Origin: Calothrix sp. PCC 7103
GTDB taxonomy: Bacteria > Cyanobacteriota > Cyanobacteriia > Cyanobacteriales > Nostocaceae
Direction: 5' to 3'
NCBI RefSeq assembly: GCF_000331305.1
Contig: NZ_KB217483.1
Coordinates: forward strand, 978,604-1,042,603
Length of the DNA stretch: 64,000 nt
The translations under genes and the position numbers were made by a program. Shown in pieces: positions 1 to 64,000 of this stretch. The notes under the pieces are model-generated. The model saw nothing but the letters and a program-made list of their open reading frames with translations, was not told where the DNA came from and searched no databases. Each line of letters begins with the position of its first letter. Position 1 is the stretch's first letter.

Positions 1-490
1 CAGTCAACGAATTCAAGCATATTTACAATGGACTTTTGGTAGCTTTGCTGGAGTAACATGGCGCCAAATGCCTATTTTAATAAGTGTAGTATTATTAGGG
101 TTACTAGTTGCAGCAGTATTATCCAAACCTTTAAATGTGCTACTTGTAGGTGAGTCTTATGCTTTAACACTAGGTTTAAATTTAGAAAGAACCAGGTTTT
201 GGATAATTACCAGCGCTTCTATATTAGCAGGCGCCGTTACAGCATTTTGCGGACCAATAGCATTTTTGGGTGTAGCAGTTCCTCATTTATGTAGGAGCAT
301 GTTTGGTAGTTGCGACCATCGTATTTTAGTACCTGCGGTGATAATAATGGGAGCAATTATGGCGTTGATTGCAGACTTAATGTGTACTATTCCTGGAAAT
401 CAGACTTTGCTACCATTAAACTCAGTCACTGCTTTAATTGGTACACCTGTTGTTTCTTGGGTGATTTTACGTCGATATTATACCAAGTAA
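1..490 (+). CDS. BtuC/FecCD-family ABC permease, 3' part (5' cut by window)
   Basis: This is the C-terminal part of an inner-membrane permease for cobalamin or Fe-siderophore uptake. The reading frame is open from base 2, so the ATG at 68 is internal and the gene continues beyond the window edge. It carries the family's conserved region, with GPIAFLGVAVPHLCR followed by a GNQTLLPLNS stretch and a hydrophobic last helix. It is 97% identical in DNA to the end of the complete permease at 38526-39575. I count about 15 differences in 500 bases, and only two change the protein (Pro/Ser and Leu/Val). That bias toward silent changes argues both copies were kept functional. No ATPase gene follows it. 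The substrate (B12) is inferred from the riboswitch-linked twin. Confidence 0.85.
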   Translation, partial: SQRIQAYLQWTFGSFAGVTWRQMPILISVVLLGLLVAAVLSKPLNVLLVGESYALTLGLNLERTRFWIITSASILAGAVTAFCGPIAFLGVAVPHLCRSMFGSCDHRILVPAVIIMGAIMALIADLMCTIPGNQTLLPLNSVTALIGTPVVSWVILRRYYTK

Positions 491-500
491 TATATTGGAT
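1..500 (+). repeat. 500-bp inverted repeat, left copy (partner 38516-39015)
   Basis: Bases 1-500 match the reverse complement of 38516-39015 without indels and with about 15 substitutions. Homology stops abruptly 10 bases past the permease stop codon. The true left extent lies outside the window. The two arms face each other across about 38 kb. Confidence 0.9.
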
Positions 501-643
501 TACTTGCGGTTGACTGTCGCACGAGAGGTCTTGGAGTAAGATTGGTGGAGTGGGCAATTAACTATGTTATTACCGAGGTTGTTCCGCCGTATGATGCATC
601 TGGTTTCTATGCAAAGTTTGGGTTTGAATTTGCTGACCCTTAG
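500..643 (+). pseudogene. GNAT acetyltransferase remnant
   Basis: The frame ending at TAG 641-643 reads LLAVDCRTRGLGVRLVEWAI, which resembles the acetyl-CoA-binding motif (RxxGxG/A) of GNAT N-acetyltransferases. It then jumps to a YDASGFYAKFGFEF stretch, the usual C-terminal FYxKFGF motif. The N-terminal half is absent and the segment between the two motifs is shorter than in normal GNATs, so this is a decayed 3' fragment. It begins exactly where homology to the duplicated permease ends, so the permease copy was joined onto an already broken gene, or broke it. Substrate cannot be inferred. Confidence 0.6.
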
Positions 644-785
644 AGGTTGTTTGCCCTGTATCTTTGAGTGTCATGAGTCGCGAACGAAGGGCGCAGTTTT
701 CCCGTTATCCGTAAACGGAGTTTTCCCTTTACTGGTAGGATATCCGCTTATGGTAGGGTAGCATCTCAGTATATAGCTCAAACTC

Positions 786-853
786 TAGATTCTAGCCTGC
801 GGCAAATGCTCCGCATTACGTTTCGTTGCACTCCACTCAGAATGACAATTTAT
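786..853. repeat. Intergenic repeat (CAGAATGACA family)
   Basis: The stretch contains TAGATTCTAGCCTGCGG and ends CACTCAGAATGACAATTT. It is a relative of the elements at 10312-10394 and 37047-37116, which also end in CTCAGAATGACA. These are palindrome-prone, non-coding repeats typical of cyanobacterial intergenic DNA. It lies between the GNAT remnant and a possible further fragment of it. Confidence 0.5.
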
Positions 854-884
854 ACCTTGCTCGACTTTTCAAACATCCTCTTAT

Positions 885-980
885 GAATCTTTACCACCTA
901 CCGATTCCTACCGCACAATGTATCTCGATTTAAAGCCATTACTTGAAGCTTTAGCAACAGAGGGACTAAGTTCTTCTTAA
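885..980 (+). pseudogene. Possible C-terminal tail of the same GNAT gene
   Basis: An open stretch ending at TAA 978-980 reads ESLPPTDSYRTMYLDLKPLL and onward. It resembles the tail that normally follows the FGFE motif of small GNAT enzymes. If so, the acetyltransferase gene was split by the repeat-containing DNA at about 644-884. The match is short and rests on my recognition of the pattern, so this is tentative. The rest of 644-1080 shows no gene. Confidence 0.3.
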
Positions 981-1080
981 TCTTTGTTTGTGCTTAAAAA
1001 TAGGGAGAAGAATCTGCGCTTGAAGATAATATTTTAAAGGTCGTTCCGAGTGTAAGCATTCTACTAATTTAAGAAATTTA

Positions 1081-2856
1081 TTATCTTACTCCTGATTGTA
1101 CCCTCCATAAACTTGTGTAGATTCCATTTTTTTCTAATAGTTGCTCGTGTTTGCCTGCTTCTACTAATTGTCCATATTCCATGACATATATGCAGTCGGC
1201 GTTACGGATGGTTGAAAGGCGATGGGCTATTGCAATTGTGGTTCTATTTACTGTAATTTTTTCTAGAGAACGTTGTATTGCTGCTTCGGTTTCGTTGTCT
1301 ACGGCTGATGTGGCTTCGTCTAATATTAAGATGGGTGGATTTTTTAATACTGCTCTAGCTATGGCTATTCGTTGTCTTTGTCCTCCTGAGAGTTTTTGAC
1401 CTCTTTCGCCTACTATTGTTTCATATCCTTGGGGAAGTTGTGTGATAAAATCGTGTGCTTCGGCTATTTTGGCTGCGCTAATTATTTCTTCGTCTCTGGC
1501 GCCAAAGCTTCCGTAAGCGATATTTTCTGCAACTGTGCCATGAAATAAAAATACGTCTTGACTAACTAAACCGATGCAGCTACGTAAGTCATGTAAATCT
1601 AAGTTTTGAATGTTGATACCGTCTATTGCTATTATTCCAGAAGTTACATCATAGAATCTGAGCAAGAGTTTTACTAAGGTGCTTTTTCCCGAACCTGTGG
1701 AACCGACGATGGCAATGGTTTTTCCGGCGCCGATATGTAAAGATAGATTTTTGATTATTGGTTGATGTTCTGCTTGATAACTAAAACTAACATTTTTAAA
1801 TTCAATCTCCCCGCGCGTTTCATCTACGTCTAAATGTATATCACCTGTATTAATTTGAATGGGTGTATCCAATAAATCCATTACTCTATTTACAGAAGCC
1901 ATCGCGCGCTGATATTCGTCAAATATTTCACCTAACGACACAAGTGGCCATAATAAACGCTGTACTAATACGAGTAAAACACTATAATTACCTATAGATA
2001 TTCTACCGGAATACGCTGCCATTCCTCCCATAAATAGTATCGCTGTAAATCCAGCTAATACTAACATTCTAATTAAAGGAACAAATGCCGCCGAAAGTTT
2101 AATTGCTTTATTATTACTTTTTCTATACGCTTCACTCTCAGTTCTTAATCGAGCATTTTCATATTCTTCAGCGGTAAAGCTTTTAATTGTTGTAATACCA
2201 CTAATATTATTTGCCAATCTAGCGTTAAGTACACTAACCTTTTCCCTAACATCAGCATAAACTGGTTCTAGGCGCCCTTGAAAAGAAAGCGAACCCCACA
2301 AAATAAACGGCATTGGTAACATTGCCGCAATCGTAATATTTAGAGGTAAGATAAAAAATGCACCACCAATCAAAATTATCATTGATGTCGTAATTTGGAT
2401 GATTTGATTGGCACCTCCATCCAAAAACCTTTCTAGCTGGTTAATATCGTCATTGAGTATAGATAGCAATCCACCAGTACTAGTGTCTTCAAAATAAGCT
2501 AATTCTAATTTTTGTAGATGATTATAAGCTTCTAAACGTAGACTGTGCTGAATATTTTGGGCTAAATGGCGCCAAAGTCTATCATAAGCATATTCAAACG
2601 CTGATTCAAGAACCCAAATTAATACAGTGATGACAGAAAGCAGGACAAACTGTGAGGTTACATCTGGTACACCCAAACTAGCAATAGTTGAGTCTTGCTT
2701 TTTGACTAATATATCTACAGCAATACCAACTAACCAAGGTGGCGCCAGGTCAAAGATACAATTGAGAATAGAAAAGGTCGATGCTGTATAAATTTGGGAA
2801 CGATATGCGCGCGCATAAGCAAGGAGACGTTGCAAGGGGTGGGGTTTTGATGCCAT
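1081..2856 (-). CDS. ABC exporter-type protein, fused membrane and ATPase domains
   Basis: This is a 591-residue half transporter of the MsbA/lipid-drug exporter architecture and probably works as a homodimer in the inner membrane. Residues about 20-310 form the six-helix transmembrane domain. The nucleotide-binding domain has Walker A GSTGSGKST, a Q-loop (GLVSQDVFLFHGT), the signature [14 protein letters not shown], Walker B ILILDEATSAVD and the switch histidine in IAHRLSTIRNAD. It lies 84 bases downstream of a truncated TonB-receptor gene and an AraC-type regulator on the same strand, so a siderophore-related export or import role is likely. Substrate is not shown by the sequence. All ATPase motifs are intact. 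Confidence 0.9.
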   Translation of the reverse strand: MASKPHPLQRLLAYARAYRSQIYTASTFSILNCIFDLAPPWLVGIAVDILVKKQDSTIASLGVPDVTSQFVLLSVITVLIWVLESAFEYAYDRLWRHLAQNIQHSLRLEAYNHLQKLELAYFEDTSTGGLLSILNDDINQLERFLDGGANQIIQITTSMIILIGGAFFILPLNITIAAMLPMPFILWGSLSFQGRLEPVYADVREKVSVLNARLANNISGITTIKSFTAEEYENARLRTESEAYRKSNNKAIKLSAAFVPLIRMLVLAGFTAILFMGGMAAYSGRISIGNYSVLLVLVQRLLWPLVSLGEIFDEYQRAMASVNRVMDLLDTPIQINTGDIHLDVDETRGEIEFKNVSFSYQAEHQPIIKNLSLHIGAGKTIAIVGSTGSGKSTLVKLLLRFYDVTSGIIAIDGINIQNLDLHDLRSCIGLVSQDVFLFHGTVAENIAYGSFGARDEEIISAAKIAEAHDFITQLPQGYETIVGERGQKLSGGQRQRIAIARAVLKNPPILILDEATSAVDNETEAAIQRSLEKITVNRTTIAIAHRLSTIRNADCIYVMEYGQLVEAGKHEQLLEKNGIYTSLWRVQSGVR

Positions 2857-2940
2857 TAGCGTATTCTACATACAGAGAGTTATCGAAAACTATAGCCAAA
2901 CAAAGCACAAAGGATTTTAATATTTTTCTGAGTGCTAAGT

Positions 2941-3720
2941 CTATCCCAAAACGGCATCTGTTAATTCGTTCAGACGAACAACTTGTCTATCTTCAATAAC
3001 CTGTCGTGGAATAACTTGAATTGATTGCGGAATATCACGTATAGGAGCTTCAATCTTGGTAGCTGTTGATGCTTCTTCCGCGCGATATCCGTCTTGTTCA
3101 CCCGTTACTACTAATTCAATAGGTTCTTGACTCTCAGCCGTTGGTTGTTCTGGTTTTGTTTCACTTGTTGGTTTTTCTAATTCGGGTTTTTGCGGTGTTG
3201 TCGAAGCTGGTGCCACTTCAAAAATTAAACCCTCATCGCTGTCAGACAACTCAACTTTGGGTAAACTATTATCCCCTGTCACTATTAGCCTAATAGTATT
3301 TGCATCTGTATTTATTACAGAAACTTCAGTAATTCCCGCAATCGGCTTTTCTTGCCGAAATGTATTCCCATCTTGCAAACGTAACTGAGCATTAGGTATA
3401 TCAATAATAAAGCTATTGCCTTCACTTTGACTTGTCGGCTGAAGCTTTATTGCTTCTTTGGTATCTAAAATTACTTCAATACCTTCATTCACTTGGTTAA
3501 TGCGAACACCCGTTATCAAGATTTGTGAAGGTGTAGGTGATTGAGAAAGCCATTCTTTAATAGTTGTTGCAGGTTTTGGAAATTCAGTCAATTGAGAACT
3601 TTTTGAAATAGAATTAATTTGACTATCAGCATCTCGCTTGACTTCAGCTTTTGCAGAAGCAGAGAAAAACACCGAAAATACGCTCAACGCCAAAAACAAG
3701 TATTGTATCTTATCTAACAT
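2941..3720 (-). pseudogene. AMIN-domain TonB-dependent receptor, N-terminal fragment
   Basis: The ATG at 3720 begins a clear signal peptide (MLDKIQYLFLALSVFS, then an Ala-rich cleavage region). An AMIN domain follows at roughly residues 60-170, then a Pro/Glu/Thr linker (QKPELEKPTSETKPEQP) and the start of the plug domain (IEAPIRDIPQSIQVIPRQVI). The frame stops at ELTDAVLG, just where the plug should continue, and the whole beta-barrel is missing. Intact relatives such as the 51903-54449 receptor are about 850 residues. The gene is therefore a 3'-truncated receptor, probably for a siderophore. An in-frame ATG at 3750 is possible but would place ten residues before the signal peptide. Confidence 0.85.
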
Positions 3721-3817
3721 ATCTTCACACCACACAAAAATATTTATCAATAAGCTTAAAGGTAAGCTCTCTGTAGGTGAAGATGGTTTTGGTGGCTAGA
3801 CGGAATTTTTATGGTGG

Positions 3818-4819
3818 CTAGGCGGAATTTCTGAGATTTTTATCACTTCCTTTAATATAGATACTAGGGTTGACACCAAACTTCTTGCGAAAAGCCGCAG
3901 CGAAGTAACTTCTATCGCGAAATCCGACCATCTGCACTACGTCTGTAACTCTGGCGCCTTCTGTTTCAAGTAAATGTCGGGCTTTTTCTAGTCTATAATT
4001 ATATAAATACCCAAATGCTGTTGTATTAAAAACTTCTCGAAAGCCTTTTTTGAGGGTGCAGTCATTTAAACCGACCATCCGCGCGAGTTCCATTAATGAA
4101 GGTGGATTATTCAGATTTTCAATTAAAATATCTCTGGCGCCATAAATACGGTCAATATCATCAGGTTTGAGACTGGCGGATATATTTGTAGGTGAATCAC
4201 TTTTAATTTTTTCTAAGCGTAGTGCAATTAATTCTAGTGCTTTACTTTCCAAATACAACCTTCTTGTAATTCCTTCATAGGGACAGCTTAAAATTTGATT
4301 TATTAAATTTTGCATCGCTGGAGTAGTTTTCGCCAAATGACGATAATCTGGTTCTCCTTCTACTTCCATTACTCGTCGCATTTGTTGGGGTAATAGCTCA
4401 AGCTCAGAAGCTATCAAGGTTTGGAAGAACGAGACATCAAGATGGATATCAAATTTAAGAACGCGCGAACCTGCTCGCCATTTAAAGTAACTCGCTTCTC
4501 CTGAATGCCACCCAGCGCAAAAAAAATTTTGTCCGCAAGGAGCGTTTTCAGTATAGTTATCGCCTAAAAGACTGAAACTTAATTCTAATTGCGAGCCAGG
4601 TGTACCATGAGCTACTTCAACAATTAAATCTTCTTGCAACCTATAATCATCAACTAAAAAATCGAGTCCAGAACAAATTTCAATTGACCGACGATATCCT
4701 TTACTCAGATTTTTTCTGTCATTCAAGGGTATTTCAATAGTTTGATAAGGCAAAAGATTTTTCTCTTCGGCTCGAAATATTTGTTTGTAAAAGTCTTCTT
4801 CCGAGATAATTAGGGTCAT
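3818..4819 (-). CDS. AraC-family transcriptional regulator (PchR-like)
   Basis: A 333-residue cytoplasmic regulator. The C-terminal ~100 residues hold the two helix-turn-helix motifs of the AraC family (LMELARMVGLNDCTLKKGFR and VTDVVQMVGFRDRSYFAAAF, ending in the KKFGVNPSIY signature). The N-terminal ~200 residues would bind the inducer. Proteins of this type (PchR) in cyanobacteria sit beside ferri-siderophore receptor genes and activate them when the siderophore is present. Here the downstream neighbour on the same strand is the truncated TonB receptor at 2941-3720, which fits. The gene itself looks intact, so it may now control only the ABC transporter at 1081-2856 or remote targets. Confidence 0.88.
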   Translation of the reverse strand: MTLIISEEDFYKQIFRAEEKNLLPYQTIEIPLNDRKNLSKGYRRSIEICSGLDFLVDDYRLQEDLIVEVAHGTPGSQLELSFSLLGDNYTENAPCGQNFFCAGWHSGEASYFKWRAGSRVLKFDIHLDVSFFQTLIASELELLPQQMRRVMEVEGEPDYRHLAKTTPAMQNLINQILSCPYEGITRRLYLESKALELIALRLEKIKSDSPTNISASLKPDDIDRIYGARDILIENLNNPPSLMELARMVGLNDCTLKKGFREVFNTTAFGYLYNYRLEKARHLLETEGARVTDVVQMVGFRDRSYFAAAFRKKFGVNPSIYIKGSDKNLRNSA

Positions 4820-5157
4820 ATTTGCCTGGTTTTGCTTACACTTGTTGAAAAATTATATCATTATTCACTGTAAATGTTAAATATCTAGTTTATTGAAAAT
4901 TAGTACTAATAGTAAAAATCTGTGTGTGACAGAAAAAGTCCCAAACTCTGCTCTAGAGAATTTGGGAAGAATATAACACTATGAGGAACTAGATGTTCTG
5001 TAAATACGAATATGTTGAGTTACGGCGGCTAGAGGATAACCAAGACTAACCCATGTCTTCAGCTTTGCTTTACAAACTAACTTATTGATATTAATTATTA
5101 ACTATTTGATAAGACAGTCAAGAGTATTTATACTTATTAATTGAGCAACTTAATTTC
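4820..5157. other. Intergenic region, no gene recognised
   Basis: This AT-rich stretch lies between the AraC-type regulator's start and the repeat behind znuA. It contains one imperfect hairpin around 4938-4968 (CCCAAACTCT...AGAATTTGGG). I saw no convincing coding frame, Zur/Fur box or RNA gene. The promoter of the regulator should lie near 4825-4900. Confidence 0.5.
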
Positions 5158-5226
5158 TTGTGGAACGGGCATCCTTGCCCGTTATATGTATGTATATGGG
5201 CGGGGCAAGGATGCCCCACCCCACAA
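5158..5226 (-). terminator. Hairpin repeat downstream of the ZnuA-like gene
   Basis: TTGTGG...CGGGCATCCTTGCCCG and CGGGGCAAGGATGCCCC...CCACAA form a strong nested stem-loop directly after the stop of the gene at 5234. It is probably both a dispersed cyanobacterial repeat and a transcription end. A shorter relative (TGTGGAACGGCTGTCC) lies at 8222-8249. No U-tract is evident, so the terminator role is inferred. Confidence 0.45.
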
Positions 5227-5233
5227 AAACACT

Positions 5234-6253
5234 TTAAGGTGTAAAAAGAGTGCATTTACCACCCAAGTTATTGACTAAAGTACAGGTATTGGATTCAATC
5301 ATTCCGGCATAAGTTGCTTCAGGAGTACCTTTCTCCCCAAGTCCATCAGCTACTATGGGTTTATCAGAAATTTTCACATTAGCTTCTTTGGCTACTGTTT
5401 TAAGTACTTTGTCGTTTGCTGTTAATTCTGCAAATATAGTAGGGACTTTAGCCTTTTTGATTCCATCTGAAAGAGATTTAACCTTAGCTGCTGTGGGTTC
5501 TTCTTCAGTGGAAACACCTACTAATGTTCCTTCTACTTTCAAGCCGTATGCTTTGGCATAGTAACCTAATGCGTCGTGCGTTGTTACCAAACGGCGCTGG
5601 TTTGCTGGTATTGTTGCTATTTGCTGCGGCACCCAAGCATCAAGTTTTTGTAACTTAGCAACAAGTGCATCAGCGTTTTTGGTATAAAAATCTGCATTTG
5701 CACTATCTACTTTTACAAGGTTCGTTTTAATTGCTTCTACCATGTCTATTCCATTTTTGACATCGTGCCAAACATGGGGGTCTTCTTCTTTTTTGCCGTC
5801 TTCTTCTAATGAAAGTCTTTCTGCTGCTGGAGCTGCAATTTCATTCAAAGCTATTTTAGGCGCCGCACTTTTACTTGCTTCTACCATGTCTACTATGGCA
5901 GGCTCAAACTGTATTCCTCCATAAAAGACAATATTCGCTTCATCTATTGCTTGTCGATTTTTTGGAGTTGCTTCATAAACATGAGGGTCTTGACCTGCGT
6001 CAATTAAACAGTTGAGGTCTACTTTATCTTGAGCAACTTCTTGCACGAAATGACAAGGTACGCTGTACGATGCAACTACTTTCAGTTTACCTGTAGTGGT
6101 ATTTGCAGCAGGTGATGCCGTACCTACCGCTTCGGGACTTGCGGTTGCTTGCTTAGTTGGAGGCGCCTCTGCACAACCTGATATACTAAGCGCTACTGCT
6201 ATAACTGCGGTGCCCCAAAATGAATTCCGATCAACTCCTCTAAACACCTTCAT
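5234..6253 (-). CDS. znuA: Zinc/manganese ABC transporter substrate-binding lipoprotein (ZnuA-like)
   Basis: This 339-residue protein of the cluster A-I (ZnuA/TroA) family should capture Zn(II) or Mn(II) outside the inner membrane. The N-terminus is a lipoprotein signal ending ALSISGC. Candidate metal ligands are the histidines in DPHVYEATP, DPHVWHDVKNG and LVTTHDALGYYAKAYG, and an acidic residue in FAELTANDKVL. There is only a short charged loop (SLEEDGKKEEDPHVWH) instead of the long His-rich loop of many ZnuA proteins. It is divergent from the cognate ATPase and permease genes (6578, 7318). A Zur/Fur-type operator lies between the arms, favouring zinc; manganese (MntC-like) cannot be excluded. 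Confidence in the family is high, in the metal moderate. Confidence 0.88.
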   Translation of the reverse strand: MKVFRGVDRNSFWGTAVIAVALSISGCAEAPPTKQATASPEAVGTASPAANTTTGKLKVVASYSVPCHFVQEVAQDKVDLNCLIDAGQDPHVYEATPKNRQAIDEANIVFYGGIQFEPAIVDMVEASKSAAPKIALNEIAAPAAERLSLEEDGKKEEDPHVWHDVKNGIDMVEAIKTNLVKVDSANADFYTKNADALVAKLQKLDAWVPQQIATIPANQRRLVTTHDALGYYAKAYGLKVEGTLVGVSTEEEPTAAKVKSLSDGIKKAKVPTIFAELTANDKVLKTVAKEANVKISDKPIVADGLGEKGTPEATYAGMIESNTCTLVNNLGGKCTLFTP

Positions 6254-6444
6254 AAGTAACCCCTACTAAATTACTGTGAAACTAAAACTATTGATACCCA
6301 GTATCAATAATCACGAAGAAATTATTAAGCTTTACAATCAAGTTAAATGCGATACAGAAGCCGATTAAGTTTCATTGCTCAAGCACTTTCAGCTATAATA
6401 GCGTATTCGACTTGAATCAAGACATAGACAACATTACATTTGAA

Positions 6445-6459
6445 TGATAATCGTTATTA
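6445..6459. promoter_or_regulatory. Zur/Fur-type operator between znuA and znuCB
   Basis: TGATAATCGTTATTA is a 7-1-7 near-palindrome matching the known cyanobacterial Zur consensus (TGATAATNATTATCA), which overlaps the Fur consensus. Exactly the same 15-mer occurs, inverted, at 9510-9524 and 14056-14070. It is placed to control both arms of the divergent metal-uptake locus. Confidence 0.75.
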
Positions 6460-6511
6460 TAAAAAATAGTTTAACCTTAATGCAACCTTTTATTATTTTA
6501 AAGAGACCCAA

Positions 6512-6577
6512 AACCGGGTTTCTTTACGATAAATTAAGGTTTTTTAGCAATATTGAGTAAGAAACCGGGTTTCTAAA
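6512..6577. repeat. Paired AAACCGGGTTTCT repeats in the znuC leader
   Basis: The 13-mer AAACCGGGTTTCT occurs at about 6512 and again at about 6560, immediately before the ATG at 6578. Its core is itself palindromic. It leaves no obvious purine-rich ribosome-binding site for znuC, so this short repeat may have inserted into, and now forms, the mRNA leader. Confidence 0.5.
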
Positions 6578-7297
6578 ATGATAGAAGTAGAAAACTTGTC
6601 AGTGCGTTACCGAGGACGTTATGCCTTGGAAGGTGTAAGTTTTAACCTAGAGTCGAGTCAAATCGCTGGTATTATCGGACCCAACGGCGCCGGCAAAAGT
6701 ACGATGATAAAGGCGATGCTGGGGTTGATACCTGTAGCGAGTGGAGTAGTTAAGTTTAATGGGCAGCTGTTACGGCGCCTGTTATCGAAGGTTGCTTATG
6801 TACCGCAGCGAGCTAACATCGACTGGGATTATCCTGCTACGGTGTGGGATGTTGTGATGATGGCGCGGACGGTGAAAACTGGGTTATTTCGTCAACCGAG
6901 TCGTATGTCTATTGAGTTAGCTGCTGCTGCTTTAGAAAAGGTGGCAATGGCAGAGTTGAAAGGGCGCCAAATTGGAGAATTATCGGGTGGACAGCAGCAA
7001 AGGGTATTTATTGCACGCGCGTTAGCAAAGCAAGCAGATTTATTTTTATTCGATGAACCATTTACAGGGGTAGACAAGAAAACCGAAGATGTGATATTCC
7101 AAGTCTTTCAGGAACTTAAGAGTGAAGGCAAAACATTACTAGTTATCAACCATGATTTAGGTGAAACATTAAATTATTACGATAAGCTGTTACTGCTAAA
7201 TAAACAATTAATAGCCTTGGGTTCCAAAAGCGAAGTATTTACACCCAGTAATATTCAACAAGCATATGGAATGTCATTAGGTTTTATGAATAAATAA
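6578..7297 (+). CDS. znuC: Zinc/manganese ABC transporter ATP-binding protein (ZnuC-like)
   Basis: A 239-residue cytoplasmic ATPase that would power metal import with the permease at 7318-8199 and the binding protein at 5234-6253. Motifs visible are Walker A GPNGAGKST, the Q-loop region VAYVPQRANIDWDYP (the QR..DWDYP block is typical of Mn/Zn-specific members), signature LSGGQQQRVFIARALA, Walker B LFLFDEPFTGVD and the switch His in VINHDLGETL. Length is normal for the family. It starts 118 bases after the Zur/Fur-type box and is followed 20 bases later by the permease, so the two form an operon. Confidence 0.92.
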   Translation: MIEVENLSVRYRGRYALEGVSFNLESSQIAGIIGPNGAGKSTMIKAMLGLIPVASGVVKFNGQLLRRLLSKVAYVPQRANIDWDYPATVWDVVMMARTVKTGLFRQPSRMSIELAAAALEKVAMAELKGRQIGELSGGQQQRVFIARALAKQADLFLFDEPFTGVDKKTEDVIFQVFQELKSEGKTLLVINHDLGETLNYYDKLLLLNKQLIALGSKSEVFTPSNIQQAYGMSLGFMNK

Positions 7298-7317
7298 AAT
7301 ATAGAGGAAAATAATAA

Positions 7318-8199
7318 ATGTTAAATTGGTTTGTTGAGCCTTTACAATCAGAGTTTATGCGGAATGCCATCACCGTTGGTATCTTAATGGGCATTCTCTG
7401 CGCTGTTGTGGGTAGTTATATGATTGTGCAGCAGATGGGAATGATGTCTCATGCAATATCCCATTCAATATTACCAGGATTACCAATTGCTTATGTATTG
7501 GGAGTTTCGCTATCGTTAGGCGCCTTTATTGCGGGTGTGATTAGTGCCCTAGGACTAGCTTGGATAGAATCGCAATCGCGTTTAAAATTAGATACAGCAA
7601 TGGCGATTATTTTATCTATATTTACAGCGTTAGGAGTGACATTACTCAAAGTACTACCCGGCGCCAACAAACTTGATTTAATGGATATTCTATTTGGAAA
7701 CATTCTTGGGGTCAACGAAGACGATATGAAAATGACCCTAATTACAACAATAATAGTTTTAGCGTTAGTGTTTTTATTCTTCAAAGAATTACTATACTAC
7801 ACATTTGACCCCCTTGGCGCTCAAGCTGATGGAATGCCAGTGCAGTTCTATTACTTAGGTTTAGTCGTTGCCATGACCATTGCGGTTGTCGTTTCACTGC
7901 AAACAGTTGGCGCTGGCTTAGTTATTGCAATGTTAATCGGACCATCAAGCACTGCTTACTTACTAGTTAGAAAATTACACATCATGATGATATTAGGTTC
8001 CATCATTGGCGTAATATCTAGCGTTTTAGGAATGTATCTAAGCTACCACTTAGACGCACCATCAGGCGCCACAATAGTATTAGTAACAGGTTTTTCCTTC
8101 ATATTAGCCTTTTTATTCAGTCCATCCCAAGGCTTACTAACACGACCCGAACTCAAAGAATCTGTATCAAATATATTTGGGAAAAATTTCAAATTGTAA
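7318..8199 (+). CDS. znuB: Zinc/manganese ABC transporter permease (ZnuB/MntB-like)
   Basis: A 293-residue inner-membrane protein with about eight hydrophobic helices, of the ABC-3 family (ZnuB/MntB). It starts MLNWFVEPLQSEFMRNAITV, the conserved N-terminal signature in which 'PLQ..FM..A' precedes the first helix. The MMSHAISHSILPGLPIAYVL segment is also diagnostic. A purine-rich AGAGGAAAA lies just upstream of the ATG, a good ribosome-binding site. It is co-transcribed with the ATPase 20 bases upstream. Three GGCGCC sites fall within the gene, as in surrounding resident DNA. Confidence 0.92.
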   Translation: MLNWFVEPLQSEFMRNAITVGILMGILCAVVGSYMIVQQMGMMSHAISHSILPGLPIAYVLGVSLSLGAFIAGVISALGLAWIESQSRLKLDTAMAIILSIFTALGVTLLKVLPGANKLDLMDILFGNILGVNEDDMKMTLITTIIVLALVFLFFKELLYYTFDPLGAQADGMPVQFYYLGLVVAMTIAVVVSLQTVGAGLVIAMLIGPSSTAYLLVRKLHIMMILGSIIGVISSVLGMYLSYHLDAPSGATIVLVTGFSFILAFLFSPSQGLLTRPELKESVSNIFGKNFKL

Positions 8200-8221
8200 T
8201 AAATATCCTAAAATCAACATC

Positions 8222-8249
8222 TTGTGGAACGGCTGTCCCCAGCCGTCAA
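8222..8249 (+). terminator. Short hairpin after znuB
   Basis: ACGGCTG-TCCCC-AGCCGT can fold into a stem-loop 30 bases after the permease stop. The lead-in TTGTGGAACGG matches that of the hairpin repeat at 5158-5226, so it belongs to a dispersed repeat family. It may end the znuCB transcript. Confidence 0.4.
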
Positions 8250-8310
8250 TAATAAAAATCTTTCTTCTGTTAAAATTCCATACTTATTGATAAACCTTGC
8301 AATAAATGTA

Positions 8311-8424
8311 ACAAACACAACCAATAAAAATTTGTTAGTAAATATGGGTGTTCCCAAGCAAGATATTGTTATTGGCTTTCATTCTCCGTTTAAACGGCAG
8401 TTTACAGAGTATGCAGTAGGTTAA
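8311..8424 (+). pseudogene. xisI C-terminal remnant
   Basis: The frame ending at TAA 8422-8424 reads MGVPKQDIVIGFHSPFKRQF and TEYAVG. It aligns with the C-terminus of the intact XisI encoded in the opposite direction at 8572-8913 (GIPKHDIVLGFQHPRERALT EFAVA). Only about the last 35 residues are recognisable, so this is the 3' end of a second, lost xisI copy. It shows that XisH/XisI-type modules have inserted or been deleted here more than once. Confidence 0.7.
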
Positions 8425-8571
8425 AATTAGTATGTGGTTCAAGAGTGAATAAAACCTAACCCCTTAACCTCCAAGCGCACGAGGGAAGGGGAAAATTTTT
8501 TTAATTGACATGTGACGGGCAGGGTAGGATATTTTAAAAATTCTTCACTACCCCACAGAAAATTCTTTGCC

Positions 8572-8913
8572 CTATGCAACCGCAAACTCGGTCAAAGCTC
8601 GCTCTCTAGGATGCTGAAAACCTAAAACAATATCATGCTTTGGAATGCCAGCTTCTAGTAAATCATTGGTTATCCCATCTTCCGTTAAATCCTCCTCCAC
8701 CCAAACCTTTCCATCTTTGATCCGAATATAAACCGTACTCCCACAGGTTCTCTCTCGTTGGTTCCAGCCTACCTGTGCCCAAAAATAATGATCTCGAACT
8801 TCATCAAGAGCCAAAACAGGTTCGATGTTAGCGCTCGGTTGTTCCAGATCAAGCTCATAATAACGAGTTAGCACTTGCTTAATAATTGTTCGATAAGTAT
8901 TCAATCTATCCAT
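8572..8913 (-). CDS. xisI: XisI-family protein (fdxN-element excision controlling factor homolog)
   Basis: A 113-residue protein with the XisI family's C-terminal signature AGIPKHDIVLGFQHP followed by TEFAVA, and the usual RTCGSTVYIRIKDGKVWVEED central stretch (residues about 55-75). XisI proteins were first described as controllers of fdxN-element excision in Anabaena heterocysts. Most homologs, as here, are not beside an fdxN element and their biochemical role is unknown. The start overlaps the end of xisH by 13 bases, so the pair is translationally coupled. Confidence 0.9.
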   Translation of the reverse strand: MDRLNTYRTIIKQVLTRYYELDLEQPSANIEPVLALDEVRDHYFWAQVGWNQRERTCGSTVYIRIKDGKVWVEEDLTEDGITNDLLEAGIPKHDIVLGFQHPRERALTEFAVA

Positions 8914-9317
8914 TGGACAATCTCCTCTTTATCTACATCAAAAACAATTATCTTTATATTTAGCTCCGTCACTGCTAGTTGAATCGCACTTTTGAGAAAA
9001 AAACTTTGATATATTGTTTGACTTACAGCCATATATAAAACTGCTTCAGGAAATATTTGTGTTAAGTATAGCCTATAGAGAATATATTGACCCAGCGCCG
9101 CTTCAAAATCTCGAACTCGTGAAGCTCCCAAAAAGCTTTTGACCTCAACAATGATTTGTTGTTGCTCACGCTCTGCTGCAAACATTGCCATTGCTGCAAT
9201 ATCAGCATAAAGCTTGATTTCTTTAAACTTGATTTGATAAGTTTCACGGATGATTCTCCAACCAGCTTTGATTAAGGCATTTTTGGCTTGATAATGATAA
9301 ACATCCTTAGCTGGCAT
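8901..9317 (-). CDS. xisH: XisH-family protein, nuclease-like fold
   Basis: A 138-residue XisH protein. The N-terminus MPAKDVYHYQAKNALIKAGW is the family signature. The core shows an Asp in LYADIAAM and an ExK in IIVEVKSFLG, which together fit a PD-(D/E)XK nuclease-like arrangement. XisH and XisI always occur as a pair and have been discussed as possible mobile or toxin-antitoxin-like modules; the function is not established. It precedes xisI with a 13-base overlap. No site-specific recombinase lies nearby. Confidence 0.88.
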   Translation of the reverse strand: MPAKDVYHYQAKNALIKAGWRIIRETYQIKFKEIKLYADIAAMAMFAAEREQQQIIVEVKSFLGASRVRDFEAALGQYILYRLYLTQIFPEAVLYMAVSQTIYQSFFLKSAIQLAVTELNIKIIVFDVDKEEIVQWID

Positions 9318-9509
9318 AAAGTACTAATATATCTCCACTATTGTAGCGCGAGTAGTCTGGTATAGAACAAGGGTTACTCACAATATATAAATACTAACAT
9401 ACTTAATTCTACGTGCGTTACAGGAATAATATAACAATGCGTGACCGAATACATAATAACTTTCATAAATCAAAATAATAAAACAACTGACATAACAAAC
9501 TTAATAAAA

Positions 9510-9524
9510 TAATAACGATTATCA
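9510..9524. promoter_or_regulatory. Zur/Fur-type operator upstream of a decayed calcium-binding-repeat gene
   Basis: TAATAACGATTATCA is the exact reverse complement of the box at 6445-6459 and identical to the one at 14056-14070. It lies about 40 bases upstream of the broken gene at 9548-10287, which was therefore probably metal-regulated before it decayed. Confidence 0.65.
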
Positions 9525-9547
9525 TTCTGTAAAGAGTGCTAGCATAC

Positions 9548-10287
9548 ACAGGGCTTAGGGGGAATGGCACGAAAAAAGATCAATTTATTGTAGCTGGTGA
9601 TATTAGTGACTATAATCTAGGTATTTTTGATGGTGTATATGAAGGAGTCCCATATAAAGAATTTCAGATTTTGACTAAAGATGGTGACTAAATTGCTCGT
9701 ATTGAAGAAGGTGAAAATCTCCAACTTGTGCAAATCAAGAGTGATATTCCTGGTACAAATGCTTTAGTTTCTACAGAATACGAAGGTTTAACTCCTCCCA
9801 TACTTAGCGAACCCAAGTTCGGCACATCAGGAGATGATATTCTTGTTATCGATAAAGGAAATCAATTAGTTTTTGCCGGAGCAGGAAATGACTTAATTGA
9901 CGCAGGCGCCAGTCCAGGCAACAATCGTTTTTATGGTGGCACGGGTAATGATACATTTACTCTAGGTGAAAAAGATACAGCATTTGGTGAAGATGGAGAC
10001 GATAGATTTTTTGCTACATCAGGTGGTGGAAATGTGTTAACAGGTGGTAGCGGTTCAGACCAGTTTTGGATTGCTTCTGCAGGAATATCAGATGGCGCCA
10101 ATACTATTACTGACTTTACGCTGGTGAAGATGTTATTGGTGTTGCAGGCAGTGGCGCCAGCTTTGGCACGTTAACATTTACACAACAAAACCAAGATTTA
10201 CTAGTTAGTTTTAACAGTAGTAATTTAGCTGTCCTCAAAGGTATCCAAGCCAGTAACTTGAATGCCAACAGCTTTGTGTTCGTTTAA
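9548..10287 (+). pseudogene. Hemolysin-type calcium-binding-repeat protein, broken
   Basis: The conceptual frame starts TGLRGNGTKKDQFIVAGDIS and includes glycine/aspartate-rich RTX-like repeats (GTSGDDILVIDKGNQLVF, GAGNDLIDAG, GGTGNDTFTLG, GEDGDDRFF, GGSGSDQFWI). Such proteins are secreted and bind calcium. Two lesions are visible: an in-frame TAA at 9689-9691 inside KDGD/IARI, and a one-base loss near 10122 in DFTLGEDVIG that shifts the last ~55 residues. After the shift the frame continues to NANSFVFV and TAA at 10285-10287. The 5' end is also missing. The original product's specific role is unknown; the Zur/Fur-type box upstream suggests metal control. Confidence 0.75.
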
Positions 10288-10311
10288 TTTAAACACTTTG
10301 CCATGATATAC

Positions 10312-10394
10312 AATTTGTCATGCTGAACGCAGTGAAGCATCTAAATATACAGTGAAACCTTAGATTCTTCGCTTCGCTCAGAATGACAATTTTT
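10312..10394. repeat. Imperfect palindromic intergenic repeat
   Basis: AATTTGTCATGCTGAACG and, further on, CGCTCAGAATGACAATTTTT are imperfect reverse complements around an AT-rich centre. The same element, with a different loop, is inside the broken transporter gene at 37047-37116, and degenerate copies lie at 786-853 and about 34228-34255. It sits between two convergent genes and could also act as a bidirectional terminator. Confidence 0.7.
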
Positions 10395-10404
10395 AAAACA
10401 TGCT

Positions 10405-10944
10405 TTAAGCAGCTTTTAAAGACATGTTAGGGAAATGCTGCTTTATAATTTCTAACCATTGTGCAATTCGCTCCGAGGTTTTATCGCTTTCATTGACTTC
10501 ATCAATTGGCAATCCTACAAATTTATCATCACGCACAGCAAAGGAATATTCATAACTATAACCATCAAGCGGAAACTGACCAACTATAGTGGCGCCTAAT
10601 TTTTTGAAGTGGTCATATAAAGTACCTAGCGCACTCACAAACTGCTCCCCGTGAGTTACACAATCTCCTGCACCAAATAAAGCAATCGTTTTACCAGTAA
10701 AATCTGGCTTTTCCAATGACATATCAAATATTGGGTCACGCCAATCATTTTGAACTTCTCCAGACCCCCAAGTCGAACAACCAAACAGCAAATAGTCGTA
10801 CTCAAGCATTTGGTCGGCGCCCATAAAATCTTCTTCCATGCTATAAATATCACAAACCTCTTCGGTAAAATACTCGTGTAATTTCGTAGCAACCGATGCT
10901 GTAATACCCGAAGTGCTGCCGTAAAAAATAGCCATCTTTGCCAT
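10405..10944 (-). CDS. Flavodoxin
   Basis: A 179-residue long-chain flavodoxin, an FMN electron carrier that replaces ferredoxin in photosynthetic and other redox reactions under iron shortage. The phosphate-binding loop is IFYGSTSGITASVATKL, a variant of the usual GTxTGNT motif. LFGCSTWGSGEVQNDW is the 60s FMN loop, GKTIALFGAGDCVTHGEQF the 90s loop, and the insertion typical of long-chain forms (FPLDGYSYEYSFAV) is present. It stands alone between a broken RTX gene and an IS element. I found no convincing Fur box directly upstream. The non-canonical SGIT in the phosphate loop may indicate a specialised paralog rather than IsiB. Confidence 0.9.
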   Translation of the reverse strand: MAKMAIFYGSTSGITASVATKLHEYFTEEVCDIYSMEEDFMGADQMLEYDYLLFGCSTWGSGEVQNDWRDPIFDMSLEKPDFTGKTIALFGAGDCVTHGEQFVSALGTLYDHFKKLGATIVGQFPLDGYSYEYSFAVRDDKFVGLPIDEVNESDKTSERIAQWLEIIKQHFPNMSLKAA

Positions 10945-11442
10945 AATTCAAGCTTCCTCTGGATTGAAACGTTAAATTTGTTACCCTCTAATTGCTTAGA
11001 ATTTACTTAAAATATCTATTTCCAGAGATTCCCAATCACTAACAGGTTTGAATTTGGTAGAAAACCCTAATATTCCACATCTGACATTACAATTTATCGC
11101 TAATATTACTTAAATAGAGATGAAGGCATTTCGACTTAATGAATATTACTTGCGATAAGCACTTATAGGATAATATTTTGCTTAACTTATAAAAAAAGCT
11201 TAAATATTACAAGTCATATTTTTGATAATGTAATTTTTATACCTGATGGCGCCAAATCATTTTGTCGTCCATGAGCGACAAAAATTTTAAACTCTAGCAG
11301 CTACTTGAGGTTGGAAGCGCGCGAATGGATTAAAACCAGGTTGAATTTGTCAATACCTTCGCCAAATTTAAGAACTGGTAGAGCAAGCACTAGCAGGGTG
11401 TATGCGCCCTAAATTGGTGACTCTATGGAAAATATTTGCTTT
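10945..11442. other. Intergenic region, no gene recognised
   Basis: About 500 AT-rich bases between the flavodoxin start and the frameshifted transposase. It includes the flavodoxin promoter region and, near its right end, the left end of the insertion sequence, whose terminal repeat I could not define by eye. One GGCGCC lies at about 11248. No coding frame or operator is convincing. Confidence 0.4.
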
Positions 11443-12730
11443 TTATACTGGGTCTGGTTTTACCGGAAGGAGTTTTATAGTTTCCTCAACATATTTGTAA
11501 CCTCGGAACAGTGCTTTCAAATCCGTAATACTAAAATCTGGATTAAACTTACGAAAATCAATAAGCAAAATTTGTGAAACATTAACCATGAAAAATGCAA
11601 GATTAGCCGCGTTTGTAACTGCTGTTTTTCCAACATTCATAAAATCTTCTAGCCCCCAAAATTGTTTAGCGTCTCGGTAATTGAACTCAATTTGAAATCT
11701 CAAACTATAATAATCAATTAACTTCTCATGACTGAGGTTTAGGTCTGTTGAAAATAACACCGCATGAGTTCGTGTTAAAGTTTTCATATTTGTTCGTACT
11801 AGGATGACAACATTTAATGCTTGACAATACTCCTTGTGTAGAAGTTGTGCTTGGTAAATATCTGTACGAATGTCATCTTTAATATTAGTTTCTTTGAAAA
11901 AGCGCTCTGGTATAAATGAATAGTTAATTTTCTCCCCGTACTTACGTCGAGACTTACGGGTCGGGTCTGGATTCTCGTAAGGTACATATAAAGCAGAGTC
12001 ATGACGCATTTTACAAATTAGATGTAAACCTACCTGCCGAGCCATAACTACGGCTTTATTATTTCCGAAATAACCGTCTAGTACTAAATATGTCAATGGT
12101 AAAAAGTTACTGATTTTTTTCAGTAAATCCTGAACCAGACGACGAATACGTAGAAAGTCTGGTGTTAAAATTACTTCTTTCTTATCCTTTGTCTTACTTC
12201 CCTTTGGGCGCCCACCTTTCTTTTTTATAGTTCCTTCTTGAGACTCATTTTTAGATGCTTTGGGCTTTTCTATTATTTTTTTTGCTTTATCTTCTTTTGG
12301 TTTTATAATTTGCTCTACGCTGATAGGAAATGCTTTTCTTTGCTCGATACTTACAAGGGATAATGTAAAAAAAGATAATCCGAGTATGGGTTTCTCATAC
12401 AAGGATGAGAAAAATCTATCAATCCCATAACTTTTTTCTCCTGCTTTACGCTCCTACTACTTCATCCCCTGCTAATATATATGTCTCTTTGCTACGAAAT
12501 ATATGTTCTTTAAAAAATACCCAAAAAAGCACTGCCCAAGGTAGTGATGAAGCAAAGAAACGTTGTATTGTTCGATAACTCCCTCCCTTTCCACACCACC
12601 GTGATATGCCCAGCATGGTTATTCTTCCGCTCATAGCCAGCATTGCTGATATGATTCTGTTCCACCGTCGTAAAGTTGTTCTAGTCGTGTGTCGTTGTAA
12701 GCATTCCAATAGTGCTAATATATCTGGCAT
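11443..12730 (-). pseudogene. DDE transposase (IS4/IS701-like), inactivated by one frameshift
   Basis: The N-terminal part starts at ATG 12730 (MPDILALLECLQRHTTRTTL) and reads through GISRWCGKGGSYRTIQRFFA to GDEVVGA, ending at a TAA near 12446. The continuation is in another frame, SYGIDRFFSSLYEKPILGLS, running through LTYLVLDGYFGNNKAVVMAR and QIEFNYRDAKQFWGLEDF (the YREK-type E region) to 11443. Dropping one G at about 12453 restores a continuous DEVV-ERKAGEKSYGIDRFF reading. A single-base lesion therefore broke an otherwise complete transposase. A Lys-rich insert with GRPKGSKTKDKKE is present, as in several cyanobacterial members. Confidence 0.82.
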
Positions 12731-12759
12731 GGGCTTTCTGTGGTGATTGAGTTGTAGTT

Positions 12760-13747
12760 TGGTACACATAACTCTACTACAGAAGGTCCTCTTTATTTTG
12801 GCGAAGGTATTGATTTGTGCGGTAAACTTATTACCTGCCCAGTCTGCTGCTGTTTCTTCGTGGTGGTACAGCATTTTTGTTAGTATTTTATCCCAGTTGT
12901 GTTTTGGTAATTGTTGCAATAAAGCTGTCAAGTCGTACAATGCATCTAAAACAGCAAAGCTAGCTTCTCGCACATGAGGTGGACGTGATAGTAGTAAACT
13001 ATCTCGTTGTACGAAAAATGGGTCATGGGGAATTACACCATCTACTGGTCTTTGTAAAGAACTTTCTATTGCAGTAATTTCTTGACGGTTGGAAATATCG
13101 GTTGCAATGACTAGCATTTCAACACCAAAGCTTTTTGCGTGACTTAAAAAATCAACCGCATTTGCAACTGATTTGCGTGTTGGTTTAACAACGTAGAGAT
13201 TACCATCGAATAAACTGGGTAACGGTGAAGCGAAAACGTCTTTTCCTGCTGACATGTCAACTATAATCGCTTCGTTGCTATCTTCCCATACGTGTTTGAG
13301 GAATATCTCGATGGCGCCAGTTTTACTATGAAAGCATTTCTTCCGGTAATCGTCTGAAGTGAAATCACCAACACGAATTAACTCGACTCCATCGATAACA
13401 GTAACATAACGCTGGCGCCACTCAGCTTGTTCAGAAAATTTGAGTACTCGTGAACCTTCTCCTGGTGGAGTGGTTTTAATCATTGGCAAGTCAGGAGTTA
13501 TACGCGGATTATTTCCAGCAAAGTACGCACGTAACCATTCTAAATCATTACCAATATCCCGCGCGCTGCCTTGGACAAACCATTGCATATCACTTGCAGT
13601 GGCGCCTAATTCCGAAGCAAGATGTAGATTGTGGTCGCCATCTATACCTAGAACGTGGAAATCGCAGAAATAACTCAGAAATTGCAATAAACTTGCACTC
13701 AGGGTAGTTTTTCCGCTTCCTCCCTTACCATAAACAGCCAACTTCAT
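12760..13747 (-). pseudogene. MinD/CooC-like P-loop ATPase, 3' end cut by IS
   Basis: The N-terminus MKLAVYGKGGSGKTTLSASL carries a deviant Walker A motif (KGGSGKTT) of the SIMIBI class. GIDGDHNLHLASELG and AIIVDMSAGKDVF supply the switch regions, placing it with CooC/MinD/ParA-type ATPases, which drive metal insertion or protein positioning. It is about 330 residues long before the frame runs into transposase-encoding DNA (CSRVMCTKL... then MPDILALL), so the native C-terminus is missing. It is divergent from thrS, and the Zur/Fur-type box at 14056-14070 lies between them, 310 bases from this start. Whether the fused product is stable is unknown. Client unknown. Confidence 0.7.
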
Positions 13748-14055
13748 ATATTTACTGACTCCAATTAATTTTAAACGGAGAATTTTTCAGTTATAGATAA
13801 AACACTTATACAGATGCAACAGTATTTGCTTATAGGGTATTTTATACTTGGCAATTGTCAATACTTTCAAAGCACATTTAGGTCTTTTCTTTACTGAGAG
13901 CCAATTCTAGGTTAATTAGGTGTGGCTAGTTTTTCGGATATCTCTAAATATAGAGATGCTATTTGTATCCACCAACCACCTTGTATATCTCCTTTTGAGC
14001 CAAAAAACTTTGAAAATCGTAATCATTCTATAATAAGTATATTTTTGCGCTATTA

Positions 14056-14070
14056 TAATAACGATTATCA
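14056..14070. promoter_or_regulatory. Zur/Fur-type operator immediately upstream of thrS
   Basis: TAATAACGATTATCA, the exact reverse complement of the znuA/znuC box, ends 21 bases before the thrS start codon. That position would overlap the promoter or leader, as expected for a repressor site. In Anabaena a second threonyl-tRNA synthetase gene is known to be Zur-controlled and induced by low zinc. Confidence 0.78.
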
Positions 14071-14091
14071 TAGTCATATTAAATTGCTTAT

Positions 14092-15930
14092 ATGGTAAAT
14101 TCTTTGTCTCAACCGCAAGATGTACAGTCAGATAGCCAAAATATAGAGAGAATACGCCATACTTGTGCCCATATAATGGCAATGGCAGTGCAGAAGCTAT
14201 TCAAAGGGACAAAAGTGGCTATTGGCCCAGTTACCGAAACAGGATTTTTCTATGATTTTGACTGTCCGGTTAGTATAACCCCTGATGATTTGGGCAAGAT
14301 AGAAGCCGAAATGCGGCGGATAATTAAGTTAAATTTACCGATAATTCACGAAGAAGTTGAGAAACAAGATATTAGGGCGGAAATAACTAGTTTAAATGAA
14401 CCTTACAAGCTAGAGATATTAAATCGGATTCCTGATGGTGAGATAATTACTCGTTACTATATTGGCAGTCCTGAAGGTCGTAGGGTTGATGCATCACTAT
14501 TTATCGCTGAGACTTTACCACCAAAAGAGTCCTGGTGGGATTTATGTGCAGGACCACATGTTAATTCTACGAAAGAGATTAACCCCAAAGCTTTTGCGTT
14601 GTTAAATGTTGCAGGTGCCTACTGGCAAGGTGATGAAACCAAACCGATGTTGCAACGTATATATGGTACAGCTTGGGAAACACCCGAACAATTACAAGCA
14701 TATTTAAAGCAGAGGGAAGAAGCGCTACGTCGTGACCATCGCAAGTTAGGTCAAGAACTTAATTTATTTAGTATTCAAGATGAAGCTGGTGGTGGTTTGG
14801 TGTTTTGGCATCCTAAAGGTGCCGCTATTCGTTATCAAATTGAAGATTATTGGCGCCGTTCTCACATCGAAGCGGGTTATGAGTTGCTATATACTCCACA
14901 TGTGGCAAATTTAGATTTGTGGAAAACATCGGGTCACTTTGACTTTTATCGAGAAAGCATGTTTGATTCGATGGAGGTGGAAAAACAAGCTTATCAAATT
15001 AAGCCAATGAACTGTCCTTTCCATGTTCTAACGTATAAAAATAATCTTCATTCATACAGAGAATTACCTTTGAGATGGGCAGAGTTAGGTACAGTTTACC
15101 GTTACGAACGTTCGGGTGCATTACACGGATTGATGCGTGTTCGCGGTTTCACTCAAGATGACGCGCATATTTTCTGTTTACCTGAGCAAATTGCTTCAGA
15201 AATTTTAGGTGTGTTAAATCTAACAGAAAAGATTTTGTCTGACTTTGGTTTTAAGGACTATGAGATAAACCTATCTACTCGTCCAAATAAGTCGGTTGGT
15301 TCCGATGAAGTTTGGGAACTTGCCACTAATGCTCTGGTTGAGGCTTTAAATACTAAGGGTTGGAAATATATAGTCGATGATGGTGGCGGCGCCTTTTATG
15401 GTCCCAAAATAGATATTAAAATTCAAGATGCAATCGGTCGTCTCTGGCAATGTTCCACAATACAGGTAGATTTTAACTTACCAGAAAGGTTTGATATGGA
15501 GTATGTGGCGTCTGATGGTACAAAAAAACGTCCAATTATGATTCATCGCGCAATTTTTGGCTCGTTAGAAAGGTTCTTTGGTATTTTAATCGAAAACTAT
15601 GCAGGTGATTTTCCGCTATGGTTGGCGCCAGTACAAATGCGTTTATTACCCGTTAGTGATGAAGTGCGCGAATATGCTCAATTAATTGCACAAGAATTCA
15701 AAAAAGGTGGCTTACGTGTTGAAATAGATAATACAGGTGAACGTTTAGGTAAATTAATTCGCACCGCAGAGGTGGAAAAAATACCCGTCGTTGCTGTGAT
15801 TGGCAAACGCGAAGTAGAAACAAACACTTTAAGCATACGCACTCGTAAATCTGGAGATTTAGGAGCATTAACAGTAAATGATATAATTAATCGTTTACAA
15901 CAAGTAGTTACCGAAAAAACAATCATATAG
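14092..15930 (+). CDS. thrS: Threonyl-tRNA synthetase, probable low-zinc paralog
   Basis: A 612-residue class II synthetase that charges tRNA-Thr. It lacks an N-terminal TGS domain. The editing domain keeps RHTCAHIMAMAV (HxxxH) and LCAGPHVNST (Cys...His). The catalytic core keeps the three zinc ligands expected from the E. coli enzyme: Cys in PMNCPFHVL, His in TQDDAHIFC and His in MIHRAIFGSLERF. Motif 2 is YRYERSGALHGLMRVRGF and the C-terminal anticodon-binding domain starts near VRLLPVSDE-type sequence. The Zur/Fur-type box 21 bases upstream makes this the likely equivalent of the zinc-starvation-induced ThrRS of Anabaena. That assignment needs a second thrS elsewhere in the genome, which is not visible here. 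Confidence 0.92.
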   Translation: MVNSLSQPQDVQSDSQNIERIRHTCAHIMAMAVQKLFKGTKVAIGPVTETGFFYDFDCPVSITPDDLGKIEAEMRRIIKLNLPIIHEEVEKQDIRAEITSLNEPYKLEILNRIPDGEIITRYYIGSPEGRRVDASLFIAETLPPKESWWDLCAGPHVNSTKEINPKAFALLNVAGAYWQGDETKPMLQRIYGTAWETPEQLQAYLKQREEALRRDHRKLGQELNLFSIQDEAGGGLVFWHPKGAAIRYQIEDYWRRSHIEAGYELLYTPHVANLDLWKTSGHFDFYRESMFDSMEVEKQAYQIKPMNCPFHVLTYKNNLHSYRELPLRWAELGTVYRYERSGALHGLMRVRGFTQDDAHIFCLPEQIASEILGVLNLTEKILSDFGFKDYEINLSTRPNKSVGSDEVWELATNALVEALNTKGWKYIVDDGGGAFYGPKIDIKIQDAIGRLWQCSTIQVDFNLPERFDMEYVASDGTKKRPIMIHRAIFGSLERFFGILIENYAGDFPLWLAPVQMRLLPVSDEVREYAQLIAQEFKKGGLRVEIDNTGERLGKLIRTAEVEKIPVVAVIGKREVETNTLSIRTRKSGDLGALTVNDIINRLQQVVTEKTII

Positions 15931-16044
15931 CACCTTATGACTCACGCTTTATATATTTGTAAATCCTGCTCTTTTTCACTCACTCAAAAAGAATATATGG
16001 GTGAGAGGGGTGGGAGATTTTTATTTAACCAAGTCAAAAATTTA

Positions 16045-17480
16045 GGCTCTTCAGTACTTGTTATGCTAAACTAACAATTAAAGTGCCAAGCTAATAAGCA
16101 TCGAACTCGGAAATTTTCAAAATTTCTAAACCCATAAGCCGAGCGCTTAATTAATTTTATTTTATTATTAATACCTTCAACGGCGCCGCTAGTCGTGCCA
16201 TTATCAAAATAAGCAATAATTTCATCAAACCAACGAATAAAAGTGTTATTGCTATTTGGAAAATATGTTTTAGCTTTTGAAAGCCACATACCTAATTTAA
16301 ATACTGCTGGATACCAATGATTAGTTTTATTAAAAATTTTTCTAAGTTTTTCCTTTAATTCATGCATCATTTTTAAAGTAGGAGATACAGCTTTTACTTG
16401 AATTAATTTCTTTATTTGTTCTTCATTTAAGTCCTTTTCATTTTTAAGTAAAGCATATTTACTATTTTTCAATCCTTCTAATATTTTTTCATATTCATCT
16501 TTCTTTTCAGATGTTTCTGCTAATTTAATTAGTTCCTCTATTTTGTACTTTTCTCTCTTCCTCTGTGTGTCTAATTCTTTATTTACTTGCACCATTACGT
16601 GAAATCTATCGGCGACGACTTGAACGTTAGGCATTAATTCTATCACTAAATTTTTGTACCCTTGCCATAAATCTATACTCACTTCCTTAATTTGCTCTAA
16701 CACCTCAACTCCCCAACTGATAAGAACTTCCTCGATTACTCCTTGTGTACGTGCGTTCAAAATAGCGATTGGTTTAGATGTATCTAAATCTATTAACACT
16801 GCACAGTAGTTACCCTTTCCTTTTCTTAAAGCTATTTCATCAATTCCCAGCCTTTTTAAATTCTTAGGTTTTGTTAAATTTAGTTTTTCAGATGCATCTT
16901 TTAACATTCTTTCTATCTCTTCTGTTGTGACTATACCTTTTGATGCCACGCTATGTATGTCGTTTTCTAAAACTTCTTGTATTATTTTGTTTGCAAGGCG
17001 ATTTGTATAGGTTCTTTTCTTTCTTGCAAACTCAAATTCTTCACTAAACGGTTTTTTACAAATTCTACATTTAAATTGGCGCCGATTTATTTCTAAAAAA
17101 ATTGGTTTCTCTCCAAAAGGTAAATCTTTAATAATATGACGATGGTTTTGATGTAGTTTATGACTCTCCGTACCACAAGATGGACATACACTATACAGCT
17201 TTATTGGCTCTGTTCGTAAAATTATTCCAATTTCGTTATAAATGCTGTGCGATATAACTTTTACTTCGTCTATATCCAGAATTTGTGATAAGATTTTTAT
17301 ATCTTTTTTATTAGTCATGACTGTAAATGTACCCTAAAATACAATGAACGTACATACAGTCAATAATAGATAAGACTTACAAGTCAATCCTATCAAGCAT
17401 TTTTGTAATATTTTTTACAATAAATTAATAATAGTTGACATCTTTATTTAACAATTTAGCATAACAACTACTGAAGAACC
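16045..17480 (-). mobile_element. ISL3-family insertion sequence (copy 1)
   Basis: The ends are matching terminal inverted repeats: GGCTCTTCAGTACTTGTTAT at 16045 and, read from the other end, GGTTCTTCAGTAGTTGTTAT at 17480, with 24 of 26 bases equal. Between them is one transposase gene. The repeat is related to that of the element at 32903-34219. I could not identify a clear flanking target duplication. About 280 bases separate the transposase start from the right end. Confidence 0.75.
16071..17318 (-). CDS. ISL3-family transposase (copy 1)
   Basis: A 415-residue transposase. The N-terminus has a zinc-finger-like CPSCGTESHKLHQNHRH and FKCRICKKPF. The DDE core shows LKRLGIDEIALRKGKGNYCA (first Asp), VSIDLWQGYK and VVADRFHVMVQVNKEL (second Asp) and TSGAVEGINNKIKLIKRSAY (Glu). 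It ends FRVRCLLAWHFNC, the usual ISL3 end. The frame is intact, so the element may be active. It contains two GGCGCC sites, unlike the second copy. It lies between thrS and the polysaccharide genes. Confidence 0.9.
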   Translation of the reverse strand: MTNKKDIKILSQILDIDEVKVISHSIYNEIGIILRTEPIKLYSVCPSCGTESHKLHQNHRHIIKDLPFGEKPIFLEINRRQFKCRICKKPFSEEFEFARKKRTYTNRLANKIIQEVLENDIHSVASKGIVTTEEIERMLKDASEKLNLTKPKNLKRLGIDEIALRKGKGNYCAVLIDLDTSKPIAILNARTQGVIEEVLISWGVEVLEQIKEVSIDLWQGYKNLVIELMPNVQVVADRFHVMVQVNKELDTQRKREKYKIEELIKLAETSEKKDEYEKILEGLKNSKYALLKNEKDLNEEQIKKLIQVKAVSPTLKMMHELKEKLRKIFNKTNHWYPAVFKLGMWLSKAKTYFPNSNNTFIRWFDEIIAYFDNGTTSGAVEGINNKIKLIKRSAYGFRNFENFRVRCLLAWHFNC

Positions 17481-17598
17481 TGAATTTTTAGATTATTTAT
17501 CAATTTTTTGCTAAATCGTATTTTTTCTGCAAGTGGATACCGGGTTTGCTGGGTAAAAGGGTGTATAACAGGTTTTATGTGTTAGTGCCAAAGGAACG

Positions 17599-19308
17599 AT
17601 GACGGATACTCCTATTTCACGAAAATCTACTCAGTCGAAGTCGAAATCAAAGTCAAAGTCAAAGTCAAAGTCAAAGTCAAAGTCGCAAGATTCTGAAATT
17701 GACTTGAAGCAACGACTGACACAAAAGCGTAAAGCTGCTCAAGCTAAGAAAGAGTTGATTAATTTTCTTTCTGCTGCCATCGGCGCCGGGTTGTTTCTTG
17801 GTGTTATTCTGTTCTTAGTCGGTGGTATTAAGGTTGCCGTACCTGGTGTTCTAGGGGTAATTTCAATTTCCCTATCTTACAAATATCCTATCCCAGCTTT
17901 AGTCTGTTTTATGGCTTATGTGCCATTTGGCGGTACTATTACTTATTACATCGGTAATAGTCCTATATTACAACTCGCTAAGGATGCTTTCTATTTACCT
18001 GCTTTAATCGGGTTATGGCAAAACCTTAAAAAACAACGTTTACCTTTACTCATCCCCCAAGGTATTAAAACCCCTTTATATATCTTACTAGGGTGTTGCG
18101 CTTTAACTCTATTATTTGTTAACGGCGCCCAACAATTCAACCCTCCCCCTTCTTTACCTTTTAAACCTGCTCCAAAAGAGTTCCCTATTGGTATGGGTTT
18201 ATTGGGACTCAAAGTATTTTTAGGTTATGTTCCGTTAATTAGCTGCATTTATTATAGTATTCGCGATAAAAGAGATTTTCTACGACTGTCACGCTTACAA
18301 GTCATATTTATTCTCATTTGCGGTATTTTAGGAATTATTCAATATCTACTGCTGTTAGTTGGAGTATGCGAAGGTACTCGTAACGCTACTGGTGACGCTT
18401 TATATAAAGCATCTATTGATGCTCGATGTTATTTCGGCGGCGCCCTAATTTATAGCCCCTCTGAAGGTATGATACGTTTACCCGGAACCTTTGTGGCGCC
18501 GTGGCAATGGGCATGGTTTTTAATATCCAGCACCTTTTTTACCTTCGCAACCGGGTTTAGCGACCCCTCAATACTTTGGAAAGGTATCAGCTTAGGGTCT
18601 TTAATTCTGGTTTTCATCAACGCTGTTATTTCTGGACAGCGCATTGCTCTAGCTTTAGTCCCTGTGTGTTTTATTCTCTGTCTATTACTCACAGGACAAC
18701 TCGGCAACTTAAAAAAGTTTATCCCCATGTTTGGTGGACTTGTATTAATTCTCGGTTTTGCTTTTGTCAGTAACCCCACTGTTGTCGCAGAACGTACCGA
18801 AAGCTTTACCAGTCGTTGGGAAGCTTCTCCTCCTCAAGAATTTATTGTCAACCAATTCGAGGAAGTTTGGAAAAATGTTGATGGTCCCCTTGGTAGTGGT
18901 GTTGGTCGTGCTACCAACTCCGCACGTGCAATGGGTGAAACTAAATTAGTCGAAACATACTATCCCAAAGTATTACACGAAGTTGGCATTATTGGGCTAA
19001 TTGCCTGGATAGCGTTTGTAACATGTTTGACAATTATTTGCTTCACAACTTATCGAAAAATAAAAAACCGTAATTTCCGCAGTTACGCTGCGACTATGTG
19101 GGTGTTTATATTGTTTATAAGTTACAACACTTATTACTATCCTCTTGATGTTGACCCGGTAGCTGTATATTACTGGTTTGCCGCTGGAATTTTATTAAAA
19201 CTTCCGGAAATCGATAAAATCGAACGACTTAAAGAGGAACAATTAGAAAGGGTGGAAACTACAAAAGGTAAAAAAGGTAGGGTGCGTGAAGCTACCAACA
19301 ATCCTTAA
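17599..19308 (+). CDS. Polysaccharide polymerase/O-antigen ligase-like membrane protein
   Basis: A 569-residue protein with about ten to twelve hydrophobic helices, Wzy/O-antigen-ligase type, probably polymerising or ligating exopolysaccharide units in the inner membrane. The hallmark periplasmic loop lies about residues 390-460 (TESFTSRWEASPPQEF then GSGVGRATNSARAMG). The N-terminal cytoplasmic tail is odd: a run of Ser-Lys dipeptides at residues 14-29 encoded by a hexanucleotide repeat. AGGAACG lies before the ATG as ribosome-binding site. It is the first gene of a same-strand cluster with three glycosyltransferases. Confidence 0.82.
   Translation: MTDTPISRKSTQSKSKSKSKSKSKSKSKSQDSEIDLKQRLTQKRKAAQAKKELINFLSAAIGAGLFLGVILFLVGGIKVAVPGVLGVISISLSYKYPIPALVCFMAYVPFGGTITYYIGNSPILQLAKDAFYLPALIGLWQNLKKQRLPLLIPQGIKTPLYILLGCCALTLLFVNGAQQFNPPPSLPFKPAPKEFPIGMGLLGLKVFLGYVPLISCIYYSIRDKRDFLRLSRLQVIFILICGILGIIQYLLLLVGVCEGTRNATGDALYKASIDARCYFGGALIYSPSEGMIRLPGTFVAPWQWAWFLISSTFFTFATGFSDPSILWKGISLGSLILVFINAVISGQRIALALVPVCFILCLLLTGQLGNLKKFIPMFGGLVLILGFAFVSNPTVVAERTESFTSRWEASPPQEFIVNQFEEVWKNVDGPLGSGVGRATNSARAMGETKLVETYYPKVLHEVGIIGLIAWIAFVTCLTIICFTTYRKIKNRNFRSYAATMWVFILFISYNTYYYPLDVDPVAVYYWFAAGILLKLPEIDKIERLKEEQLERVETTKGKKGRVREATNNP
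17638..17687 (+). repeat. Hexanucleotide microsatellite (AAGTCA)n in coding sequence
   Basis: About eight tandem copies of AAGTCA/AAGTCG encode the (Lys-Ser)n tract near the N-terminus of the polymerase-like protein. Because the unit is six bases, slippage changes tail length without a frameshift. Confidence 0.9.
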
Positions 19309-19365
19309 ACGAAGCGAACGTCTAATAGCGTCACGCACCTTACAAATTAGGAGTTATGAGTTCAA

Positions 19366-20373
19366 ATGAATTTACCGTATATATCAGTAATTATACCGAC
19401 TTATGGGCGTGAAGAACCTTTACGCGACAGTCTCGATGATATTTTAAACCAAGATTATCCTAACTACGAAATTATCGTTGTAGACCAAACCCCCCAACAT
19501 AAACCTGAAATAGAAACTTATTTACAGCAACAAACCAAAGGAAGCAAAATTAAATGGTTTCGTTTGAACTGGGCAAGTTTACCCGGTGCCAGAAATTATG
19601 CGGTGCGACGCTCAATTGGTGAGATAATCTTATTTATCGATGATGATGTAAAAGTGGAACCTGGATTTTTAAAGGCTCACGCTCAGAACTTTATCGATAA
19701 ACCAGAAATAGGCGCCGTAGCAGGAAGAGTATTTGACCGGATGAAAATGGCAGATGCTTCTGTGGGTAGAACTCAAGGTGATGCAAACTATAAAAGCATC
19801 GACTATTTACCACCACAAGCAATGGACCCAGGTATTGCTTGGTATTATATCGACTTAGTTCATACCGTCAAACCCCAACAAGTATTAACCGCAAGGGGAT
19901 GTAACATGTCGTTTCGTCGTGAAATCTTTTTCAAACATGGTTTACACTTTGATGAAAGATTTCGTGGTAGTGCGGTTAGAGAAGAATCAGACTTTTGTTT
20001 AAGATTACGACAAACAGGATATAAAATTTGGTACGACCCCGAAGCACATCTTATTCATATCGGGGAAGAAACGGGTGGTTGTCACGATATCAGTACACGT
20101 TCACCAAAATATCAACTCACCTTTTACCATAATCATTTTTTGATGGGTTTAAAAAATCTTACCGCAAACCAGGCACTCAGATTATACGCGCGTTTATTTG
20201 ACTGCCATGTACTTGGGCGCCCCCCTTGTCATAAAAGCGGTTCCCCAATTAAAATATTAACGCGCTTCGTCTTTTACACCCTCGGATTTTTGAAAGCATT
20301 AGGTACTGTTATTCAGTCCAAATGGAACGACGGACAAATATATACCCACTTGGATGATACCGTAGGCGCCTGA
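19366..20373 (+). CDS. Family 2 glycosyltransferase
   Basis: A 335-residue GT-A enzyme that adds a sugar from a nucleotide donor to a growing polysaccharide. PYISVIIPTYGREEPLRDSL is the nucleotide-binding start, GEIILFIDDDVKVEPGFL carries the DxD metal-binding motif (residues about 85-95), and FDERFRGSAVREESDFCLRL is the ED-type acceptor motif. It lies 57 bases after the polymerase-like gene and runs in the same direction, so they probably share a transcript. Acceptor and donor sugars are not predictable. Confidence 0.9.
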   Translation: MNLPYISVIIPTYGREEPLRDSLDDILNQDYPNYEIIVVDQTPQHKPEIETYLQQQTKGSKIKWFRLNWASLPGARNYAVRRSIGEIILFIDDDVKVEPGFLKAHAQNFIDKPEIGAVAGRVFDRMKMADASVGRTQGDANYKSIDYLPPQAMDPGIAWYYIDLVHTVKPQQVLTARGCNMSFRREIFFKHGLHFDERFRGSAVREESDFCLRLRQTGYKIWYDPEAHLIHIGEETGGCHDISTRSPKYQLTFYHNHFLMGLKNLTANQALRLYARLFDCHVLGRPPCHKSGSPIKILTRFVFYTLGFLKALGTVIQSKWNDGQIYTHLDDTVGA

Positions 20374-20391
20374 ATTTATTCCTTCTTTGCG

Positions 20392-20441
20392 CCTTTGCGT
20401 ACTTTGCGGTTCAAATAAACAAACCGCAAAGTACGCAAAGG
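20392..20441. terminator. Long perfect hairpin between glycosyltransferase genes
   Basis: CCTTTGCGTACTTTGCGGTT and AACCGCAAAGTACGCAAAGG are exact reverse complements separated by about ten bases. The GCAAAG-rich sequence belongs to a dispersed cyanobacterial repeat also seen at 35001-35030 and, in altered form, at 36831-36879. It could attenuate transcription between the genes. Confidence 0.6.
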
Positions 20442-20470
20442 AAGAAAGAGAAGAAATTATATAAAAAACC

Positions 20471-21643
20471 ATGAAAATATTAGTTGCCAGCCATACATAT
20501 ATAGTAGACCTCAACTGCGAGAAACTCCGCGCACTTTCTCGACTAGAAGACAACACCGAGGTGACGGTAGTCGTTCCCAAACGATGGAAACCAGGTGGAG
20601 TTCAAAACAAAATCATCGAAACCCAATATAAAGACGAAGGTAACTTCCGAATAGTCCCCGTTTCTAACTTTAGTCAAAACCATCAAGGTTTACTGACATT
20701 CGGCGCCGATTTAGTACCCTTACTCAAATCATTCCGTCCTGATATAATCCAAGTTGAGCAAGGCGCCAAAAGTTTGGGTTATGCTCAATTAATCACCTTG
20801 AACAAACTTTTTGGACTCAAAGCTAAAAACGTCTTCTTTACTTGGTGGAATTTACCATACCAACTCAACAAAGTTGCTTCCCTACTCGAAAAATATAACC
20901 TAGACAATACTCACGGTATTATATCAGGCAACCAAGACGGCGCCGAAATACTCACTCAACGTGGATATAACGGCAAAATCAAAGTTATGCCACAATTAGG
21001 AGTCGATGAAAACCTCTTTACCCCAAAACTTAAACCCGAACTTGCTGAAAAATTAAACATCAAACTAGGTGAGTTTATTATTGGCTTTGTTGGTAGATTT
21101 GTACCAGAAAAAGGCATAATGACGTTATTGAGTGCGTTAGAAACAATAAAGCATAAAGAGTGGAAGTGTTTGTTATTGGGAAGAGGACAACTCAAAGATG
21201 AATTATTACAGAAAGCGCGTGTAGCTAATTTAGAAGACAGAATAATTATCGTTGAAAGTGTACCGCATCACGAAGTCTGTAATTATATTAATTTGATGAG
21301 TACTTTAGTATTGCCATCAGAAACAACATATAAATTCAAAACTTTAACGTCAGTCGGTTGGAAAGAGCAATTTGGACATGTGATAATAGAGGCGATGGCA
21401 TGTCAAACACCAGTGATAGGTTCAGACTCTGGAGAAATACCTCATGTTATAGGGGATGCTGGGATGGTATTTCCGGAAGGTAACGTTGACTCGTTAGCGA
21501 GTTGTTTGACTGCGTTGATGGAAGACCCAGAGTTAGCGCATAATTTGGGACAATTGGGTTATGTCAAAGCGATGTCAAAATATACTAATACAGCTTTGGC
21601 GAAACAGCAGTTAGATTTTTATAAAGAAATATTAACAAAATGA
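20471..21643 (+). CDS. Family 4 glycosyltransferase
   Basis: A 390-residue GT-B enzyme. The C-terminal half has GEFIIGFVGRFVPEKGIMTL and the donor-binding segment EQFGHVIIEAMACQTPVIGS (EX7E motif) typical of GT4 enzymes. The N-terminus starts MKILVASHTYIVDLNCEKLR. Its last four bases overlap the start of the next glycosyltransferase, so translation is coupled. Part of the exopolysaccharide cluster; the sugar is not predictable. Confidence 0.9.
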   Translation: MKILVASHTYIVDLNCEKLRALSRLEDNTEVTVVVPKRWKPGGVQNKIIETQYKDEGNFRIVPVSNFSQNHQGLLTFGADLVPLLKSFRPDIIQVEQGAKSLGYAQLITLNKLFGLKAKNVFFTWWNLPYQLNKVASLLEKYNLDNTHGIISGNQDGAEILTQRGYNGKIKVMPQLGVDENLFTPKLKPELAEKLNIKLGEFIIGFVGRFVPEKGIMTLLSALETIKHKEWKCLLLGRGQLKDELLQKARVANLEDRIIIVESVPHHEVCNYINLMSTLVLPSETTYKFKTLTSVGWKEQFGHVIIEAMACQTPVIGSDSGEIPHVIGDAGMVFPEGNVDSLASCLTALMEDPELAHNLGQLGYVKAMSKYTNTALAKQQLDFYKEILTK

Positions 21644-22815
21644 AAATATTGCAAATAGTACCATCAATATCATTAATATATGGTGGACCGAGTCAAATGG
21701 TGTTGGGACTGGCGCCTGCGTTAGTAAAACATGGTGCCGAAGTGACTATACTAACAACAGATAGTAATGGTGACACAGGACAGAAACCTTTAGATGTAGC
21801 TTTGCAGCAACCCATAAAGCGAGACGGGTATGAAGTAATTTATTTTCGTTGTGTACCGTTTCGTCGTTATAAATTTTCGCTTTCATTACTAAAATGGTTA
21901 AATGAACATGCACATGAATATGATGTAGCGCATCTTCATGCATTATTTTCTCCGGTTACAAGTGCAGCAGCGGCAATATGTCGTCAAAACAAATTACCTT
22001 ATATATTGCGTCCACTAGGTACACTTGACCCTGCTGACCTACGTAAAAAGAAATATCTCAAAAAAATATATGCAGCATTCTTAGAACGTTCTAACATTGC
22101 AGGCGCCTCGGCTTTACATTTTACCAGTAATCAGGAGGCAAAAGTATCAGAACGATTTGGCGTAAAAACGCGGGATATAATATTACCACTAGGTGTAACA
22201 CCGTCAGCAAGTCAAAGTGAAGAAAACATTCGTTCCAAATATCGCATACCAGAAAATGTGCCAATAATTTTATTTATGTCGCGGATAGACCCTAAAAAGG
22301 GTTTAGACTTATTAATACCCGCCTTAAAAATAATCCAAGCACAAAAATTGGACTTTCATTTTATCCTAGCTGGCACAAATCCCCAAGACCCCAATTACGA
22401 AACATCCATTAGGACACAATTAGAAAACTCACCCTTACATCCACATACTACCATCACTGGGTTTGTTACAGGTGCCTCCAAATCAGCACTACTCGAAGCA
22501 TCCGACATATTTGTTTTACCCTCATACTACGAAAACTTTGGAATAGCAGTAGCAGAAGCAATGGTTGCAGGTAAACCCGTAGTTATATCGGACCAAGTAC
22601 ACATATGGCATGAAATATATAATAGTCAATCGGGATGGGTAAGTAAAACAGAAGTTGACTCTCTTACCGAAGCTATCATCCAAGCACTGCAAAACCCCCA
22701 AGAAAGAATAAAACGAGGAGCTAATGCAAAAGAATGTGCCTTGAATTCATTTAGCTGGGATGCAATTGGGCGTAGTTTGTTAGAATATTATGGGGAAATA
22801 GTGGCTATGTCATGA
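21640..22815 (+). CDS. Family 4 glycosyltransferase
   Basis: A 391-residue GT-B enzyme. MKILQIVPSISLIYGGPSQM carries the glycine-rich N-terminal loop, IILFMSRIDPKKGLDLLIPA the central nucleotide-sugar motif, and YENFGIAVAEAMVAGKPVVI the EX7E donor site. VAHLHALFSP is typical of GT4 proteins that act early in colanic-acid-like polymers. Overlap with the preceding gene is ATGA. This is the last gene of the cluster; 770 bases without a gene follow. Confidence 0.9.
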   Translation: MKILQIVPSISLIYGGPSQMVLGLAPALVKHGAEVTILTTDSNGDTGQKPLDVALQQPIKRDGYEVIYFRCVPFRRYKFSLSLLKWLNEHAHEYDVAHLHALFSPVTSAAAAICRQNKLPYILRPLGTLDPADLRKKKYLKKIYAAFLERSNIAGASALHFTSNQEAKVSERFGVKTRDIILPLGVTPSASQSEENIRSKYRIPENVPIILFMSRIDPKKGLDLLIPALKIIQAQKLDFHFILAGTNPQDPNYETSIRTQLENSPLHPHTTITGFVTGASKSALLEASDIFVLPSYYENFGIAVAEAMVAGKPVVISDQVHIWHEIYNSQSGWVSKTEVDSLTEAIIQALQNPQERIKRGANAKECALNSFSWDAIGRSLLEYYGEIVAMS

Positions 22816-23262
22816 ATCCCATTGTAAAGTATCTTATAATATCTTGACAAATTAGTAATTATTTATACACAAAAATCTTTATTTGCGTATTTATATTGAT
22901 AAAAAATCGACTTTTTATTTGAACCTAGAGCAAATAAAGATACAAGTAGGGTGCGTGACATCTTTGCAAACCTTAAATGCATCTGAGTTAGTTGCATTAG
23001 TTGTGGAATTAGTACCGATTGCATAACTTCTTATAGTTCCGAGATATATATAACAGGAGAGAATATTTATAAGTACTTACGCAAAAATATTTATGCAAAA
23101 AGCGAGGAAATTATGATTGAGCTACAACCCTTACAGTTAATAGGTTTTACTCCATTCCATTTGCTCCCAACAGATACATAATTAATTTTGCGTTACTACT
23201 TATATAGTCCTTAGCATTCTAATTTGCTGAGGATGTTTTTTATATACCATTACAAGGCTGTT
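22816..23262. other. Intergenic region, no gene recognised
   Basis: This is an AT-rich stretch after the glycosyltransferase cluster. It includes GTAGGGTGCGTGACA, a fragment also present at the end of the polymerase gene (about 19280), and a short unassigned reading frame starting near 23113. I see no domain or RNA gene. Confidence 0.4.
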
Positions 23263-23366
23263 ATATCATGTCCGGTTGATTACCCATAATTACCACGTCA
23301 CGTAGAGACGCGATTAATCGCGTCTCTACAATGATTTTATTATGGTTACGCTCCCGGACATGATAT
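23263..23366. repeat. Nested inverted repeat with GTAGAGACGCG core
   Basis: Outer arms ATATCATGTCCGG (23263) and CCGGACATGATAT (23354) are exact reverse complements. They enclose the palindrome GTAGAGACGCGATTAATCGC (23302-23330). The same inner palindrome recurs exactly at 49941-49970. The whole can form a long cruciform or RNA hairpin and looks like a small non-autonomous mobile repeat. Confidence 0.75.
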
Positions 23367-23396
23367 TACTTGCTACACTTTAAATTAGGCGCCTGT

Positions 23397-23422
23397 AAAA
23401 ATGTGAACCGTGGTTCACATTT
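23397..23422. repeat. 26-bp palindrome
   Basis: AAAATGTGAACC-GT-GGTTCACATTTT is a perfect inverted repeat except at its centre. It has a terminator-like shape but no obvious gene ends right next to it, so its role is open. Confidence 0.5.
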
Positions 23423-23524
23423 TCAAATTTTCGTGGGAACACAAAAGCTACCAAGGGAGCAACATCGTCAACTTCGCCCCATCTTTGCATTGGAGTTGCA
23501 TTTGGGGCATTATAATATATGACT

Positions 23525-23547
23525 GCACAGGCATCAAAAGCCTGTGC
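23525..23547 (-). terminator. Hairpin downstream of tonB
   Basis: GCACAGGC-ATCAAAA-GCCTGTGC forms an 8-bp stem about 40 bases after the tonB stop on the minus strand. A U-tract is absent, so termination is only plausible. Confidence 0.4.
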
Positions 23548-23588
23548 CACAAGAGTGTGAAATTAATGAGGTTAGGGGATATAAAAAG

Positions 23589-25448
23589 TTATTCTTCTGT
23601 ACTACCAGTGCTGGGAGCAGCGGCAGGTGCAGATTCACGACTGCGACGTAAAGCGTTGCGTAAACGACTGCTAGAATCGGATGCTGGAGAAGATTGATTA
23701 AATTCCCGGCGCCGTCTGCGAGTTGGTCGTGTTTCACCAGATGTTCGGACATCGGCTGTAACTTCCCGGCGCCGACGTGGTGTTGGCTGAGTTGATGATG
23801 CACTTTCTGTAGGACGCAAGCGACTACCGATAGAATTTTCTCTTTCAGAAGTACGTCGCACCCGTCTAGGAGTAGTTTCTGGTGCTGAAGTAACTTCGGT
23901 TTGACGACGCAAACGACGGCTTAGTCTATTACTTGTTGACTCAGACGAACCAGAAGATGCTTGCTGTAACTCGGTGCCAAAGCTGCGGCGCTGTCTTGTT
24001 GATGTTGTTGGTACATCGCTGGTTGCCGTGTTCGTATTCGCTTCTAATATACGGCGCCTGCGTCTTGGTGTACTTGCATTGTTGCTACTGCTAGATGCTA
24101 CTTGCTCTTGTCTTGAACGCTCTTCACGCTCTCGCCGACGTTTTTGCACATCACGATAACGTCGTGAACCAGAAATTGCAAACTCTGTACCAATATTTAC
24201 TCCTTGTCTACCGCTTTCGGAAGGCTTCAACTTCCACTCGCGCGCTTGTCTTAGGGTTTCTTCGTCAAGGTCTCTATCTCCACTCGAACGAGCTAACCTT
24301 ACATTAGTAACTCTACCTTCATTGTCTGTATCAACAGATACCTCTACTCGTCCTTCTGCTCCTCGACGACGGGCACGTTCTGAGTATCTAACTTTACATT
24401 CGCGACAGGCAGCACGACCATCACCGCTACGGCGTGAGTTATCGTCGTCTCCACTGTTGCTTGGTAATTTGGGAGTTGTAGGCGCCGTTGCGACTCGTTG
24501 TCTACCATTACCTTCTGAATTACGGGTACCTGTACCACCATCACCAGGATTTAAAGCAATACCAGCACCGCTACCATTTCCAGTTCTGCCTAAACCTGAG
24601 CCAGTAGTACCTGTACCACCACTGCCACTTGTACCAGCCCCAGTAGTACCTGTGCCACCATTTCCTCCACCAGTTCCTGTGTTACTAGTAACACCTGTAC
24701 CACTACCTGTTAATGTATTAGTACCACCAGGTGCGCCGCTTCCAGGGGTTCCTGTATCTCCATTACCAGGTGTTCCTGAACCTTCGGCACTGCTAGCAAC
24801 ACTTTGGCTACGTGATTCTCTTACACCTCGCAGCGTTTCGCGTAGTGCATCAGAATTATTATTTTGGCTTGGAGTATTTGCAGACTGCGAAGATGTATTG
24901 GTGTTGGTACGAACAGGATTACTATTTGATGATGCAACTTGACGTGGTTGTGTTGGTCTTTCCTCGTTTGTATTTTGGGTAGTTGCTCTTTCAACTTTGG
25001 GTTGAATTTTTTCTGGCTGTACTACCTTTGCTTCCTCAACTATGCTTTGTGTTGGTTGAGGTGGCACTACTGTTTGTCTTTGCGGTACTGGTATTGGTAT
25101 TGGTACGGGTTTTGGTATAGAATTCCTTTCTATTTTTGTTTGTGGCTCAACTTTTGTATTGTTAGATACTATTCCTTCTGTTGAAGGTTTACTTGCCGAA
25201 CTTGTCAGAACTTTTGTGTCTTGTTCTAGTTTTGCAGTCTCTTTTGGTTTCTCCGACGGAGTATCAACAACCGCAAATTCTATTGGGTCTTCACTTACTT
25301 CAGGCGCCCTAGTTAGATAATTTCCGATACCGGAAGCTAATACACCTACATGTATACCCAAAGAACCAATCAGACTCAGAGTGAGAAAACCCCTCAGAGC
25401 CTTAGATTCCTTTTCACGTTGATTAAAAGCGGTGTTGGAGAAACTCAT
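23589..25448 (-). CDS. tonB: TonB-family energy transducer with long Arg-rich C-terminal tail
   Basis: A 619-residue protein linking the inner-membrane proton motive force to outer-membrane receptors. One N-terminal helix (ALRGFLTLSLIGSLGIHVGV) anchors it. A long Pro/Ser/Thr and Gly/Thr/Ser-rich spacer follows to about residue 330. A TonB C-terminal-like domain follows at about residues 340-430 (GRVEVSVDTDNEGRVTNVRL, LDEETLRQAREWKLKPSESG). Unusually, about 190 residues follow this domain, rich in Arg and Ser with repeats such as TPRRRRR, RLSRRLRRQ and TRRRRRE. In ordinary TonB the domain is C-terminal. It is divergent from exbB-exbD, completing a TonB/ExbB/ExbD set. Confidence 0.85.
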   Translation of the reverse strand: MSFSNTAFNQREKESKALRGFLTLSLIGSLGIHVGVLASGIGNYLTRAPEVSEDPIEFAVVDTPSEKPKETAKLEQDTKVLTSSASKPSTEGIVSNNTKVEPQTKIERNSIPKPVPIPIPVPQRQTVVPPQPTQSIVEEAKVVQPEKIQPKVERATTQNTNEERPTQPRQVASSNSNPVRTNTNTSSQSANTPSQNNNSDALRETLRGVRESRSQSVASSAEGSGTPGNGDTGTPGSGAPGGTNTLTGSGTGVTSNTGTGGGNGGTGTTGAGTSGSGGTGTTGSGLGRTGNGSGAGIALNPGDGGTGTRNSEGNGRQRVATAPTTPKLPSNSGDDDNSRRSGDGRAACRECKVRYSERARRRGAEGRVEVSVDTDNEGRVTNVRLARSSGDRDLDEETLRQAREWKLKPSESGRQGVNIGTEFAISGSRRYRDVQKRRREREERSRQEQVASSSSNNASTPRRRRRILEANTNTATSDVPTTSTRQRRSFGTELQQASSGSSESTSNRLSRRLRRQTEVTSAPETTPRRVRRTSERENSIGSRLRPTESASSTQPTPRRRREVTADVRTSGETRPTRRRRREFNQSSPASDSSSRLRNALRRSRESAPAAAPSTGSTEE

Positions 25449-25791
25449 AATTTATTGCTACTTATTCTCACTATAATGTACTATAAAGTTATGTAATTAA
25501 TAAGTCAACTAGAAAACCAGCACTTGTTTACGACTAGTTACACTAATCAAAAACATGTCTAGAGAGCATTTTTGAATATTACTCGCCCCTTCACTTTCGA
25601 CTAGTATACCAATCCTTTACACAATTGATACAAATCAAGCTTGAAAAAAATATTAACTTAATGTCATTATGATATACATAAAGATGAGATATTATCGCAA
25701 CATATTTCAAATTTTGCTAACAATGTGTTTGGTAGTTTGAAACCCTTGTAGCTCAAGCAAATCTGAGATTTATAAAAGGATATGGGAGGAT
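25449..25791. promoter_or_regulatory. Divergent promoter region of tonB and exbBD
   Basis: 343 AT-rich bases between the two start codons must hold both promoters. I looked for a Fur-type 7-1-7 palindrome and did not find a convincing one. The strong purine run AAAAGGATATGGGAGGATATG precedes the exbB start. Confidence 0.5.
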
Positions 25792-26448
25792 ATGGGAATA
25801 GATAAGTTATTTGCCGCTGGTGGTATTGTCATGTGGCCCCTGCTTGGTTTCAGCGTTGCTGCTATCGCGCTAATTATCGAGCGAGTTCGTTTTTGGTATC
25901 GCATTACCCATCGTCAGAATAAAGTAGTCCGCGAAGTCTTAAATCTTTACCGCTTGGATAATGTCGTTGGTGCCTTGGATAAACTGCAAAACAATACAGA
26001 TTTACCAATGGCGCGTATTTTTCTCTCTGCATTAGAGTTAGAAGGAGCTAATCCAGAGGAGTTTCGCTTGGCACTCGAAAGTGAAGCGCAGGCAGAAATT
26101 CCGATTTTGAAGCGATTCAATAATATATTCGAGACTATTATTTCTTTGGCGCCGTTGTTAGGTTTGTTAGGAACTGTATTAGGATTAATTGCATCGTTTG
26201 CTTCACTCAATCTAGGTGACGTAGGTGGTACAAAGACTGCTGGTGTAACATCGGGTATCAGTGAAGCGTTGGTATCTACTGCATCAGGATTAATTGTTGC
26301 GATTTTCACCTTAATGTTTTCTAATACTTTCCGAGGACTATATCAACGTCAAATCGCGTTCATGCAAGAATACGGTGGACAGTTAGAGCTACTTTATCGT
26401 CGTCGTTACGAGAAAGGAGGAGAAAGAAATTATGCGATTACAAGATGA
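25792..26448 (+). CDS. exbB: ExbB/TolQ/MotA-type proton channel
   Basis: A 218-residue inner-membrane protein with three helices (residues about 10-35, 115-140 and 160-185) that, with ExbD, converts proton flow into TonB motion. The conserved region PLLGLLGTVLGLIASF and the later GISEALVSTASGLIVAIFTL, with the Thr/Ser residues lining the channel, are diagnostic. The start is preceded by GGAGGATATG. It overlaps exbD by 17 bases. The gene is divergent from tonB. Confidence 0.93.
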   Translation: MGIDKLFAAGGIVMWPLLGFSVAAIALIIERVRFWYRITHRQNKVVREVLNLYRLDNVVGALDKLQNNTDLPMARIFLSALELEGANPEEFRLALESEAQAEIPILKRFNNIFETIISLAPLLGLLGTVLGLIASFASLNLGDVGGTKTAGVTSGISEALVSTASGLIVAIFTLMFSNTFRGLYQRQIAFMQEYGGQLELLYRRRYEKGGERNYAITR

Positions 26449-26839
26449 GGCAGATATTCCAGCACAAATCAATATTGTGCCAATGATTGACGTGATATTC
26501 GCGATTTTGACGTTTTTTATCATGTCAACGCTATTTTTAACACGCCAAGAAGGTTTACCAGTAAACTTACCACAAGCAGCGACTTCGCAAAAATCGCAAA
26601 TCCCCACTAAAATCACTGTGACAGTCAATGCAGAGGGTGAAGTCAGTGTGAATAAAGTACCAACCAGCATTGATGCTTTAACTGAAAAGGTGCGTACATT
26701 AGTAGGTGCCAATCCGGAATCGGTAGTGATTATTAATGCTGACAAAACGGTAGAACACGGAGAAATTGTTGAGGTGATGGATAAAGTACGTCAGGTAAAA
26801 GGCGCCAAGTTAGCCATTGCAACTCAAAGTCCGAAGTAG
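26432..26839 (+). CDS. exbD: ExbD/TolR-type protein
   Basis: A 135-residue protein with a short cytoplasmic start, one helix and a periplasmic domain. IPAQINIVPMIDVIFAILTF contains the essential membrane aspartate (PMIDV). The periplasmic part (VTVNAEGEVSVNK, VVINADKTVEHGEIVEVMDK) is normal in length. It overlaps exbB by 17 bases, implying coupled translation. The three-gene TonB system would serve receptors at 41747 and 51903. Confidence 0.93.
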   Translation: MRLQDEADIPAQINIVPMIDVIFAILTFFIMSTLFLTRQEGLPVNLPQAATSQKSQIPTKITVTVNAEGEVSVNKVPTSIDALTEKVRTLVGANPESVVIINADKTVEHGEIVEVMDKVRQVKGAKLAIATQSPK

Positions 26840-26844
26840 CAAAA

Positions 26845-26950
26845 TTGGCAACGGATTATAAAAGGATGTAACGGATGGGTTATTGTAAAGACGCGATGTT
26901 CTTCACGTCTCTACCGTTTCATCCATTACATCTGTTGTATTCGTTGCCAG
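26845..26950. repeat. Long hairpin repeat after exbD
   Basis: TTGGCAACGGAT...AAGGATGTAACGGATGG on one side and CCATTACATCTGTTG...CGTTGCCAG on the other are imperfect reverse complements over about 45 bases, with a GTAAAGACG/CGTCTCTAC inner stem. It could end exbBD transcription. GGATGTAACGGATG also encodes the tail of the FecE protein at 27743. Confidence 0.6.
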
Positions 26951-26988
26951 TGGTATCAACTTATTTATATATATCTAAATATTCATTA

Positions 26989-27267
26989 TCATAATAAACG
27001 CTTAAGTTGCTTATATACTTCATCATCGTTACGCTTTCCTACTAAAATTACCTCAACCAAATCCGCATCAGTATCAAATCGGTAAACAATACGATATTCC
27101 CCCGAATCTACACGATAATATCCTGTATAACCAGCTAATTCCTTGTAATCAGTAGGTAAAGGGTCAACATTCAACGACATAACTTTTTTGGCAATCTGGG
27201 CAGCAATTTTTGGCTGTAAACCCTTGATAAACTCAAGAACTGTCTCTAAACCGTCAAGTTTCGCCAT
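26989..27267 (-). CDS. RelE/ParE-family toxin
   Basis: A 92-residue protein of the RelE/ParE fold, probably an mRNA interferase or gyrase poison held in check by the upstream antitoxin. Visible features are an N-terminal helix pair (GLQPKIAAQIAKKVMSLN), the core GYTGYYRVDSGEYRIVYRFD with the conserved GxYRIxY strand, and VILVGKRNDDEVYKQLKR with the typical VGHR/GKRxxxxY end. I chose ATG 27267 because it starts one base after the antitoxin stop; upstream ATG codons lie inside the antitoxin gene. Confidence 0.88.
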   Translation of the reverse strand: MAKLDGLETVLEFIKGLQPKIAAQIAKKVMSLNVDPLPTDYKELAGYTGYYRVDSGEYRIVYRFDTDADLVEVILVGKRNDDEVYKQLKRLL

Positions 27268-27268
27268 A

Positions 27269-27547
27269 CTATAAACTATCATTATCAAGCGCAGCCAGTC
27301 GCTTGAGTTCCGCCATAAAATTTTCTGTGCCAACCATCTGAGAGTTGGATAATGCAGATTGAGCTTGTTGTCCTAGAATTAAATCTTCAAGTTGGGTAAG
27401 TCTATCCATCAGTTTTTCGTAATTTTCAACTGACATGATAACATAGCTCTTCTGTGATTCTTCCGTCAGCAAAACAGGTTCAACAGCAGCTCGATTTAAA
27501 ACTTCGCTATTGGTTTCTTGAATTTCTTGAACAGAAAAGCGCTGCAT
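27269..27547 (-). CDS. Phd/YefM-type antitoxin
   Basis: A 92-residue protein whose N-terminal MQRFSVQEIQETNSEVLNRA and VLLTEESQKSYVIMSVENYE match the Phd/YefM DNA-binding antitoxin fold. The C-terminal ~40 residues are an acidic, helix-forming tail that would wrap the toxin. It precedes the toxin with a one-base gap. The pair should autoregulate. It lies between exbD and the siderophore importer operon. Confidence 0.85.
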   Translation of the reverse strand: MQRFSVQEIQETNSEVLNRAAVEPVLLTEESQKSYVIMSVENYEKLMDRLTQLEDLILGQQAQSALSNSQMVGTENFMAELKRLAALDNDSL

Positions 27548-27742
27548 TTTTCTAACTTTCCCATAAATTTATAAACCCATTGTACTGTATTCGTCCGGTG
27601 ATTGCTCGATGTCCTGTGCCAATGGCGCTCTAGTACTTAATGGAGGTCGGAAGTGATCTCTCAGTGCCATATAACCCTCTGCCTGCGTTCCATTACTAAT
27701 GCAATTGTATCATAATTTTTTTATCTAATATATTATCTAAAA

Positions 27743-28570
27743 TTACCTATCCGTTACATCCGTTACATCCGTTGCCAACTTTCTTGCCTTTCCTCCAATT
27801 GGTACACACATTGGTGTCCCCGCTACTGGGTCAGGTACAACTCGACATTCCAAACCAAATACTTTTAAAACCATTTCTTGTGTCATCACAACTTCTGGTC
27901 TACCTGCTGCAAAAATTGTGCCCCCTTTAACAGCAACAAGATAATCAGCATAGCGACAAGCTTGATTTAAATCGTGCAGCACCATTACAATTGTTCGCTG
28001 TTGATTTTGGTTCAAATCATATAATAAATCTAATACTTCAATTTGGTGTGCCAAATCTAAAAACGTAGTCGGTTCATCCAATAGTAAAATATTTGTGTCC
28101 TGCGCTAATGCCATTGCAATCCACGCGCGTTGTCTTTGTCCACCAGATAAGGTGTCTAATTCACGTTCACCAAGTTCTTTTATTCCAGTTGTCTCTAAAG
28201 CTACTTCTACCAAGCGTTCATCTTCTTTTGTCCATTGTTGTAACCAGTTTTGATACGGAAAACGTCCGCAAGCTACTAAGTCGCGAACTGTTAGACCTTC
28301 CGGCGCCACTGGTCCTTGAGTGAGTATTCCTAACTGTTTTGCGACATCTTTAGTAGATAATTTAAATATATCTGCTGAATTTAAATATACTGTACCATTA
28401 CTAGGTTTAAGTAATCTTGCTAATCCACGTAATAATGTAGATTTGCCACAACCGTTGGCGCCAACTAATGCTGTGATTTGTCCTTGGGGTATGGTCAAAT
28501 CAAGATTTTTGATAATTGTAGCGTTATCATAACCAAGAGTTAGATTATTTGCTGTTATTAAGTTTGACAT
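27743..28570 (-). CDS. Fe-siderophore ABC transporter ATP-binding protein (FecE/FepC-like)
   Basis: A 275-residue ATPase for ferri-siderophore or heme/B12-type import. Walker [11 protein letters not shown]-loop [10 protein letters not shown], signature [17 protein letters not shown] (typical for FecE), Walker [13 protein letters not shown] and switch His [15 protein letters not shown] are all present. The start follows the permease stop by three bases, so it is the third gene of a permease-permease-ATPase operon. The last residues, [10 protein letters not shown], are encoded by a GGATGTAAC repeat and replace the usual ending. It could also serve the BtuC-like permease at 38526, which has no ATPase. 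Confidence 0.93.
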
Positions 28571-28573
28571 GTT

Positions 28574-29617
28574 TTATAAAGATTTACGACTTTTGACTAA
28601 TAAATACACAAAATACGGTGCCCCAATAACAGCGGTGACGATACCACAAGGCAATTCTATCGGAGCAAAAATAGTACGCCCAATAAAATCAGATAGTACT
28701 ACAATCATGGCGCCTGTTACTCCTGCGACTGGAATTAAACCTTGATGATTTGCACCAACTAACTGCCGCGCGATGTGAGGAGCAATTAAACCGATAAAAC
28801 CAATTGTTCCAGCGGTTGCAATTGCTGCTCCAGAAAGTGCTGCACTAATTAATAGTAAAAAACTGCGTTGCCATTCCACCCGACTACCTAACCCTTTAGC
28901 AATATCATCTCCTAAGTTTAAAGTATTCAATTGCGGCGCCTTCATTATAGATAAAGGTACAAATACAACTATCCAAGGTAGTAAAGAAAAAACCTGCTCC
29001 CAAGTTCGACCATAAACACTACCCGCTAACCAAACCAAAGCTTGACTGACATCATATATATTACCGAATGTCACCATCAAACTAGTAAAAGCACTTGCAA
29101 CAGCGGCAATTCCCACACCAATCAAAATTAATTTAATGGGATGAGTTCCTTTATCCCATGCCAATAAATAAATTAATAAAGAAGTCAGTAACGCACCAGC
29201 AAAGGCAGATAATGGTAAAACTCCTACAGGAAAGCTAGGTAATAGTACTATTAAACTAACAGCCGCTAGACTGGCGCCTGCGTTTACACCAATAATGCCA
29301 GGATCAGCTAAAGGATTTTTAGTTAAACCTTGCATAATTGTTCCAGAAATTGCCAGTGCTACACCCACTAAGCAAGCTATTAATGTTCTCGGTAATCTTA
29401 AGGTATTAATTACAAACGCATAATCAGGGTTTCCCGTATCTATTCCTAATACAGTTTTAATTACAATCAACGGTGGAGTCGGGTATTCTCCAACGGAGGT
29501 ATTAATTACCATTGCCGCAAGAGTAATTACTGTCAAAATCATAAATATACCGGGAACTTGGCGTTGCAATCTCAAGGAAATACCAAGTTTGGGAGAACGA
29601 ATAACTAGTGATTTCAC
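28574..29617 (-). CDS. Fe-siderophore ABC permease (FecD/FepG-like)
   Basis: A 347-residue permease of the FecCD family with about ten helices. LRLPRTLIACLVGVALAISG, GLTKNPLADPGIIGVNAGA and IGFIGLIAPHIARQLVGAN are the family's conserved blocks; the last is the loop that contacts the ATPase. The start overlaps the end of the preceding permease by four bases (ATGA), so the two are coupled and probably form the heterodimeric channel. Confidence 0.92.
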   Translation of the reverse strand: MKSLVIRSPKLGISLRLQRQVPGIFMILTVITLAAMVINTSVGEYPTPPLIVIKTVLGIDTGNPDYAFVINTLRLPRTLIACLVGVALAISGTIMQGLTKNPLADPGIIGVNAGASLAAVSLIVLLPSFPVGVLPLSAFAGALLTSLLIYLLAWDKGTHPIKLILIGVGIAAVASAFTSLMVTFGNIYDVSQALVWLAGSVYGRTWEQVFSLLPWIVVFVPLSIMKAPQLNTLNLGDDIAKGLGSRVEWQRSFLLLISAALSGAAIATAGTIGFIGLIAPHIARQLVGANHQGLIPVAGVTGAMIVVLSDFIGRTIFAPIELPCGIVTAVIGAPYFVYLLVKSRKSL

Positions 29618-30645
29618 TTTTTCACCTTCTTTTTCGCTAGATAAACAAAGAACGGCGCTCCAACTAAAGCGGTCATAACTCCAACGGGAATTTCTTGGGG
29701 TCTAATTACCAATCGTGCTAAGACATCAGAACCCAAAAGTAAGATTGCTCCAAAAATGGCACTATAAGGTAAAATCCAACGATAATCAGTGCCTACTATA
29801 AAACGAACAATATGAGGAACAACTAAACCAATAAATCCTATTGACCCAGCAGCAGCAACCGCAGCACCTTCTAAAAGTAGAACACTAACGGCGCCTGCAA
29901 TTTTTACCCATAAAGTTTGTTGCCCTAATCCTTTCGCCACATCCTCCCCAAGACTTAAAATTGTAATTTGTCTAGATAAGGCGAATGCGATTATCAAACC
30001 AATAATTATATAAGGCAGAATTTGAACAATAATGCCTTCATCAATACCAGCTAAAGACCCAGCAAGCCAAAAGCGAATTTCTTCTAAAGTGCGTTGACTG
30101 ACAATGAGAACACCTGTAGTTAACGAAGCAAGTAACGCACTCACAGCGGCGCCTGCAATAGTAAGATTGAGAGGTGTAACACCACTACGTCCCAACGATG
30201 CGAGGAAGTATACACTAAAAACAGTGACTCCGGCGCCTGCAAATGCATACCAAATATAGGTGCTTGGAGTTGAAGCACCAAACGCAAAAATACTAATTAC
30301 CACAGCAAACGCGGCGCCTGCATTAATACCTAAAATACCAGGGTCAGCAAGAGGGTTACGAGTTATACCTTGCATTATCGCACCAGCAGTAGCCATTGCG
30401 GCGCCTACCATCATGGCAATTATGGAACGTGGTAAGCGGACAGTTTGAATAATTAGGTGTTCTCTAGAACCATCAAACTCAGTAAAAGCACTTAATATTT
30501 GATTGAGCGGAATATCAGCGGCGCCGAACGAGACGCTAAAAACTAAACATACCAGGAGAGCAGTTGTCGCTAAAATTAAACCTCCAACAGGCAAACTTAG
30601 CGACGATAGAAAATTTCTCCCCAAAGATGAGGTTGATTTACTCAT
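29614..30645 (-). CDS. Fe-siderophore ABC permease (FecC/FepD-like)
   Basis: A 343-residue partner permease with the same block pattern (VRLPRSIIAMMVGAAMATAG, GITRNPLADPGILGINAGA, IGFIGLVVPHIVRFIVGTD). It is the first intact gene of the importer operon. On its 5' side lie only broken genes, an MFS exporter and the binding-protein fragment, so the operon has lost its dedicated receptor for substrate. An AT-rich stretch at about 30755-30780 (AATAAAAATTATCAATAAA) is weakly Fur-box-like. Many GGCGCC sites (at least six) fall inside this gene. Confidence 0.92.
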   Translation of the reverse strand: MSKSTSSLGRNFLSSLSLPVGGLILATTALLVCLVFSVSFGAADIPLNQILSAFTEFDGSREHLIIQTVRLPRSIIAMMVGAAMATAGAIMQGITRNPLADPGILGINAGAAFAVVISIFAFGASTPSTYIWYAFAGAGVTVFSVYFLASLGRSGVTPLNLTIAGAAVSALLASLTTGVLIVSQRTLEEIRFWLAGSLAGIDEGIIVQILPYIIIGLIIAFALSRQITILSLGEDVAKGLGQQTLWVKIAGAVSVLLLEGAAVAAAGSIGFIGLVVPHIVRFIVGTDYRWILPYSAIFGAILLLGSDVLARLVIRPQEIPVGVMTALVGAPFFVYLAKKKVKK

Positions 30646-30869
30646 TAATTATTGAGAATTACTTTTAAGTCACCTACTATATTAAATACCATAACTTCTC
30701 ATTAATTTGAATACATAACGGTGCAATATCACAACAAAATCAAAAAATAAAAATAATAATAAAAATTATCAATAAACTGTGATATTACGTTTTTCAGCGC
30801 AGAGTACATAGAGAAAAGAGGAGGTAAGAGTTCAAGAGGCGCCTCCATCCGACCTGTTGATAGCAGCAT

Positions 30870-32169
30870 TTAACACGAGCGTTCAACATGATCATGGTCT
30901 GGAAGAGTTTCTACATTTCGCAGTGTAGGAAAAGCATATCCAATCAACCCAACGAGCAATAAAGTAAGCGAAGAGATAACATAGAGTAGTGCCATTCCGG
31001 CGCCTTTACCAACAAACACCAAATACGGTGCCTAACCAGGGTGCAAGTTGACCTCCTGGCATCATAGCTGGTTCAAAGATATTATCAGCAAGCGAACTAG
31101 CGATAAAAATTGCAATTTCTGAAAAAGTTTGTTGAATACAAGACTCTGTAGCAAAGACTCGTCTTTGAACATCTGGTCTAATTTTACTAAGTAGAATGGC
31201 TGTGTTTGAACTAGTAAGCATGGGAAAATTTAGCGACGAACAAAACTGAGCAGGTCACCAAGTTATTAGTCCTTGAGATAACCCAAATATTGTTTTGCTA
31301 ACTCCAGCACCTATCATTCCTAAAAGAAAACCGTGAATACGGCGCCTAGAACCACCCCAAATGCTTAACAGTAATGTTCCTGTTACTCCACCTAACCCTG
31401 CTGCGGAAGAAATACTACCTAATACTTTTGCATTATTATCTGTACGTGCTAAAATCATTGGCGAAAATAAAGTGGCGCCGATATCGTGGGCAAACCAAAA
31501 TAAAGAACTAGCAGTTAAAAGTGTTAATAAGCTTGGAAGCGACATTAAGTAATGAAAACCAAAGAGAATACCTCGCCAAAATCCTGTATACTGAGATTGC
31601 TCAATAATTGTGGGTTGAGGTATATGTAACTTGATAATAGAAGCAATTGCAATTATAAAAGTAAATAGGTCAATTAATAATATGCCTGTTATATCGATAC
31701 TATAATATAGTACACCTGCTAACGCTGGAGCGATGATAATAGAGCCGTAATGAATAGCAGAATTCATACTGGTTGCACGGGTATAATGTTGTTTAGTTAC
31801 TAACAAGGAAATTGAAGCAGAATATGTCAGTGTTTGAATTTCAGTAGAGGCGCCTTTAATTGCTGCAATTATATAAAGATGCCAAACCTGTAATTGGTGA
31901 GTGGAGTATAGATAACAAATAAACAAAGTAGTAATAGCCGCGACTAAATCAGAAAATATAATGATATATTTACGGTTTACACGGTCTACGATTAGACCTG
32001 CTACTATAGTCATTAAAATACTGGGTATCAAGCTAAAAAAGTTTAGTAAAGCTAATGTTGTTACTTTGTTTGTTATTTCTCATGCCCAAATATTGATAGC
32101 AAAAGATGTCATATAGCTACCCATATTAGATACTAACTGACCAAACCAAATAATTAAGAAAGTACGCAT
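30870..32169 (-). pseudogene. MFS transporter (siderophore-exporter-like), multiply broken
   Basis: Read from ATG 32169 (MRTFLIIWFGQLVSNMGSYM) the frame resembles the cyanobacterial MFS exporters near siderophore genes. An in-frame TGA at 32080-32082 falls where the family has Trp (IWA-stop-EITNKVTTLALL). The middle (VDRVNRKYIIIFSDLVAAIT, FTAVGLGGVTGTLLLSIWGG-like) is open from 32031 to 31258. A second in-frame TGA is at 31255-31257 (ITW-stop-PAQFCSSLNFP). A frameshift near 31015 separates GTVFGV from GKGAGMALLYVISS, and the last frame ends RNVETLPDHDHVERSC. The gene has three lesions and should not make a full protein. Confidence 0.85.
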
Positions 32170-32301
32170 ATTGTATGCCTAATTATTAATTTTTATTAAA
32201 TATTTAAACAAATCATCTAATATTGCATCCAGAATAATTTCGTCTGAGACTATTTTAATTAAAATATTTGTAATATGGCATTTTTTTATCAAATATAAAT
32301 T

Positions 32302-32732
32302 TTATGTTCCTGATGGTAAGTATTTAAACAAATCATCCAATATCTTATTAGCTCCTGATATCCCGAACGAACGCCAATTTTCTTGACTGACAACATAAGC
32401 TCGATTATTTTTGAATGCGTTTAAATTACTAAATATCGGATTTTCAAAATAAAAGCTTGACGTTTTTCTGTCTACATCAACAATAAATAAAACATCATAA
32501 TCGTATTCATTAATGGTTTCTATACTGAGATTCCACTCACCATAAGGCACAAATTTATGACGCAGCCCAATATCAGTTAAAATATGGGAAATCATATCGC
32601 TTTTAGTAATTGTCCAAATATAACCCTCACCATAAAAAATTACAGAAACCTTTATTTTATTCAACTGTTTTCCTAAACGTTTTCTTAATTGTTTAATTCG
32701 CTTCTGGTATTGTTCTAAAACTTCTTCTGCTT
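32302..32732 (-). pseudogene. Fe-siderophore substrate-binding protein, C-terminal fragment
   Basis: The open frame ending in FKYLPSGT reads from EEVLEQYQKRIKQLRKRLG through SVIFYGEGYIWTITKSDMIS to NLNAFKNNRAYVVSQENWRS. This is the C-terminal lobe of FecB/FhuD-like periplasmic binding proteins. The N-terminal lobe, lipobox and start are gone. The coding frame is broken exactly at the IS-end palindrome 32733-32771. It is upstream of the FecCDE operon on the same strand and was probably that importer's binding protein. Confidence 0.8.
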
Positions 32733-32771
32733 GGCTCTTCCGTATTTTAGCACGTAAAATACGGAAGAGCC
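32733..32771. repeat. 39-bp palindrome made of two IS ends
   Basis: GGCTCTTCCGTATTTTA-GCACG-TAAAATACGGAAGAGCC is a perfect 17-bp inverted repeat with a five-base loop. The outer 12 bases are identical to the terminal repeat of the ISL3 element 130 bases away. It is followed by CTTTTT on the plus strand, so it has the form of an intrinsic terminator. It interrupts the binding-protein remnant. Confidence 0.85.
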
Positions 32772-32902
32772 CTTTTTACAAGATTGGCGTATAGGCGCCT
32801 GTTTAAGTATATTTAGTGTTATTTCACTGAGTATACTTGTAAGTTTACGTCCGCTTGCAATTATACCTTGGACTAATTATCGTCAAGTGAGTGCAGAATT
32901 TT

Positions 32903-34219
32903 GGCTCTTCGGTAATTAACGTGCTATAATGTTAAGATAATTATCTTATATTTCAGTAAAATTAGTTATGAAAAGGGTTTTGACTGAGCTGTTAAATTTA
33001 TCTGAAGTAGTAGTAGAATCCAGTCTACAAGAGGGTAAAACCTTAATTTTATCAGTAACTAAAAAGACTAAAACTGCGGTATGCCCACAGTGCGGTAAAG
33101 AGTCGCATCATTTACACCAAAATCAAAATTACTTAATAAAAGATTTACCGATGGGAGATAAAGAAGTAATACTAAACATAAATAGGCGAAGATTTAAATG
33201 TAAAAAATGTCGTAAAACATTTAACGAAGAACTCGATTTTGTAGGAGTAAGAAGAAAATATACGCATCGTTATGCGGAAAATGTTATTAAACAACTTATT
33301 AATAGCGATGTAAGTAATGTAGCCAAAAATAATGGATTAAGTGAAGAAGAAGTTTATTCGATGCTTGAAGATATAGTTAAAGATATTTTACCAATAAATG
33401 TTAGCAATTTGAGGAGATTAGGAATAGATGAAATAAGTTTAGTTAAAGGTCAAGGTAAATTTATTGTGGTGCTTGTAGATATAGATTCAGGAAAATTAAT
33501 AGGATTAGTAAAAGAGAGAAAACAAGTTGTAATAGAAAATGTGATGAAAATGTGGGGAGAAGAAGTTTTAGAACAAATAGAAGAAGTAAGTATAGATATG
33601 ACCGGAAATTATAAAAATTTAGTTGAGAAAATATGCTCAAACGCCGTTGTTACGGTGGATAGATTCCATGTTACCAAATTAATACATGAAGAGTTAAACC
33701 AAGCCAGAATAGCAGAAAAAAAAGCAGCTTTAGAGTTAAACATTGAATCGAGAGAAAAAGTATTTGATAGTTTAAAAGGTAATAAATATACAATTTTAAA
33801 AGCAGAAGAAAACCTCACTGATAAACAAAAAATAAAATTAGATATAATTAGAGAAGCATCTCCTTTAATAGCAACAATGCATTCATTCAAAGAAGAATTT
33901 ACCTGCGGTACACTCCGTGAACGCAATTTATTTGATACGAGTGAAGACCCAGGAACAGGAATATTAGGGCTACTTGATTGGCTAGAAAAAGCTGAACCTT
34001 ATTATCAAAAAAGTGTTAATACAATTAAACGATGGTTTGGAGAAGTAGCGGGATATTTTGATAACAAAACTACTAATGGTGTTGTAGAAGGAATTAATAA
34101 TAAATTGAAGCTAATAAAAAGAAGCGGATTTGGCTTTAAAAACTTCCGTAATTTTGAAATTAGAGCTTTGCTTTCTTGGCACTATGATGTTAATTTAGCA
34201 CGCTAAGTACGGAAGAGCC
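32903..34219 (+). mobile_element. ISL3-family insertion sequence (copy 2)
   Basis: Ends are GGCTCTTCGGTAATTAACGT at 32903 and, read inward from 34219, GGCTCTTCCGTACTTAGCGT, matching at 21 of 24 bases through CGTGCTA. A perfect 16-bp palindrome, TAAGATAATTATCTTA (32933-32948), lies just before the transposase and could be a promoter or binding site. No GGCGCC occurs in it. The flanks show no clear target duplication. Confidence 0.82.
32968..34206 (+). CDS. ISL3-family transposase (copy 2)
   Basis: A 412-residue transposase homologous to that at 16071-17318 but clearly diverged. It has CPQCGKESHHLHQNQNY and FKCKKCRKTF zinc-finger motifs, LRRLGIDEISLVKGQGKFIV (first Asp), VVTVDRFHVTKLIHEEL (second Asp) and TNGVVEGINNKLKLIKRSGF (Glu), ending FEIRALLSWHYDV. 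The frame is intact. It stops 13 bases inside the right terminal repeat, so gene and IS end overlap. Confidence 0.92.
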   Translation: MKRVLTELLNLSEVVVESSLQEGKTLILSVTKKTKTAVCPQCGKESHHLHQNQNYLIKDLPMGDKEVILNINRRRFKCKKCRKTFNEELDFVGVRRKYTHRYAENVIKQLINSDVSNVAKNNGLSEEEVYSMLEDIVKDILPINVSNLRRLGIDEISLVKGQGKFIVVLVDIDSGKLIGLVKERKQVVIENVMKMWGEEVLEQIEEVSIDMTGNYKNLVEKICSNAVVTVDRFHVTKLIHEELNQARIAEKKAALELNIESREKVFDSLKGNKYTILKAEENLTDKQKIKLDIIREASPLIATMHSFKEEFTCGTLRERNLFDTSEDPGTGILGLLDWLEKAEPYYQKSVNTIKRWFGEVAGYFDNKTTNGVVEGINNKLKLIKRSGFGFKNFRNFEIRALLSWHYDVNLAR

Positions 34220-34412
34220 AAATCTTTTAGATTCTTCACTGCGTTCAGAATGACATTTGAGATTTTCTGTGTTCAGAATTACATTTGTGGGATAAGCTTG
34301 TAAATCCGTATGGAATTGGACAAAATCCTTTTAGGATAGGCGCCTCTAAAGTAATATCCGTTATGATGTACCTAGACTACTTGCGATTTCTTCCTAGTAA
34401 ACGGTAACAGCT

Positions 34413-35000
34413 ATGGATACATTGACTTTAAAAATTGTGTTCTTTGCAGGTATTGTACTTTTTTTCTTTATCCGGTACCCCTATCAACAGCAAAATAAGA
34501 AAAATCAAATAACGGACGATAGGAAAACGAGTCAAGAAAAGTTTTTGTTGGTTCTTGTCTTTCTAGGAATGTTACTTATACCTAATATCTATGTTTTTTC
34601 ACCTTTACTTAGCTTTGCTGATTATCAATTACCTGAAACGGTAAGTATTGTTGGCATTTTGTTATACGCAATATCAATGTACTTGTTTTGGAAGTCTCAC
34701 CATGATTTAGGTCAAAATTGGTCTCCAAGTTTAGAGATGAGAGCAGAACATACTTTAATTACAAATGGTATTTACAAAAGTATTCGCCATCCTATGTATA
34801 CTTCCGTTTGGTTATGGTGTTTGGCACAAGCTTTATTATTACCTAACTATATAGCAGGATTTTCTGGAATTACCTCTTTTGCTATATTATATTTTCTCCG
34901 GGTTAGTAATGAAGAAAAAATGATGCTTGACCAATTTGGTGATGAATATCAAAGTTATATGCAAAGCACTGGTCGAGTTTTACCTAAATTATTCTTTTAA
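34413..35000 (+). CDS. Isoprenylcysteine methyltransferase (ICMT)-like membrane protein
   Basis: A 195-residue integral membrane protein with about four helices. The C-terminal block ITNGIYKSIRHPMYTSVWLW and EEKMMLDQFGDEYQSYMQST is the ICMT/PEMT signature, in which the RHPxY and E...Y residues bind S-adenosylmethionine. Bacterial members methylate lipids or small molecules rather than prenylated proteins. It is 37 bases upstream of an ABC transporter on the same strand; the intervening DNA is a GCAAAGGACGCAAAG repeat. A role in siderophore handling is possible only by context. Confidence 0.82.
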   Translation: MDTLTLKIVFFAGIVLFFFIRYPYQQQNKKNQITDDRKTSQEKFLLVLVFLGMLLIPNIYVFSPLLSFADYQLPETVSIVGILLYAISMYLFWKSHHDLGQNWSPSLEMRAEHTLITNGIYKSIRHPMYTSVWLWCLAQALLLPNYIAGFSGITSFAILYFLRVSNEEKMMLDQFGDEYQSYMQSTGRVLPKLFF

Positions 35001-35035
35001 AACGAACCGCAAAGGACGCAAAGGACGCAAAGAAA
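35001..35035. repeat. GCAAAGGACGCAAAGGACGCAAAG intergenic repeat
   Basis: The short direct repeat (CCGCAAAGGACGCAAAGGAC) belongs to the family also seen as a hairpin at 20392-20441. It fills nearly the whole gap between the methyltransferase and the ABC transporter and probably provides the latter's ribosome-binding region. Confidence 0.6.
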
Positions 35036-35037
35036 TA

Positions 35038-36816
35038 ATGGATGATACAATAAATGTAAGTTCTGATACGGGTCTTTGGGATATTATTAAGCCTATCAAG
35101 GGTTATATTATTACAGCGATGTTTCTTTCTGGTTTGAATGCTGCATCTGCCCTTGCTTCTTTGTTAACTATTCCCTTTATCGCGCGCGAGCTACTATCTG
35201 AAAATACAAATGTACAGCATATTGGGATATTAATTGGTTTATCTACTACTGCTGTTGTAGTTAGCTTTTTCTCTCGAACTTGGGCGTTTCGTACTTCTCA
35301 TATCGGCGCCTTCAAGTTAGAGGAGTTACTTAGAATTCAAATTGCTGAACATTTGGGACGTTTACCACTTGGTTATGTTGTCACTACTGGTTCCGGCGCC
35401 ATCAAGAAAATTGTCCAAGATGATGTAAAGTCGCTACATGCTTTTGTTGCTGATAGTACACCGTTAATTGCCCGCGCTTATACGGCGCCTGCTTTAACGT
35501 TAGTACTGATGTTTGTGGTTGATTGGCGTATGGCATTGGCGACTTTAGCAACGGCACCTGTGGGATTGATATTTATGAATTTGGCGATGCGTGACTATGA
35601 AAAGGAACGCCAAGCATATGATGAAGCGAATGAGCAAATTAACGGGACGGTAATTGAGTTTGTCCAGGGAATGCAAGTAGTGCGAACATTTGATGATGGT
35701 ACAACATCTTTTGTTAGGTTTCGCAATTCTTTAGATGAATTTACCAACCGTACCAAAGCATGGACTCTAAGAACTCAGTTTGGTGGCAGAGTTGGTAGTT
35801 TAGTAATGGCATCTTTACCAACATTAATTATTGTGGTAACGCTAGGCGCCTACTTAATGCTGCAAGGAAAGTTAGAAATTCCTGTTTTCATATTCTTTCT
35901 CTTGCTTTCATCTGGAGTAATGGAAGCACTATTACCAATAATGTGGCTATCATCGTTTATTAATAAATCTGCCGCCGCTGCCAAACGTATCGGTAAACTT
36001 CTGGTATTACCTCCCCTACCAGAACCAAAAAATCCCCAACAACCCCTCGACACCTCCATACATTTCCGTAACGTCTTATTTTCTTATGCAGACGAAAACC
36101 GTCAAGCACTAAAAGGAGTAAATATTAATATACCTGCGGGTACAGTTACAGCCTTAGTTGGCCCATCAGGAGCAGGTAAAAGTACAGTAGCTAAACTAAT
36201 TCCCCGCTTTTGGGATGTTGATGCAGGCAGCGTAGAAATAGGTGGTGTTGATGTTAGAAACATGACAGCAGAAACTCTCATGTCTCAAGTATCATTCGTC
36301 TTTCAAGATACATTTCTGCTCTATGACACCATACGCGAAAACATTCGTTTGGGTTGCCCAGGCGCCACAAACGAACAAATCGAAGCAGCAGCGCGCGCGG
36401 CACAGGCTCACGATTTTATCATAGAATTACCCAATGGTTACGACACCATTGCAGGAGAACGCGGTAGTCGTTTATCAGGAGGACAAAAACAACGCATCAC
36501 CATCGCGCGTGCCATATTACAAAATAATCCAGTAATAGTACTAGACGAAGCAACAGCATTCACCGACCCAGAAAACGAAGCCTTAATTCAAGAAGCAATA
36601 GCATCTTTGACCGCAGGTAAAACTCTAGTAGTAGTAGTAGCTCACCGTCTCTCCACAATAATAAACGCCGACCAAATAATTGTATTAGACAACGGGCAAG
36701 TAATCGAACAAGGAACACATCAACAATTAGTCGCAGCAAATAACCTGTACGCACAACTATGGAAAAATCATCAGCGCGCGCTTTCTTGGGGACTTAGAAG
36801 TAAAGTAGTAATTTGA
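35038..36816 (+). CDS. YbtP-like ABC half transporter (siderophore import type)
   Basis: A 592-residue membrane-plus-ATPase protein. The N-terminal 330 residues contain six helices. The ATPase domain has Walker A GPSGAGKST, Q-loop VSFVFQDTFLLYDTI, signature LSGGQKQRITIARA, Walker B IVLDEATAFTDPENE and the switch His VAHRLSTIINADQ. EATAFTDPENE (rather than EATSALD) is typical of the YbtP/YbtQ/IrtAB branch, exporter-shaped proteins that import siderophores. ATG 35038 is chosen because a longer start lies inside the upstream gene. Its partner, the next gene, is broken. Confidence 0.9.
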   Translation: MDDTINVSSDTGLWDIIKPIKGYIITAMFLSGLNAASALASLLTIPFIARELLSENTNVQHIGILIGLSTTAVVVSFFSRTWAFRTSHIGAFKLEELLRIQIAEHLGRLPLGYVVTTGSGAIKKIVQDDVKSLHAFVADSTPLIARAYTAPALTLVLMFVVDWRMALATLATAPVGLIFMNLAMRDYEKERQAYDEANEQINGTVIEFVQGMQVVRTFDDGTTSFVRFRNSLDEFTNRTKAWTLRTQFGGRVGSLVMASLPTLIIVVTLGAYLMLQGKLEIPVFIFFLLLSSGVMEALLPIMWLSSFINKSAAAAKRIGKLLVLPPLPEPKNPQQPLDTSIHFRNVLFSYADENRQALKGVNINIPAGTVTALVGPSGAGKSTVAKLIPRFWDVDAGSVEIGGVDVRNMTAETLMSQVSFVFQDTFLLYDTIRENIRLGCPGATNEQIEAAARAAQAHDFIIELPNGYDTIAGERGSRLSGGQKQRITIARAILQNNPVIVLDEATAFTDPENEALIQEAIASLTAGKTLVVVVAHRLSTIINADQIIVLDNGQVIEQGTHQQLVAANNLYAQLWKNHQRALSWGLRSKVVI

Positions 36817-36830
36817 TCCCCCTTCGTGCC

Positions 36831-36879
36831 CTTTGTGCCTTTGTGGTTTAATCTTTTAACGAACCACAAAGACACAAAG
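36831..36879 (+). terminator. Hairpin after the YbtP-like gene
   Basis: CTTTGTGCCTTTGTGGTT and AACCACAAAGACACAAAG are reverse complements with one mismatch. The stem lies between two members of a likely heterodimer pair, an awkward place for a terminator. It is probably an inserted repeat. Confidence 0.5.
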
Positions 36880-36964
36880 AAAGAGAAGAAAAGTTATTTT
36901 TAGAGATTTGTGTACACGTCCTGCCTTATTTAGGGATTTCCTTACATTATTCATCCTTTCTAAC

Positions 36965-38406
36965 ATGATAAAAAGCTTCCAACAAATGATATCCGCATCA
37001 GGTTCCTACGCACCTGAACTATACTGCTAATGGGTAGAATATAAACTTTGTCATGCTGAACGAAACGTAGTGCAGTGAAGCATCTTAGAGATTCTCCGCT
37101 ACGCTCAGAATGACATTTATTACCCGTGTTAAGTATAAAACTCTCCCTCCTACTCTCCATCATCGCCTCAACAACACAAGGAATAATATTTGCCCTGTTC
37201 TTCCCCCTATTTTCCGCCCTAATGTCCACACCCATTGACATTCCGCGCGTATGGACACTAGTCGCACTAATAGCCTTCCTAGTAATCATCGAATTTCTCA
37301 TCCGTTGGCGTGAACTAGAATTTGGCTGGATAATCACAATAGATGCAGCCAGTGAAATGCGCTTAAAACTAGGCGAACAATTGCGAAAAATGCCATTAGA
37401 AGAGCTAAGTCGGCGCCGTTCTGGAGACCTCAACGTTATTTTAAGCGGAAACGTTACAGATTCATTACTATCCATCGGCACTATTGCATCAATCATCATC
37501 AAAACAATGGTAGTGCCAACAATTGTAATTATAGTGACCTTCTTCATCGACTGGCGCCTAGCAACAGCAATGCTTCTAACCTTCCCTCTAGCAGTTCCTT
37601 TTTACCGTTGGCAAAAAGCTATTACCTCCAAAGCAACACGCGATGTAGCTATTGCAGACGCCAACACCGCATCTCGCATTATCGAATATGCTCAAGGAAT
37701 GCCAGTATTGCGCGCGACTCAACAAGTCGGTCAACAGTCGCAACGTTTGCATCAAGCTATTAACGAACAGCGACAAATTCAAACCCAAGCAACAAGTCTA
37801 GGAACGGCGCCTGCAATACTCATGTCTACTATTGTAGAAATAGGAATAATTTTTATTATTGCTCTAAGTACTTTACTGGTATTACAAAGCAGTATTTCCA
37901 TCCCACAAGTATTTGCTTTAGCAGTCGTTGCCACACGTTTTAGCGAACCAATAGCAATTTTTGGTGAACTTACTGCTGTATTCAATTTAATGGAAGCAGC
38001 ATTAGAACGGATAGAAGCATTAATGGCAATAAAACCCTTACCTATTAATACAACACCAACAACACTCAGTAAATTCGATATCAACTTTAAAGACGTTGAC
38101 TTTGCCTATGCAGACCAAAAAGAATTTGTATTAAACAATATCTCATTCCATCTACCAGAAAAAAGTTTAACAGCATTGGTAGGCAGTTCCGGAAGTGGTA
38201 AAACAACTATTACACGCCTTATTAGTAGATTTGCTGATGTCAAAAGCGGTTCTATTAAAATAGGAGGCGCCGATAAAATCTTAGTATTAGAAGCAGGACA
38301 AATTATAGAAAGCGGCAACCACGAAGAATTACTTTCTCAAAATAAACGCTATGCAATACTTTGGAATGCACAACAACAATCTCGCAGATGGAAAATAACA
38401 CCATAG
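36965..38406 (+). pseudogene. YbtQ-like ABC half transporter, interrupted and lacking most of its ATPase core
   Basis: ATG 36965 begins MIKSFQQMISASGSYAPELY and stops at TAA 37028. After a ~100-base repeat insertion the frame resumes as SIKLSLLLSIIASTTQGIIF (about 37131) and runs to 38406. The membrane domain is complete from there. The ATPase domain keeps Walker A (GSSGSGKTT) but jumps at 38266-38271 (GGCGCC) from SGSIKIGGAD directly to KILVLEAGQIIESGNHEELL. This removes the Q-loop, LSGGQ signature, Walker B and switch histidine, about 120 residues. The gene therefore has two independent lesions and cannot hydrolyse ATP. Confidence 0.85.
37047..37116. repeat. Palindromic repeat inserted within the YbtQ-like gene
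   Basis: TTTGTCATGCTGAACGAAAC and CTACGCTCAGAATGACATTT are imperfect reverse complements and match the intergenic element at 10312-10394. Its location between codons 21 and about 22 of the transporter shows the repeat is mobile, or was left after rearrangement. Confidence 0.8.
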
Positions 38407-38515
38407 TCATCTCAATCAACAAAAACATATGTACTAACTCATGAAAGTACAAAGGTAATAGTTATGATATTGATTTTCTTTACTTAGATAGCTATCTAAT
38501 GATATTCGTGGAGTT

Positions 38516-39015
38516 ATCCAATATATTACTTGGTATAATAGCGACGTAAAATTACCCAGGAAACAACAGGTGTACCAATTAAAGCAGTGACTGAGTTTAA
38601 TGGTAACACTGTTTGATTTCCAGGGATAGTACACATTAAGTCTGCAATCAATGCCATAATTGCTCCCATTATTATCACCGCAGGTACTAAAATACGATGG
38701 TCGCAACTACCAAACATGCTCCTACATAAATGAGGAACTGCTACACCCAGAAATGCTATTGGTCCGCAAAATGCTGTAACGGCGCCTGCTAATATAGAAG
38801 CACTTGTAATTATCCAAAACCTGGTTCTTTCTAAATTTAAACCCAGTGTTAAAGCATAAGACTCACCTACAAGTAGCACATTTAAAGATTTGGATAATAC
38901 TGCTGCAACCAGTAACCCTAATAATACTACACTTATTAAAATAGGCATTTGGCGCCATGTTACTCCAGCAAAGCTACCAAAAGTCCATTGTAAATATGCT
39001 TGAATTCGTTGACTG
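38516..39015 (-). repeat. 500-bp inverted repeat, right copy (partner 1-500)
   Basis: Matches bases 1-500 in inverse orientation at about 97% identity. It spans the 3' half of the btuC-like gene and ten bases beyond its stop. Recombination between the two arms would invert the ~38 kb between them. Confidence 0.9.
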
Positions 39016-39575
39016 TCGCTAAACTGCAATAAAATACTTACTAGTGCGCTTGTAGCATAACCAAATAATAAGCCTAGAATTAACAGCGTCATTGTATCTT
39101 GAACTCGATGTGATACTATTAACACTAAGCCTAATACAGCAGCGGCGCCTAAGCTCGATGCAATAACTAAAGTCAAATCACCTAAAATACCTAGAGTTTG
39201 AAAAATAGCACCTGCACCAGCTAAATTTGCTGTTAATGTAACCAACGCTACACCTAACGATGCTCCCGCACTAATTCCTAATATAAAAGGTCCAGCAAGT
39301 GGGTTTCTAAAAATTGTTTGCATTTGTAAACCGCTTACACCTAATGCGGCACCTGCTAGTGTTGCAGTTATTGCTTTTGGTAATCTAAATTTTAAAATAA
39401 TATTAGTCCAGCTTACTTTTTCTGCTTTTCCGCCAAATAACACTTTGACAACTTCATCAATAGGTATTTGTACCGAACCTAATGCAATATCTAATAGAAA
39501 AGCTAGAATTAATACTCCAATTAATAAAGTAAAAATTAAATAATTACTATATTTTACAATTTTGATGTTATACAT
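38526..39575 (-). CDS. btuC: Cobalamin-type ABC permease (BtuC-like)
   Basis: A 349-residue FecCD-family permease with about ten helices. FRLPKAITATLAGAALGVSG, TIFRNPLAGPFILGISAGA and IAFLGVAVPHLCRSMFGSCD are the diagnostic blocks. It is the last gene of a cobalamin-riboswitch operon and starts two bases after the stop of the binding-protein gene. No BtuD-type ATPase follows; the next DNA belongs to a convergent transporter pseudogene. The FecE-like ATPase at 27743 might substitute. The 3' half is duplicated at 1-490. The vitamin B12 assignment rests on the riboswitch. Confidence 0.88.
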   Translation of the reverse strand: MYNIKIVKYSNYLIFTLLIGVLILAFLLDIALGSVQIPIDEVVKVLFGGKAEKVSWTNIILKFRLPKAITATLAGAALGVSGLQMQTIFRNPLAGPFILGISAGASLGVALVTLTANLAGAGAIFQTLGILGDLTLVIASSLGAAAVLGLVLIVSHRVQDTMTLLILGLLFGYATSALVSILLQFSDSQRIQAYLQWTFGSFAGVTWRQMPILISVVLLGLLVAAVLSKSLNVLLVGESYALTLGLNLERTRFWIITSASILAGAVTAFCGPIAFLGVAVPHLCRSMFGSCDHRILVPAVIIMGAIMALIADLMCTIPGNQTVLPLNSVTALIGTPVVSWVILRRYYTK

Positions 39576-39577
39576 AA

Positions 39578-40786
39578 TTAATTAACACGACGGTAAAAAA
39601 CAAGTTGATGCTGTGGTAATATATCCGGATGGAATATTTTAATTAAATCTGATAACACAACATCAGGGTTGCTAATTCCTCCTTCCCAATAGTCATTACC
39701 ACCATTTTCATTTACACGCAAATTATTATTATATAGATTCCCATTTTTTACGGCTTTGAAATCACCATAACGACTATCTTCTGCTAATATCTCTTTTTTC
39801 TCTTTCCACTTCTGACTAAAATTTAGCCAGTAGTCAGCATCACTTGCACGTTCAATAATTGCTTCAAAAGATAGAGGTAAACTACCTGTAGATTTATCAT
39901 TGCTCCAAAGATAACTGGCGCCTGCATCTTCTAAATATTGGGCAGCGTAACTTTTACCACCTGGCATATACCAAGTACCTTTAAAGTTAAACCCTACAAA
40001 CACACTTGGACGTGTCTTTACAGCTTTGCCTTTACTTGCCACTTCTTCATATTTCTTTGCAACCTCCCCAAATATTTGCTCTGCTTTCTTGTCGTGATTA
40101 AAGAATAAAGCAGTAAATTTTAACCATTCGCTTCTACCTAAAGGTGAATCTTCCATATACTCGGCATTGATAGCTACCTTCAAACCTGCTTCTAATAACT
40201 TTGGATAACTATCATTATTGGCATCTCCAGTTCCATATGTTGTAATTAACTCTGGGTTGAGTTCTAAAATTTTTTCTATGTTAATACTGGCATTACTTCC
40301 GACGTTGGCAATTTTACCAGTTTTGATTTTTTCTACTACTTCAGATGTGTTGACTGTTTTGGTGTCGCTTACTGCAAGTAGTTTATCGACTACTCCTAGT
40401 TTTGCTAAATGTGGAAGATGGGTAGTAGAAAGAGATATTACAGAGTTAACAGGAATGTTAATGACTTGAGCCGAATCAATATTTTTAGGCGCCGGAGTTC
40501 CGCATTGAACTAAAATATATTTAAATCCTGTTTTTGCGTCTTTCCAAGGACTGTTAATTGTAATAACTTTATAATTATTGTGATATTCAACGCTAAAACC
40601 TTTCGCACGGGTAACAGTAATTTTATCAGGGAAGTAATCACGGTTGGCATCATAGTTTTGAACGCAAGCTGCATTTGCGGTGTTTGGCTGGTTTGTTTGG
40701 GGGTTTTGGCAAGCTATGATTAGACCGGAAATAATTAGTATGTTTATTATAAATATGATTGGTTTGAAATGGCGCCGCTTGTACAT
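39578..40786 (-). CDS. btuF: Cobalamin/Fe-siderophore-type substrate-binding lipoprotein (BtuF-like)
   Basis: A 402-residue periplasmic binding protein of the class III (FecB/BtuF) fold. The N-terminal signal ends IISGLIIACQNPQ, giving a lipobox Cys. ITVTRAKGFSVEYHNNYKVI is the first-lobe start. IEKILELNPELITTYGTGDA and KTRPSVFVGFNFKGTWYMPG are the connector and second-lobe blocks. It precedes btuC by two bases. GATAATAAATTATATT just upstream of its start is weakly Fur-like, but the operon's main control is the riboswitch. It is longer than E. coli BtuF (about 266 residues), so substrate preference could differ. Confidence 0.85.
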   Translation of the reverse strand: MYKRRHFKPIIFIINILIISGLIIACQNPQTNQPNTANAACVQNYDANRDYFPDKITVTRAKGFSVEYHNNYKVITINSPWKDAKTGFKYILVQCGTPAPKNIDSAQVINIPVNSVISLSTTHLPHLAKLGVVDKLLAVSDTKTVNTSEVVEKIKTGKIANVGSNASINIEKILELNPELITTYGTGDANNDSYPKLLEAGLKVAINAEYMEDSPLGRSEWLKFTALFFNHDKKAEQIFGEVAKKYEEVASKGKAVKTRPSVFVGFNFKGTWYMPGGKSYAAQYLEDAGASYLWSNDKSTGSLPLSFEAIIERASDADYWLNFSQKWKEKKEILAEDSRYGDFKAVKNGNLYNNNLRVNENGGNDYWEGGISNPDVVLSDLIKIFHPDILPQHQLVFYRRVN

Positions 40787-40853
40787 TGTTTTTGATAATA
40801 AATTATATTATTTGGCAGAGAGACCGGGTTAATACGGTCTCTACATTTTTTAA

Positions 40854-41720
40854 TTATATAGGTGGGTAAATGTGTTCTGTGACTTTGTTGCCTGCTATTA
40901 GATGTGAATTGACTATTTGTTCGGCAATTTCTGGTTTGACGCGCGTGTACCAGGTTTTATCGTCAGAATAAAAGACTACGGGTCCTAATTTACATACCTG
41001 TAAACAACCTGTTGTCCGGACTTCTACATCTAATTGTGCTTTTTCGACAGAAGAAGAAAGTGCGTCGAAAGTAGGTTGCCATTTTTGAGACGGATAACAA
41101 CGTCCGGATGTACAAACTGCTATGTAAGCACATTTAAAAGGATTTTTGGTAAAAGGTAGTTGTTTACTTCCTAATACGTATGTTTCTCTAAGTTCGTTAT
41201 ATAGTTCTAACTTAGAGAAGTTAGCTTTTCCATCTGGCAATAAATTTTCATCTTCTACATATGGGTTTGGTAGAAATATAGTCATTGCTTTTTCACCCGC
41301 ACCATTCCAAAATTGAATACCCCAACTGCGAGGTTCTCCTTCTGGATTAATGCGTCTATATAATGCTCCTTTACTAATTAGTCTTTTTTTTCTTAATTCT
41401 TTAGGTGTTTCTGAGTCTGGACCACCAATCGTTTCTTCAATACACAAGTGAAAATGCCAATCTTGAGCTATTACCGTTAAATATCCATCGTAGAGAACAC
41501 ATTTTTTTGGTGCATGATTAAATTCTAACTCTAAAACACTACCTTGTTCCAGGTGTCCTAACCCTATTTGGCGCCAGTTATCTTGAAATAATGTGTAAGT
41601 TAAACAAGCAAGCACGTCTCGTTGACAATCAAAATATTCGTATTCAATGTGCCAACCGCTCCCAGTTTCTTCTACATCAGTCTTATTTAATGGAGTTACC
41701 CAAGGGTTAAATTGAGTCAT
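40854..41720 (-). CDS. Two-domain protein with C-terminal thioredoxin-like 2Fe-2S ferredoxin
   Basis: A 288-residue cytoplasmic-looking protein. The last ~90 residues carry the four cysteines of a thioredoxin-like ferredoxin: AVCTSGRCYPSQ and RTTGCLQVCKLGPVVFYSD. I do not recognise the first ~190 residues, which are rich in Trp and aromatic residues (WHIEYEYFDCQRDVLACLTY, DWHFHLCIEETIGGPDSETP). It sits between btuB and btuF under a cobalamin riboswitch, so it may supply electrons for handling imported cobalamin, for example reduction or removal of the upper ligand. That role is inference. Spacing to btuB is 26 bases. Confidence 0.75.
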   Translation of the reverse strand: MTQFNPWVTPLNKTDVEETGSGWHIEYEYFDCQRDVLACLTYTLFQDNWRQIGLGHLEQGSVLELEFNHAPKKCVLYDGYLTVIAQDWHFHLCIEETIGGPDSETPKELRKKRLISKGALYRRINPEGEPRSWGIQFWNGAGEKAMTIFLPNPYVEDENLLPDGKANFSKLELYNELRETYVLGSKQLPFTKNPFKCAYIAVCTSGRCYPSQKWQPTFDALSSSVEKAQLDVEVRTTGCLQVCKLGPVVFYSDDKTWYTRVKPEIAEQIVNSHLIAGNKVTEHIYPPI

Positions 41721-41746
41721 GGCATTTTCCTTGTATATTTGGTTGG

Positions 41747-43834
41747 TTAAAAATTTGCACTCAAGCCAATTTGGAACATTCTACCTGCATCAGGGAATCC
41801 TGGGAACAATTGATATCTTTGGTTAAAGATATTGTCTACACTAGCATTAAGTGTAAAAGCTTGGCTGATAGGAATTCTAGTTTTTACATCAAAAGTTGTA
41901 TAACCTGCGAGTGATTCAGTATTGGTGTTATTTGTTGGATATCCACCCAGAGAATTCATTAATAATCCCAGATACCAACCTTCAGTATTTTCGTAAGAAA
42001 CACCCAAGTTTAATTTATCTGCACCCGCAAATCGTAATTCTTTACCAATTTCAGCAGGGTTTGAGCTTTTTCTGATACGTGGGTCGTTTAGCGTATAATT
42101 TACAAAAGCATAGATATTTCTAGCAAGTTGTAAATTTAATGCGGCTTCGATTCCTGATGTTTCTACTAAACCGATGTTTTCCCAAGTTCCTGTCACTCCA
42201 TTAACTGCTGGTATAATAGATTTAAAGGCTATTACGTCAGATATGTTATTTTGAAAAAATGTTAAGCGTAACAAACCAATATCGCCTAATTTTTGGTCAA
42301 TACCAATATCGTAACTGTCTCCTTTTTCTGGTCTCAGGTCTGGATTACCGATATTAGTAGGATTAAGATTAAATAAGTTAGCAACGGTTGGAACACGAAA
42401 GTTTCTAATGTAGTTCGCACGTAATGTTGTAGAGTTGCGAATATCCCATTTGGCGCCAATTGATGGTGATGTAGCTGAAGCATTTGCTAACGTATTAAAA
42501 TCTTGACGTACACCGACGTTGAACTTGACGTTAGGTATAAAGCTTGTTTCGTACCTGGCAAAAACGGCGCCTTGACCAATATTATCATCATAGTTGGGGG
42601 TCGTGGCGCCTGTGGCAAATCTAACCGCACGACTAGCAACGTTTACATTGCGATAGTCAAAACCATAAACTAAACTTTGATTTTTGGCAAATTGCCAGCT
42701 ATGAGTTCCCTGAAAACCGTAAGAACTTTGATTCGTCTCAAATCTTCTATTGAATTGAGGTGGAGTAGTAATAGAGTTAGAGTCAAAGCGAGTATTGGTG
42801 AAATCAAGGTAAAATCTCGCTGTTAATAGCGAATCATTCCCTCCTCCCAGCTTAGAATTCCAGGTTAAATCACTTAAAACTTGGTCTGTATATTTCCGGT
42901 TTCTATCGGTTAAATTATTACCAGAACCTTGACCAAATTGTGGCACCAGTATACGAACTCCTCCTGGAACTCCCTGGTCTTTACCCAAATATAAGGTAGA
43001 CAGAGTTACGGTATTACGCTTGTCTATATCTGCTTCTAGTTTGACGTTGAAGTTATTGTAGAAAACGTCATTATTCTTTCGCACTCCTCTAAAGTTAGCT
43101 TCGGGTATTGAAAAAGGATAGTTATATTGTCCTTGAGTGCGGTTATAACCAACTACCCAACCAATATTTCCCGTTTTTCCACTCGATTGAATGCTCTGTT
43201 GGTTGAGTCCGTAGGAACCAAAATTTATCTTTGTGTCAGTACTAATTTTACCTGTTGTTGGGCGCCTAGTAATAATGTTAATGACACCACCAATCGCATC
43301 AGAACCATATAGAGTTGAACCTCCACCTGGTAGTACTTCTACTCTTTCAATATTATTAGTGGTGAATTCCGACAAGTCAAAACGACCACCACCTAAGTTA
43401 TTAATTGGTCTACCATCAAGTAGTATCAGCACTTGCTCACTATTAGAACCGCGTATAAATTGACCACTCAATGCATGAGGTTCAGTACCAACCGTGCCAT
43501 CTGGGAGTATACCAGGAAGAAATTTGAGCGCTTCTCTAACAGTTCGGGCGCCTTGTGCTTCTATCTCTTCACCAGTAATGACATAAACTGGACGAGTCGA
43601 GTCTTTGACTGTCCCCTCACGACGGAATGGTGAATATACAGGTTCGTTTAATAACTTCTCAATGACAGTTAATTCAATATCTGCTTCTTTCTCTTCTGTA
43701 GATGTCGGGTTTTGAACGATTTCTTCTGCTGTTGCTACGGCGCCGTAACTTCCATACAGTATCCCGAAAGTTGCAGTCAAACTTGACACAACAAACTTGA
43801 TTCCCCACTGGGAATTAAAAAAAATATTTCTCAT
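41747..43834 (-). CDS. btuB: TonB-dependent outer-membrane receptor for cobalamin (BtuB-like)
   Basis: A 695-residue receptor. A signal region (residues 1-35, IKFVVSSLTATFGILYGSYG) is followed by the plug domain (RPVYVITGEEIEAQGARTVR, then IRGSNSEQVLILLDGRPINN and the NIERVEVLPGGGSTLYGSDA block) and a 22-strand barrel. The end GFPDAGRMFQIGLSANF finishes in an aromatic residue as required for outer-membrane insertion. A cobalamin riboswitch lies in its leader, making vitamin B12 the likely ligand. It heads an operon with the ferredoxin-like gene, btuF and btuC. Energy would come from TonB/ExbBD at 23.6-26.8 kb. Confidence 0.93.
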   Translation of the reverse strand: MRNIFFNSQWGIKFVVSSLTATFGILYGSYGAVATAEEIVQNPTSTEEKEADIELTVIEKLLNEPVYSPFRREGTVKDSTRPVYVITGEEIEAQGARTVREALKFLPGILPDGTVGTEPHALSGQFIRGSNSEQVLILLDGRPINNLGGGRFDLSEFTTNNIERVEVLPGGGSTLYGSDAIGGVINIITRRPTTGKISTDTKINFGSYGLNQQSIQSSGKTGNIGWVVGYNRTQGQYNYPFSIPEANFRGVRKNNDVFYNNFNVKLEADIDKRNTVTLSTLYLGKDQGVPGGVRILVPQFGQGSGNNLTDRNRKYTDQVLSDLTWNSKLGGGNDSLLTARFYLDFTNTRFDSNSITTPPQFNRRFETNQSSYGFQGTHSWQFAKNQSLVYGFDYRNVNVASRAVRFATGATTPNYDDNIGQGAVFARYETSFIPNVKFNVGVRQDFNTLANASATSPSIGAKWDIRNSTTLRANYIRNFRVPTVANLFNLNPTNIGNPDLRPEKGDSYDIGIDQKLGDIGLLRLTFFQNNISDVIAFKSIIPAVNGVTGTWENIGLVETSGIEAALNLQLARNIYAFVNYTLNDPRIRKSSNPAEIGKELRFAGADKLNLGVSYENTEGWYLGLLMNSLGGYPTNNTNTESLAGYTTFDVKTRIPISQAFTLNASVDNIFNQRYQLFPGFPDAGRMFQIGLSANF

Positions 43835-43861
43835 CTGTACCTCGCAGATAATTGTGTTTAT

Positions 43862-44010
43862 AATTGGCGGGCGTTCTGACTTAGAGGTAAAACCTCATTA
43901 CAGCTGCGGGACAGCGCTGGATTTACACCAAACTTTCCCCGTTAACTTTGATAGATGATGAAGTATCAAAACCAATACATTGTTGCAGCATAACACCTAT
44001 GCAACAATTC
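43862..44010 (-). promoter_or_regulatory. Cobalamin riboswitch
   Basis: Read on the minus strand, the conserved core is GGGGAAAGTTTGGTGTAAAT then CCAGCGCTGTCCCGCAGCTG, TAATGAGG, and TAAGTCAGAACGCCCGCC. This is the standard B12-box order, in which the GCTGTCCCGC segment and the A(A)GTCAGAxxGCC end are nearly invariant. An upstream AGGTGTTATGC is consistent with the 5' part. It ends about 28 bases before the btuB start, so it probably blocks translation or elongation when cobalamin is plentiful. The 5' boundary is approximate. Confidence 0.92.
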
Positions 44011-44119
44011 ATTTGTGTATAAATATTACATTTACTCCCAGTATTTTTATAAGACATGTTGAAAATATATATCAAACTTTCCATAGCAATGTACACATTA
44101 AAAATTAACAGCTATTGGA

Positions 44120-44134
44120 TGATTATCATTCTCA
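44120..44134. promoter_or_regulatory. Fur/Zur-like box upstream of the btuB riboswitch
   Basis: TGATTATCATTCTCA is a 7-1-7 sequence with 11-12 positions like the Fur/Zur consensus. It lies about 110 bases above the riboswitch. It would add metal control to the B12 operon, but the match is imperfect. Confidence 0.4.
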
Positions 44135-44266
44135 GAGTGGTTTTGTCAATAGTTATACTTGCTAAAAAAACTACTGCTTCATTCAGGATTTACCGATTCG
44201 TAAAATTCACTTGCATCATTACTACAACTGTGACACCTATTACACTTTTTTGCTTCGCCCATTTTA

Positions 44267-44460
44267 GGCTCTTCCGTAGTTAGCGTGCTAAATATGTTAG
44301 AAAATTAGCTTATAATCCTTGCTATGCTTATCTTACAGCCATTATTAGCTTTATAAAAATAAAATTACTGAAATTTCAACTATAAGAGCCTGTAAGCCTT
44401 GAAAATAAAGGATAATTGTCGATTGTAATTAAAATTTAGCACGCTATATACGAAAGAACC
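44267..44460. mobile_element. 194-bp MITE derived from the ISL3 element
   Basis: Terminal repeats GGCTCTTCCGTAGTTAGCGT and GGTTCTTTCGTATATAGCGT (inverted) match at 23 of 27 bases through GTGCTAAAT, and match the ends of the element at 32903-34219. The interior has no coding capacity, so it would need the transposase in trans. Confidence 0.82.
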
Positions 44461-44576
44461 GTTGTAGCGACTACCACTTAAGTTGGAAAATGTGGCATAA
44501 GGATTATAATTCTACTTAAAAATGCTTTTTGGAAATATTAAGTATGATTGCGCGCTCATAACTTCATTCCAGTACC

Positions 44577-44894
44577 TTAATGTGTAAACTTATCCAATAA
44601 TCTGTTTAGATCATCAGGAAGATGAGAGTAATTATGTCGTTTATTTAACTCAGTACTAACAGTAGTAAAATTAACTTCGTCCAGCACGGCGCCTGACTCA
44701 GAGCTAACAAAAACAGTCCAATACTCGCCTACCAAACCCAAAAGTCCAATATCTACCATCCAATCGCCATTTTCAAATAACGTCGTTCCAAATAACTCAA
44801 ATAGATTATAATGTTGTGGTTTTACTTGCAGGTAGTCAAGTAGGTATTTAAACGCAGTTTCACAAGCTGTTGATTTATCAATCACTGTAGGCAA
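44577..44894 (-). CDS. Hypothetical protein, 105 residues
   Basis: A small soluble protein (MPTVIDKSTACETAFKYLLD, then GDWMVDIGLLGLVGEYWTVF and SSESGAVLDEVNFTTVSTEL). The middle resembles the strand pattern of PepSY-like or nuclear-transport-like small folds, but I do not recognise a family. It has a good start and is directly preceded, 21 bases upstream, by a perfect 7-1-7 palindrome. It is separated from the ABC operon above it by only about 50 bases, so it may be co-transcribed with that metal importer or independently metal-regulated. Confidence 0.6.
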   Translation of the reverse strand: MPTVIDKSTACETAFKYLLDYLQVKPQHYNLFELFGTTLFENGDWMVDIGLLGLVGEYWTVFVSSESGAVLDEVNFTTVSTELNKRHNYSHLPDDLNRLLDKFTH

Positions 44895-44915
44895 CTAAGG
44901 TACAAGGTAACAGAA

Positions 44916-44930
44916 TAATAATGATTATTA
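44916..44930. promoter_or_regulatory. Perfect 7-1-7 palindrome before the 105-residue protein
   Basis: TAATAAT-G-ATTATTA is an exact inverted repeat with one central base, like cyanobacterial Zur/Fur sites but with TAA instead of TGA at the ends. It lies between the end of the nik-type operon (44946) and the start at 44894. Confidence 0.5.
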
Positions 44931-44945
44931 TAAGCAAAATCTGTT

Positions 44946-45539
44946 TTAAAGATTAATTATCTGTCTACACAAGCGATTAATTAGAGCTTTATCATGGCTA
45001 ATAACTAAAATTCCTAGTTGATTATCGTGAGCGTATTCTTGAACTACTTGCCAAATTAGTACTTGAGTATTTGCGTCTAACATTGCCGTCATTTCATCTG
45101 CAATTAAATAGCGTGTATGATGATTGAGAATTCGCGCGACTGCTATTCTTTGTAATTCACCACCACTAAGTTCATGGGAAAAACGGTTAAGCCAGTTTTT
45201 ATTAATACTTAGTTTTTCTAGTAATTCTATTGTGGGTAATTTGCCTTCAGCAAGAATCCTGCGGATACGCCATCTCGGATTCATTGTCAGTTCTGGATTC
45301 TGGAATATTAATTGTATGGGTGAGTAACCGCGCGTTGGTACAGGTTCGTTGTCAATTGTAATTTTACCTTCTGTTGGTTTTAAGTATCCGGCAAGCAATT
45401 TACTTAAAGTTGTTTTACCAAACCCTGAAGGCGCCTGTAAGCCAATAATTTCACCGGGCGCAATTTGAATGTTAAAATCGCGTAGAATCCAGCGTTGATT
45501 TGATTGATAACGAAATGATAAGCCTTCACCTTTAAGCAT
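44946..45539 (-). CDS. Nickel/oligopeptide-type ABC ATPase (NikE/OppF-like)
   Basis: A 197-residue ATPase, shorter than the usual 250-330, because it lacks the C-terminal oligopeptide-transporter extension. Walker A APSGFGKTT, signature LSGGELQRIAVARI, Walker B LIADEMTAMLD and switch His VISHDKALINRL are present. The Q-loop reads IQLIFQNPELTMNP. It starts 11 bases after the preceding ATPase and ends the operon of receptor, two binding proteins, two permeases and two ATPases. Substrate is probably a metal-chelate. Confidence 0.88.
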   Translation of the reverse strand: MLKGEGLSFRYQSNQRWILRDFNIQIAPGEIIGLQAPSGFGKTTLSKLLAGYLKPTEGKITIDNEPVPTRGYSPIQLIFQNPELTMNPRWRIRRILAEGKLPTIELLEKLSINKNWLNRFSHELSGGELQRIAVARILNHHTRYLIADEMTAMLDANTQVLIWQVVQEYAHDNQLGILVISHDKALINRLCRQIINL

Positions 45540-45550
45540 GATTGTTATTT

Positions 45551-46357
45551 TTATACAAATAATGTGGGAATAAAATCATTTTGAGGTAAAGCTTTCCACA
45601 ATGCTTGTGTGTAAGGATGTTTTAGCTTTCCTTGTTTAAAGTCTGATGGTAGAACAACCTCTAATGTGGTTCCTTTGTAAAAAACAGCTACTTTATCAGC
45701 TACTTCTAAAGCTGCTAATAAGTCGTGAGTAATTAATATTACACCTTTACCTGCATTTGCTAGTTGTCGTAAATGATTAAGTGTTTCGGTAACTAATTCT
45801 GGATTTAAACTAGAAGTTGGTTCATCAGCTATTATTAAGTCAGGGTTTCCAATAGTGGCAGTAGCAACCAATACACGTCTTGCCATTCCTCCAGAAAGTT
45901 GGAATGGATATATTTTTTTGACTGATATATCTAACTCGTAGCGTTCAAGGATTTTATCAACAGCTTGTTTTGCATGGTTTGCTGATAAGCCATTTAAACG
46001 CGCAGCACGAGTAATGTGGGCGCCTACTGTCATTAATGGGTTAAGATAGCTAATAGATTGAGGAATTAGTGTAATTTCTTTTCCACGTAGTTTGATTTGA
46101 CGCTGTGGTGTAAGTATTTCCCCTTTATAAATTATTTCTCCTGTAATTGCTGCATTATCTGGTAATATCCCTAGTATGGCGTGAGCGAGCAAGCTTTTTC
46201 CTGAACCACTGGCGCCGACTACTGCTACTATTTGACTGGAATTAACTTCTAAATCTAAGTTTACAATAGCGGTTGATTGACTTTGGCTTAAAGCCGTATC
46301 GTACATTTTAAACTTAATGCTGAGATTTTGTACTGATAGCATTTTTGATAATATCAC
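45551..46357 (-). CDS. Nickel/oligopeptide-type ABC ATPase (NikD/OppD-like)
   Basis: A 268-residue ATPase with Walker A GASGSGKSL (Leu instead of Ser/Thr as the last residue), Q-loop LIPQSISYLNPLMTVG, signature LSGGMARRVLVATA (ARR in place of the usual Q/KQR, as in NikD-like proteins), Walker B LIIADEPTSSLNPE and switch His LITHDLLAALEVADK. It overlaps the upstream permease by four bases. The pair with the following gene energises import through the two permeases. Confidence 0.9.
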   Translation of the reverse strand: MILSKMLSVQNLSIKFKMYDTALSQSQSTAIVNLDLEVNSSQIVAVVGASGSGKSLLAHAILGILPDNAAITGEIIYKGEILTPQRQIKLRGKEITLIPQSISYLNPLMTVGAHITRAARLNGLSANHAKQAVDKILERYELDISVKKIYPFQLSGGMARRVLVATATIGNPDLIIADEPTSSLNPELVTETLNHLRQLANAGKGVILITHDLLAALEVADKVAVFYKGTTLEVVLPSDFKQGKLKHPYTQALWKALPQNDFIPTLFV

Positions 46358-47220
46358 TCCTGACTTGTTTTAGGGTCGAGCAACGCGCGTAAGCTTTGAC
46401 CCAAAATTTCAAACGTTTGCACTGCAATTAATAATGCAACACCCGGTAATACTGCTAACCACCAATAACCAGCAGATAAATAACGCATTGACTCTGATAA
46501 AATAATTCCTATCGCTGGAGTTTCTGGAGAAATTCCTAATCCTAAAAAGGTTAAACCTGCTTCATGAAGAATTGCATGAGGGAATAATAAAACTAAGCCG
46601 ACTAAAAACTGCGGAACTAAATGAGGCAACATATGATGATAGGCTATCCACAATGGAGAATGTCCTAATTTAGCAGAAAGTTGTACATAGTCAGAGCTTT
46701 TGACTTGAAAAACCTCCGCGCGCAATATTCTAGCTAAACCCGACCAATGTGTTAAGGCAATAGAAATTATTAAACCTCTTGTACCACCACCTGCTGCAAA
46801 GGCGACTAAAATTATCAATACTAAGTGTGGTAAACTAAAAAATACATCTATTATCCAAGTAATAACTGCATCAACTCTACCTCCTAATGTCGCTGAAATA
46901 GTTCCAAGTATTAAGCCGAATATTGCGCTGACTGTTGCTGTTAACAAACCTACCCATAAACTCAAATTTAAACCATGTAAAGTGCGAACTAGCATATCGC
47001 GACCTAACCAGTCAGTACCAAAAGGATGTGCTAAAGTTGGTGGTTGATTTCGTGTTGACAGGGAAATTTCTAAACCTTCCGAACTAATAATGTGGGTAAT
47101 TAATAATAAAACACTTAAAATTAGTGTACACAAGCCAATCATCACCAAGATGCGACTACGACGGTTACTAAAAGAAAATCCGCGTAAAAATGAAAATGGA
47201 GATTTTGTTAAAGAAATCAT
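46354..47220 (-). CDS. Nickel/oligopeptide-type ABC permease (NikC/OppC-like)
   Basis: A 288-residue permease with a long first helix (RILVMIGLCTLILSVLLLIT), the N-terminal LAHPFGTDWLGRDMLVRTLH motif that is hallmark for OppC/NikC, and the EAA loop region (YVQLSAKLGHSPLWIAYHHM). It starts two bases after the previous permease's end and overlaps the ATPase gene, so the operon is tightly coupled. Confidence 0.92.
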   Translation of the reverse strand: MISLTKSPFSFLRGFSFSNRRSRILVMIGLCTLILSVLLLITHIISSEGLEISLSTRNQPPTLAHPFGTDWLGRDMLVRTLHGLNLSLWVGLLTATVSAIFGLILGTISATLGGRVDAVITWIIDVFFSLPHLVLIILVAFAAGGGTRGLIISIALTHWSGLARILRAEVFQVKSSDYVQLSAKLGHSPLWIAYHHMLPHLVPQFLVGLVLLFPHAILHEAGLTFLGLGISPETPAIGIILSESMRYLSAGYWWLAVLPGVALLIAVQTFEILGQSLRALLDPKTSQE

Positions 47221-47222
47221 AA

Positions 47223-48218
47223 TTATCTTTTCTTATTTCCAATACGAATGCGAGGGTCAATTATTTGGTAACTTAAATCAGCAAGACTATTACCAGTGAA
47301 TACGAAAATAGCACTAAAGAAGACAATTCCGACTAGTAAAGGAACATCACTTTTAAGCGCAGCTTGGGTAGTCGCATCACCTAAACCAGGATAGCCAAAT
47401 ACTCTTTCTGCAAGTACAGAACCTCCAAATAATTCACTCAAACTGGCAAATTGTAGCGTAATAGCAGGTAAAGCAATATTTCGTAAACCGTGATGCCAAA
47501 TAAATCCTGTTTTTGTTTCGCCTTGAGCAAAAGCGAATAAAGCATAATTACTATGTATAATTTCAATTAGCTTCTCGCGCGTATGCAAGGCAATATTTGC
47601 AACTCCTGCTAAACTCAAAGTTAATGCAGGTAAAAATAAATGTTGCAATCGTTCCCAATTAGTAACATCTTTAAGCAAAACTCCAACAGGTGCCGCGCAA
47701 CAAATAGGAGCAATTTGCCATTGAACAGCAAAAACATTCAGTAAAAGTAATCCTACCCAAAAAGTCGGACTCGATGCCAAAGTAAAACAATAAAAGCGAA
47801 TAGCTCTATCTATAACCGAATTTTCTTTTGCTCCAGCGATAATACCTAGAATGGCGCCAAAAATACCCGAAAGCAGCCAAGCTAAAGCCATCAAAGCTAA
47901 AGATGCTCCAAAGCGAGTAGCTATTACATCAGCAACAGATTGGTTATAAGTCATTGACTCTCCCCAATTACCTTTAATAAGTTGTCCCAACCAAAGGAAA
48001 AAACGAATGTACATCGGTTTATCTAATCCCCAGCGTTGAGCTATTAACTCACGTTGTTCAGATGTCATCGATAATCGACGCGCGGCGCCGACATAAGCAT
48101 CAATTGGGTCTATAGGTGATAAACTAACTAAAACAAAAGTCGCAATTGAAACTGCGAATAAGAGCAGAAACAAATGTAACAGCCTTCTTAAACTAAAATT
48201 TAATAAAGAGTTGAGCAT
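47223..48218 (-). CDS. Nickel/oligopeptide-type ABC permease (NikB/OppB-like)
   Basis: A 331-residue permease beginning FSLRRLLHLFLLLFAVSIAT, followed by the LSPIDPIDAYVG segment that is usual for OppB/NikB (GDP-like loop), RWGLDKPMYIRFFLWLGQLI and the EAA loop HGLRNIALPAITLQFASLSE. FGGSVLAERVFGYPGLGDAT is the conserved late block. It lies 27 bases after the binding-protein gene. It pairs with the next permease to make the channel. Confidence 0.92.
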   Translation of the reverse strand: MLNSLLNFSLRRLLHLFLLLFAVSIATFVLVSLSPIDPIDAYVGAARRLSMTSEQRELIAQRWGLDKPMYIRFFLWLGQLIKGNWGESMTYNQSVADVIATRFGASLALMALAWLLSGIFGAILGIIAGAKENSVIDRAIRFYCFTLASSPTFWVGLLLLNVFAVQWQIAPICCAAPVGVLLKDVTNWERLQHLFLPALTLSLAGVANIALHTREKLIEIIHSNYALFAFAQGETKTGFIWHHGLRNIALPAITLQFASLSELFGGSVLAERVFGYPGLGDATTQAALKSDVPLLVGIVFFSAIFVFTGNSLADLSYQIIDPRIRIGNKKR

Positions 48219-48245
48219 ATTTTATATATTTAACCTTTAAGTTTT

Positions 48246-49844
48246 TTAACATACCCATTTCCAATCACTTAAATTGTCCATAAGCAATCTACCCCAACTT
48301 TTTTTTTCATCAGGTGGAATACCAATATCCAAACATTTACTGACAAAATAAGTATCATTTGTATTTACTAGCCAAGCAGAAGCTGCATCACCTTTAACAC
48401 TTACTCCTGTTTCTCCATTCCACTGTACTTGTTTCCAAAAACTATTAGCTTCTTGCTCAGAAGCAGCAGTCAAAGCTTTTTCAATTGCTTCATCAACACT
48501 TTTATTTGAGTAGTAACCAGGGTTTTGAAAATCACCCTTTGCCATTGCAGTATGATAAAAAAACTGCAAATCTTGGGGGTCACGGGTTCCCATAGCATAC
48601 ATTACTACATTACTATGCATTCGCCGATCTATTTCTGCCCAACTTTTTCCTTCGACATTTACTTTAATTCCTGTGGGTTCAAGCATTTGTGCTACAGCTA
48701 AAGCTAATCCCTGACGAATAGGTTCATTTGCTGGGTAAAGCAGACTAAATTCCGCTTTTTGTCCTTGCTTTTCTAAAATTCTATCATCATCAGTGTCCTT
48801 CCAACCTGCATCAGTAAGAATTTGTTTAGCTGTTTCGACGTTGTTATCTTGAAAAGTAGATGTTGTCTCCTCCCAAGGAAAACCAGTTGCAACAGCACCA
48901 TATGCAGGCGAGCCATAACCCTGTAAAATGTCTTTTACGAGTTTTTGACGGTCGATAGCATAGTTAACAGCTTGACGTATTGCTCTATCTGCGGTGATAT
49001 CATTACCAATTAAGTTACCTTTAGGGGTTTTTCTTCCTTGATTGGGAACAGTGGGAAACATTAGACCATAATGACCTTTATTTTTAGTCACATACAAATT
49101 CATTCCCTCAATCTTTTGTGAAGCGAGGAATTGGGGAGCTTGAGCTAATTGTAATTTTCCTGCTTTTGCTGCTGCAAATACCGAATCTCCAGCGGTAAAT
49201 AAAATTACTACACGCTGAATTTGAGGTTTTTTACCATAATAGTAAGGATTTGCTTCGATAATTAATTGCTGAGTGTTATCCCATTGTACTAGTTTATAGG
49301 CGCCGGAACCAATCGGATTACGAGGAAAATTTTCATTATACTTATGTTTTGGTACAATTCCAATGGTGGTTAACTTGTTTAAAAAGGTAAATTCAGGTTG
49401 TTTGAGTCGCAATTCCAGTTCATAATTACTTGTAGCAGCAGCTTTCTCTAAAATGCTCAAATCTACTAACCCTGCATTTTGCTTAATTTGATTAAAGGTA
49501 AAAGCAACATCGGAAGCAGTTAGAGGTACACTATCAGAAAAACGAGCATCTTGACGAATTTTAATTTTCCAAACTTTGCGGTCATCGCTCAAATTATAAC
49601 TTTCTGCTAAGTCATTTATCAACTCCATATTTTCATCGCGACGCAGTAAAGTACTAAAAAAGAGAGGGTTTCCGTAGTAGTTCCATCCTTGGGTTGGGTC
49701 AAATCCTTCTTTTGCACTTACATCCCAACCGGGAGCAATAATTATTTGTGATTTTGCTTGAACAGCAGTTGCAGATGTCTTAAATATATTTTGACTACAT
49801 CCAAAAACTTGCATTAGTACTAAAACAATTATTAACCAACTCAC
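48246..49844 (-). CDS. Nickel/oligopeptide-type substrate-binding lipoprotein (first of two)
   Basis: A 532-residue family 5 binding protein (NikA/DppA/CntA type). The start is GTG 49844; the signal MSWLIIVLVLMQVFGC ends in a lipobox Cys. KIRQDARFSDSVPLTASDVA and FPRNPIGSGAYKLVQWDNTQ are family hallmarks. NRNAIRQAVNYAIDRQKLVK-like sequence lies about residue 290. It is about half identical by eye to the next upstream paralog at 50202-51860. Family members bind peptides, nickel-histidine or opine metallophores; a TonB receptor in the same operon favours a metal chelate. Confidence 0.9.
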   Translation of the reverse strand: MSWLIIVLVLMQVFGCSQNIFKTSATAVQAKSQIIIAPGWDVSAKEGFDPTQGWNYYGNPLFFSTLLRRDENMELINDLAESYNLSDDRKVWKIKIRQDARFSDSVPLTASDVAFTFNQIKQNAGLVDLSILEKAAATSNYELELRLKQPEFTFLNKLTTIGIVPKHKYNENFPRNPIGSGAYKLVQWDNTQQLIIEANPYYYGKKPQIQRVVILFTAGDSVFAAAKAGKLQLAQAPQFLASQKIEGMNLYVTKNKGHYGLMFPTVPNQGRKTPKGNLIGNDITADRAIRQAVNYAIDRQKLVKDILQGYGSPAYGAVATGFPWEETTSTFQDNNVETAKQILTDAGWKDTDDDRILEKQGQKAEFSLLYPANEPIRQGLALAVAQMLEPTGIKVNVEGKSWAEIDRRMHSNVVMYAMGTRDPQDLQFFYHTAMAKGDFQNPGYYSNKSVDEAIEKALTAASEQEANSFWKQVQWNGETGVSVKGDAASAWLVNTNDTYFVSKCLDIGIPPDEKKSWGRLLMDNLSDWKWVC

Positions 49845-49848
49845 TAAA

Positions 49849-49867
49849 TAGAATGATTATCAATATT
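49849..49867 (-). promoter_or_regulatory. Fur-like box before the first binding-protein gene
   Basis: On the minus strand AATATTGATAATCATTCTA matches the classical 19-bp Fur box (GATAATGATAATCATTATC) at about 14 positions. It ends five bases before the GTG start, so a repressor here could block an internal promoter of the operon. Confidence 0.5.
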
Positions 49868-49940
49868 AGTTTGAGTTAAAAGTTTTCTATGATACTTTTA
49901 TTTATATAGCATTCCTATATGAATTGTAAAAATTTATCCC

Positions 49941-49970
49941 CGTAGAGACGCGATTAATCGCGTCTCTACA
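49941..49970. repeat. 30-bp palindrome, second copy
   Basis: CGTAGAGACGCGATTAATCG followed by CGTCTCTACA is a perfect palindrome apart from its first base. It is identical to 23301-23330. Partial relatives occur at 26889-26912 and 59204-59219. It is a dispersed intergenic repeat. Confidence 0.85.
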
Positions 49971-50047
49971 ACGCACGGTTTTCACGAATGATTTAGGACT
50001 GCTATAGTTTGAAATTCTGCTCAAAAATAGAATTTTGACCTGTATTG

Positions 50048-50101
50048 CTAAAACACGCGCAAAAATTGCATTAGTACTAAAACAATTATCAACCAACTCA
50101 T
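50048..50101 (-). pseudogene. Duplicated start of a binding-protein gene
   Basis: ATG 50101 reads MSWLIIVLVLMQFLRVF and stops. The first 12 residues are identical to the signal peptide of the protein at 48246-49844, and the DNA is nearly identical over about 45 bases. It is a leftover of a duplicated or deleted binding-protein gene. The rest of the 357-base gap (49845-50201) contains only the palindrome and Fur-like box. Confidence 0.7.
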
Positions 50102-50201
50102 TAACCATATTAATCTTTGTGATTTGAACTGTAATGTAACACATTCACTTTGGTCGGTGGTTTTTTTTAAGAGATAAGCATATATATCTTTATTTGTAAT
50201 T

Positions 50202-51860
50202 TTACATTTTTTGACATACCCACTTCCAATTAGTAATATTAATTATGATTGAACTATTGTAACTACTGGATGTTTGATTATCCATACCAATATCTAAACA
50301 AGAGCTAATAAAATAAGTTTGATTAAGGTTAACGAGCCAAGCAGATGCGCTATCTCCTAAAGTTATAGGGCCAGTTTTCCCATTCCATTGAGCTTGTTTC
50401 CAGTATTGAAGTGCTTCATTTTCTGATGCAGCTGCCATTCCTTTGTCAAGTGCTTGGTCAACACTTTGATTTGAGTAGTAACCAGAATTTCGCCAGTCAC
50501 CTTGAGCTGCTGAACTATGATATAAATTATATAACTCTAAAGGGTCATATATTCCCCAAGGAAATAAACCAACATCCCTATGCATTCTTCGAGAAATATC
50601 CGACCAACTTTTTCCTTCGACATTAACTTTGATGCCAGCATATTTAAGCATTTGAGAAATAGCTAACGCTAGTCCTTGGGAAGTATTATTGTCGATTGGA
50701 TAAACAATTTTAAACTTTGCTGTTATTCCTTCTTTTTCAACTATTCCATCACCGTCATTATCCTTCCATCCGTCTGATGCAAGAATTTGCTTTGCTTTAT
50801 TCAAATTTCCATCTTTAATTACTGCGCTAGATACATCCCAAGGCAAACCACTGGCTGGGCTATAAGAGGGAAACCCATAACCTTCTAATACTCCTGCGAC
50901 TAATTCTTTACGATTAATTGCATAGTTAACGGCTTGACGAATTGCACGATTTGCAGTCACATTATTGCCAATTGGATTTCCTTGAGCGGTTTTACGACCT
51001 GTGTCTGGGACGTAAGGAAACATTAAGCCTAGACGAGAATAGGTTTTCAAAATATGCAATTTCATCCCCGCAATTGATTTGTTTGCAAGAAATGGAGGAA
51101 TATTAGCAAGCTGAATTCTACCTGCTTTTGCAGCTGTAAATACTGCATCGCCTTTAATGAATAGAAATACTATACGTTTTATTGCAGGTTGATTACCGTA
51201 GTAGTTGGGGTTTGCTTCAACTATCATTTGCTGCCCTTCATCCCACTGCACCAGTTGATAAGGTCCCGAACCAATAGGATGACGCCCGTAATTTGAATTG
51301 TAAGCGTGTTTTGGTACAATTCCTAATTGAGTAATGCGGTTAATAAAGGTGATTTGTGGTTTTTTCAAGTATAACTTAACTTCATAAGTACTTTTCGCAA
51401 CTGCTTTATCTAGTACTGTTACATCAGTCAACCCAGCATTCTCTTTTGCTTTATTAAATGTGTAAGCAACATCTTCTGCTGTTAGGGGTTTATTATCCGA
51501 AAAGCGAACATCTGGACGAATGTTGAAAGTCCAAACTTTTTTATCAGCACTAAGAGTATAACTTTGTGCCAAATCGTTAAGTAGTTGATGATTCTTGTCT
51601 CGACGTAATAAAGTACTTTGGAATAAGGGAGGGTCATGATATCCCCAACCGAGTATCGGGTCAAATCCTGTTGGTGAATCTCCCCACCCTAAACCAATTA
51701 CAATTTGATTTTGAGAACCCTTGCTTTGAGATATTTTATTTTTGTGTAAAGCTTGATTACATGCAGTCAGAAAAGTTACTAAAATTATTCCCAACAAACA
51801 AAATGTAATGTATTTTCGCTTGATACAACATTTATAAATACTCAGCAGCTTAATTCTCAT
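50202..51860 (-). CDS. Nickel/oligopeptide-type substrate-binding lipoprotein (second of two)
   Basis: A 552-residue family 5 binding protein with signal ITFCLLGIILVTFLTAC giving a lipobox. It shows the same hallmarks as its paralog downstream (NIRPDVRFSDNKPLTAEDVA, YGRHPIGSGPYQLVQWDEGQ, NRAIRQAVNYAINRKELVAG). The two proteins align throughout, so they arose by tandem duplication. Each may bind a different form of the ligand, or they may share the permease. GGCGCC is absent from this gene and scarce in the surrounding operon. It starts 42 bases after the receptor gene stop. Confidence 0.9.
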   Translation of the reverse strand: MRIKLLSIYKCCIKRKYITFCLLGIILVTFLTACNQALHKNKISQSKGSQNQIVIGLGWGDSPTGFDPILGWGYHDPPLFQSTLLRRDKNHQLLNDLAQSYTLSADKKVWTFNIRPDVRFSDNKPLTAEDVAYTFNKAKENAGLTDVTVLDKAVAKSTYEVKLYLKKPQITFINRITQLGIVPKHAYNSNYGRHPIGSGPYQLVQWDEGQQMIVEANPNYYGNQPAIKRIVFLFIKGDAVFTAAKAGRIQLANIPPFLANKSIAGMKLHILKTYSRLGLMFPYVPDTGRKTAQGNPIGNNVTANRAIRQAVNYAINRKELVAGVLEGYGFPSYSPASGLPWDVSSAVIKDGNLNKAKQILASDGWKDNDGDGIVEKEGITAKFKIVYPIDNNTSQGLALAISQMLKYAGIKVNVEGKSWSDISRRMHRDVGLFPWGIYDPLELYNLYHSSAAQGDWRNSGYYSNQSVDQALDKGMAAASENEALQYWKQAQWNGKTGPITLGDSASAWLVNLNQTYFISSCLDIGMDNQTSSSYNSSIIINITNWKWVCQKM

Positions 51861-51902
51861 TTGTTGTAGAAATTATTTGATAAAACACTTGATTATATCA
51901 TT

Positions 51903-54449
51903 TTAAAACTGTACTGAGACAGTTCCCAAAACTGTTAGAGGTGCTTGAGGTTGAATATAGTAAGTGTCAGTATTAAAATATTTGGTATCAAATAAATTCT
52001 TGACATTCAACCCAATTTTGTAATTATCTCGACGATAAGAAAGAGAAGCATCAACTCTTGCATAGGAAGGAAGAGTAAAAGCATTGGGTAATAAAGCTTC
52101 ACGTTCTGATACGTATACCAATCCCAGACCAACTCCTACACCTTGTAAATTACCTTTTTGTAGTTCATAAGTTGTCCATATACTAGCACTGTTTCTTGGA
52201 ATACCTGCTATATTATCACCAACAGGAATACTATTATCCTTACTAACAAATCCATCAAGGTAAGCATAGTTAGCGATGATTTTCCACCCTGGAAGTATTT
52301 CACCTGCAATATCTAACTCAACACCACGACTTTTTTGTTCACCAGTCGCAATACTAAAACGTGAGTTTGCTGGGTCAGTAGTTAAGACATTTTGCTGAGT
52401 GATTTCAAATAGGGCTAAAGTTGCAGATAGACGATTGTCAAACAAATTTTGTTTGATTCCAACTTCAAATTGTTGTCCTGTAGTTGGTTCAAATTGCTCT
52501 CCAGTTCTGCTAACTCTAAAAAATTGAGGATTATAAGAATTAGCCCAACTAAAATAAAGCGATGTTGTTTGAGTTGGTTGGTAAACAATACCGACTCTGG
52601 GTGAAATACGACTGGTCGTTTGCTCGTTAATTAATGTATTTGTAACTAGATTATCAACAGATGCAGCATTAATATCATAACGTAAACCTGCCAGTACTTT
52701 TAAATTTGGTAAAATTTCAACAAAATCTTGAACATAGACTGCTAAATTATCTGATTTTTGAATTCGATGTAGTTCTTGCTCAAAACCTGTTGCTTGGGCG
52801 CCGTAGCTTGGGTTAAAAATATCAATTGGATCCAAATTACCTCGATAGTAATCAAAATCATAACTCCAACGAGATAATTCGATACCGATTAATAAATTAT
52901 GCTTGATACTCCCAGTTTTAAATTCTCCAAACACTTCATTTTGAAGTACATAATCTTCTTGTCGCTCATTGGTTATTAAAGGAGAGCGAGGAAGTGTTCG
53001 ACGATCATCTTCTAAAGGAGAAAAATATTCTACTTGTTTAGTATCTCCATCGACAATTAACGCATTAAAGCCAGAGCGAAACTTCCACGCATTACTGAAC
53101 TTATGTTCAAAATTATAGTTAATAGCTGTCGATTGAAATTCAGCATTATTAAAATTTGGCTCGCCTAAAAATCTATTTACAGGAAGATTTAAAACCTCTG
53201 GTTCTGGTGGTAAGCCATAATCAAAAAGATAATTTGAACGCTGGTGTTCAAATTCAACTGTTAAATTCGTGTTTGGACTAAGTTTCATCGTCAATGCTGG
53301 CACCACAAAGAAACTTTCGTTTTCTCCAAAATCGCGGAAACTACCTGCATTTTGATAAGCTACGTTGATTCGATAAAGAGCAGATTTATCTTCAACTACT
53401 GGTCCGGTTAAATCTATGCTAGAACGATAAAAGTCAAAACTACCAACAGTACCATTAATATTATATGAAGACTGTTCTAATGGCTTTTTTGTAACTGTGT
53501 TTACTAGTCCACCCAACGAAAATCTACCACCATAAAGAACTGACGCTGGACCTTTAAAGAATTCTACCCTATCAATGTTCGCAATATCTCGAACTCCTAT
53601 AGCCCCAATATCACGAAAGCCATTGCGTAAACTTTGATAGGCTAAAGAAAGACCACGAAAATAATAACCTGTCAAAGATGGAGAACCACCATAACCTGGT
53701 AATTCTTGGACACCACTGACATTTTCTGTTAGCTCACCAATGCGTGTTACTTGTCTATCTTCAATTACCTGACGTGGAACTACTTGAATTGCTTGAGGTA
53801 TATCACGCAAGGGAACATTAATTTTTGTTGCAGTTGTCGCATTCGGTACTATGTACCCATCTTGTTCACCAGTTACCAACAACTCAATCGACTCTTGACT
53901 TTGTTCTGTTGCTTCGGATGCTGGTTGTTGTATAGAGGTTGTAACTGGCGCCACAATAAAAATCAAACCGTTATCACTATCATCTAACTCTACTTTTGGT
54001 AAGTTAGTTTCACCCTTTAAAATTACACGAACAGTATTTGCGTCTAGATTTGATACTAAAATCTCAGTAATTCCCGCAACAGACTTTTCTTGAAGAAAAG
54101 AATTTGTACGTGTTAACTTTAATTGCACATTGGAAATATCTGCTATAAAATTATTACCTTCACTTTTATTTATCACTTGCAATTTACTAGAATCTTGTGT
54201 CTCTAAAATTACCTCTATGCCAGTGGAAGTTTTATTTAAATTGACCTTCGTTATGTTATTAACTTGACTTGGTGTTTGTGCAAGCCAATCTTTAACGTTG
54301 GTATGATAATTTTGAACTTGACCTATGCTGGATATGTCTGTTATTGGTGCCGAAGAATTAGACTTGACATCTGCCCAAGCATACTGAGTAGTGCCTAATA
54401 CTGAAAATACAGTTAGTCCTAAATTAGCCAGGAGATACAATTTACTCAT
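51903..54449 (-). CDS. AMIN-domain TonB-dependent siderophore/metallophore receptor
   Basis: An 848-residue outer-membrane receptor. ATG 54449 begins a signal peptide (MSKLYLLANLGLTVFSVLG, then Ala-Trp-Ala); a longer frame from 54533 would put 28 residues ahead of it. An AMIN domain follows (VNNITKVNLNKTSTGIEVIL), then the plug (IDVPLRDIPQAIQVVPRQVI-like, RGLSLAYQSLRNGFRD, NIDRVEFFKGPASVLYG) and a barrel that ends TVLGTVSVQF. The FhuA/FpvA-like plug with RGFS-type motif favours a siderophore. It heads the operon of two NikA-type binding proteins and NikBCDE-like genes, implying transport of the metal complex across both membranes. A Fur box is upstream. Confidence 0.9.
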   Translation of the reverse strand: MSKLYLLANLGLTVFSVLGTTQYAWADVKSNSSAPITDISSIGQVQNYHTNVKDWLAQTPSQVNNITKVNLNKTSTGIEVILETQDSSKLQVINKSEGNNFIADISNVQLKLTRTNSFLQEKSVAGITEILVSNLDANTVRVILKGETNLPKVELDDSDNGLIFIVAPVTTSIQQPASEATEQSQESIELLVTGEQDGYIVPNATTATKINVPLRDIPQAIQVVPRQVIEDRQVTRIGELTENVSGVQELPGYGGSPSLTGYYFRGLSLAYQSLRNGFRDIGAIGVRDIANIDRVEFFKGPASVLYGGRFSLGGLVNTVTKKPLEQSSYNINGTVGSFDFYRSSIDLTGPVVEDKSALYRINVAYQNAGSFRDFGENESFFVVPALTMKLSPNTNLTVEFEHQRSNYLFDYGLPPEPEVLNLPVNRFLGEPNFNNAEFQSTAINYNFEHKFSNAWKFRSGFNALIVDGDTKQVEYFSPLEDDRRTLPRSPLITNERQEDYVLQNEVFGEFKTGSIKHNLLIGIELSRWSYDFDYYRGNLDPIDIFNPSYGAQATGFEQELHRIQKSDNLAVYVQDFVEILPNLKVLAGLRYDINAASVDNLVTNTLINEQTTSRISPRVGIVYQPTQTTSLYFSWANSYNPQFFRVSRTGEQFEPTTGQQFEVGIKQNLFDNRLSATLALFEITQQNVLTTDPANSRFSIATGEQKSRGVELDIAGEILPGWKIIANYAYLDGFVSKDNSIPVGDNIAGIPRNSASIWTTYELQKGNLQGVGVGLGLVYVSEREALLPNAFTLPSYARVDASLSYRRDNYKIGLNVKNLFDTKYFNTDTYYIQPQAPLTVLGTVSVQF

Positions 54450-54545
54450 GAAGGTTTTAATATTGTATTGACAAAACAAAGCTGGCGCCTGCAATGGAGC
54501 AAGAGCAACTGATGTACTTATACTTAAACTCAAGTTACATTATAA

Positions 54546-54564
54546 GATAATGATAAGCATTCTC
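54546..54564 (-). promoter_or_regulatory. Fur box upstream of the receptor/nik-type operon
   Basis: GATAATGATAAGCATTCTC matches the 19-bp Fur consensus at 16 of 19 positions. It lies about 97 bases above the chosen receptor start. It suggests iron (or zinc, since the motifs overlap) repression of the whole operon. Confidence 0.72.
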
Positions 54565-54653
54565 AATGTTAAAATAATACAAAGATTTTGTTGCTATTGT
54601 GAAATCAGCAGTAATGGATAACTTATTTTTAGGTGTGGTCATTTTTGAATTAA

Positions 54654-54735
54654 TCAAAATTCAATTGATGCTGTTCCCAGAACTGTAAATGGCGCCCCTG
54701 GAACCAAACCATTTCCCCCTGTTTCATATGTTTTG
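54654..54735 (-). pseudogene. C-terminal remnant of another TonB-dependent receptor
   Basis: The minus-strand frame ending at TGA 54654-54656 reads RANVKTYETGGNGLVPGAPF then TVLGTASIEF. This is the unmistakable end of a siderophore-type TonB receptor (compare TVLGTVSVQF in the intact gene 120 bases away). Nothing else of the gene is present upstream. Confidence 0.8.
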
Positions 54736-54955
54736 ACATTTGCTCTGCTTGATTTTTAGGCTTTTTCTTACGTCGAACTCAGGTTCTTTTACCTGAAAAA
54801 CCTGCCCATTACACCACCTCAATGCTACGAGCAAGTATGTAAAACTTGGGACGAATTTCAGCCCGGAGTGCGGAGTTGGCAAGACGAACAACTTACTAGC
54901 ACCGATTTCAACCACATTACCTAACGTAACCCTGACATCTTAACCAAATCGATCA
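54736..54955. other. Gap between receptor remnant and SelO gene
   Basis: A plus-strand frame from about 54763 to TAA at 54928 reads YLKNLPITPPQCYEQVCKTW and EFQPGVRSWQDEQLTSTDFN. It has protein-like composition and could be the end of a lost gene, but I recognise no family. Nothing else is seen. Confidence 0.3.
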
Positions 54956-56659
54956 TCAAGATGAACAGCTATAGTGCGATACGCCACCAACGCTAGAAAG
55001 CGCCTTGGGTTTTAGGCGATAGTATTTATCTTCTACTTCTTGTGATTGCTCATCATATGGATAGCTCAGTATTTCTTGCAACTCTTTAATTAATGTGTAG
55101 TTAGCCTGCATGGCTTGTTGATAGGCAGGGACAACCAACCACTCTCGCCATGCGTATTTTGGGTTAGTCTGTTTCATCTTGGTTGATATCTCAGCCAAAT
55201 TGCCGCCATTCATGACGAGATTGCGCCAGCTTTTTAGCCAAAATTGCCATTGTTCATCGAGTTGGGGCGAAGTTTTAACGTAGAAGCTCTTTTTTAATGC
55301 TGAAATATCGTCTGGTATGTGGGATAACTCTCGGAAGAAGATAGTGTAATCTACCTCTGACTGGGACATTAACTGCATTAATTCCTGAAATAGCGTTGGA
55401 TTAAATTCAGACAAACCAAGTTTGTCCGCCCACATTTTTTGTATTTGTTTTTGCATTGCTTCTGCAAAAACATGGCGTACTTGGTCGAAATGTTCTAAAG
55501 CTTCGGCATCTCCTGCAAGCAGCGGTCTCACAGATTGCCAAAACATATGATAATTCGCCTCTGCTGCGCTCGGCTGATTGAAGAATGAAAAGTGTTTGCC
55601 GCCGCCAGTCCAAGGTTGAAACCAAGGGTCAAAAATTTCACAAAATCCAAATGGCCCATAGTCGAGAGTAAAGCCACCCGCAGCACAGTTGTCACTATTA
55701 AAATTACCCTGGCAGTAACCAATCCGTAGCCAATTAGCCACCAGTGAAGTCAGACGCTGGCGAAATAACTTCGCTAATTCAACCAATTGATATGCAAAAC
55801 CAAAGTTTTGATCAATATCGCGTTTGTATTCTCGCTCAATTAAATGCGACACTATCATGTTCAACTCTTCTAATGCTCTTGGATGAGCATTACTGCGAAC
55901 ACGGCGGGCAAATAGCTCTAGCTGACCAATCCGCAAAAAGGATGGTGCAACGCGAGTTGAAATAGCCACAGGATTGTCCACCAAAACATCAGGTTCGATG
56001 GAGTGAGAGTCTTGAGAATACCAAGGTCGGGTAACGGTGTCAGATTTAGAAACATACAGTGTCAAAGAACGCGATGTTGGAACACCTAAAGCCTGCATAT
56101 ATTCTTGCGCTAAAAACTCACGCACACTTGAACGAAGCACTGCGCGCCCGTCGGCACCACGGCAATAAGGCGTTGGACCACCACCTTTCAATTGCATTTC
56201 CCAGCGCTGCCCATTAATGATTCCTTCAAATACAGATATCGCCCGACCATCACCATAACCATTACCCGTCCCGAATGGACAATTTTGGGTATATTCGGTG
56301 CCATAAATCGACAGTGCATAACCAGTCACCCAACCAACCCGACGCATAGGCTCATGCGCCGCAGAGATATCACCAGAAAATACACGGCGAAATTTTTCAT
56401 TAAACGCCAACTCATCGCTCAACCCAAGTTCCTTAAAAAAAGTGCTGCTATGGGTTACGTATTCCGGTTCTGCAAGCGGCGTGGGGGTCACAGGTACGAA
56501 ATGGCCAGAAAAAACCTGGCGGGCACGGCGATCGTCACCATCTCTGGTAGCGTCAGGATCGGCATTTAAAGTATCCATCAGAGAATAGTCTGCCAATTGC
56601 ACAAACTCATCGAAGGTCGTTACGCAAGGTTCAGCAAATGGTTTAGATGAATATGACAT
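54956..56659 (-). CDS. selO: SelO/YdiU-family protein adenylyltransferase
   Basis: A 567-residue pseudokinase-fold enzyme that transfers AMP to proteins, linked to redox-stress responses. Conserved blocks are [40 protein letters not shown] with [20 protein letters not shown], and [20 protein letters not shown] containing the catalytic NxDN (here NSDN) and DYGPFGF. It belongs to the longer version of the family. It contains no GGCGCC and its codons are richer in G/C than its neighbours, suggesting transfer. It is downstream of cysS on the same strand, 235 bases away, so not clearly in its operon. Confidence 0.9.
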
Positions 56660-56893
56660 TGTTGCTAACGCTCGTATTGTTGGGAAAGATTCATGTTTTA
56701 ATTGAGAACCTTATAGAGTCTAACATATTCAGAGAGCATAATAAATTTACAGCTATTTCTAGGATCATGATGTATTTTTGAATGCAGCTAGGACGAGGCT
56801 TTGCCATTTATCATCTTACTAATAGCTGTTCCCTATTAGAACCAATATGCCTATCTTATCACACTAGAGATTTATCGCTTAAGTTCTACCTGG

Positions 56894-58354
56894 TTAAGTG
56901 ACGCGGCGCCAATGAGTTTCGTTATTAGGTAAATCAATTAAGTTAACCCCTATTACCTGAAGTTCATTTCGTAAGCGGTCGCTATCTGCAAAGCGCTTTT
57001 CTTTACGGGCAAGAGAACGCTGTTCAACTAAGTTTTCAATAAAACTATCATCTCCCTGGTATTGCTGTTTGGTATCATTTGTCACGTTAGCTTCTAAGCC
57101 AAATATGTCTGCTAGATGTATTAGCGTCTGCCAGCGCTGTTGCAATTCGGCTCCAGACATTCGACTTTCGCCTTGATGTAAAATAGCATTACACTCGCGT
57201 CGTAACGTTTTTGCTAGTTCAAATAAAATAGCTAAACCAGATGAAGTATTAAAGTCATCATCCATTGCTGCTTGAAAACGATTTATTTCTACAGGTTCAC
57301 CAGTTTGGTTTACTGATTCTTCTAAATTCCAACCCAACTGCTGTCCATATTTATAGCCACATAGCAACCCATCTTTGAGAGTTTCCCAACTATTTTGGGC
57401 GGCAGATATTGCAGATGGCGTAAAATCTAACGGTTTGCGGTAATGGGCTTGCAGTACAAATAATCGTACTGCCATCGGGTCAACACCTGTGTTTAGCAGC
57501 TGACGAATCGTGGTAAAGTTCCCAAGAGATTTAGACATTTTCTCACCGTTAACTGTCACCATGCCGTTGTGCAACCAGTATTTTGCTAGCGCTTTCCCCG
57601 TCAGTACCTCCGATTGAGCAATTTCATTTTCATGATGGGGAAAAACTAAATCTCCACCACCACCATGAATATCAATAGTTTCGCCCAACCGAGAACGAAT
57701 CATTGCCGAGCATTCAATATGCCAACCTGGGCGCCCCATACCCCAAGGAGATTCCCATCCTGGTTCCCCAGATTTCGATGCTTTCCACAAGGCAAAATCA
57801 CACGAGTCTTGCTTTTTGTTACCATCATGGTTAGATGAGTCTAGGCGCCCGCTAGCGTCAGAAAGCATCTGCTCAAGCTGCCTTTTGGATAACTTGCCAT
57901 ATTCAGGAAATAAGCGCACATTGTAATATACATCACCATCGACTGCGTAAGCATAGCCTTTTTCCTCTAATGCTTTGATTAGTTGATGAATAGAAGAAAT
58001 ATGCTCGGTTACGCGGGGGTATTCTGAAGCATCCAGTACATTTAAGCGACGAATGTCTTCAAAATAAGCATTGATAAAACGCTCAGAAACCTCGCTCATC
58101 GAGCTTCCCTCCGCTTTCGCACGGTTCAGAATTTTATCATCAATATCTGTAAAATTTTGTACATAGCGTACCTGATAACCCCGCCATTTTAAGTAGCGAC
58201 GCACAATATCCCACACTATATAAGAACGAGCATGACCAAGATGGCAGTAATCGTAAACCGTAACACCACAGCAATACATTGTTACCTTACCAGGTTGTAC
58301 TGAAGTGAAAGGTTGTTTGCTTGAAGTAAGAGTATTGTAAATAGTTAGGGTCAT
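56894..58354 (-). CDS. cysS: Cysteinyl-tRNA synthetase
   Basis: A 486-residue class I synthetase charging tRNA-Cys. HIGH-type motif is [15 protein letters not shown] appears as [11 protein letters not shown]. The structural zinc ligands known from the E. coli enzyme are kept: Cys in [11 protein letters not shown], Cys in GWHIECSAM and the His/Glu of [12 protein letters not shown]. It lies 18 bases after a stand-alone hisI. CysS, HisI and COG0523 genes clustered together are a known sign of zinc-starvation paralogs (the COG0523/Zur regulon of Haas and colleagues). Whether this is the only cysS or an extra copy cannot be told from the window. Confidence 0.93.
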
Positions 58355-58372
58355 GTAATATTTATCAACTTA

Positions 58373-58729
58373 TTAGATAAGGACAAAAGTTTTTATTGGT
58401 ACAGAATTAAAAAAGCAACTTCTTACACCAGTGTGACAAGCAATATCCCCAACTTGTTCAATTTTCAGCACAATAGTATCACCATCGCAATCGTAAAGTA
58501 TTTCTTTAATTTTCTGGATATGTCCGCTACTACCCCCTTTGTGCCATAATTCGTTACGTGAACGGCTCCAATAGTGTGCTTCGTTAGTTTTTAGGGTGCT
58601 ATATATTGATTCTCGGTTCATCCATGCCATCATCAGGATAGTGCCGTCTTGATAATCTTGGGCAATAGCAGGAATTAAACCTTTCTCATTAAACTTTAGT
58701 TGTTCAATCCACAAAAAATTTTGATTCAT
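58373..58729 (-). CDS. hisI: Phosphoribosyl-AMP cyclohydrolase, stand-alone form
   Basis: A 118-residue enzyme for the third step of histidine synthesis (ring opening of phosphoribosyl-AMP), a zinc metalloenzyme. Motifs are the mid-protein SRNELWHKGGSSGHIQKIKE, YDCDGDTIVLKIEQVGD (Mg/Zn Asp residues) and ACHTGVRSCFF with the zinc cysteines. Most cyanobacteria carry a fused hisIE gene for the housekeeping enzyme, so a separate hisI next to COG0523 and cysS fits a low-zinc backup copy. It precedes cysS by 18 bases. Confidence 0.93.
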   Translation of the reverse strand: MNQNFLWIEQLKFNEKGLIPAIAQDYQDGTILMMAWMNRESIYSTLKTNEAHYWSRSRNELWHKGGSSGHIQKIKEILYDCDGDTIVLKIEQVGDIACHTGVRSCFFNSVPIKTFVLI

Positions 58730-58781
58730 TTGTACTTGATCTCAGGCTTATTCTATACTATGGTAGAAAACTTACCATTTT

Positions 58782-59112
58782 TTAATAAGTTTCAACAATG
58801 ATATAATCTATTTCTTCTCGCTCTAAAATTTGGTAAACAGAATCGACTAAACCTTCATTAATTGTGCAACAATATACAACCGTTGCTCAATTTAACTATG
58901 TCTTTATCGATTGAAACTACCGAATGACTATCAATATCACCAAATTCATTGATTAGCACAGCTATTTTCAAATTATGCTTATTTTTCAAAACATGGTTCA
59001 GTAGCGTAGTTTTACCGCTGCCATTGGCGCCCATAATTATCGTAACAGGCATTTCCTGCTTCGGGATAGTGCCCAAAAATAAGAGCGAAGCTGGTGTGGT
59101 TAAAGTTGCCAT
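58782..59112 (-). pseudogene. COG0523 (CobW/YeiR-like) GTPase, frameshifted and truncated
   Basis: ATG 59112 starts a copy closely related to the gene at 59313-60404: Walker A ANGSGKTTL, then LINEFGDIDSHSVVSIDKDI and SNGCI. An extra T at about 58870 shifts the frame right inside the CxCC metal motif. The original frame continues CCTINEGLVDSVYQILEREE and IDYIIVETY to TAA 58782-58784. The C-terminal two-thirds is missing. It directly precedes hisI-cysS, so it was probably the first gene of a zinc-economy operon. Confidence 0.85.
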
Positions 59113-59312
59113 AATTCACCCTTCGATTTAAGCTTGATTCCTTTTTTCTTTCGAGCCACATAGAAGATTTGCACTATATGCTAGTTAATATCTTTGCCAA
59201 TTTTCGTAGAGACGCGATTTCATCACATTAAAAATAGTTATAAACTACTATTTTTGATTTATTCTTTAATAGTAAATTATAACTTAATAATTAATAACTT
59301 AACACATCTTAA

Positions 59313-60404
59313 TTATACCAGACATTCGTTAAGTAAAAAATGAATTTTATTTGTATCGAGGTGTCTACCAATAAACACAACTTCATTTTTAGGAGATGTT
59401 TTCCATTCAGAAGCATCTAATTGATAACGAGGATCACTCAATTGAAAAATATGCCGAAGGGGACTATTATCAAACCACAAAATACCCTTAGCTCTAAATA
59501 CATCTTTTGGCATTTCTTCAATTAAGAATTTCTCAAATTTTTCAACATCAAACGGTTTATTAACTTGGAAAGACACTGATACAAATCCATCATTGTCTAG
59601 GTGCTGGGAATCGTGACCGTGATGTTCATGTTTATGGTTATGATGCTCGTGATGATGTTCATGCTCATGGTTGTGGTCATAATGCTCGTGATTATGGTTA
59701 TGATTATGATGCTCGTGCTGATGTTCTTCTTTTTGAGGAGTATATAAATCTGAAGGGGTTAATCCGACACCGAGAATTAATGGCAATGCAACTTTTCCGT
59801 GAGTAGTTTGCAAGATTCTTGGTGAATCTTTAACGTCGTGGACAAAATTTTCTAATTCTTGAAGTTTTTCCGGTGTCGCAAGGTCAGTTTTATTGAGAAT
59901 AACAATATCCCCATAGGTAATTTGTTTCAATGCTGCTTCACTTTGAAAATGTTCTGCATCAAAAGATTCGGCATCAACTACAGTCAAGATAGAATCAAGA
60001 TTTGTAAAATCTCTTAGTTCTGTTCCCAGAAATGTCAACATAATTGGTAATGGATCAGCGACACCTGTGGTTTCTACCACCATATAATCAACACGGTCTT
60101 CACGTTCTAAGACTCGATAAACAGCATCAACTAATCCATCATTGATAGTACAGCAAATACAACCGTTGTTTAATTCCACCATATCATCGTCGGTAGAAAC
60201 TAGCAATTGACTATCAATATTAATATCACCAAATTCATTGACTAAAACAGCAACTTTTAAATTTTGTTTGTTCTGAAGAATTTCATTTAACAATGTAGTT
60301 TTACCACTACCCAAAAATCCTGTGATTATAGTAACAGGCATTCCCATTTTAGGAATGTTATTAATAATTTCTGAAGTCGAAGCTGTTGCATTTAAAGCCG
60401 TCAT
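59313..60404 (-). CDS. COG0523-family GTPase with His-rich metal loop (zinc chaperone-like)
   Basis: A 363-residue P-loop GTPase thought to deliver zinc (or cobalt) to target enzymes. Walker A GFLGSGKTT, the CxCC metal motif NGCICCTIND, Walker B VVETTGVADPLP and the base-specificity NKTD are intact. Residues about 230-275 are a striking His/Glu/Asn-rich loop (EEHQHEHHNHNHNHEHYDHN and onward) that can bind several metal ions. The C-terminal CobW-C domain ends in HFLLNECLV. It is upstream of the broken paralog and hisI-cysS on the same strand. A Zur/Fur-type box lies 236 bases before its start. Confidence 0.93.
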   Translation of the reverse strand: MTALNATASTSEIINNIPKMGMPVTIITGFLGSGKTTLLNEILQNKQNLKVAVLVNEFGDINIDSQLLVSTDDDMVELNNGCICCTINDGLVDAVYRVLEREDRVDYMVVETTGVADPLPIMLTFLGTELRDFTNLDSILTVVDAESFDAEHFQSEAALKQITYGDIVILNKTDLATPEKLQELENFVHDVKDSPRILQTTHGKVALPLILGVGLTPSDLYTPQKEEHQHEHHNHNHNHEHYDHNHEHEHHHEHHNHKHEHHGHDSQHLDNDGFVSVSFQVNKPFDVEKFEKFLIEEMPKDVFRAKGILWFDNSPLRHIFQLSDPRYQLDASEWKTSPKNEVVFIGRHLDTNKIHFLLNECLV

Positions 60405-60639
60405 AATATGTCATCCTCTGGTTTAGTCAAGATTATGTGTTTTTGTCTTGTAAATTTTTGATGCATCATCGGGAGTGAAGTAAGTCTATAACTAGTCCAA
60501 TGCCAAACTTTTGAGAACACATAGAATTTTTAGGTGGTTCGACACAGGCAAGAGTGACAAGTTCGTTGCAGCTTATCGTTTTCCTTGAGGTTAAAGTTTT
60601 GCCAGACTCAACTATAGAGCTTACCATACCTAGTAAAAG

Positions 60640-60654
60640 TGAGAATCGTTATCA
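60640..60654. promoter_or_regulatory. Zur/Fur-type box upstream of the COG0523 gene
   Basis: TGAGAATCGTTATCA fits the 7-1-7 consensus (TGATAATNATTATCA) with two changes. It shares the ATCGTTAT core with the znu/thrS boxes. It lies 236 bases above the GTPase start, far for a simple operator, so an intervening promoter or leader RNA is implied. The rest of 60405-60966 shows no convincing gene. Confidence 0.55.
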
Positions 60655-60966
60655 TGGTAGCGCAAAAAAGTTCTTTTGGGATATTCAGCTTCATAAATTT
60701 TCGCCCTTTGGCGCCAGCATATATCACCACTGGCTCAGGCGCCTGTAAAATAGTCTAGATAATCAGCTTTTACTCTCTAAATTTGCTACTTAGTATTACT
60801 TAACATAAATAGTAAAATCGATACGTAGCGTATTAGTAAATAACAGCTAATTGGTAAAGGGAGCATCTCAAAGGCACCGTATACAAAAGAGACAGGCGCT
60901 AGTATTCTTGGTGCCCTCTAATTACCCTTTGTCAAATTATAACGCGCTCCTACTGCCTAATTATCG

Positions 60967-63114
60967 TTAAGAGGAATGCAAGAACTTTAAATGTTCTCCT
61001 GATTGGGTTTGAAACTCTTGTAGAGAAGCCTGTATTTTAATTTCACCTTTTTCAAGTAATACAATCCAATCTGCTCGGTTAATAACTTGCGGACGATGAC
61101 TAATCAAAATTGTAGTTTTTCCTTGCCGATAAGATAATACTTTATCTAAAACTTGAATTTCATTTACAGGGTCAAGGCTAGCGGTTGATTCATCTAAAAT
61201 TAGGATTGGTGGATTATTAATTATTCCTCTAGCAATTGCAAGTCTCTGCTTTTGCCCACCAGAGAGGTTAGCAGCAAATTCTCCTAAAACAGTTTGATAT
61301 TTATCGGGTAGTTTACTAATAAATTCATCAGCTTGAGCAATTTGACAAGCTTGGACGATTTCTTCAAAGCTAGCTTTAGGAGCGGCAAGACGAAAGTTAG
61401 CTATAATTGTACGGCTCCAAAAATGGGCATCTTGAGGAACCAAAATTACTTGTTGGCGTAAACAACTTAATGATAAATCTTCTAAATTATAATTACCTAT
61501 ACGAATACTACCAGACTGTGATTTATATAAAGCCGCAATCAATTTAGCTAGTGTACTTTTACCACATCCAGATTGACCAATAATAGCAATAACTTTGCTA
61601 CCTGGTAATGTTAGAGAAAAATCTTTGATTAAATCGACTCGACCGGGATGATGAAAATTGATATTTGTACAAATAATATTAGCATTATTAGGAATTTTGA
61701 CCCAAGCTTTTTGGGTATCTCCAATAATCTCTGGAGTCGCATCAATGACTTCTGTAAGCCTCTTAGTTGCCATTTGAGTGCGAATTAGAGGATTGATAAA
61801 ACTAAGAATAGTAATAATTAAAGATAAAAAATTATTGCTGAGGCTGCTAAATGCAAGTAGTTGACCAATACTTAACTCTTGCTTTATTACTAAAAGACTA
61901 CCAAACCATAATAATGCAATTTTGCCAACATTAAGAATAAAATTAGCAAAGCTATTATTAATAACGGCTATTTTAATTGAACTTAAACTAATATTCGCTA
62001 ATTGTCCGTATCGGCTTTGAAATTCCTCCCATAAGTAAGAAGCTGAGTTAGTTGTTTTCAGAGCAATTGCGCCTTTAAATGTTTCAACTAAAATTCCTTG
62101 ATTTTCGCTAGCTAAAACTAGTAGATTTTGAATTTTCTTACTGATAGCAGGTAGCAAAGCTAGAGTAGAGACAATCATCAATACACTCATAGCTAGGGGG
62201 ACTACGGTAAGTTCATTGCTATAAAATAGCATCAAACCCAGTGAGACAAGGGCAATGAATAATTGACTAGGTAGAGTTACACCAACTTGAGAAATTAATT
62301 GGTTTATTTCTTGAATATCTCGCAAGCGGCTCACAACTTCGCCACTGCGACGAGTTTCGTAATATCCAAGAGGTAAGGCTAAAATTGCTCTACCAAATTC
62401 AAGTATCATATCTAATTCGATGCGTTGGGCAAAGTAAGCTACCAGATTAGATTGGATGTAGCGTAAGGCACTACTTATTAATGTTAGAGTCAGTACCGCA
62501 ATGATTAATCCATTTAGTAATTGTGCATCACGACGAATTAATACATCATCTGTAAGAATTTGGATTAAAAAAGGAGAAGTAAGAGATAGTAGACCAAGAG
62601 CTAAATTGAGTAATAACACTTCTATAATTACATTACTATCGCTCCGAACTCTCCCTAGCAACTTCCACAACCCATTAATTTTATCTTTATCGTCGGATGC
62701 AAGGAAAAAATCTGGACGTGGTTCGAGTAAAAGCATGGCGTTATTACTCCATCCCCTTAGCAGTTCTTGCTGAGTTAAATACCTAATTCCAACCGCTGGG
62801 TCTGCAACTATATACTTTTTCCCACGTTTACCATACAGTACCACCCAATGATTGCTATTCCAATGAATAATTCCTGGTAAAGTAATTCTTTTTTCATCTA
62901 TTAATTCTAATGGTGTTTTAACCCCTCGTGCATCAAAGCCAAGGACTTGTGCGCCTTGTTTTAAGTTAAGAAGTGTTGTACCTAATTGTCCTGTTCCCGT
63001 AGCTTCACGAGTGCGATTAATAGTAAAAACTTGTCCATAGTATTTTGCAACAGAAGCAAGACAGGCGGCGCCACAATCTTCATCACTATTTTGTAAGGTA
63101 ACTTTATATTTCAT
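60967..63114 (-). CDS. Peptidase-domain ABC exporter (LanT-type, C39)
   Basis: A 715-residue protein that cleaves a double-glycine leader and exports the peptide. Residues 1-140 are a C39 protease with catalytic Cys (SDEDCGAACLASVAKYYG), His (GIIHWNSNHWVVLYGKR) and Asp (YIVADPAVGIRY). A six-helix membrane domain covers about 160-440. The ATPase has Walker A GQSGCGKST, Q-loop VILVPQDAHFWSRT, signature LSGGQKQRLAIARG and Walker B ILILDESTASLDPV. It follows the LanM-type gene by 36 bases. Together they define a class II lanthipeptide pathway. No precursor peptide gene was seen in the window. Confidence 0.93.
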   Translation of the reverse strand: MKYKVTLQNSDEDCGAACLASVAKYYGQVFTINRTREATGTGQLGTTLLNLKQGAQVLGFDARGVKTPLELIDEKRITLPGIIHWNSNHWVVLYGKRGKKYIVADPAVGIRYLTQQELLRGWSNNAMLLLEPRPDFFLASDDKDKINGLWKLLGRVRSDSNVIIEVLLLNLALGLLSLTSPFLIQILTDDVLIRRDAQLLNGLIIAVLTLTLISSALRYIQSNLVAYFAQRIELDMILEFGRAILALPLGYYETRRSGEVVSRLRDIQEINQLISQVGVTLPSQLFIALVSLGLMLFYSNELTVVPLAMSVLMIVSTLALLPAISKKIQNLLVLASENQGILVETFKGAIALKTTNSASYLWEEFQSRYGQLANISLSSIKIAVINNSFANFILNVGKIALLWFGSLLVIKQELSIGQLLAFSSLSNNFLSLIITILSFINPLIRTQMATKRLTEVIDATPEIIGDTQKAWVKIPNNANIICTNINFHHPGRVDLIKDFSLTLPGSKVIAIIGQSGCGKSTLAKLIAALYKSQSGSIRIGNYNLEDLSLSCLRQQVILVPQDAHFWSRTIIANFRLAAPKASFEEIVQACQIAQADEFISKLPDKYQTVLGEFAANLSGGQKQRLAIARGIINNPPILILDESTASLDPVNEIQVLDKVLSYRQGKTTILISHRPQVINRADWIVLLEKGEIKIQASLQEFQTQSGEHLKFLHSS

Positions 63115-63150
63115 TTTAAAATAATATATTAATGCTAAAAAAGTATCAAT

Positions 63151-64000
63151 TCATATTAATTTTTTTGAGACATCAAACTTTTTATGTGGTGGTGCAAGCA
63201 TAACAACAGCGGGTATTTCCTCCGGTGCAACTAACCGCAAAAGTCCGTAACCAATACCCGATATACCAGTCATTAATCCCGGTGTTTCTACTCCTAAAGG
63301 AACGCCGGATAAATAACCATTTTGATTGATACTTTCCCAAATCATAGCAGTAATAAGCTGAATTTCTTTATCACAATTTTTACTAGTATGTTCATGCATT
63401 TGCAATAATAACTCTAAATTTCCTAAATCACCATGACACAAACAATGGTTCAAACCAAATCCTTGTTTCAAAGTTGTTTGGAGCATTATATCAATTTCTT
63501 TACTAATATCTACATCGACAAAATTTCTCAAATAACGCACGTGGGCTAAACCTTGTCCCGGCGCCCCATTACACCACGTTGCGACTTCATTAGTAAAATT
63601 ACTTGCGTTATTTTCATATCTGTTTTCATTAATAATAAGAGTTCTTGCCCTTTCCCTAAACTGAGAGATGCTGGTTGCCGTTGCTAATTCTAGCAAAGCC
63701 CAAGCTATACCAGGTGTGCCGTGGGCAAATCCTGTACCAGCAGGCTTAAATTCAAACAACTTTTCCCCACATGCTATTGCTGCCTCTAGAATCCAATCTT
63801 CTTGAATGTATTGATACAATCCTAGTAAACAGGGAATATATCCAGCCACACCATCAATTATGTCAAAATACTTATCTTGAGAAATCAAATTTTGGCATTC
63901 TTTTACCCATCGCGCTGCTAAGGCTAATAATTCTGGTTGTTGCCACAAGGCACCAAGATGAGTCAACGTGTAAATGATTCCTCCCCAACCACTAAAAGCG
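63151..64000 (-). CDS. Class II lanthipeptide synthetase LanM, C-terminal LanC-like domain (5' end outside window)
   Basis: The frame is open to the window edge: SGWGGIIYTLTHLGALWQQP at 63960-64000 is a typical start of the LanM C-terminal cyclase domain, so the ATG at 63966 is internal. The cyclase zinc site is intact: Cys in WCNGAPGQGLAHVRY, and Cys-His in NHCLCHGDLGNLELL. GFAHGTPGIAWALLEL and GLMTGISGIGYGLLRL are the other glycine-rich barrel repeats. This domain adds Cys thiols to dehydrated Ser/Thr to form thioether rings. The dehydratase half should lie to the right of the window. The product would go to the exporter at 60967-63114. Confidence 0.88.
   Translation of the reverse strand, partial: AFSGWGGIIYTLTHLGALWQQPELLALAARWVKECQNLISQDKYFDIIDGVAGYIPCLLGLYQYIQEDWILEAAIACGEKLFEFKPAGTGFAHGTPGIAWALLELATATSISQFRERARTLIINENRYENNASNFTNEVATWCNGAPGQGLAHVRYLRNFVDVDISKEIDIMLQTTLKQGFGLNHCLCHGDLGNLELLLQMHEHTSKNCDKEIQLITAMIWESINQNGYLSGVPLGVETPGLMTGISGIGYGLLRLVAPEEIPAVVMLAPPHKKFDVSKKLI

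Follow-up and report, generated by a model that had tools for sequence, protein, structure and literature searches.

Probable Zur operators at a scattered zinc gene set and a lanthipeptide cluster in Calothrix sp. PCC 7103

Described Zur regulons and related systems

In Anabaena sp. PCC 7120, the Zur (FurB) regulon includes znuABC, thrS2, hemB2, COG0523 genes, and TonB receptors, as does the gene set considered here, whereas an RTX-type gene and a lanthipeptide cluster are not among the members named in the available parts of its descriptions (PMC6103462, PMC10957091). A Zur regulon of this kind has already been described (PMC6103462). SynZur of Synechococcus WH8102 (PDB 7NE9) additionally activates a metallothionein gene, and its eight zinc ligands are all conserved in the Zur candidate of Calothrix. 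The zinc exoprotein ZepA of Anabaena is Zur controlled and likewise a secreted-type protein whose gene has Zur sites and a zinc neighbourhood; its 915-bp ORF sets it apart from the RTX-type protein discussed below, which has 567 to 583 amino acids and RTX repeats (PMC10957091). An RTX-type gene under Zur is known from uropathogenic Escherichia coli, where the hlyII operon is Zur repressed (review PMC12846084), but RTX repeats are the one shared trait, and Calothrix gives no sign of toxin genes or function. Natural-product genes were likewise spotted by their Zur sites in the case of the [S,S]-EDDS zincophore of Amycolatopsis, as reviewed in PMC4993170, while the Calothrix product would be a ribosomal lanthipeptide with a putative zincophore role. 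Finally, the LanM and precursor of the cluster described here match the models of mersacidin/lichenicidin-type class II lanthipeptides (TIGR03897 and TIGR03898); unlike those clusters, the Calothrix-type cluster has Zur-type sites and zinc-gene neighbours.

The stretch of DNA analysed here (the window, 64,000 nt; NZ_KB217483.1, positions 978,604-1,042,603) comes from the filamentous cyanobacterium Calothrix sp. PCC 7103. Its boxes are very probably Zur operators of the regulon known from Anabaena. Most of the scattered Zur-type gene set is known from other cyanobacteria; the zinc link of a small modified peptide and of secreted-protein genes with Zur-type boxes seems to be new. For the whole explanation, in which the boxes are Zur operators of a scattered zinc island that includes the RTX box as a relic and the lanthipeptide cluster, we estimate a probability of about 0.88.

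The boxes and their candidate regulator

The 17-mer ATGATAATCGTTATTAT occurs exactly at positions 6444-6460 (+), 9509-9525 (-), and 14055-14071 (-) of the window, as the initial annotation had claimed, and a close variant (60639-60655) differs in 3 of 17 bases; its core at 60640-60654 scores 21.1 with the matrix described below. When up to three mismatches are allowed, the window holds seven matches compared with 0.72 expected (100 shuffles, maximum 4), which agrees with the earlier view that the repeat lies far beyond chance. Sequence identity among the exact copies stops at the edges of the 17-mer or at most 2 bases past them, and the copies therefore do not stem from a longer repeat; duplication of a longer segment was rejected as their origin. 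The operators had also been called recent or constrained: constraint is borne out, but recent origin is not supported because orthologous sites differ among relatives.

In the genome as a whole (11,584,393 bases), a scan found exact copies at just these three places, within a span of at most 7.6 kb. At up to two mismatches there were 18 matches (7 + 11) compared with 25 (17 + 8) for the reversed pattern, that is, no enrichment, and a second loose-match count gave 43 versus 34, a slight enrichment only. Since the genome is not enriched at up to two mismatches, loose matches elsewhere are mostly background, and on both counts they were rejected as regulon members. One of them sits within thrS1 (C7:5834636).

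A matrix trained on 18 sites, all from other genomes and picked for their likeness to the 7-1-7 pattern, scores the four annotated sites at 20.1 to 23.6. Sites scoring at least 14 are expected 0.25 times per 64 kb; at a score of at least 17, the window contains five sites compared with a mean of 0.04 for 200 permuted matrices. The fifth (44916-44930), absent from the initial annotation, is comparable in score to the other four. Weaker matches lie at 54551, 49848, and 44120, and further matrix sites are found close beyond the window edges at hemB2, a HAF-repeat gene, and the lanthipeptide genes. A match at 59689 (15.7) falls within the repeat that encodes the His-rich part of the COG0523 GTPase and is spurious.

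A search for a zur gene returned one candidate among the six Fur-family proteins of the genome that carries all eight zinc ligands of cyanobacterial Zur. By eye, this candidate (L024) retains D77, H79, C95, and H115 as well as the Cys4 site of SynZur, while C95 and H115 are missing in the other five. The acting Zur is most likely encoded by the gene at C7:5858356. No matrix site of at least 13 was found at the zur locus, nor one of at least 15 at three Fur-family loci of the genome, zur included.

The boxes might instead belong to Fur or PerR, so that the receptors and the lanthipeptide would respond to iron or oxidative stress; boxes of the Fur family resemble one another, the genome has six Fur-family genes, and two of the TonB receptors belong to the siderophore or B12 type. 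We consider such ownership very unlikely: the sites follow zinc genes, one of which, thrS2, has been proven to be a target of Zur in Anabaena (PMC4787780). Moreover, the published Anabaena FurA consensus is mismatched in 7 to 10 of 19 positions at seven window sites, the same as at 400 random window positions, and FurA boxes were rejected on this ground. Conserved 7-1-7 operators upstream of zinc-uptake and thrS2 genes, the mark of a cyanobacterial Zur regulon, are found here. Together, the boxes at znu, thrS2, and the His-rich COG0523 gene and the ligand-complete candidate support a single regulator of Zur type, as first proposed.

Zinc genes, transport genes, and an RTX-type remnant

The first box (6445-6459, exact 17-mer, matrix score 22.8) lies between znuA (5234-6253, - strand; PF01297, E 1.8e-79), which encodes the zinc-binding protein of the importer, and the divergent genes for the ATPase ZnuC (6578-7297, +; PF00005, E 2.3e-28) and the permease ZnuB (7318-8199, +; PF00950, E 1.3e-74), at 191 bp from znuA and 118 bp from znuC. 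A box scoring at least 13 was present upstream of 12 of 15 close znuC loci versus 0 of 15 others. Another exact copy (14056-14070, 20.1) precedes by 21 bp thrS2 (14092-15930, +; TIGR00418), a second threonyl-tRNA synthetase gene that shares 56% identity with the thrS1-class copy at C7:5833009. All 10 thrS2-class loci have the box upstream, compared with none of 20 thrS1-class loci; the thrS2 class is repressed by Zur in Anabaena (PMC4787780).

The variant box (60640-60654) lies upstream of a His-rich COG0523 GTPase gene (59313-60404, -; PF02492 and PF07683), which precedes hisI (58373-58729, -; NF000768, E 8.7e-50) and cysS (56894-58354, -; TIGR00435, E 2.3e-167), matching the arrangement originally annotated. 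Its 15-mer is identical upstream of thrS2 in four relatives (L083, L085, L086, and L087). The gap between box and gene is 235 bp and was counted against the Zur reading. Profile and frame analysis revealed a second, broken COG0523 copy (58788-59112, -).

The fifth site (44916-44930, 21.0) is located 21 bp upstream of a 105-aa ORF (44577-44894) for which a Pfam search gave no match. Next to it, a region of transport genes (44946-54533, -) encodes a TonB siderophore-type receptor, two NikA/CntA-like binding proteins, two permeases, and two ATPases, with sites at 54551 (15.5) and 49848 (14.1), and is a possible regulon member. A second region (38526-43834, -) encodes a TonB receptor, a DUF7676 protein, a binding protein, and a FecCD permease, with a site at 44120-44134 that scores 11.4.

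All four annotated neighbours had been described as zinc related, which holds for znuA/znuCB, thrS2, and the COG0523 gene but not for the box at 9510-9524 (exact 17-mer, 23.6). This box lies between xisH, which is encoded on the other strand at a distance of 192 bp, and a truncated, frameshifted RTX-type gene 47 bp downstream (9572-10284, +). The remnant aligns with residues 330-567 of a relative that has 567 aa, and its open piece (9728-10174) has a PF00353 match. The meaning of the box is read from relatives alone: full-length RTX-type relatives carry a box upstream in three of three cases. A truncated copy in another genome (G114) is boxed as well, and these observations make it very unlikely that the box acts on xisH-xisI, even though xisH is intact and starts 192 bp away. 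In the favoured reading, an RTX-type exoprotein gene of the zinc island has decayed, and this box would be what remains of its operator. Six loci with frames of 540 to 571 aa that match the RTX N-terminus at 40 to 43% have no box of at least 12. An AlphaFold model of the RTX-type protein built from two sequences has a mean pLDDT of 37.

The lanthipeptide cluster and the proposed zinc response

At the window's end lie genes for a peptidase C39 ABC exporter (60967-63114, -; PF03412), which is 64% identical to a Trichormus exporter, and for the lanthipeptide synthetase LanM (63151-64000, -, the part within the window of C12:1041754-1044900; TIGR03897, E 1.6e-277). Outside the window follow the matrix-predicted LanM box (C12:1044967-1044981), the LanA precursor gene (C12:1046295-1046528; TIGR03898), and a gene for HlyD (C12:1046649-1047974). 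A class II lanthipeptide cluster is recognized by LanM, a leader-bearing precursor, and a peptidase-ABC exporter, all of which are encoded here. Relatives were searched among plasmids, and Zur-type sites were observed upstream of LanA and of the LanM operon in all three zinc-linked genomes examined; three other cyanobacterial LanM loci have no site above 12.5.

The Calothrix sites at LanM (15.6) and LanA (17.1) are weaker than those at znu and thrS2 and might be chance matches or stray copies from adjoining zinc genes. This appears quite unlikely, as the identical two promoters are boxed, next to zinc genes, in three genomes that differ in gene order, and at most 0.1 sites of at least 15 are expected per locus. 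The Zur-type sites at the precursor and the LanM operon make it probable that zinc-starved cells produce the peptide. Among the papers listed in a literature search, none linked Zur to lanthipeptides.

Two functions may be envisaged for such a peptide. With a chance somewhat below even, it would be a lantibiotic that is released against competitors in zinc starvation and is not a zinc carrier; the precursor belongs to the mersacidin/lichenicidin family (TIGR03898), whose known members are antibacterial. Against this speak the close linkage to uptake receptors and importers and the fact that two of the three precursors carry the Cys/His core motif HTKTCxHCC, neither of which is decisive. More doubtful is a ribosomal zincophore, in which the Zur-controlled Cys/His lanthipeptide would be exported by the peptidase-ABC/HlyD system when zinc is scarce and its zinc complex retaken through the TonB receptors and ABC permeases of the island.

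In the proposed mechanism, Zn-Zur would occupy the 7-1-7 sites near the promoters when zinc is replete and keep the genes off; in zinc starvation Zur would leave the sites and the gene set would be expressed. Derepression would then supply the ZnuABC importer, outer-membrane receptors, and ABC permeases for transport, and the zinc-chaperone GTPase together with second copies of the zinc-linked enzymes (ThrS2, HemB2, and perhaps HisI and CysS) for zinc delivery and backup. These genes would be the dispersed remains of a compact zinc island, which has kept its compact form in relatives and on plasmids and of which the class II lanthipeptide cluster, with boxes at the precursor and the LanM operon, would be part.

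The RTX-type gene would be a second exoprotein in the extracellular zinc response opened by ZepA. Control of the lanthipeptide by Zur, if it holds, would mean that a peptide natural product of soil and bloom-forming cyanobacteria depends on a trace metal. The cluster could then be switched on simply by adding a zinc chelator, and a direct test of whether ribosomal peptides can act as zincophores would become possible.

Probable operators in the window and their predicted regulator

The 17-mer, a candidate Zur operator of the 7-1-7 type, was confirmed in three exact copies in the window, with cores at 6445 (znuA/znuCB), 9510, and 14056 (thrS2, a second threonyl-tRNA synthetase gene), and is absent from the rest of the genome (11,584,393 bases). 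The variant at 60640, ahead of a COG0523 GTPase gene, indeed differs from it at 3 of 17 positions. The flanks of the three exact copies diverge soon beyond the box. Genome-wide, sequences with at most two mismatches to the 17-mer are not enriched (18 matches vs 25 for the reversed pattern), and for a looser pattern based on relatives the counts are 43 and, reversed, 34. Six of these 43 lie between C12:985048 and C12:1046600 on the window's contig; by our calculation, an 80-kb stretch should contain about 0.3. Because only 0.001 identical triples are expected among eight sites drawn from the matrix described below, the exact triple reflects more than likeness to the motif. The thrS2 box of one relative (G001) is the same as the window's, and two others (G002, Calothrix sp. 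PCC 7716, and G004) have different boxes at thrS2 and znuC.

Upstream regions were taken from the 30 znuC and 30 thrS loci that were available among the matches in searches of 41 genomes. For thrS of the window's class, a site occurs in all 10 loci (own genome counted), 27-36 bp ahead of the match start, and for the other class in 0 of 20 within 150 bp. Likewise, a site scoring at least 13 lies within 150 bp of znuC in 12 of the 15 closest loci vs none of the 15 others. The matrix was built from 18 of these sites, with no contribution from this genome or G001 and with L053, L055, L057, and L059 excluded (site absent, distant, or weaker). The four window sites score 22.8, 23.6, 20.1, and 21.1, and scanning added sites at 44916 (21.0), 54551 (15.5), and 49848 (14.1). 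In Markov sequence, 0.25 sites of at least 14 are expected per 64 kb; five hits of at least 17 were found in the window vs a mean of 0.04 with 200 column-permuted matrices, overlapping hits of one site each being counted. A hit of at least 15 at 59689 was rejected as an operator, as it falls in a coding repeat. The site at 44916, among the strongest of the Zur type, precedes a 105-residue ORF (44577-44894) with no Pfam match.

The genome encodes six Fur-family proteins. The one at C7:5858356, on another contig, has its best match in PDB 7NE9, the Zur of Synechococcus WH8102; in alignments read by eye it keeps D77, H79, C95, H115, and the Cys4 site, and the other five are without C95 and H115. 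The published FurA consensus (PMC4005646) mismatches seven tested window sites at 7-10 positions. The boxes are very likely Zur operators, as predicted.

Zinc genes and an RTX-type gene

Family models bore out the identities of znuA, znuC, znuB, thrS, COG0523, hisI, and cysS. Besides the window's thrS, which is the second copy, the genome has a thrS1-class gene at C7:5833009. In Anabaena, thrS2 is Zur-repressed and rises 200-fold in zinc deficiency, and znuABC, hemB2, folE2, chaperones, and receptors are among the Zur regulon members (PMC4787780 and PMC6103462, respectively). The regulon core is already known in kind. At 15937-17318, the DUF1636-type gene that follows thrS2 breaks off at about 37 residues near an ISL3-type transposase, and pieces of both genes recur at L109 (5412-5619).

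In Calothrix sp. PCC 7716, genes for a binding protein, FecCD, an RTX-type protein, ZnuABC, and COG0523, together with folE, one further gene of the Zur type, hemB, and thrS2, all lie within 19.5 kb; folE and hemB, among some others, were identified by eye from the sequence rather than by a family search. Their counterparts in this genome are separated, from C12:972433 to C12:1048222, and comparable clusters are plasmid-borne in Trichormus variabilis, Gloeocapsopsis dulcis, and Dolichospermum. G002, G011, and G114 carry an additional Zur-type gene inside the zinc cluster (L112 9367-9771, L122 13410-13811, and L232 10566-10970; 53-57% identical for G002 and G011), in which the sensory D77 is replaced by His, a known change in cyanobacterial Zurs. 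No such second gene was found near the window.

The initial annotation took all four box neighbors for zinc genes, which holds for znu, thrS, and COG0523 and fails at 9510. The sequence behind that box (9572-10284) is a remnant that aligns with residues 330-567 of a 567-residue RTX-repeat protein. The last 54 residues of the remnant match Calothrix PCC 7716 at 100% identity and the remainder at 77%. Full-length copies occur in Calothrix PCC 7716, a Scytonema hyalinum MAG, and Acaryochloris marina plasmid pREC1 (51.5% identical over its length), all three with a box 32-104 bp upstream (25.0, 18.5, and 23.2) and with zinc or receptor genes as neighbors. In G114 the copy is truncated and its box (21.1) lies some 220 bp upstream, and in G001 there is a fragment with no box of its own. 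An E. coli RTX operon under Zur control (PMC12846084) offers a precedent, and the comparison supports the RTX-type exoprotein as a putative regulon member.

Receptor systems

The system at 44.9-54.5 kb, which comprises a receptor and NikA/CntA-like components, has weak sites. Its orthologue on T. variabilis plasmid C (NC_007412.1 18545-39103) has a site of 19.2 between a divergent non-ribosomal peptide synthetase and a TonB receptor/NikA-like importer, possibly together a metallophore system; the orthologue in G011 has a weak site 459 bp away and that in G038 none. The window's system is only possibly a regulon member. A SelO protein adenylyltransferase gene (54956-56659) stands between the receptor operon and cysS. 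At 2-490, a FecCD fragment shares 88% identity with a relative, and immediately upstream of it (L110 8999-9900) lies a stretch related to the 41747-43834 receptor that carries a site (18.3) of its own; together they suggest an incomplete second copy of that receptor system.

A lanthipeptide cluster beside the zinc genes

A peptidase-ABC exporter and the lanthipeptide synthetase LanM stand at the window's end, followed just beyond by a 77-residue precursor, LanA, and HlyD. Sites lie 66 bp before LanM (15.6) and between LanA and HlyD (17.1). Just ahead of the start of a HAF-repeat gene (C12:1045172-1046176; L260 6173-7177) is a site of 18.6; its product looks secreted and has only distant matches in relatives.

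The precursor matches four plasmid records, one each from Dolichospermum DET69, T. variabilis ATCC 29413, T. variabilis 0441, and a Mesobacillus; the comparison covered this genome, Dolichospermum, and T. variabilis ATCC 29413. The Dolichospermum cluster is next to znuABC, and farther on are GTPases, folE, and thrS2; the cluster of T. variabilis ATCC 29413 is separated from thrS2 by about 6 kb. Sites in these two score 17.3 and 25.0 before LanA, and 21.1 (ahead of the gene preceding LanM) and 19.5 before the LanM operon. Gene order is not the same among the three clusters, and two of the three LanA cores share the motif HTKTCxHCC. Three other LanM loci, chosen from six cyanobacterial records among the matches listed (30 of 35 records), served as controls: no site exceeds 12.5 in their 45 kb, and zinc-uptake genes are absent from the two annotated loci (annotation is missing for the third).

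Among the titles and abstracts listed for papers on lanthipeptides and other RiPPs in connection with zinc, zincophores, or Zur, mostly from outside subscription journals, none ties Zur to a lanthipeptide, nor do passages with related words in PMC4993170, PMC11196684, and PMC8600333. The comparison of the three clusters supports the lanthipeptide cluster as a putative member of the Zur regulon.
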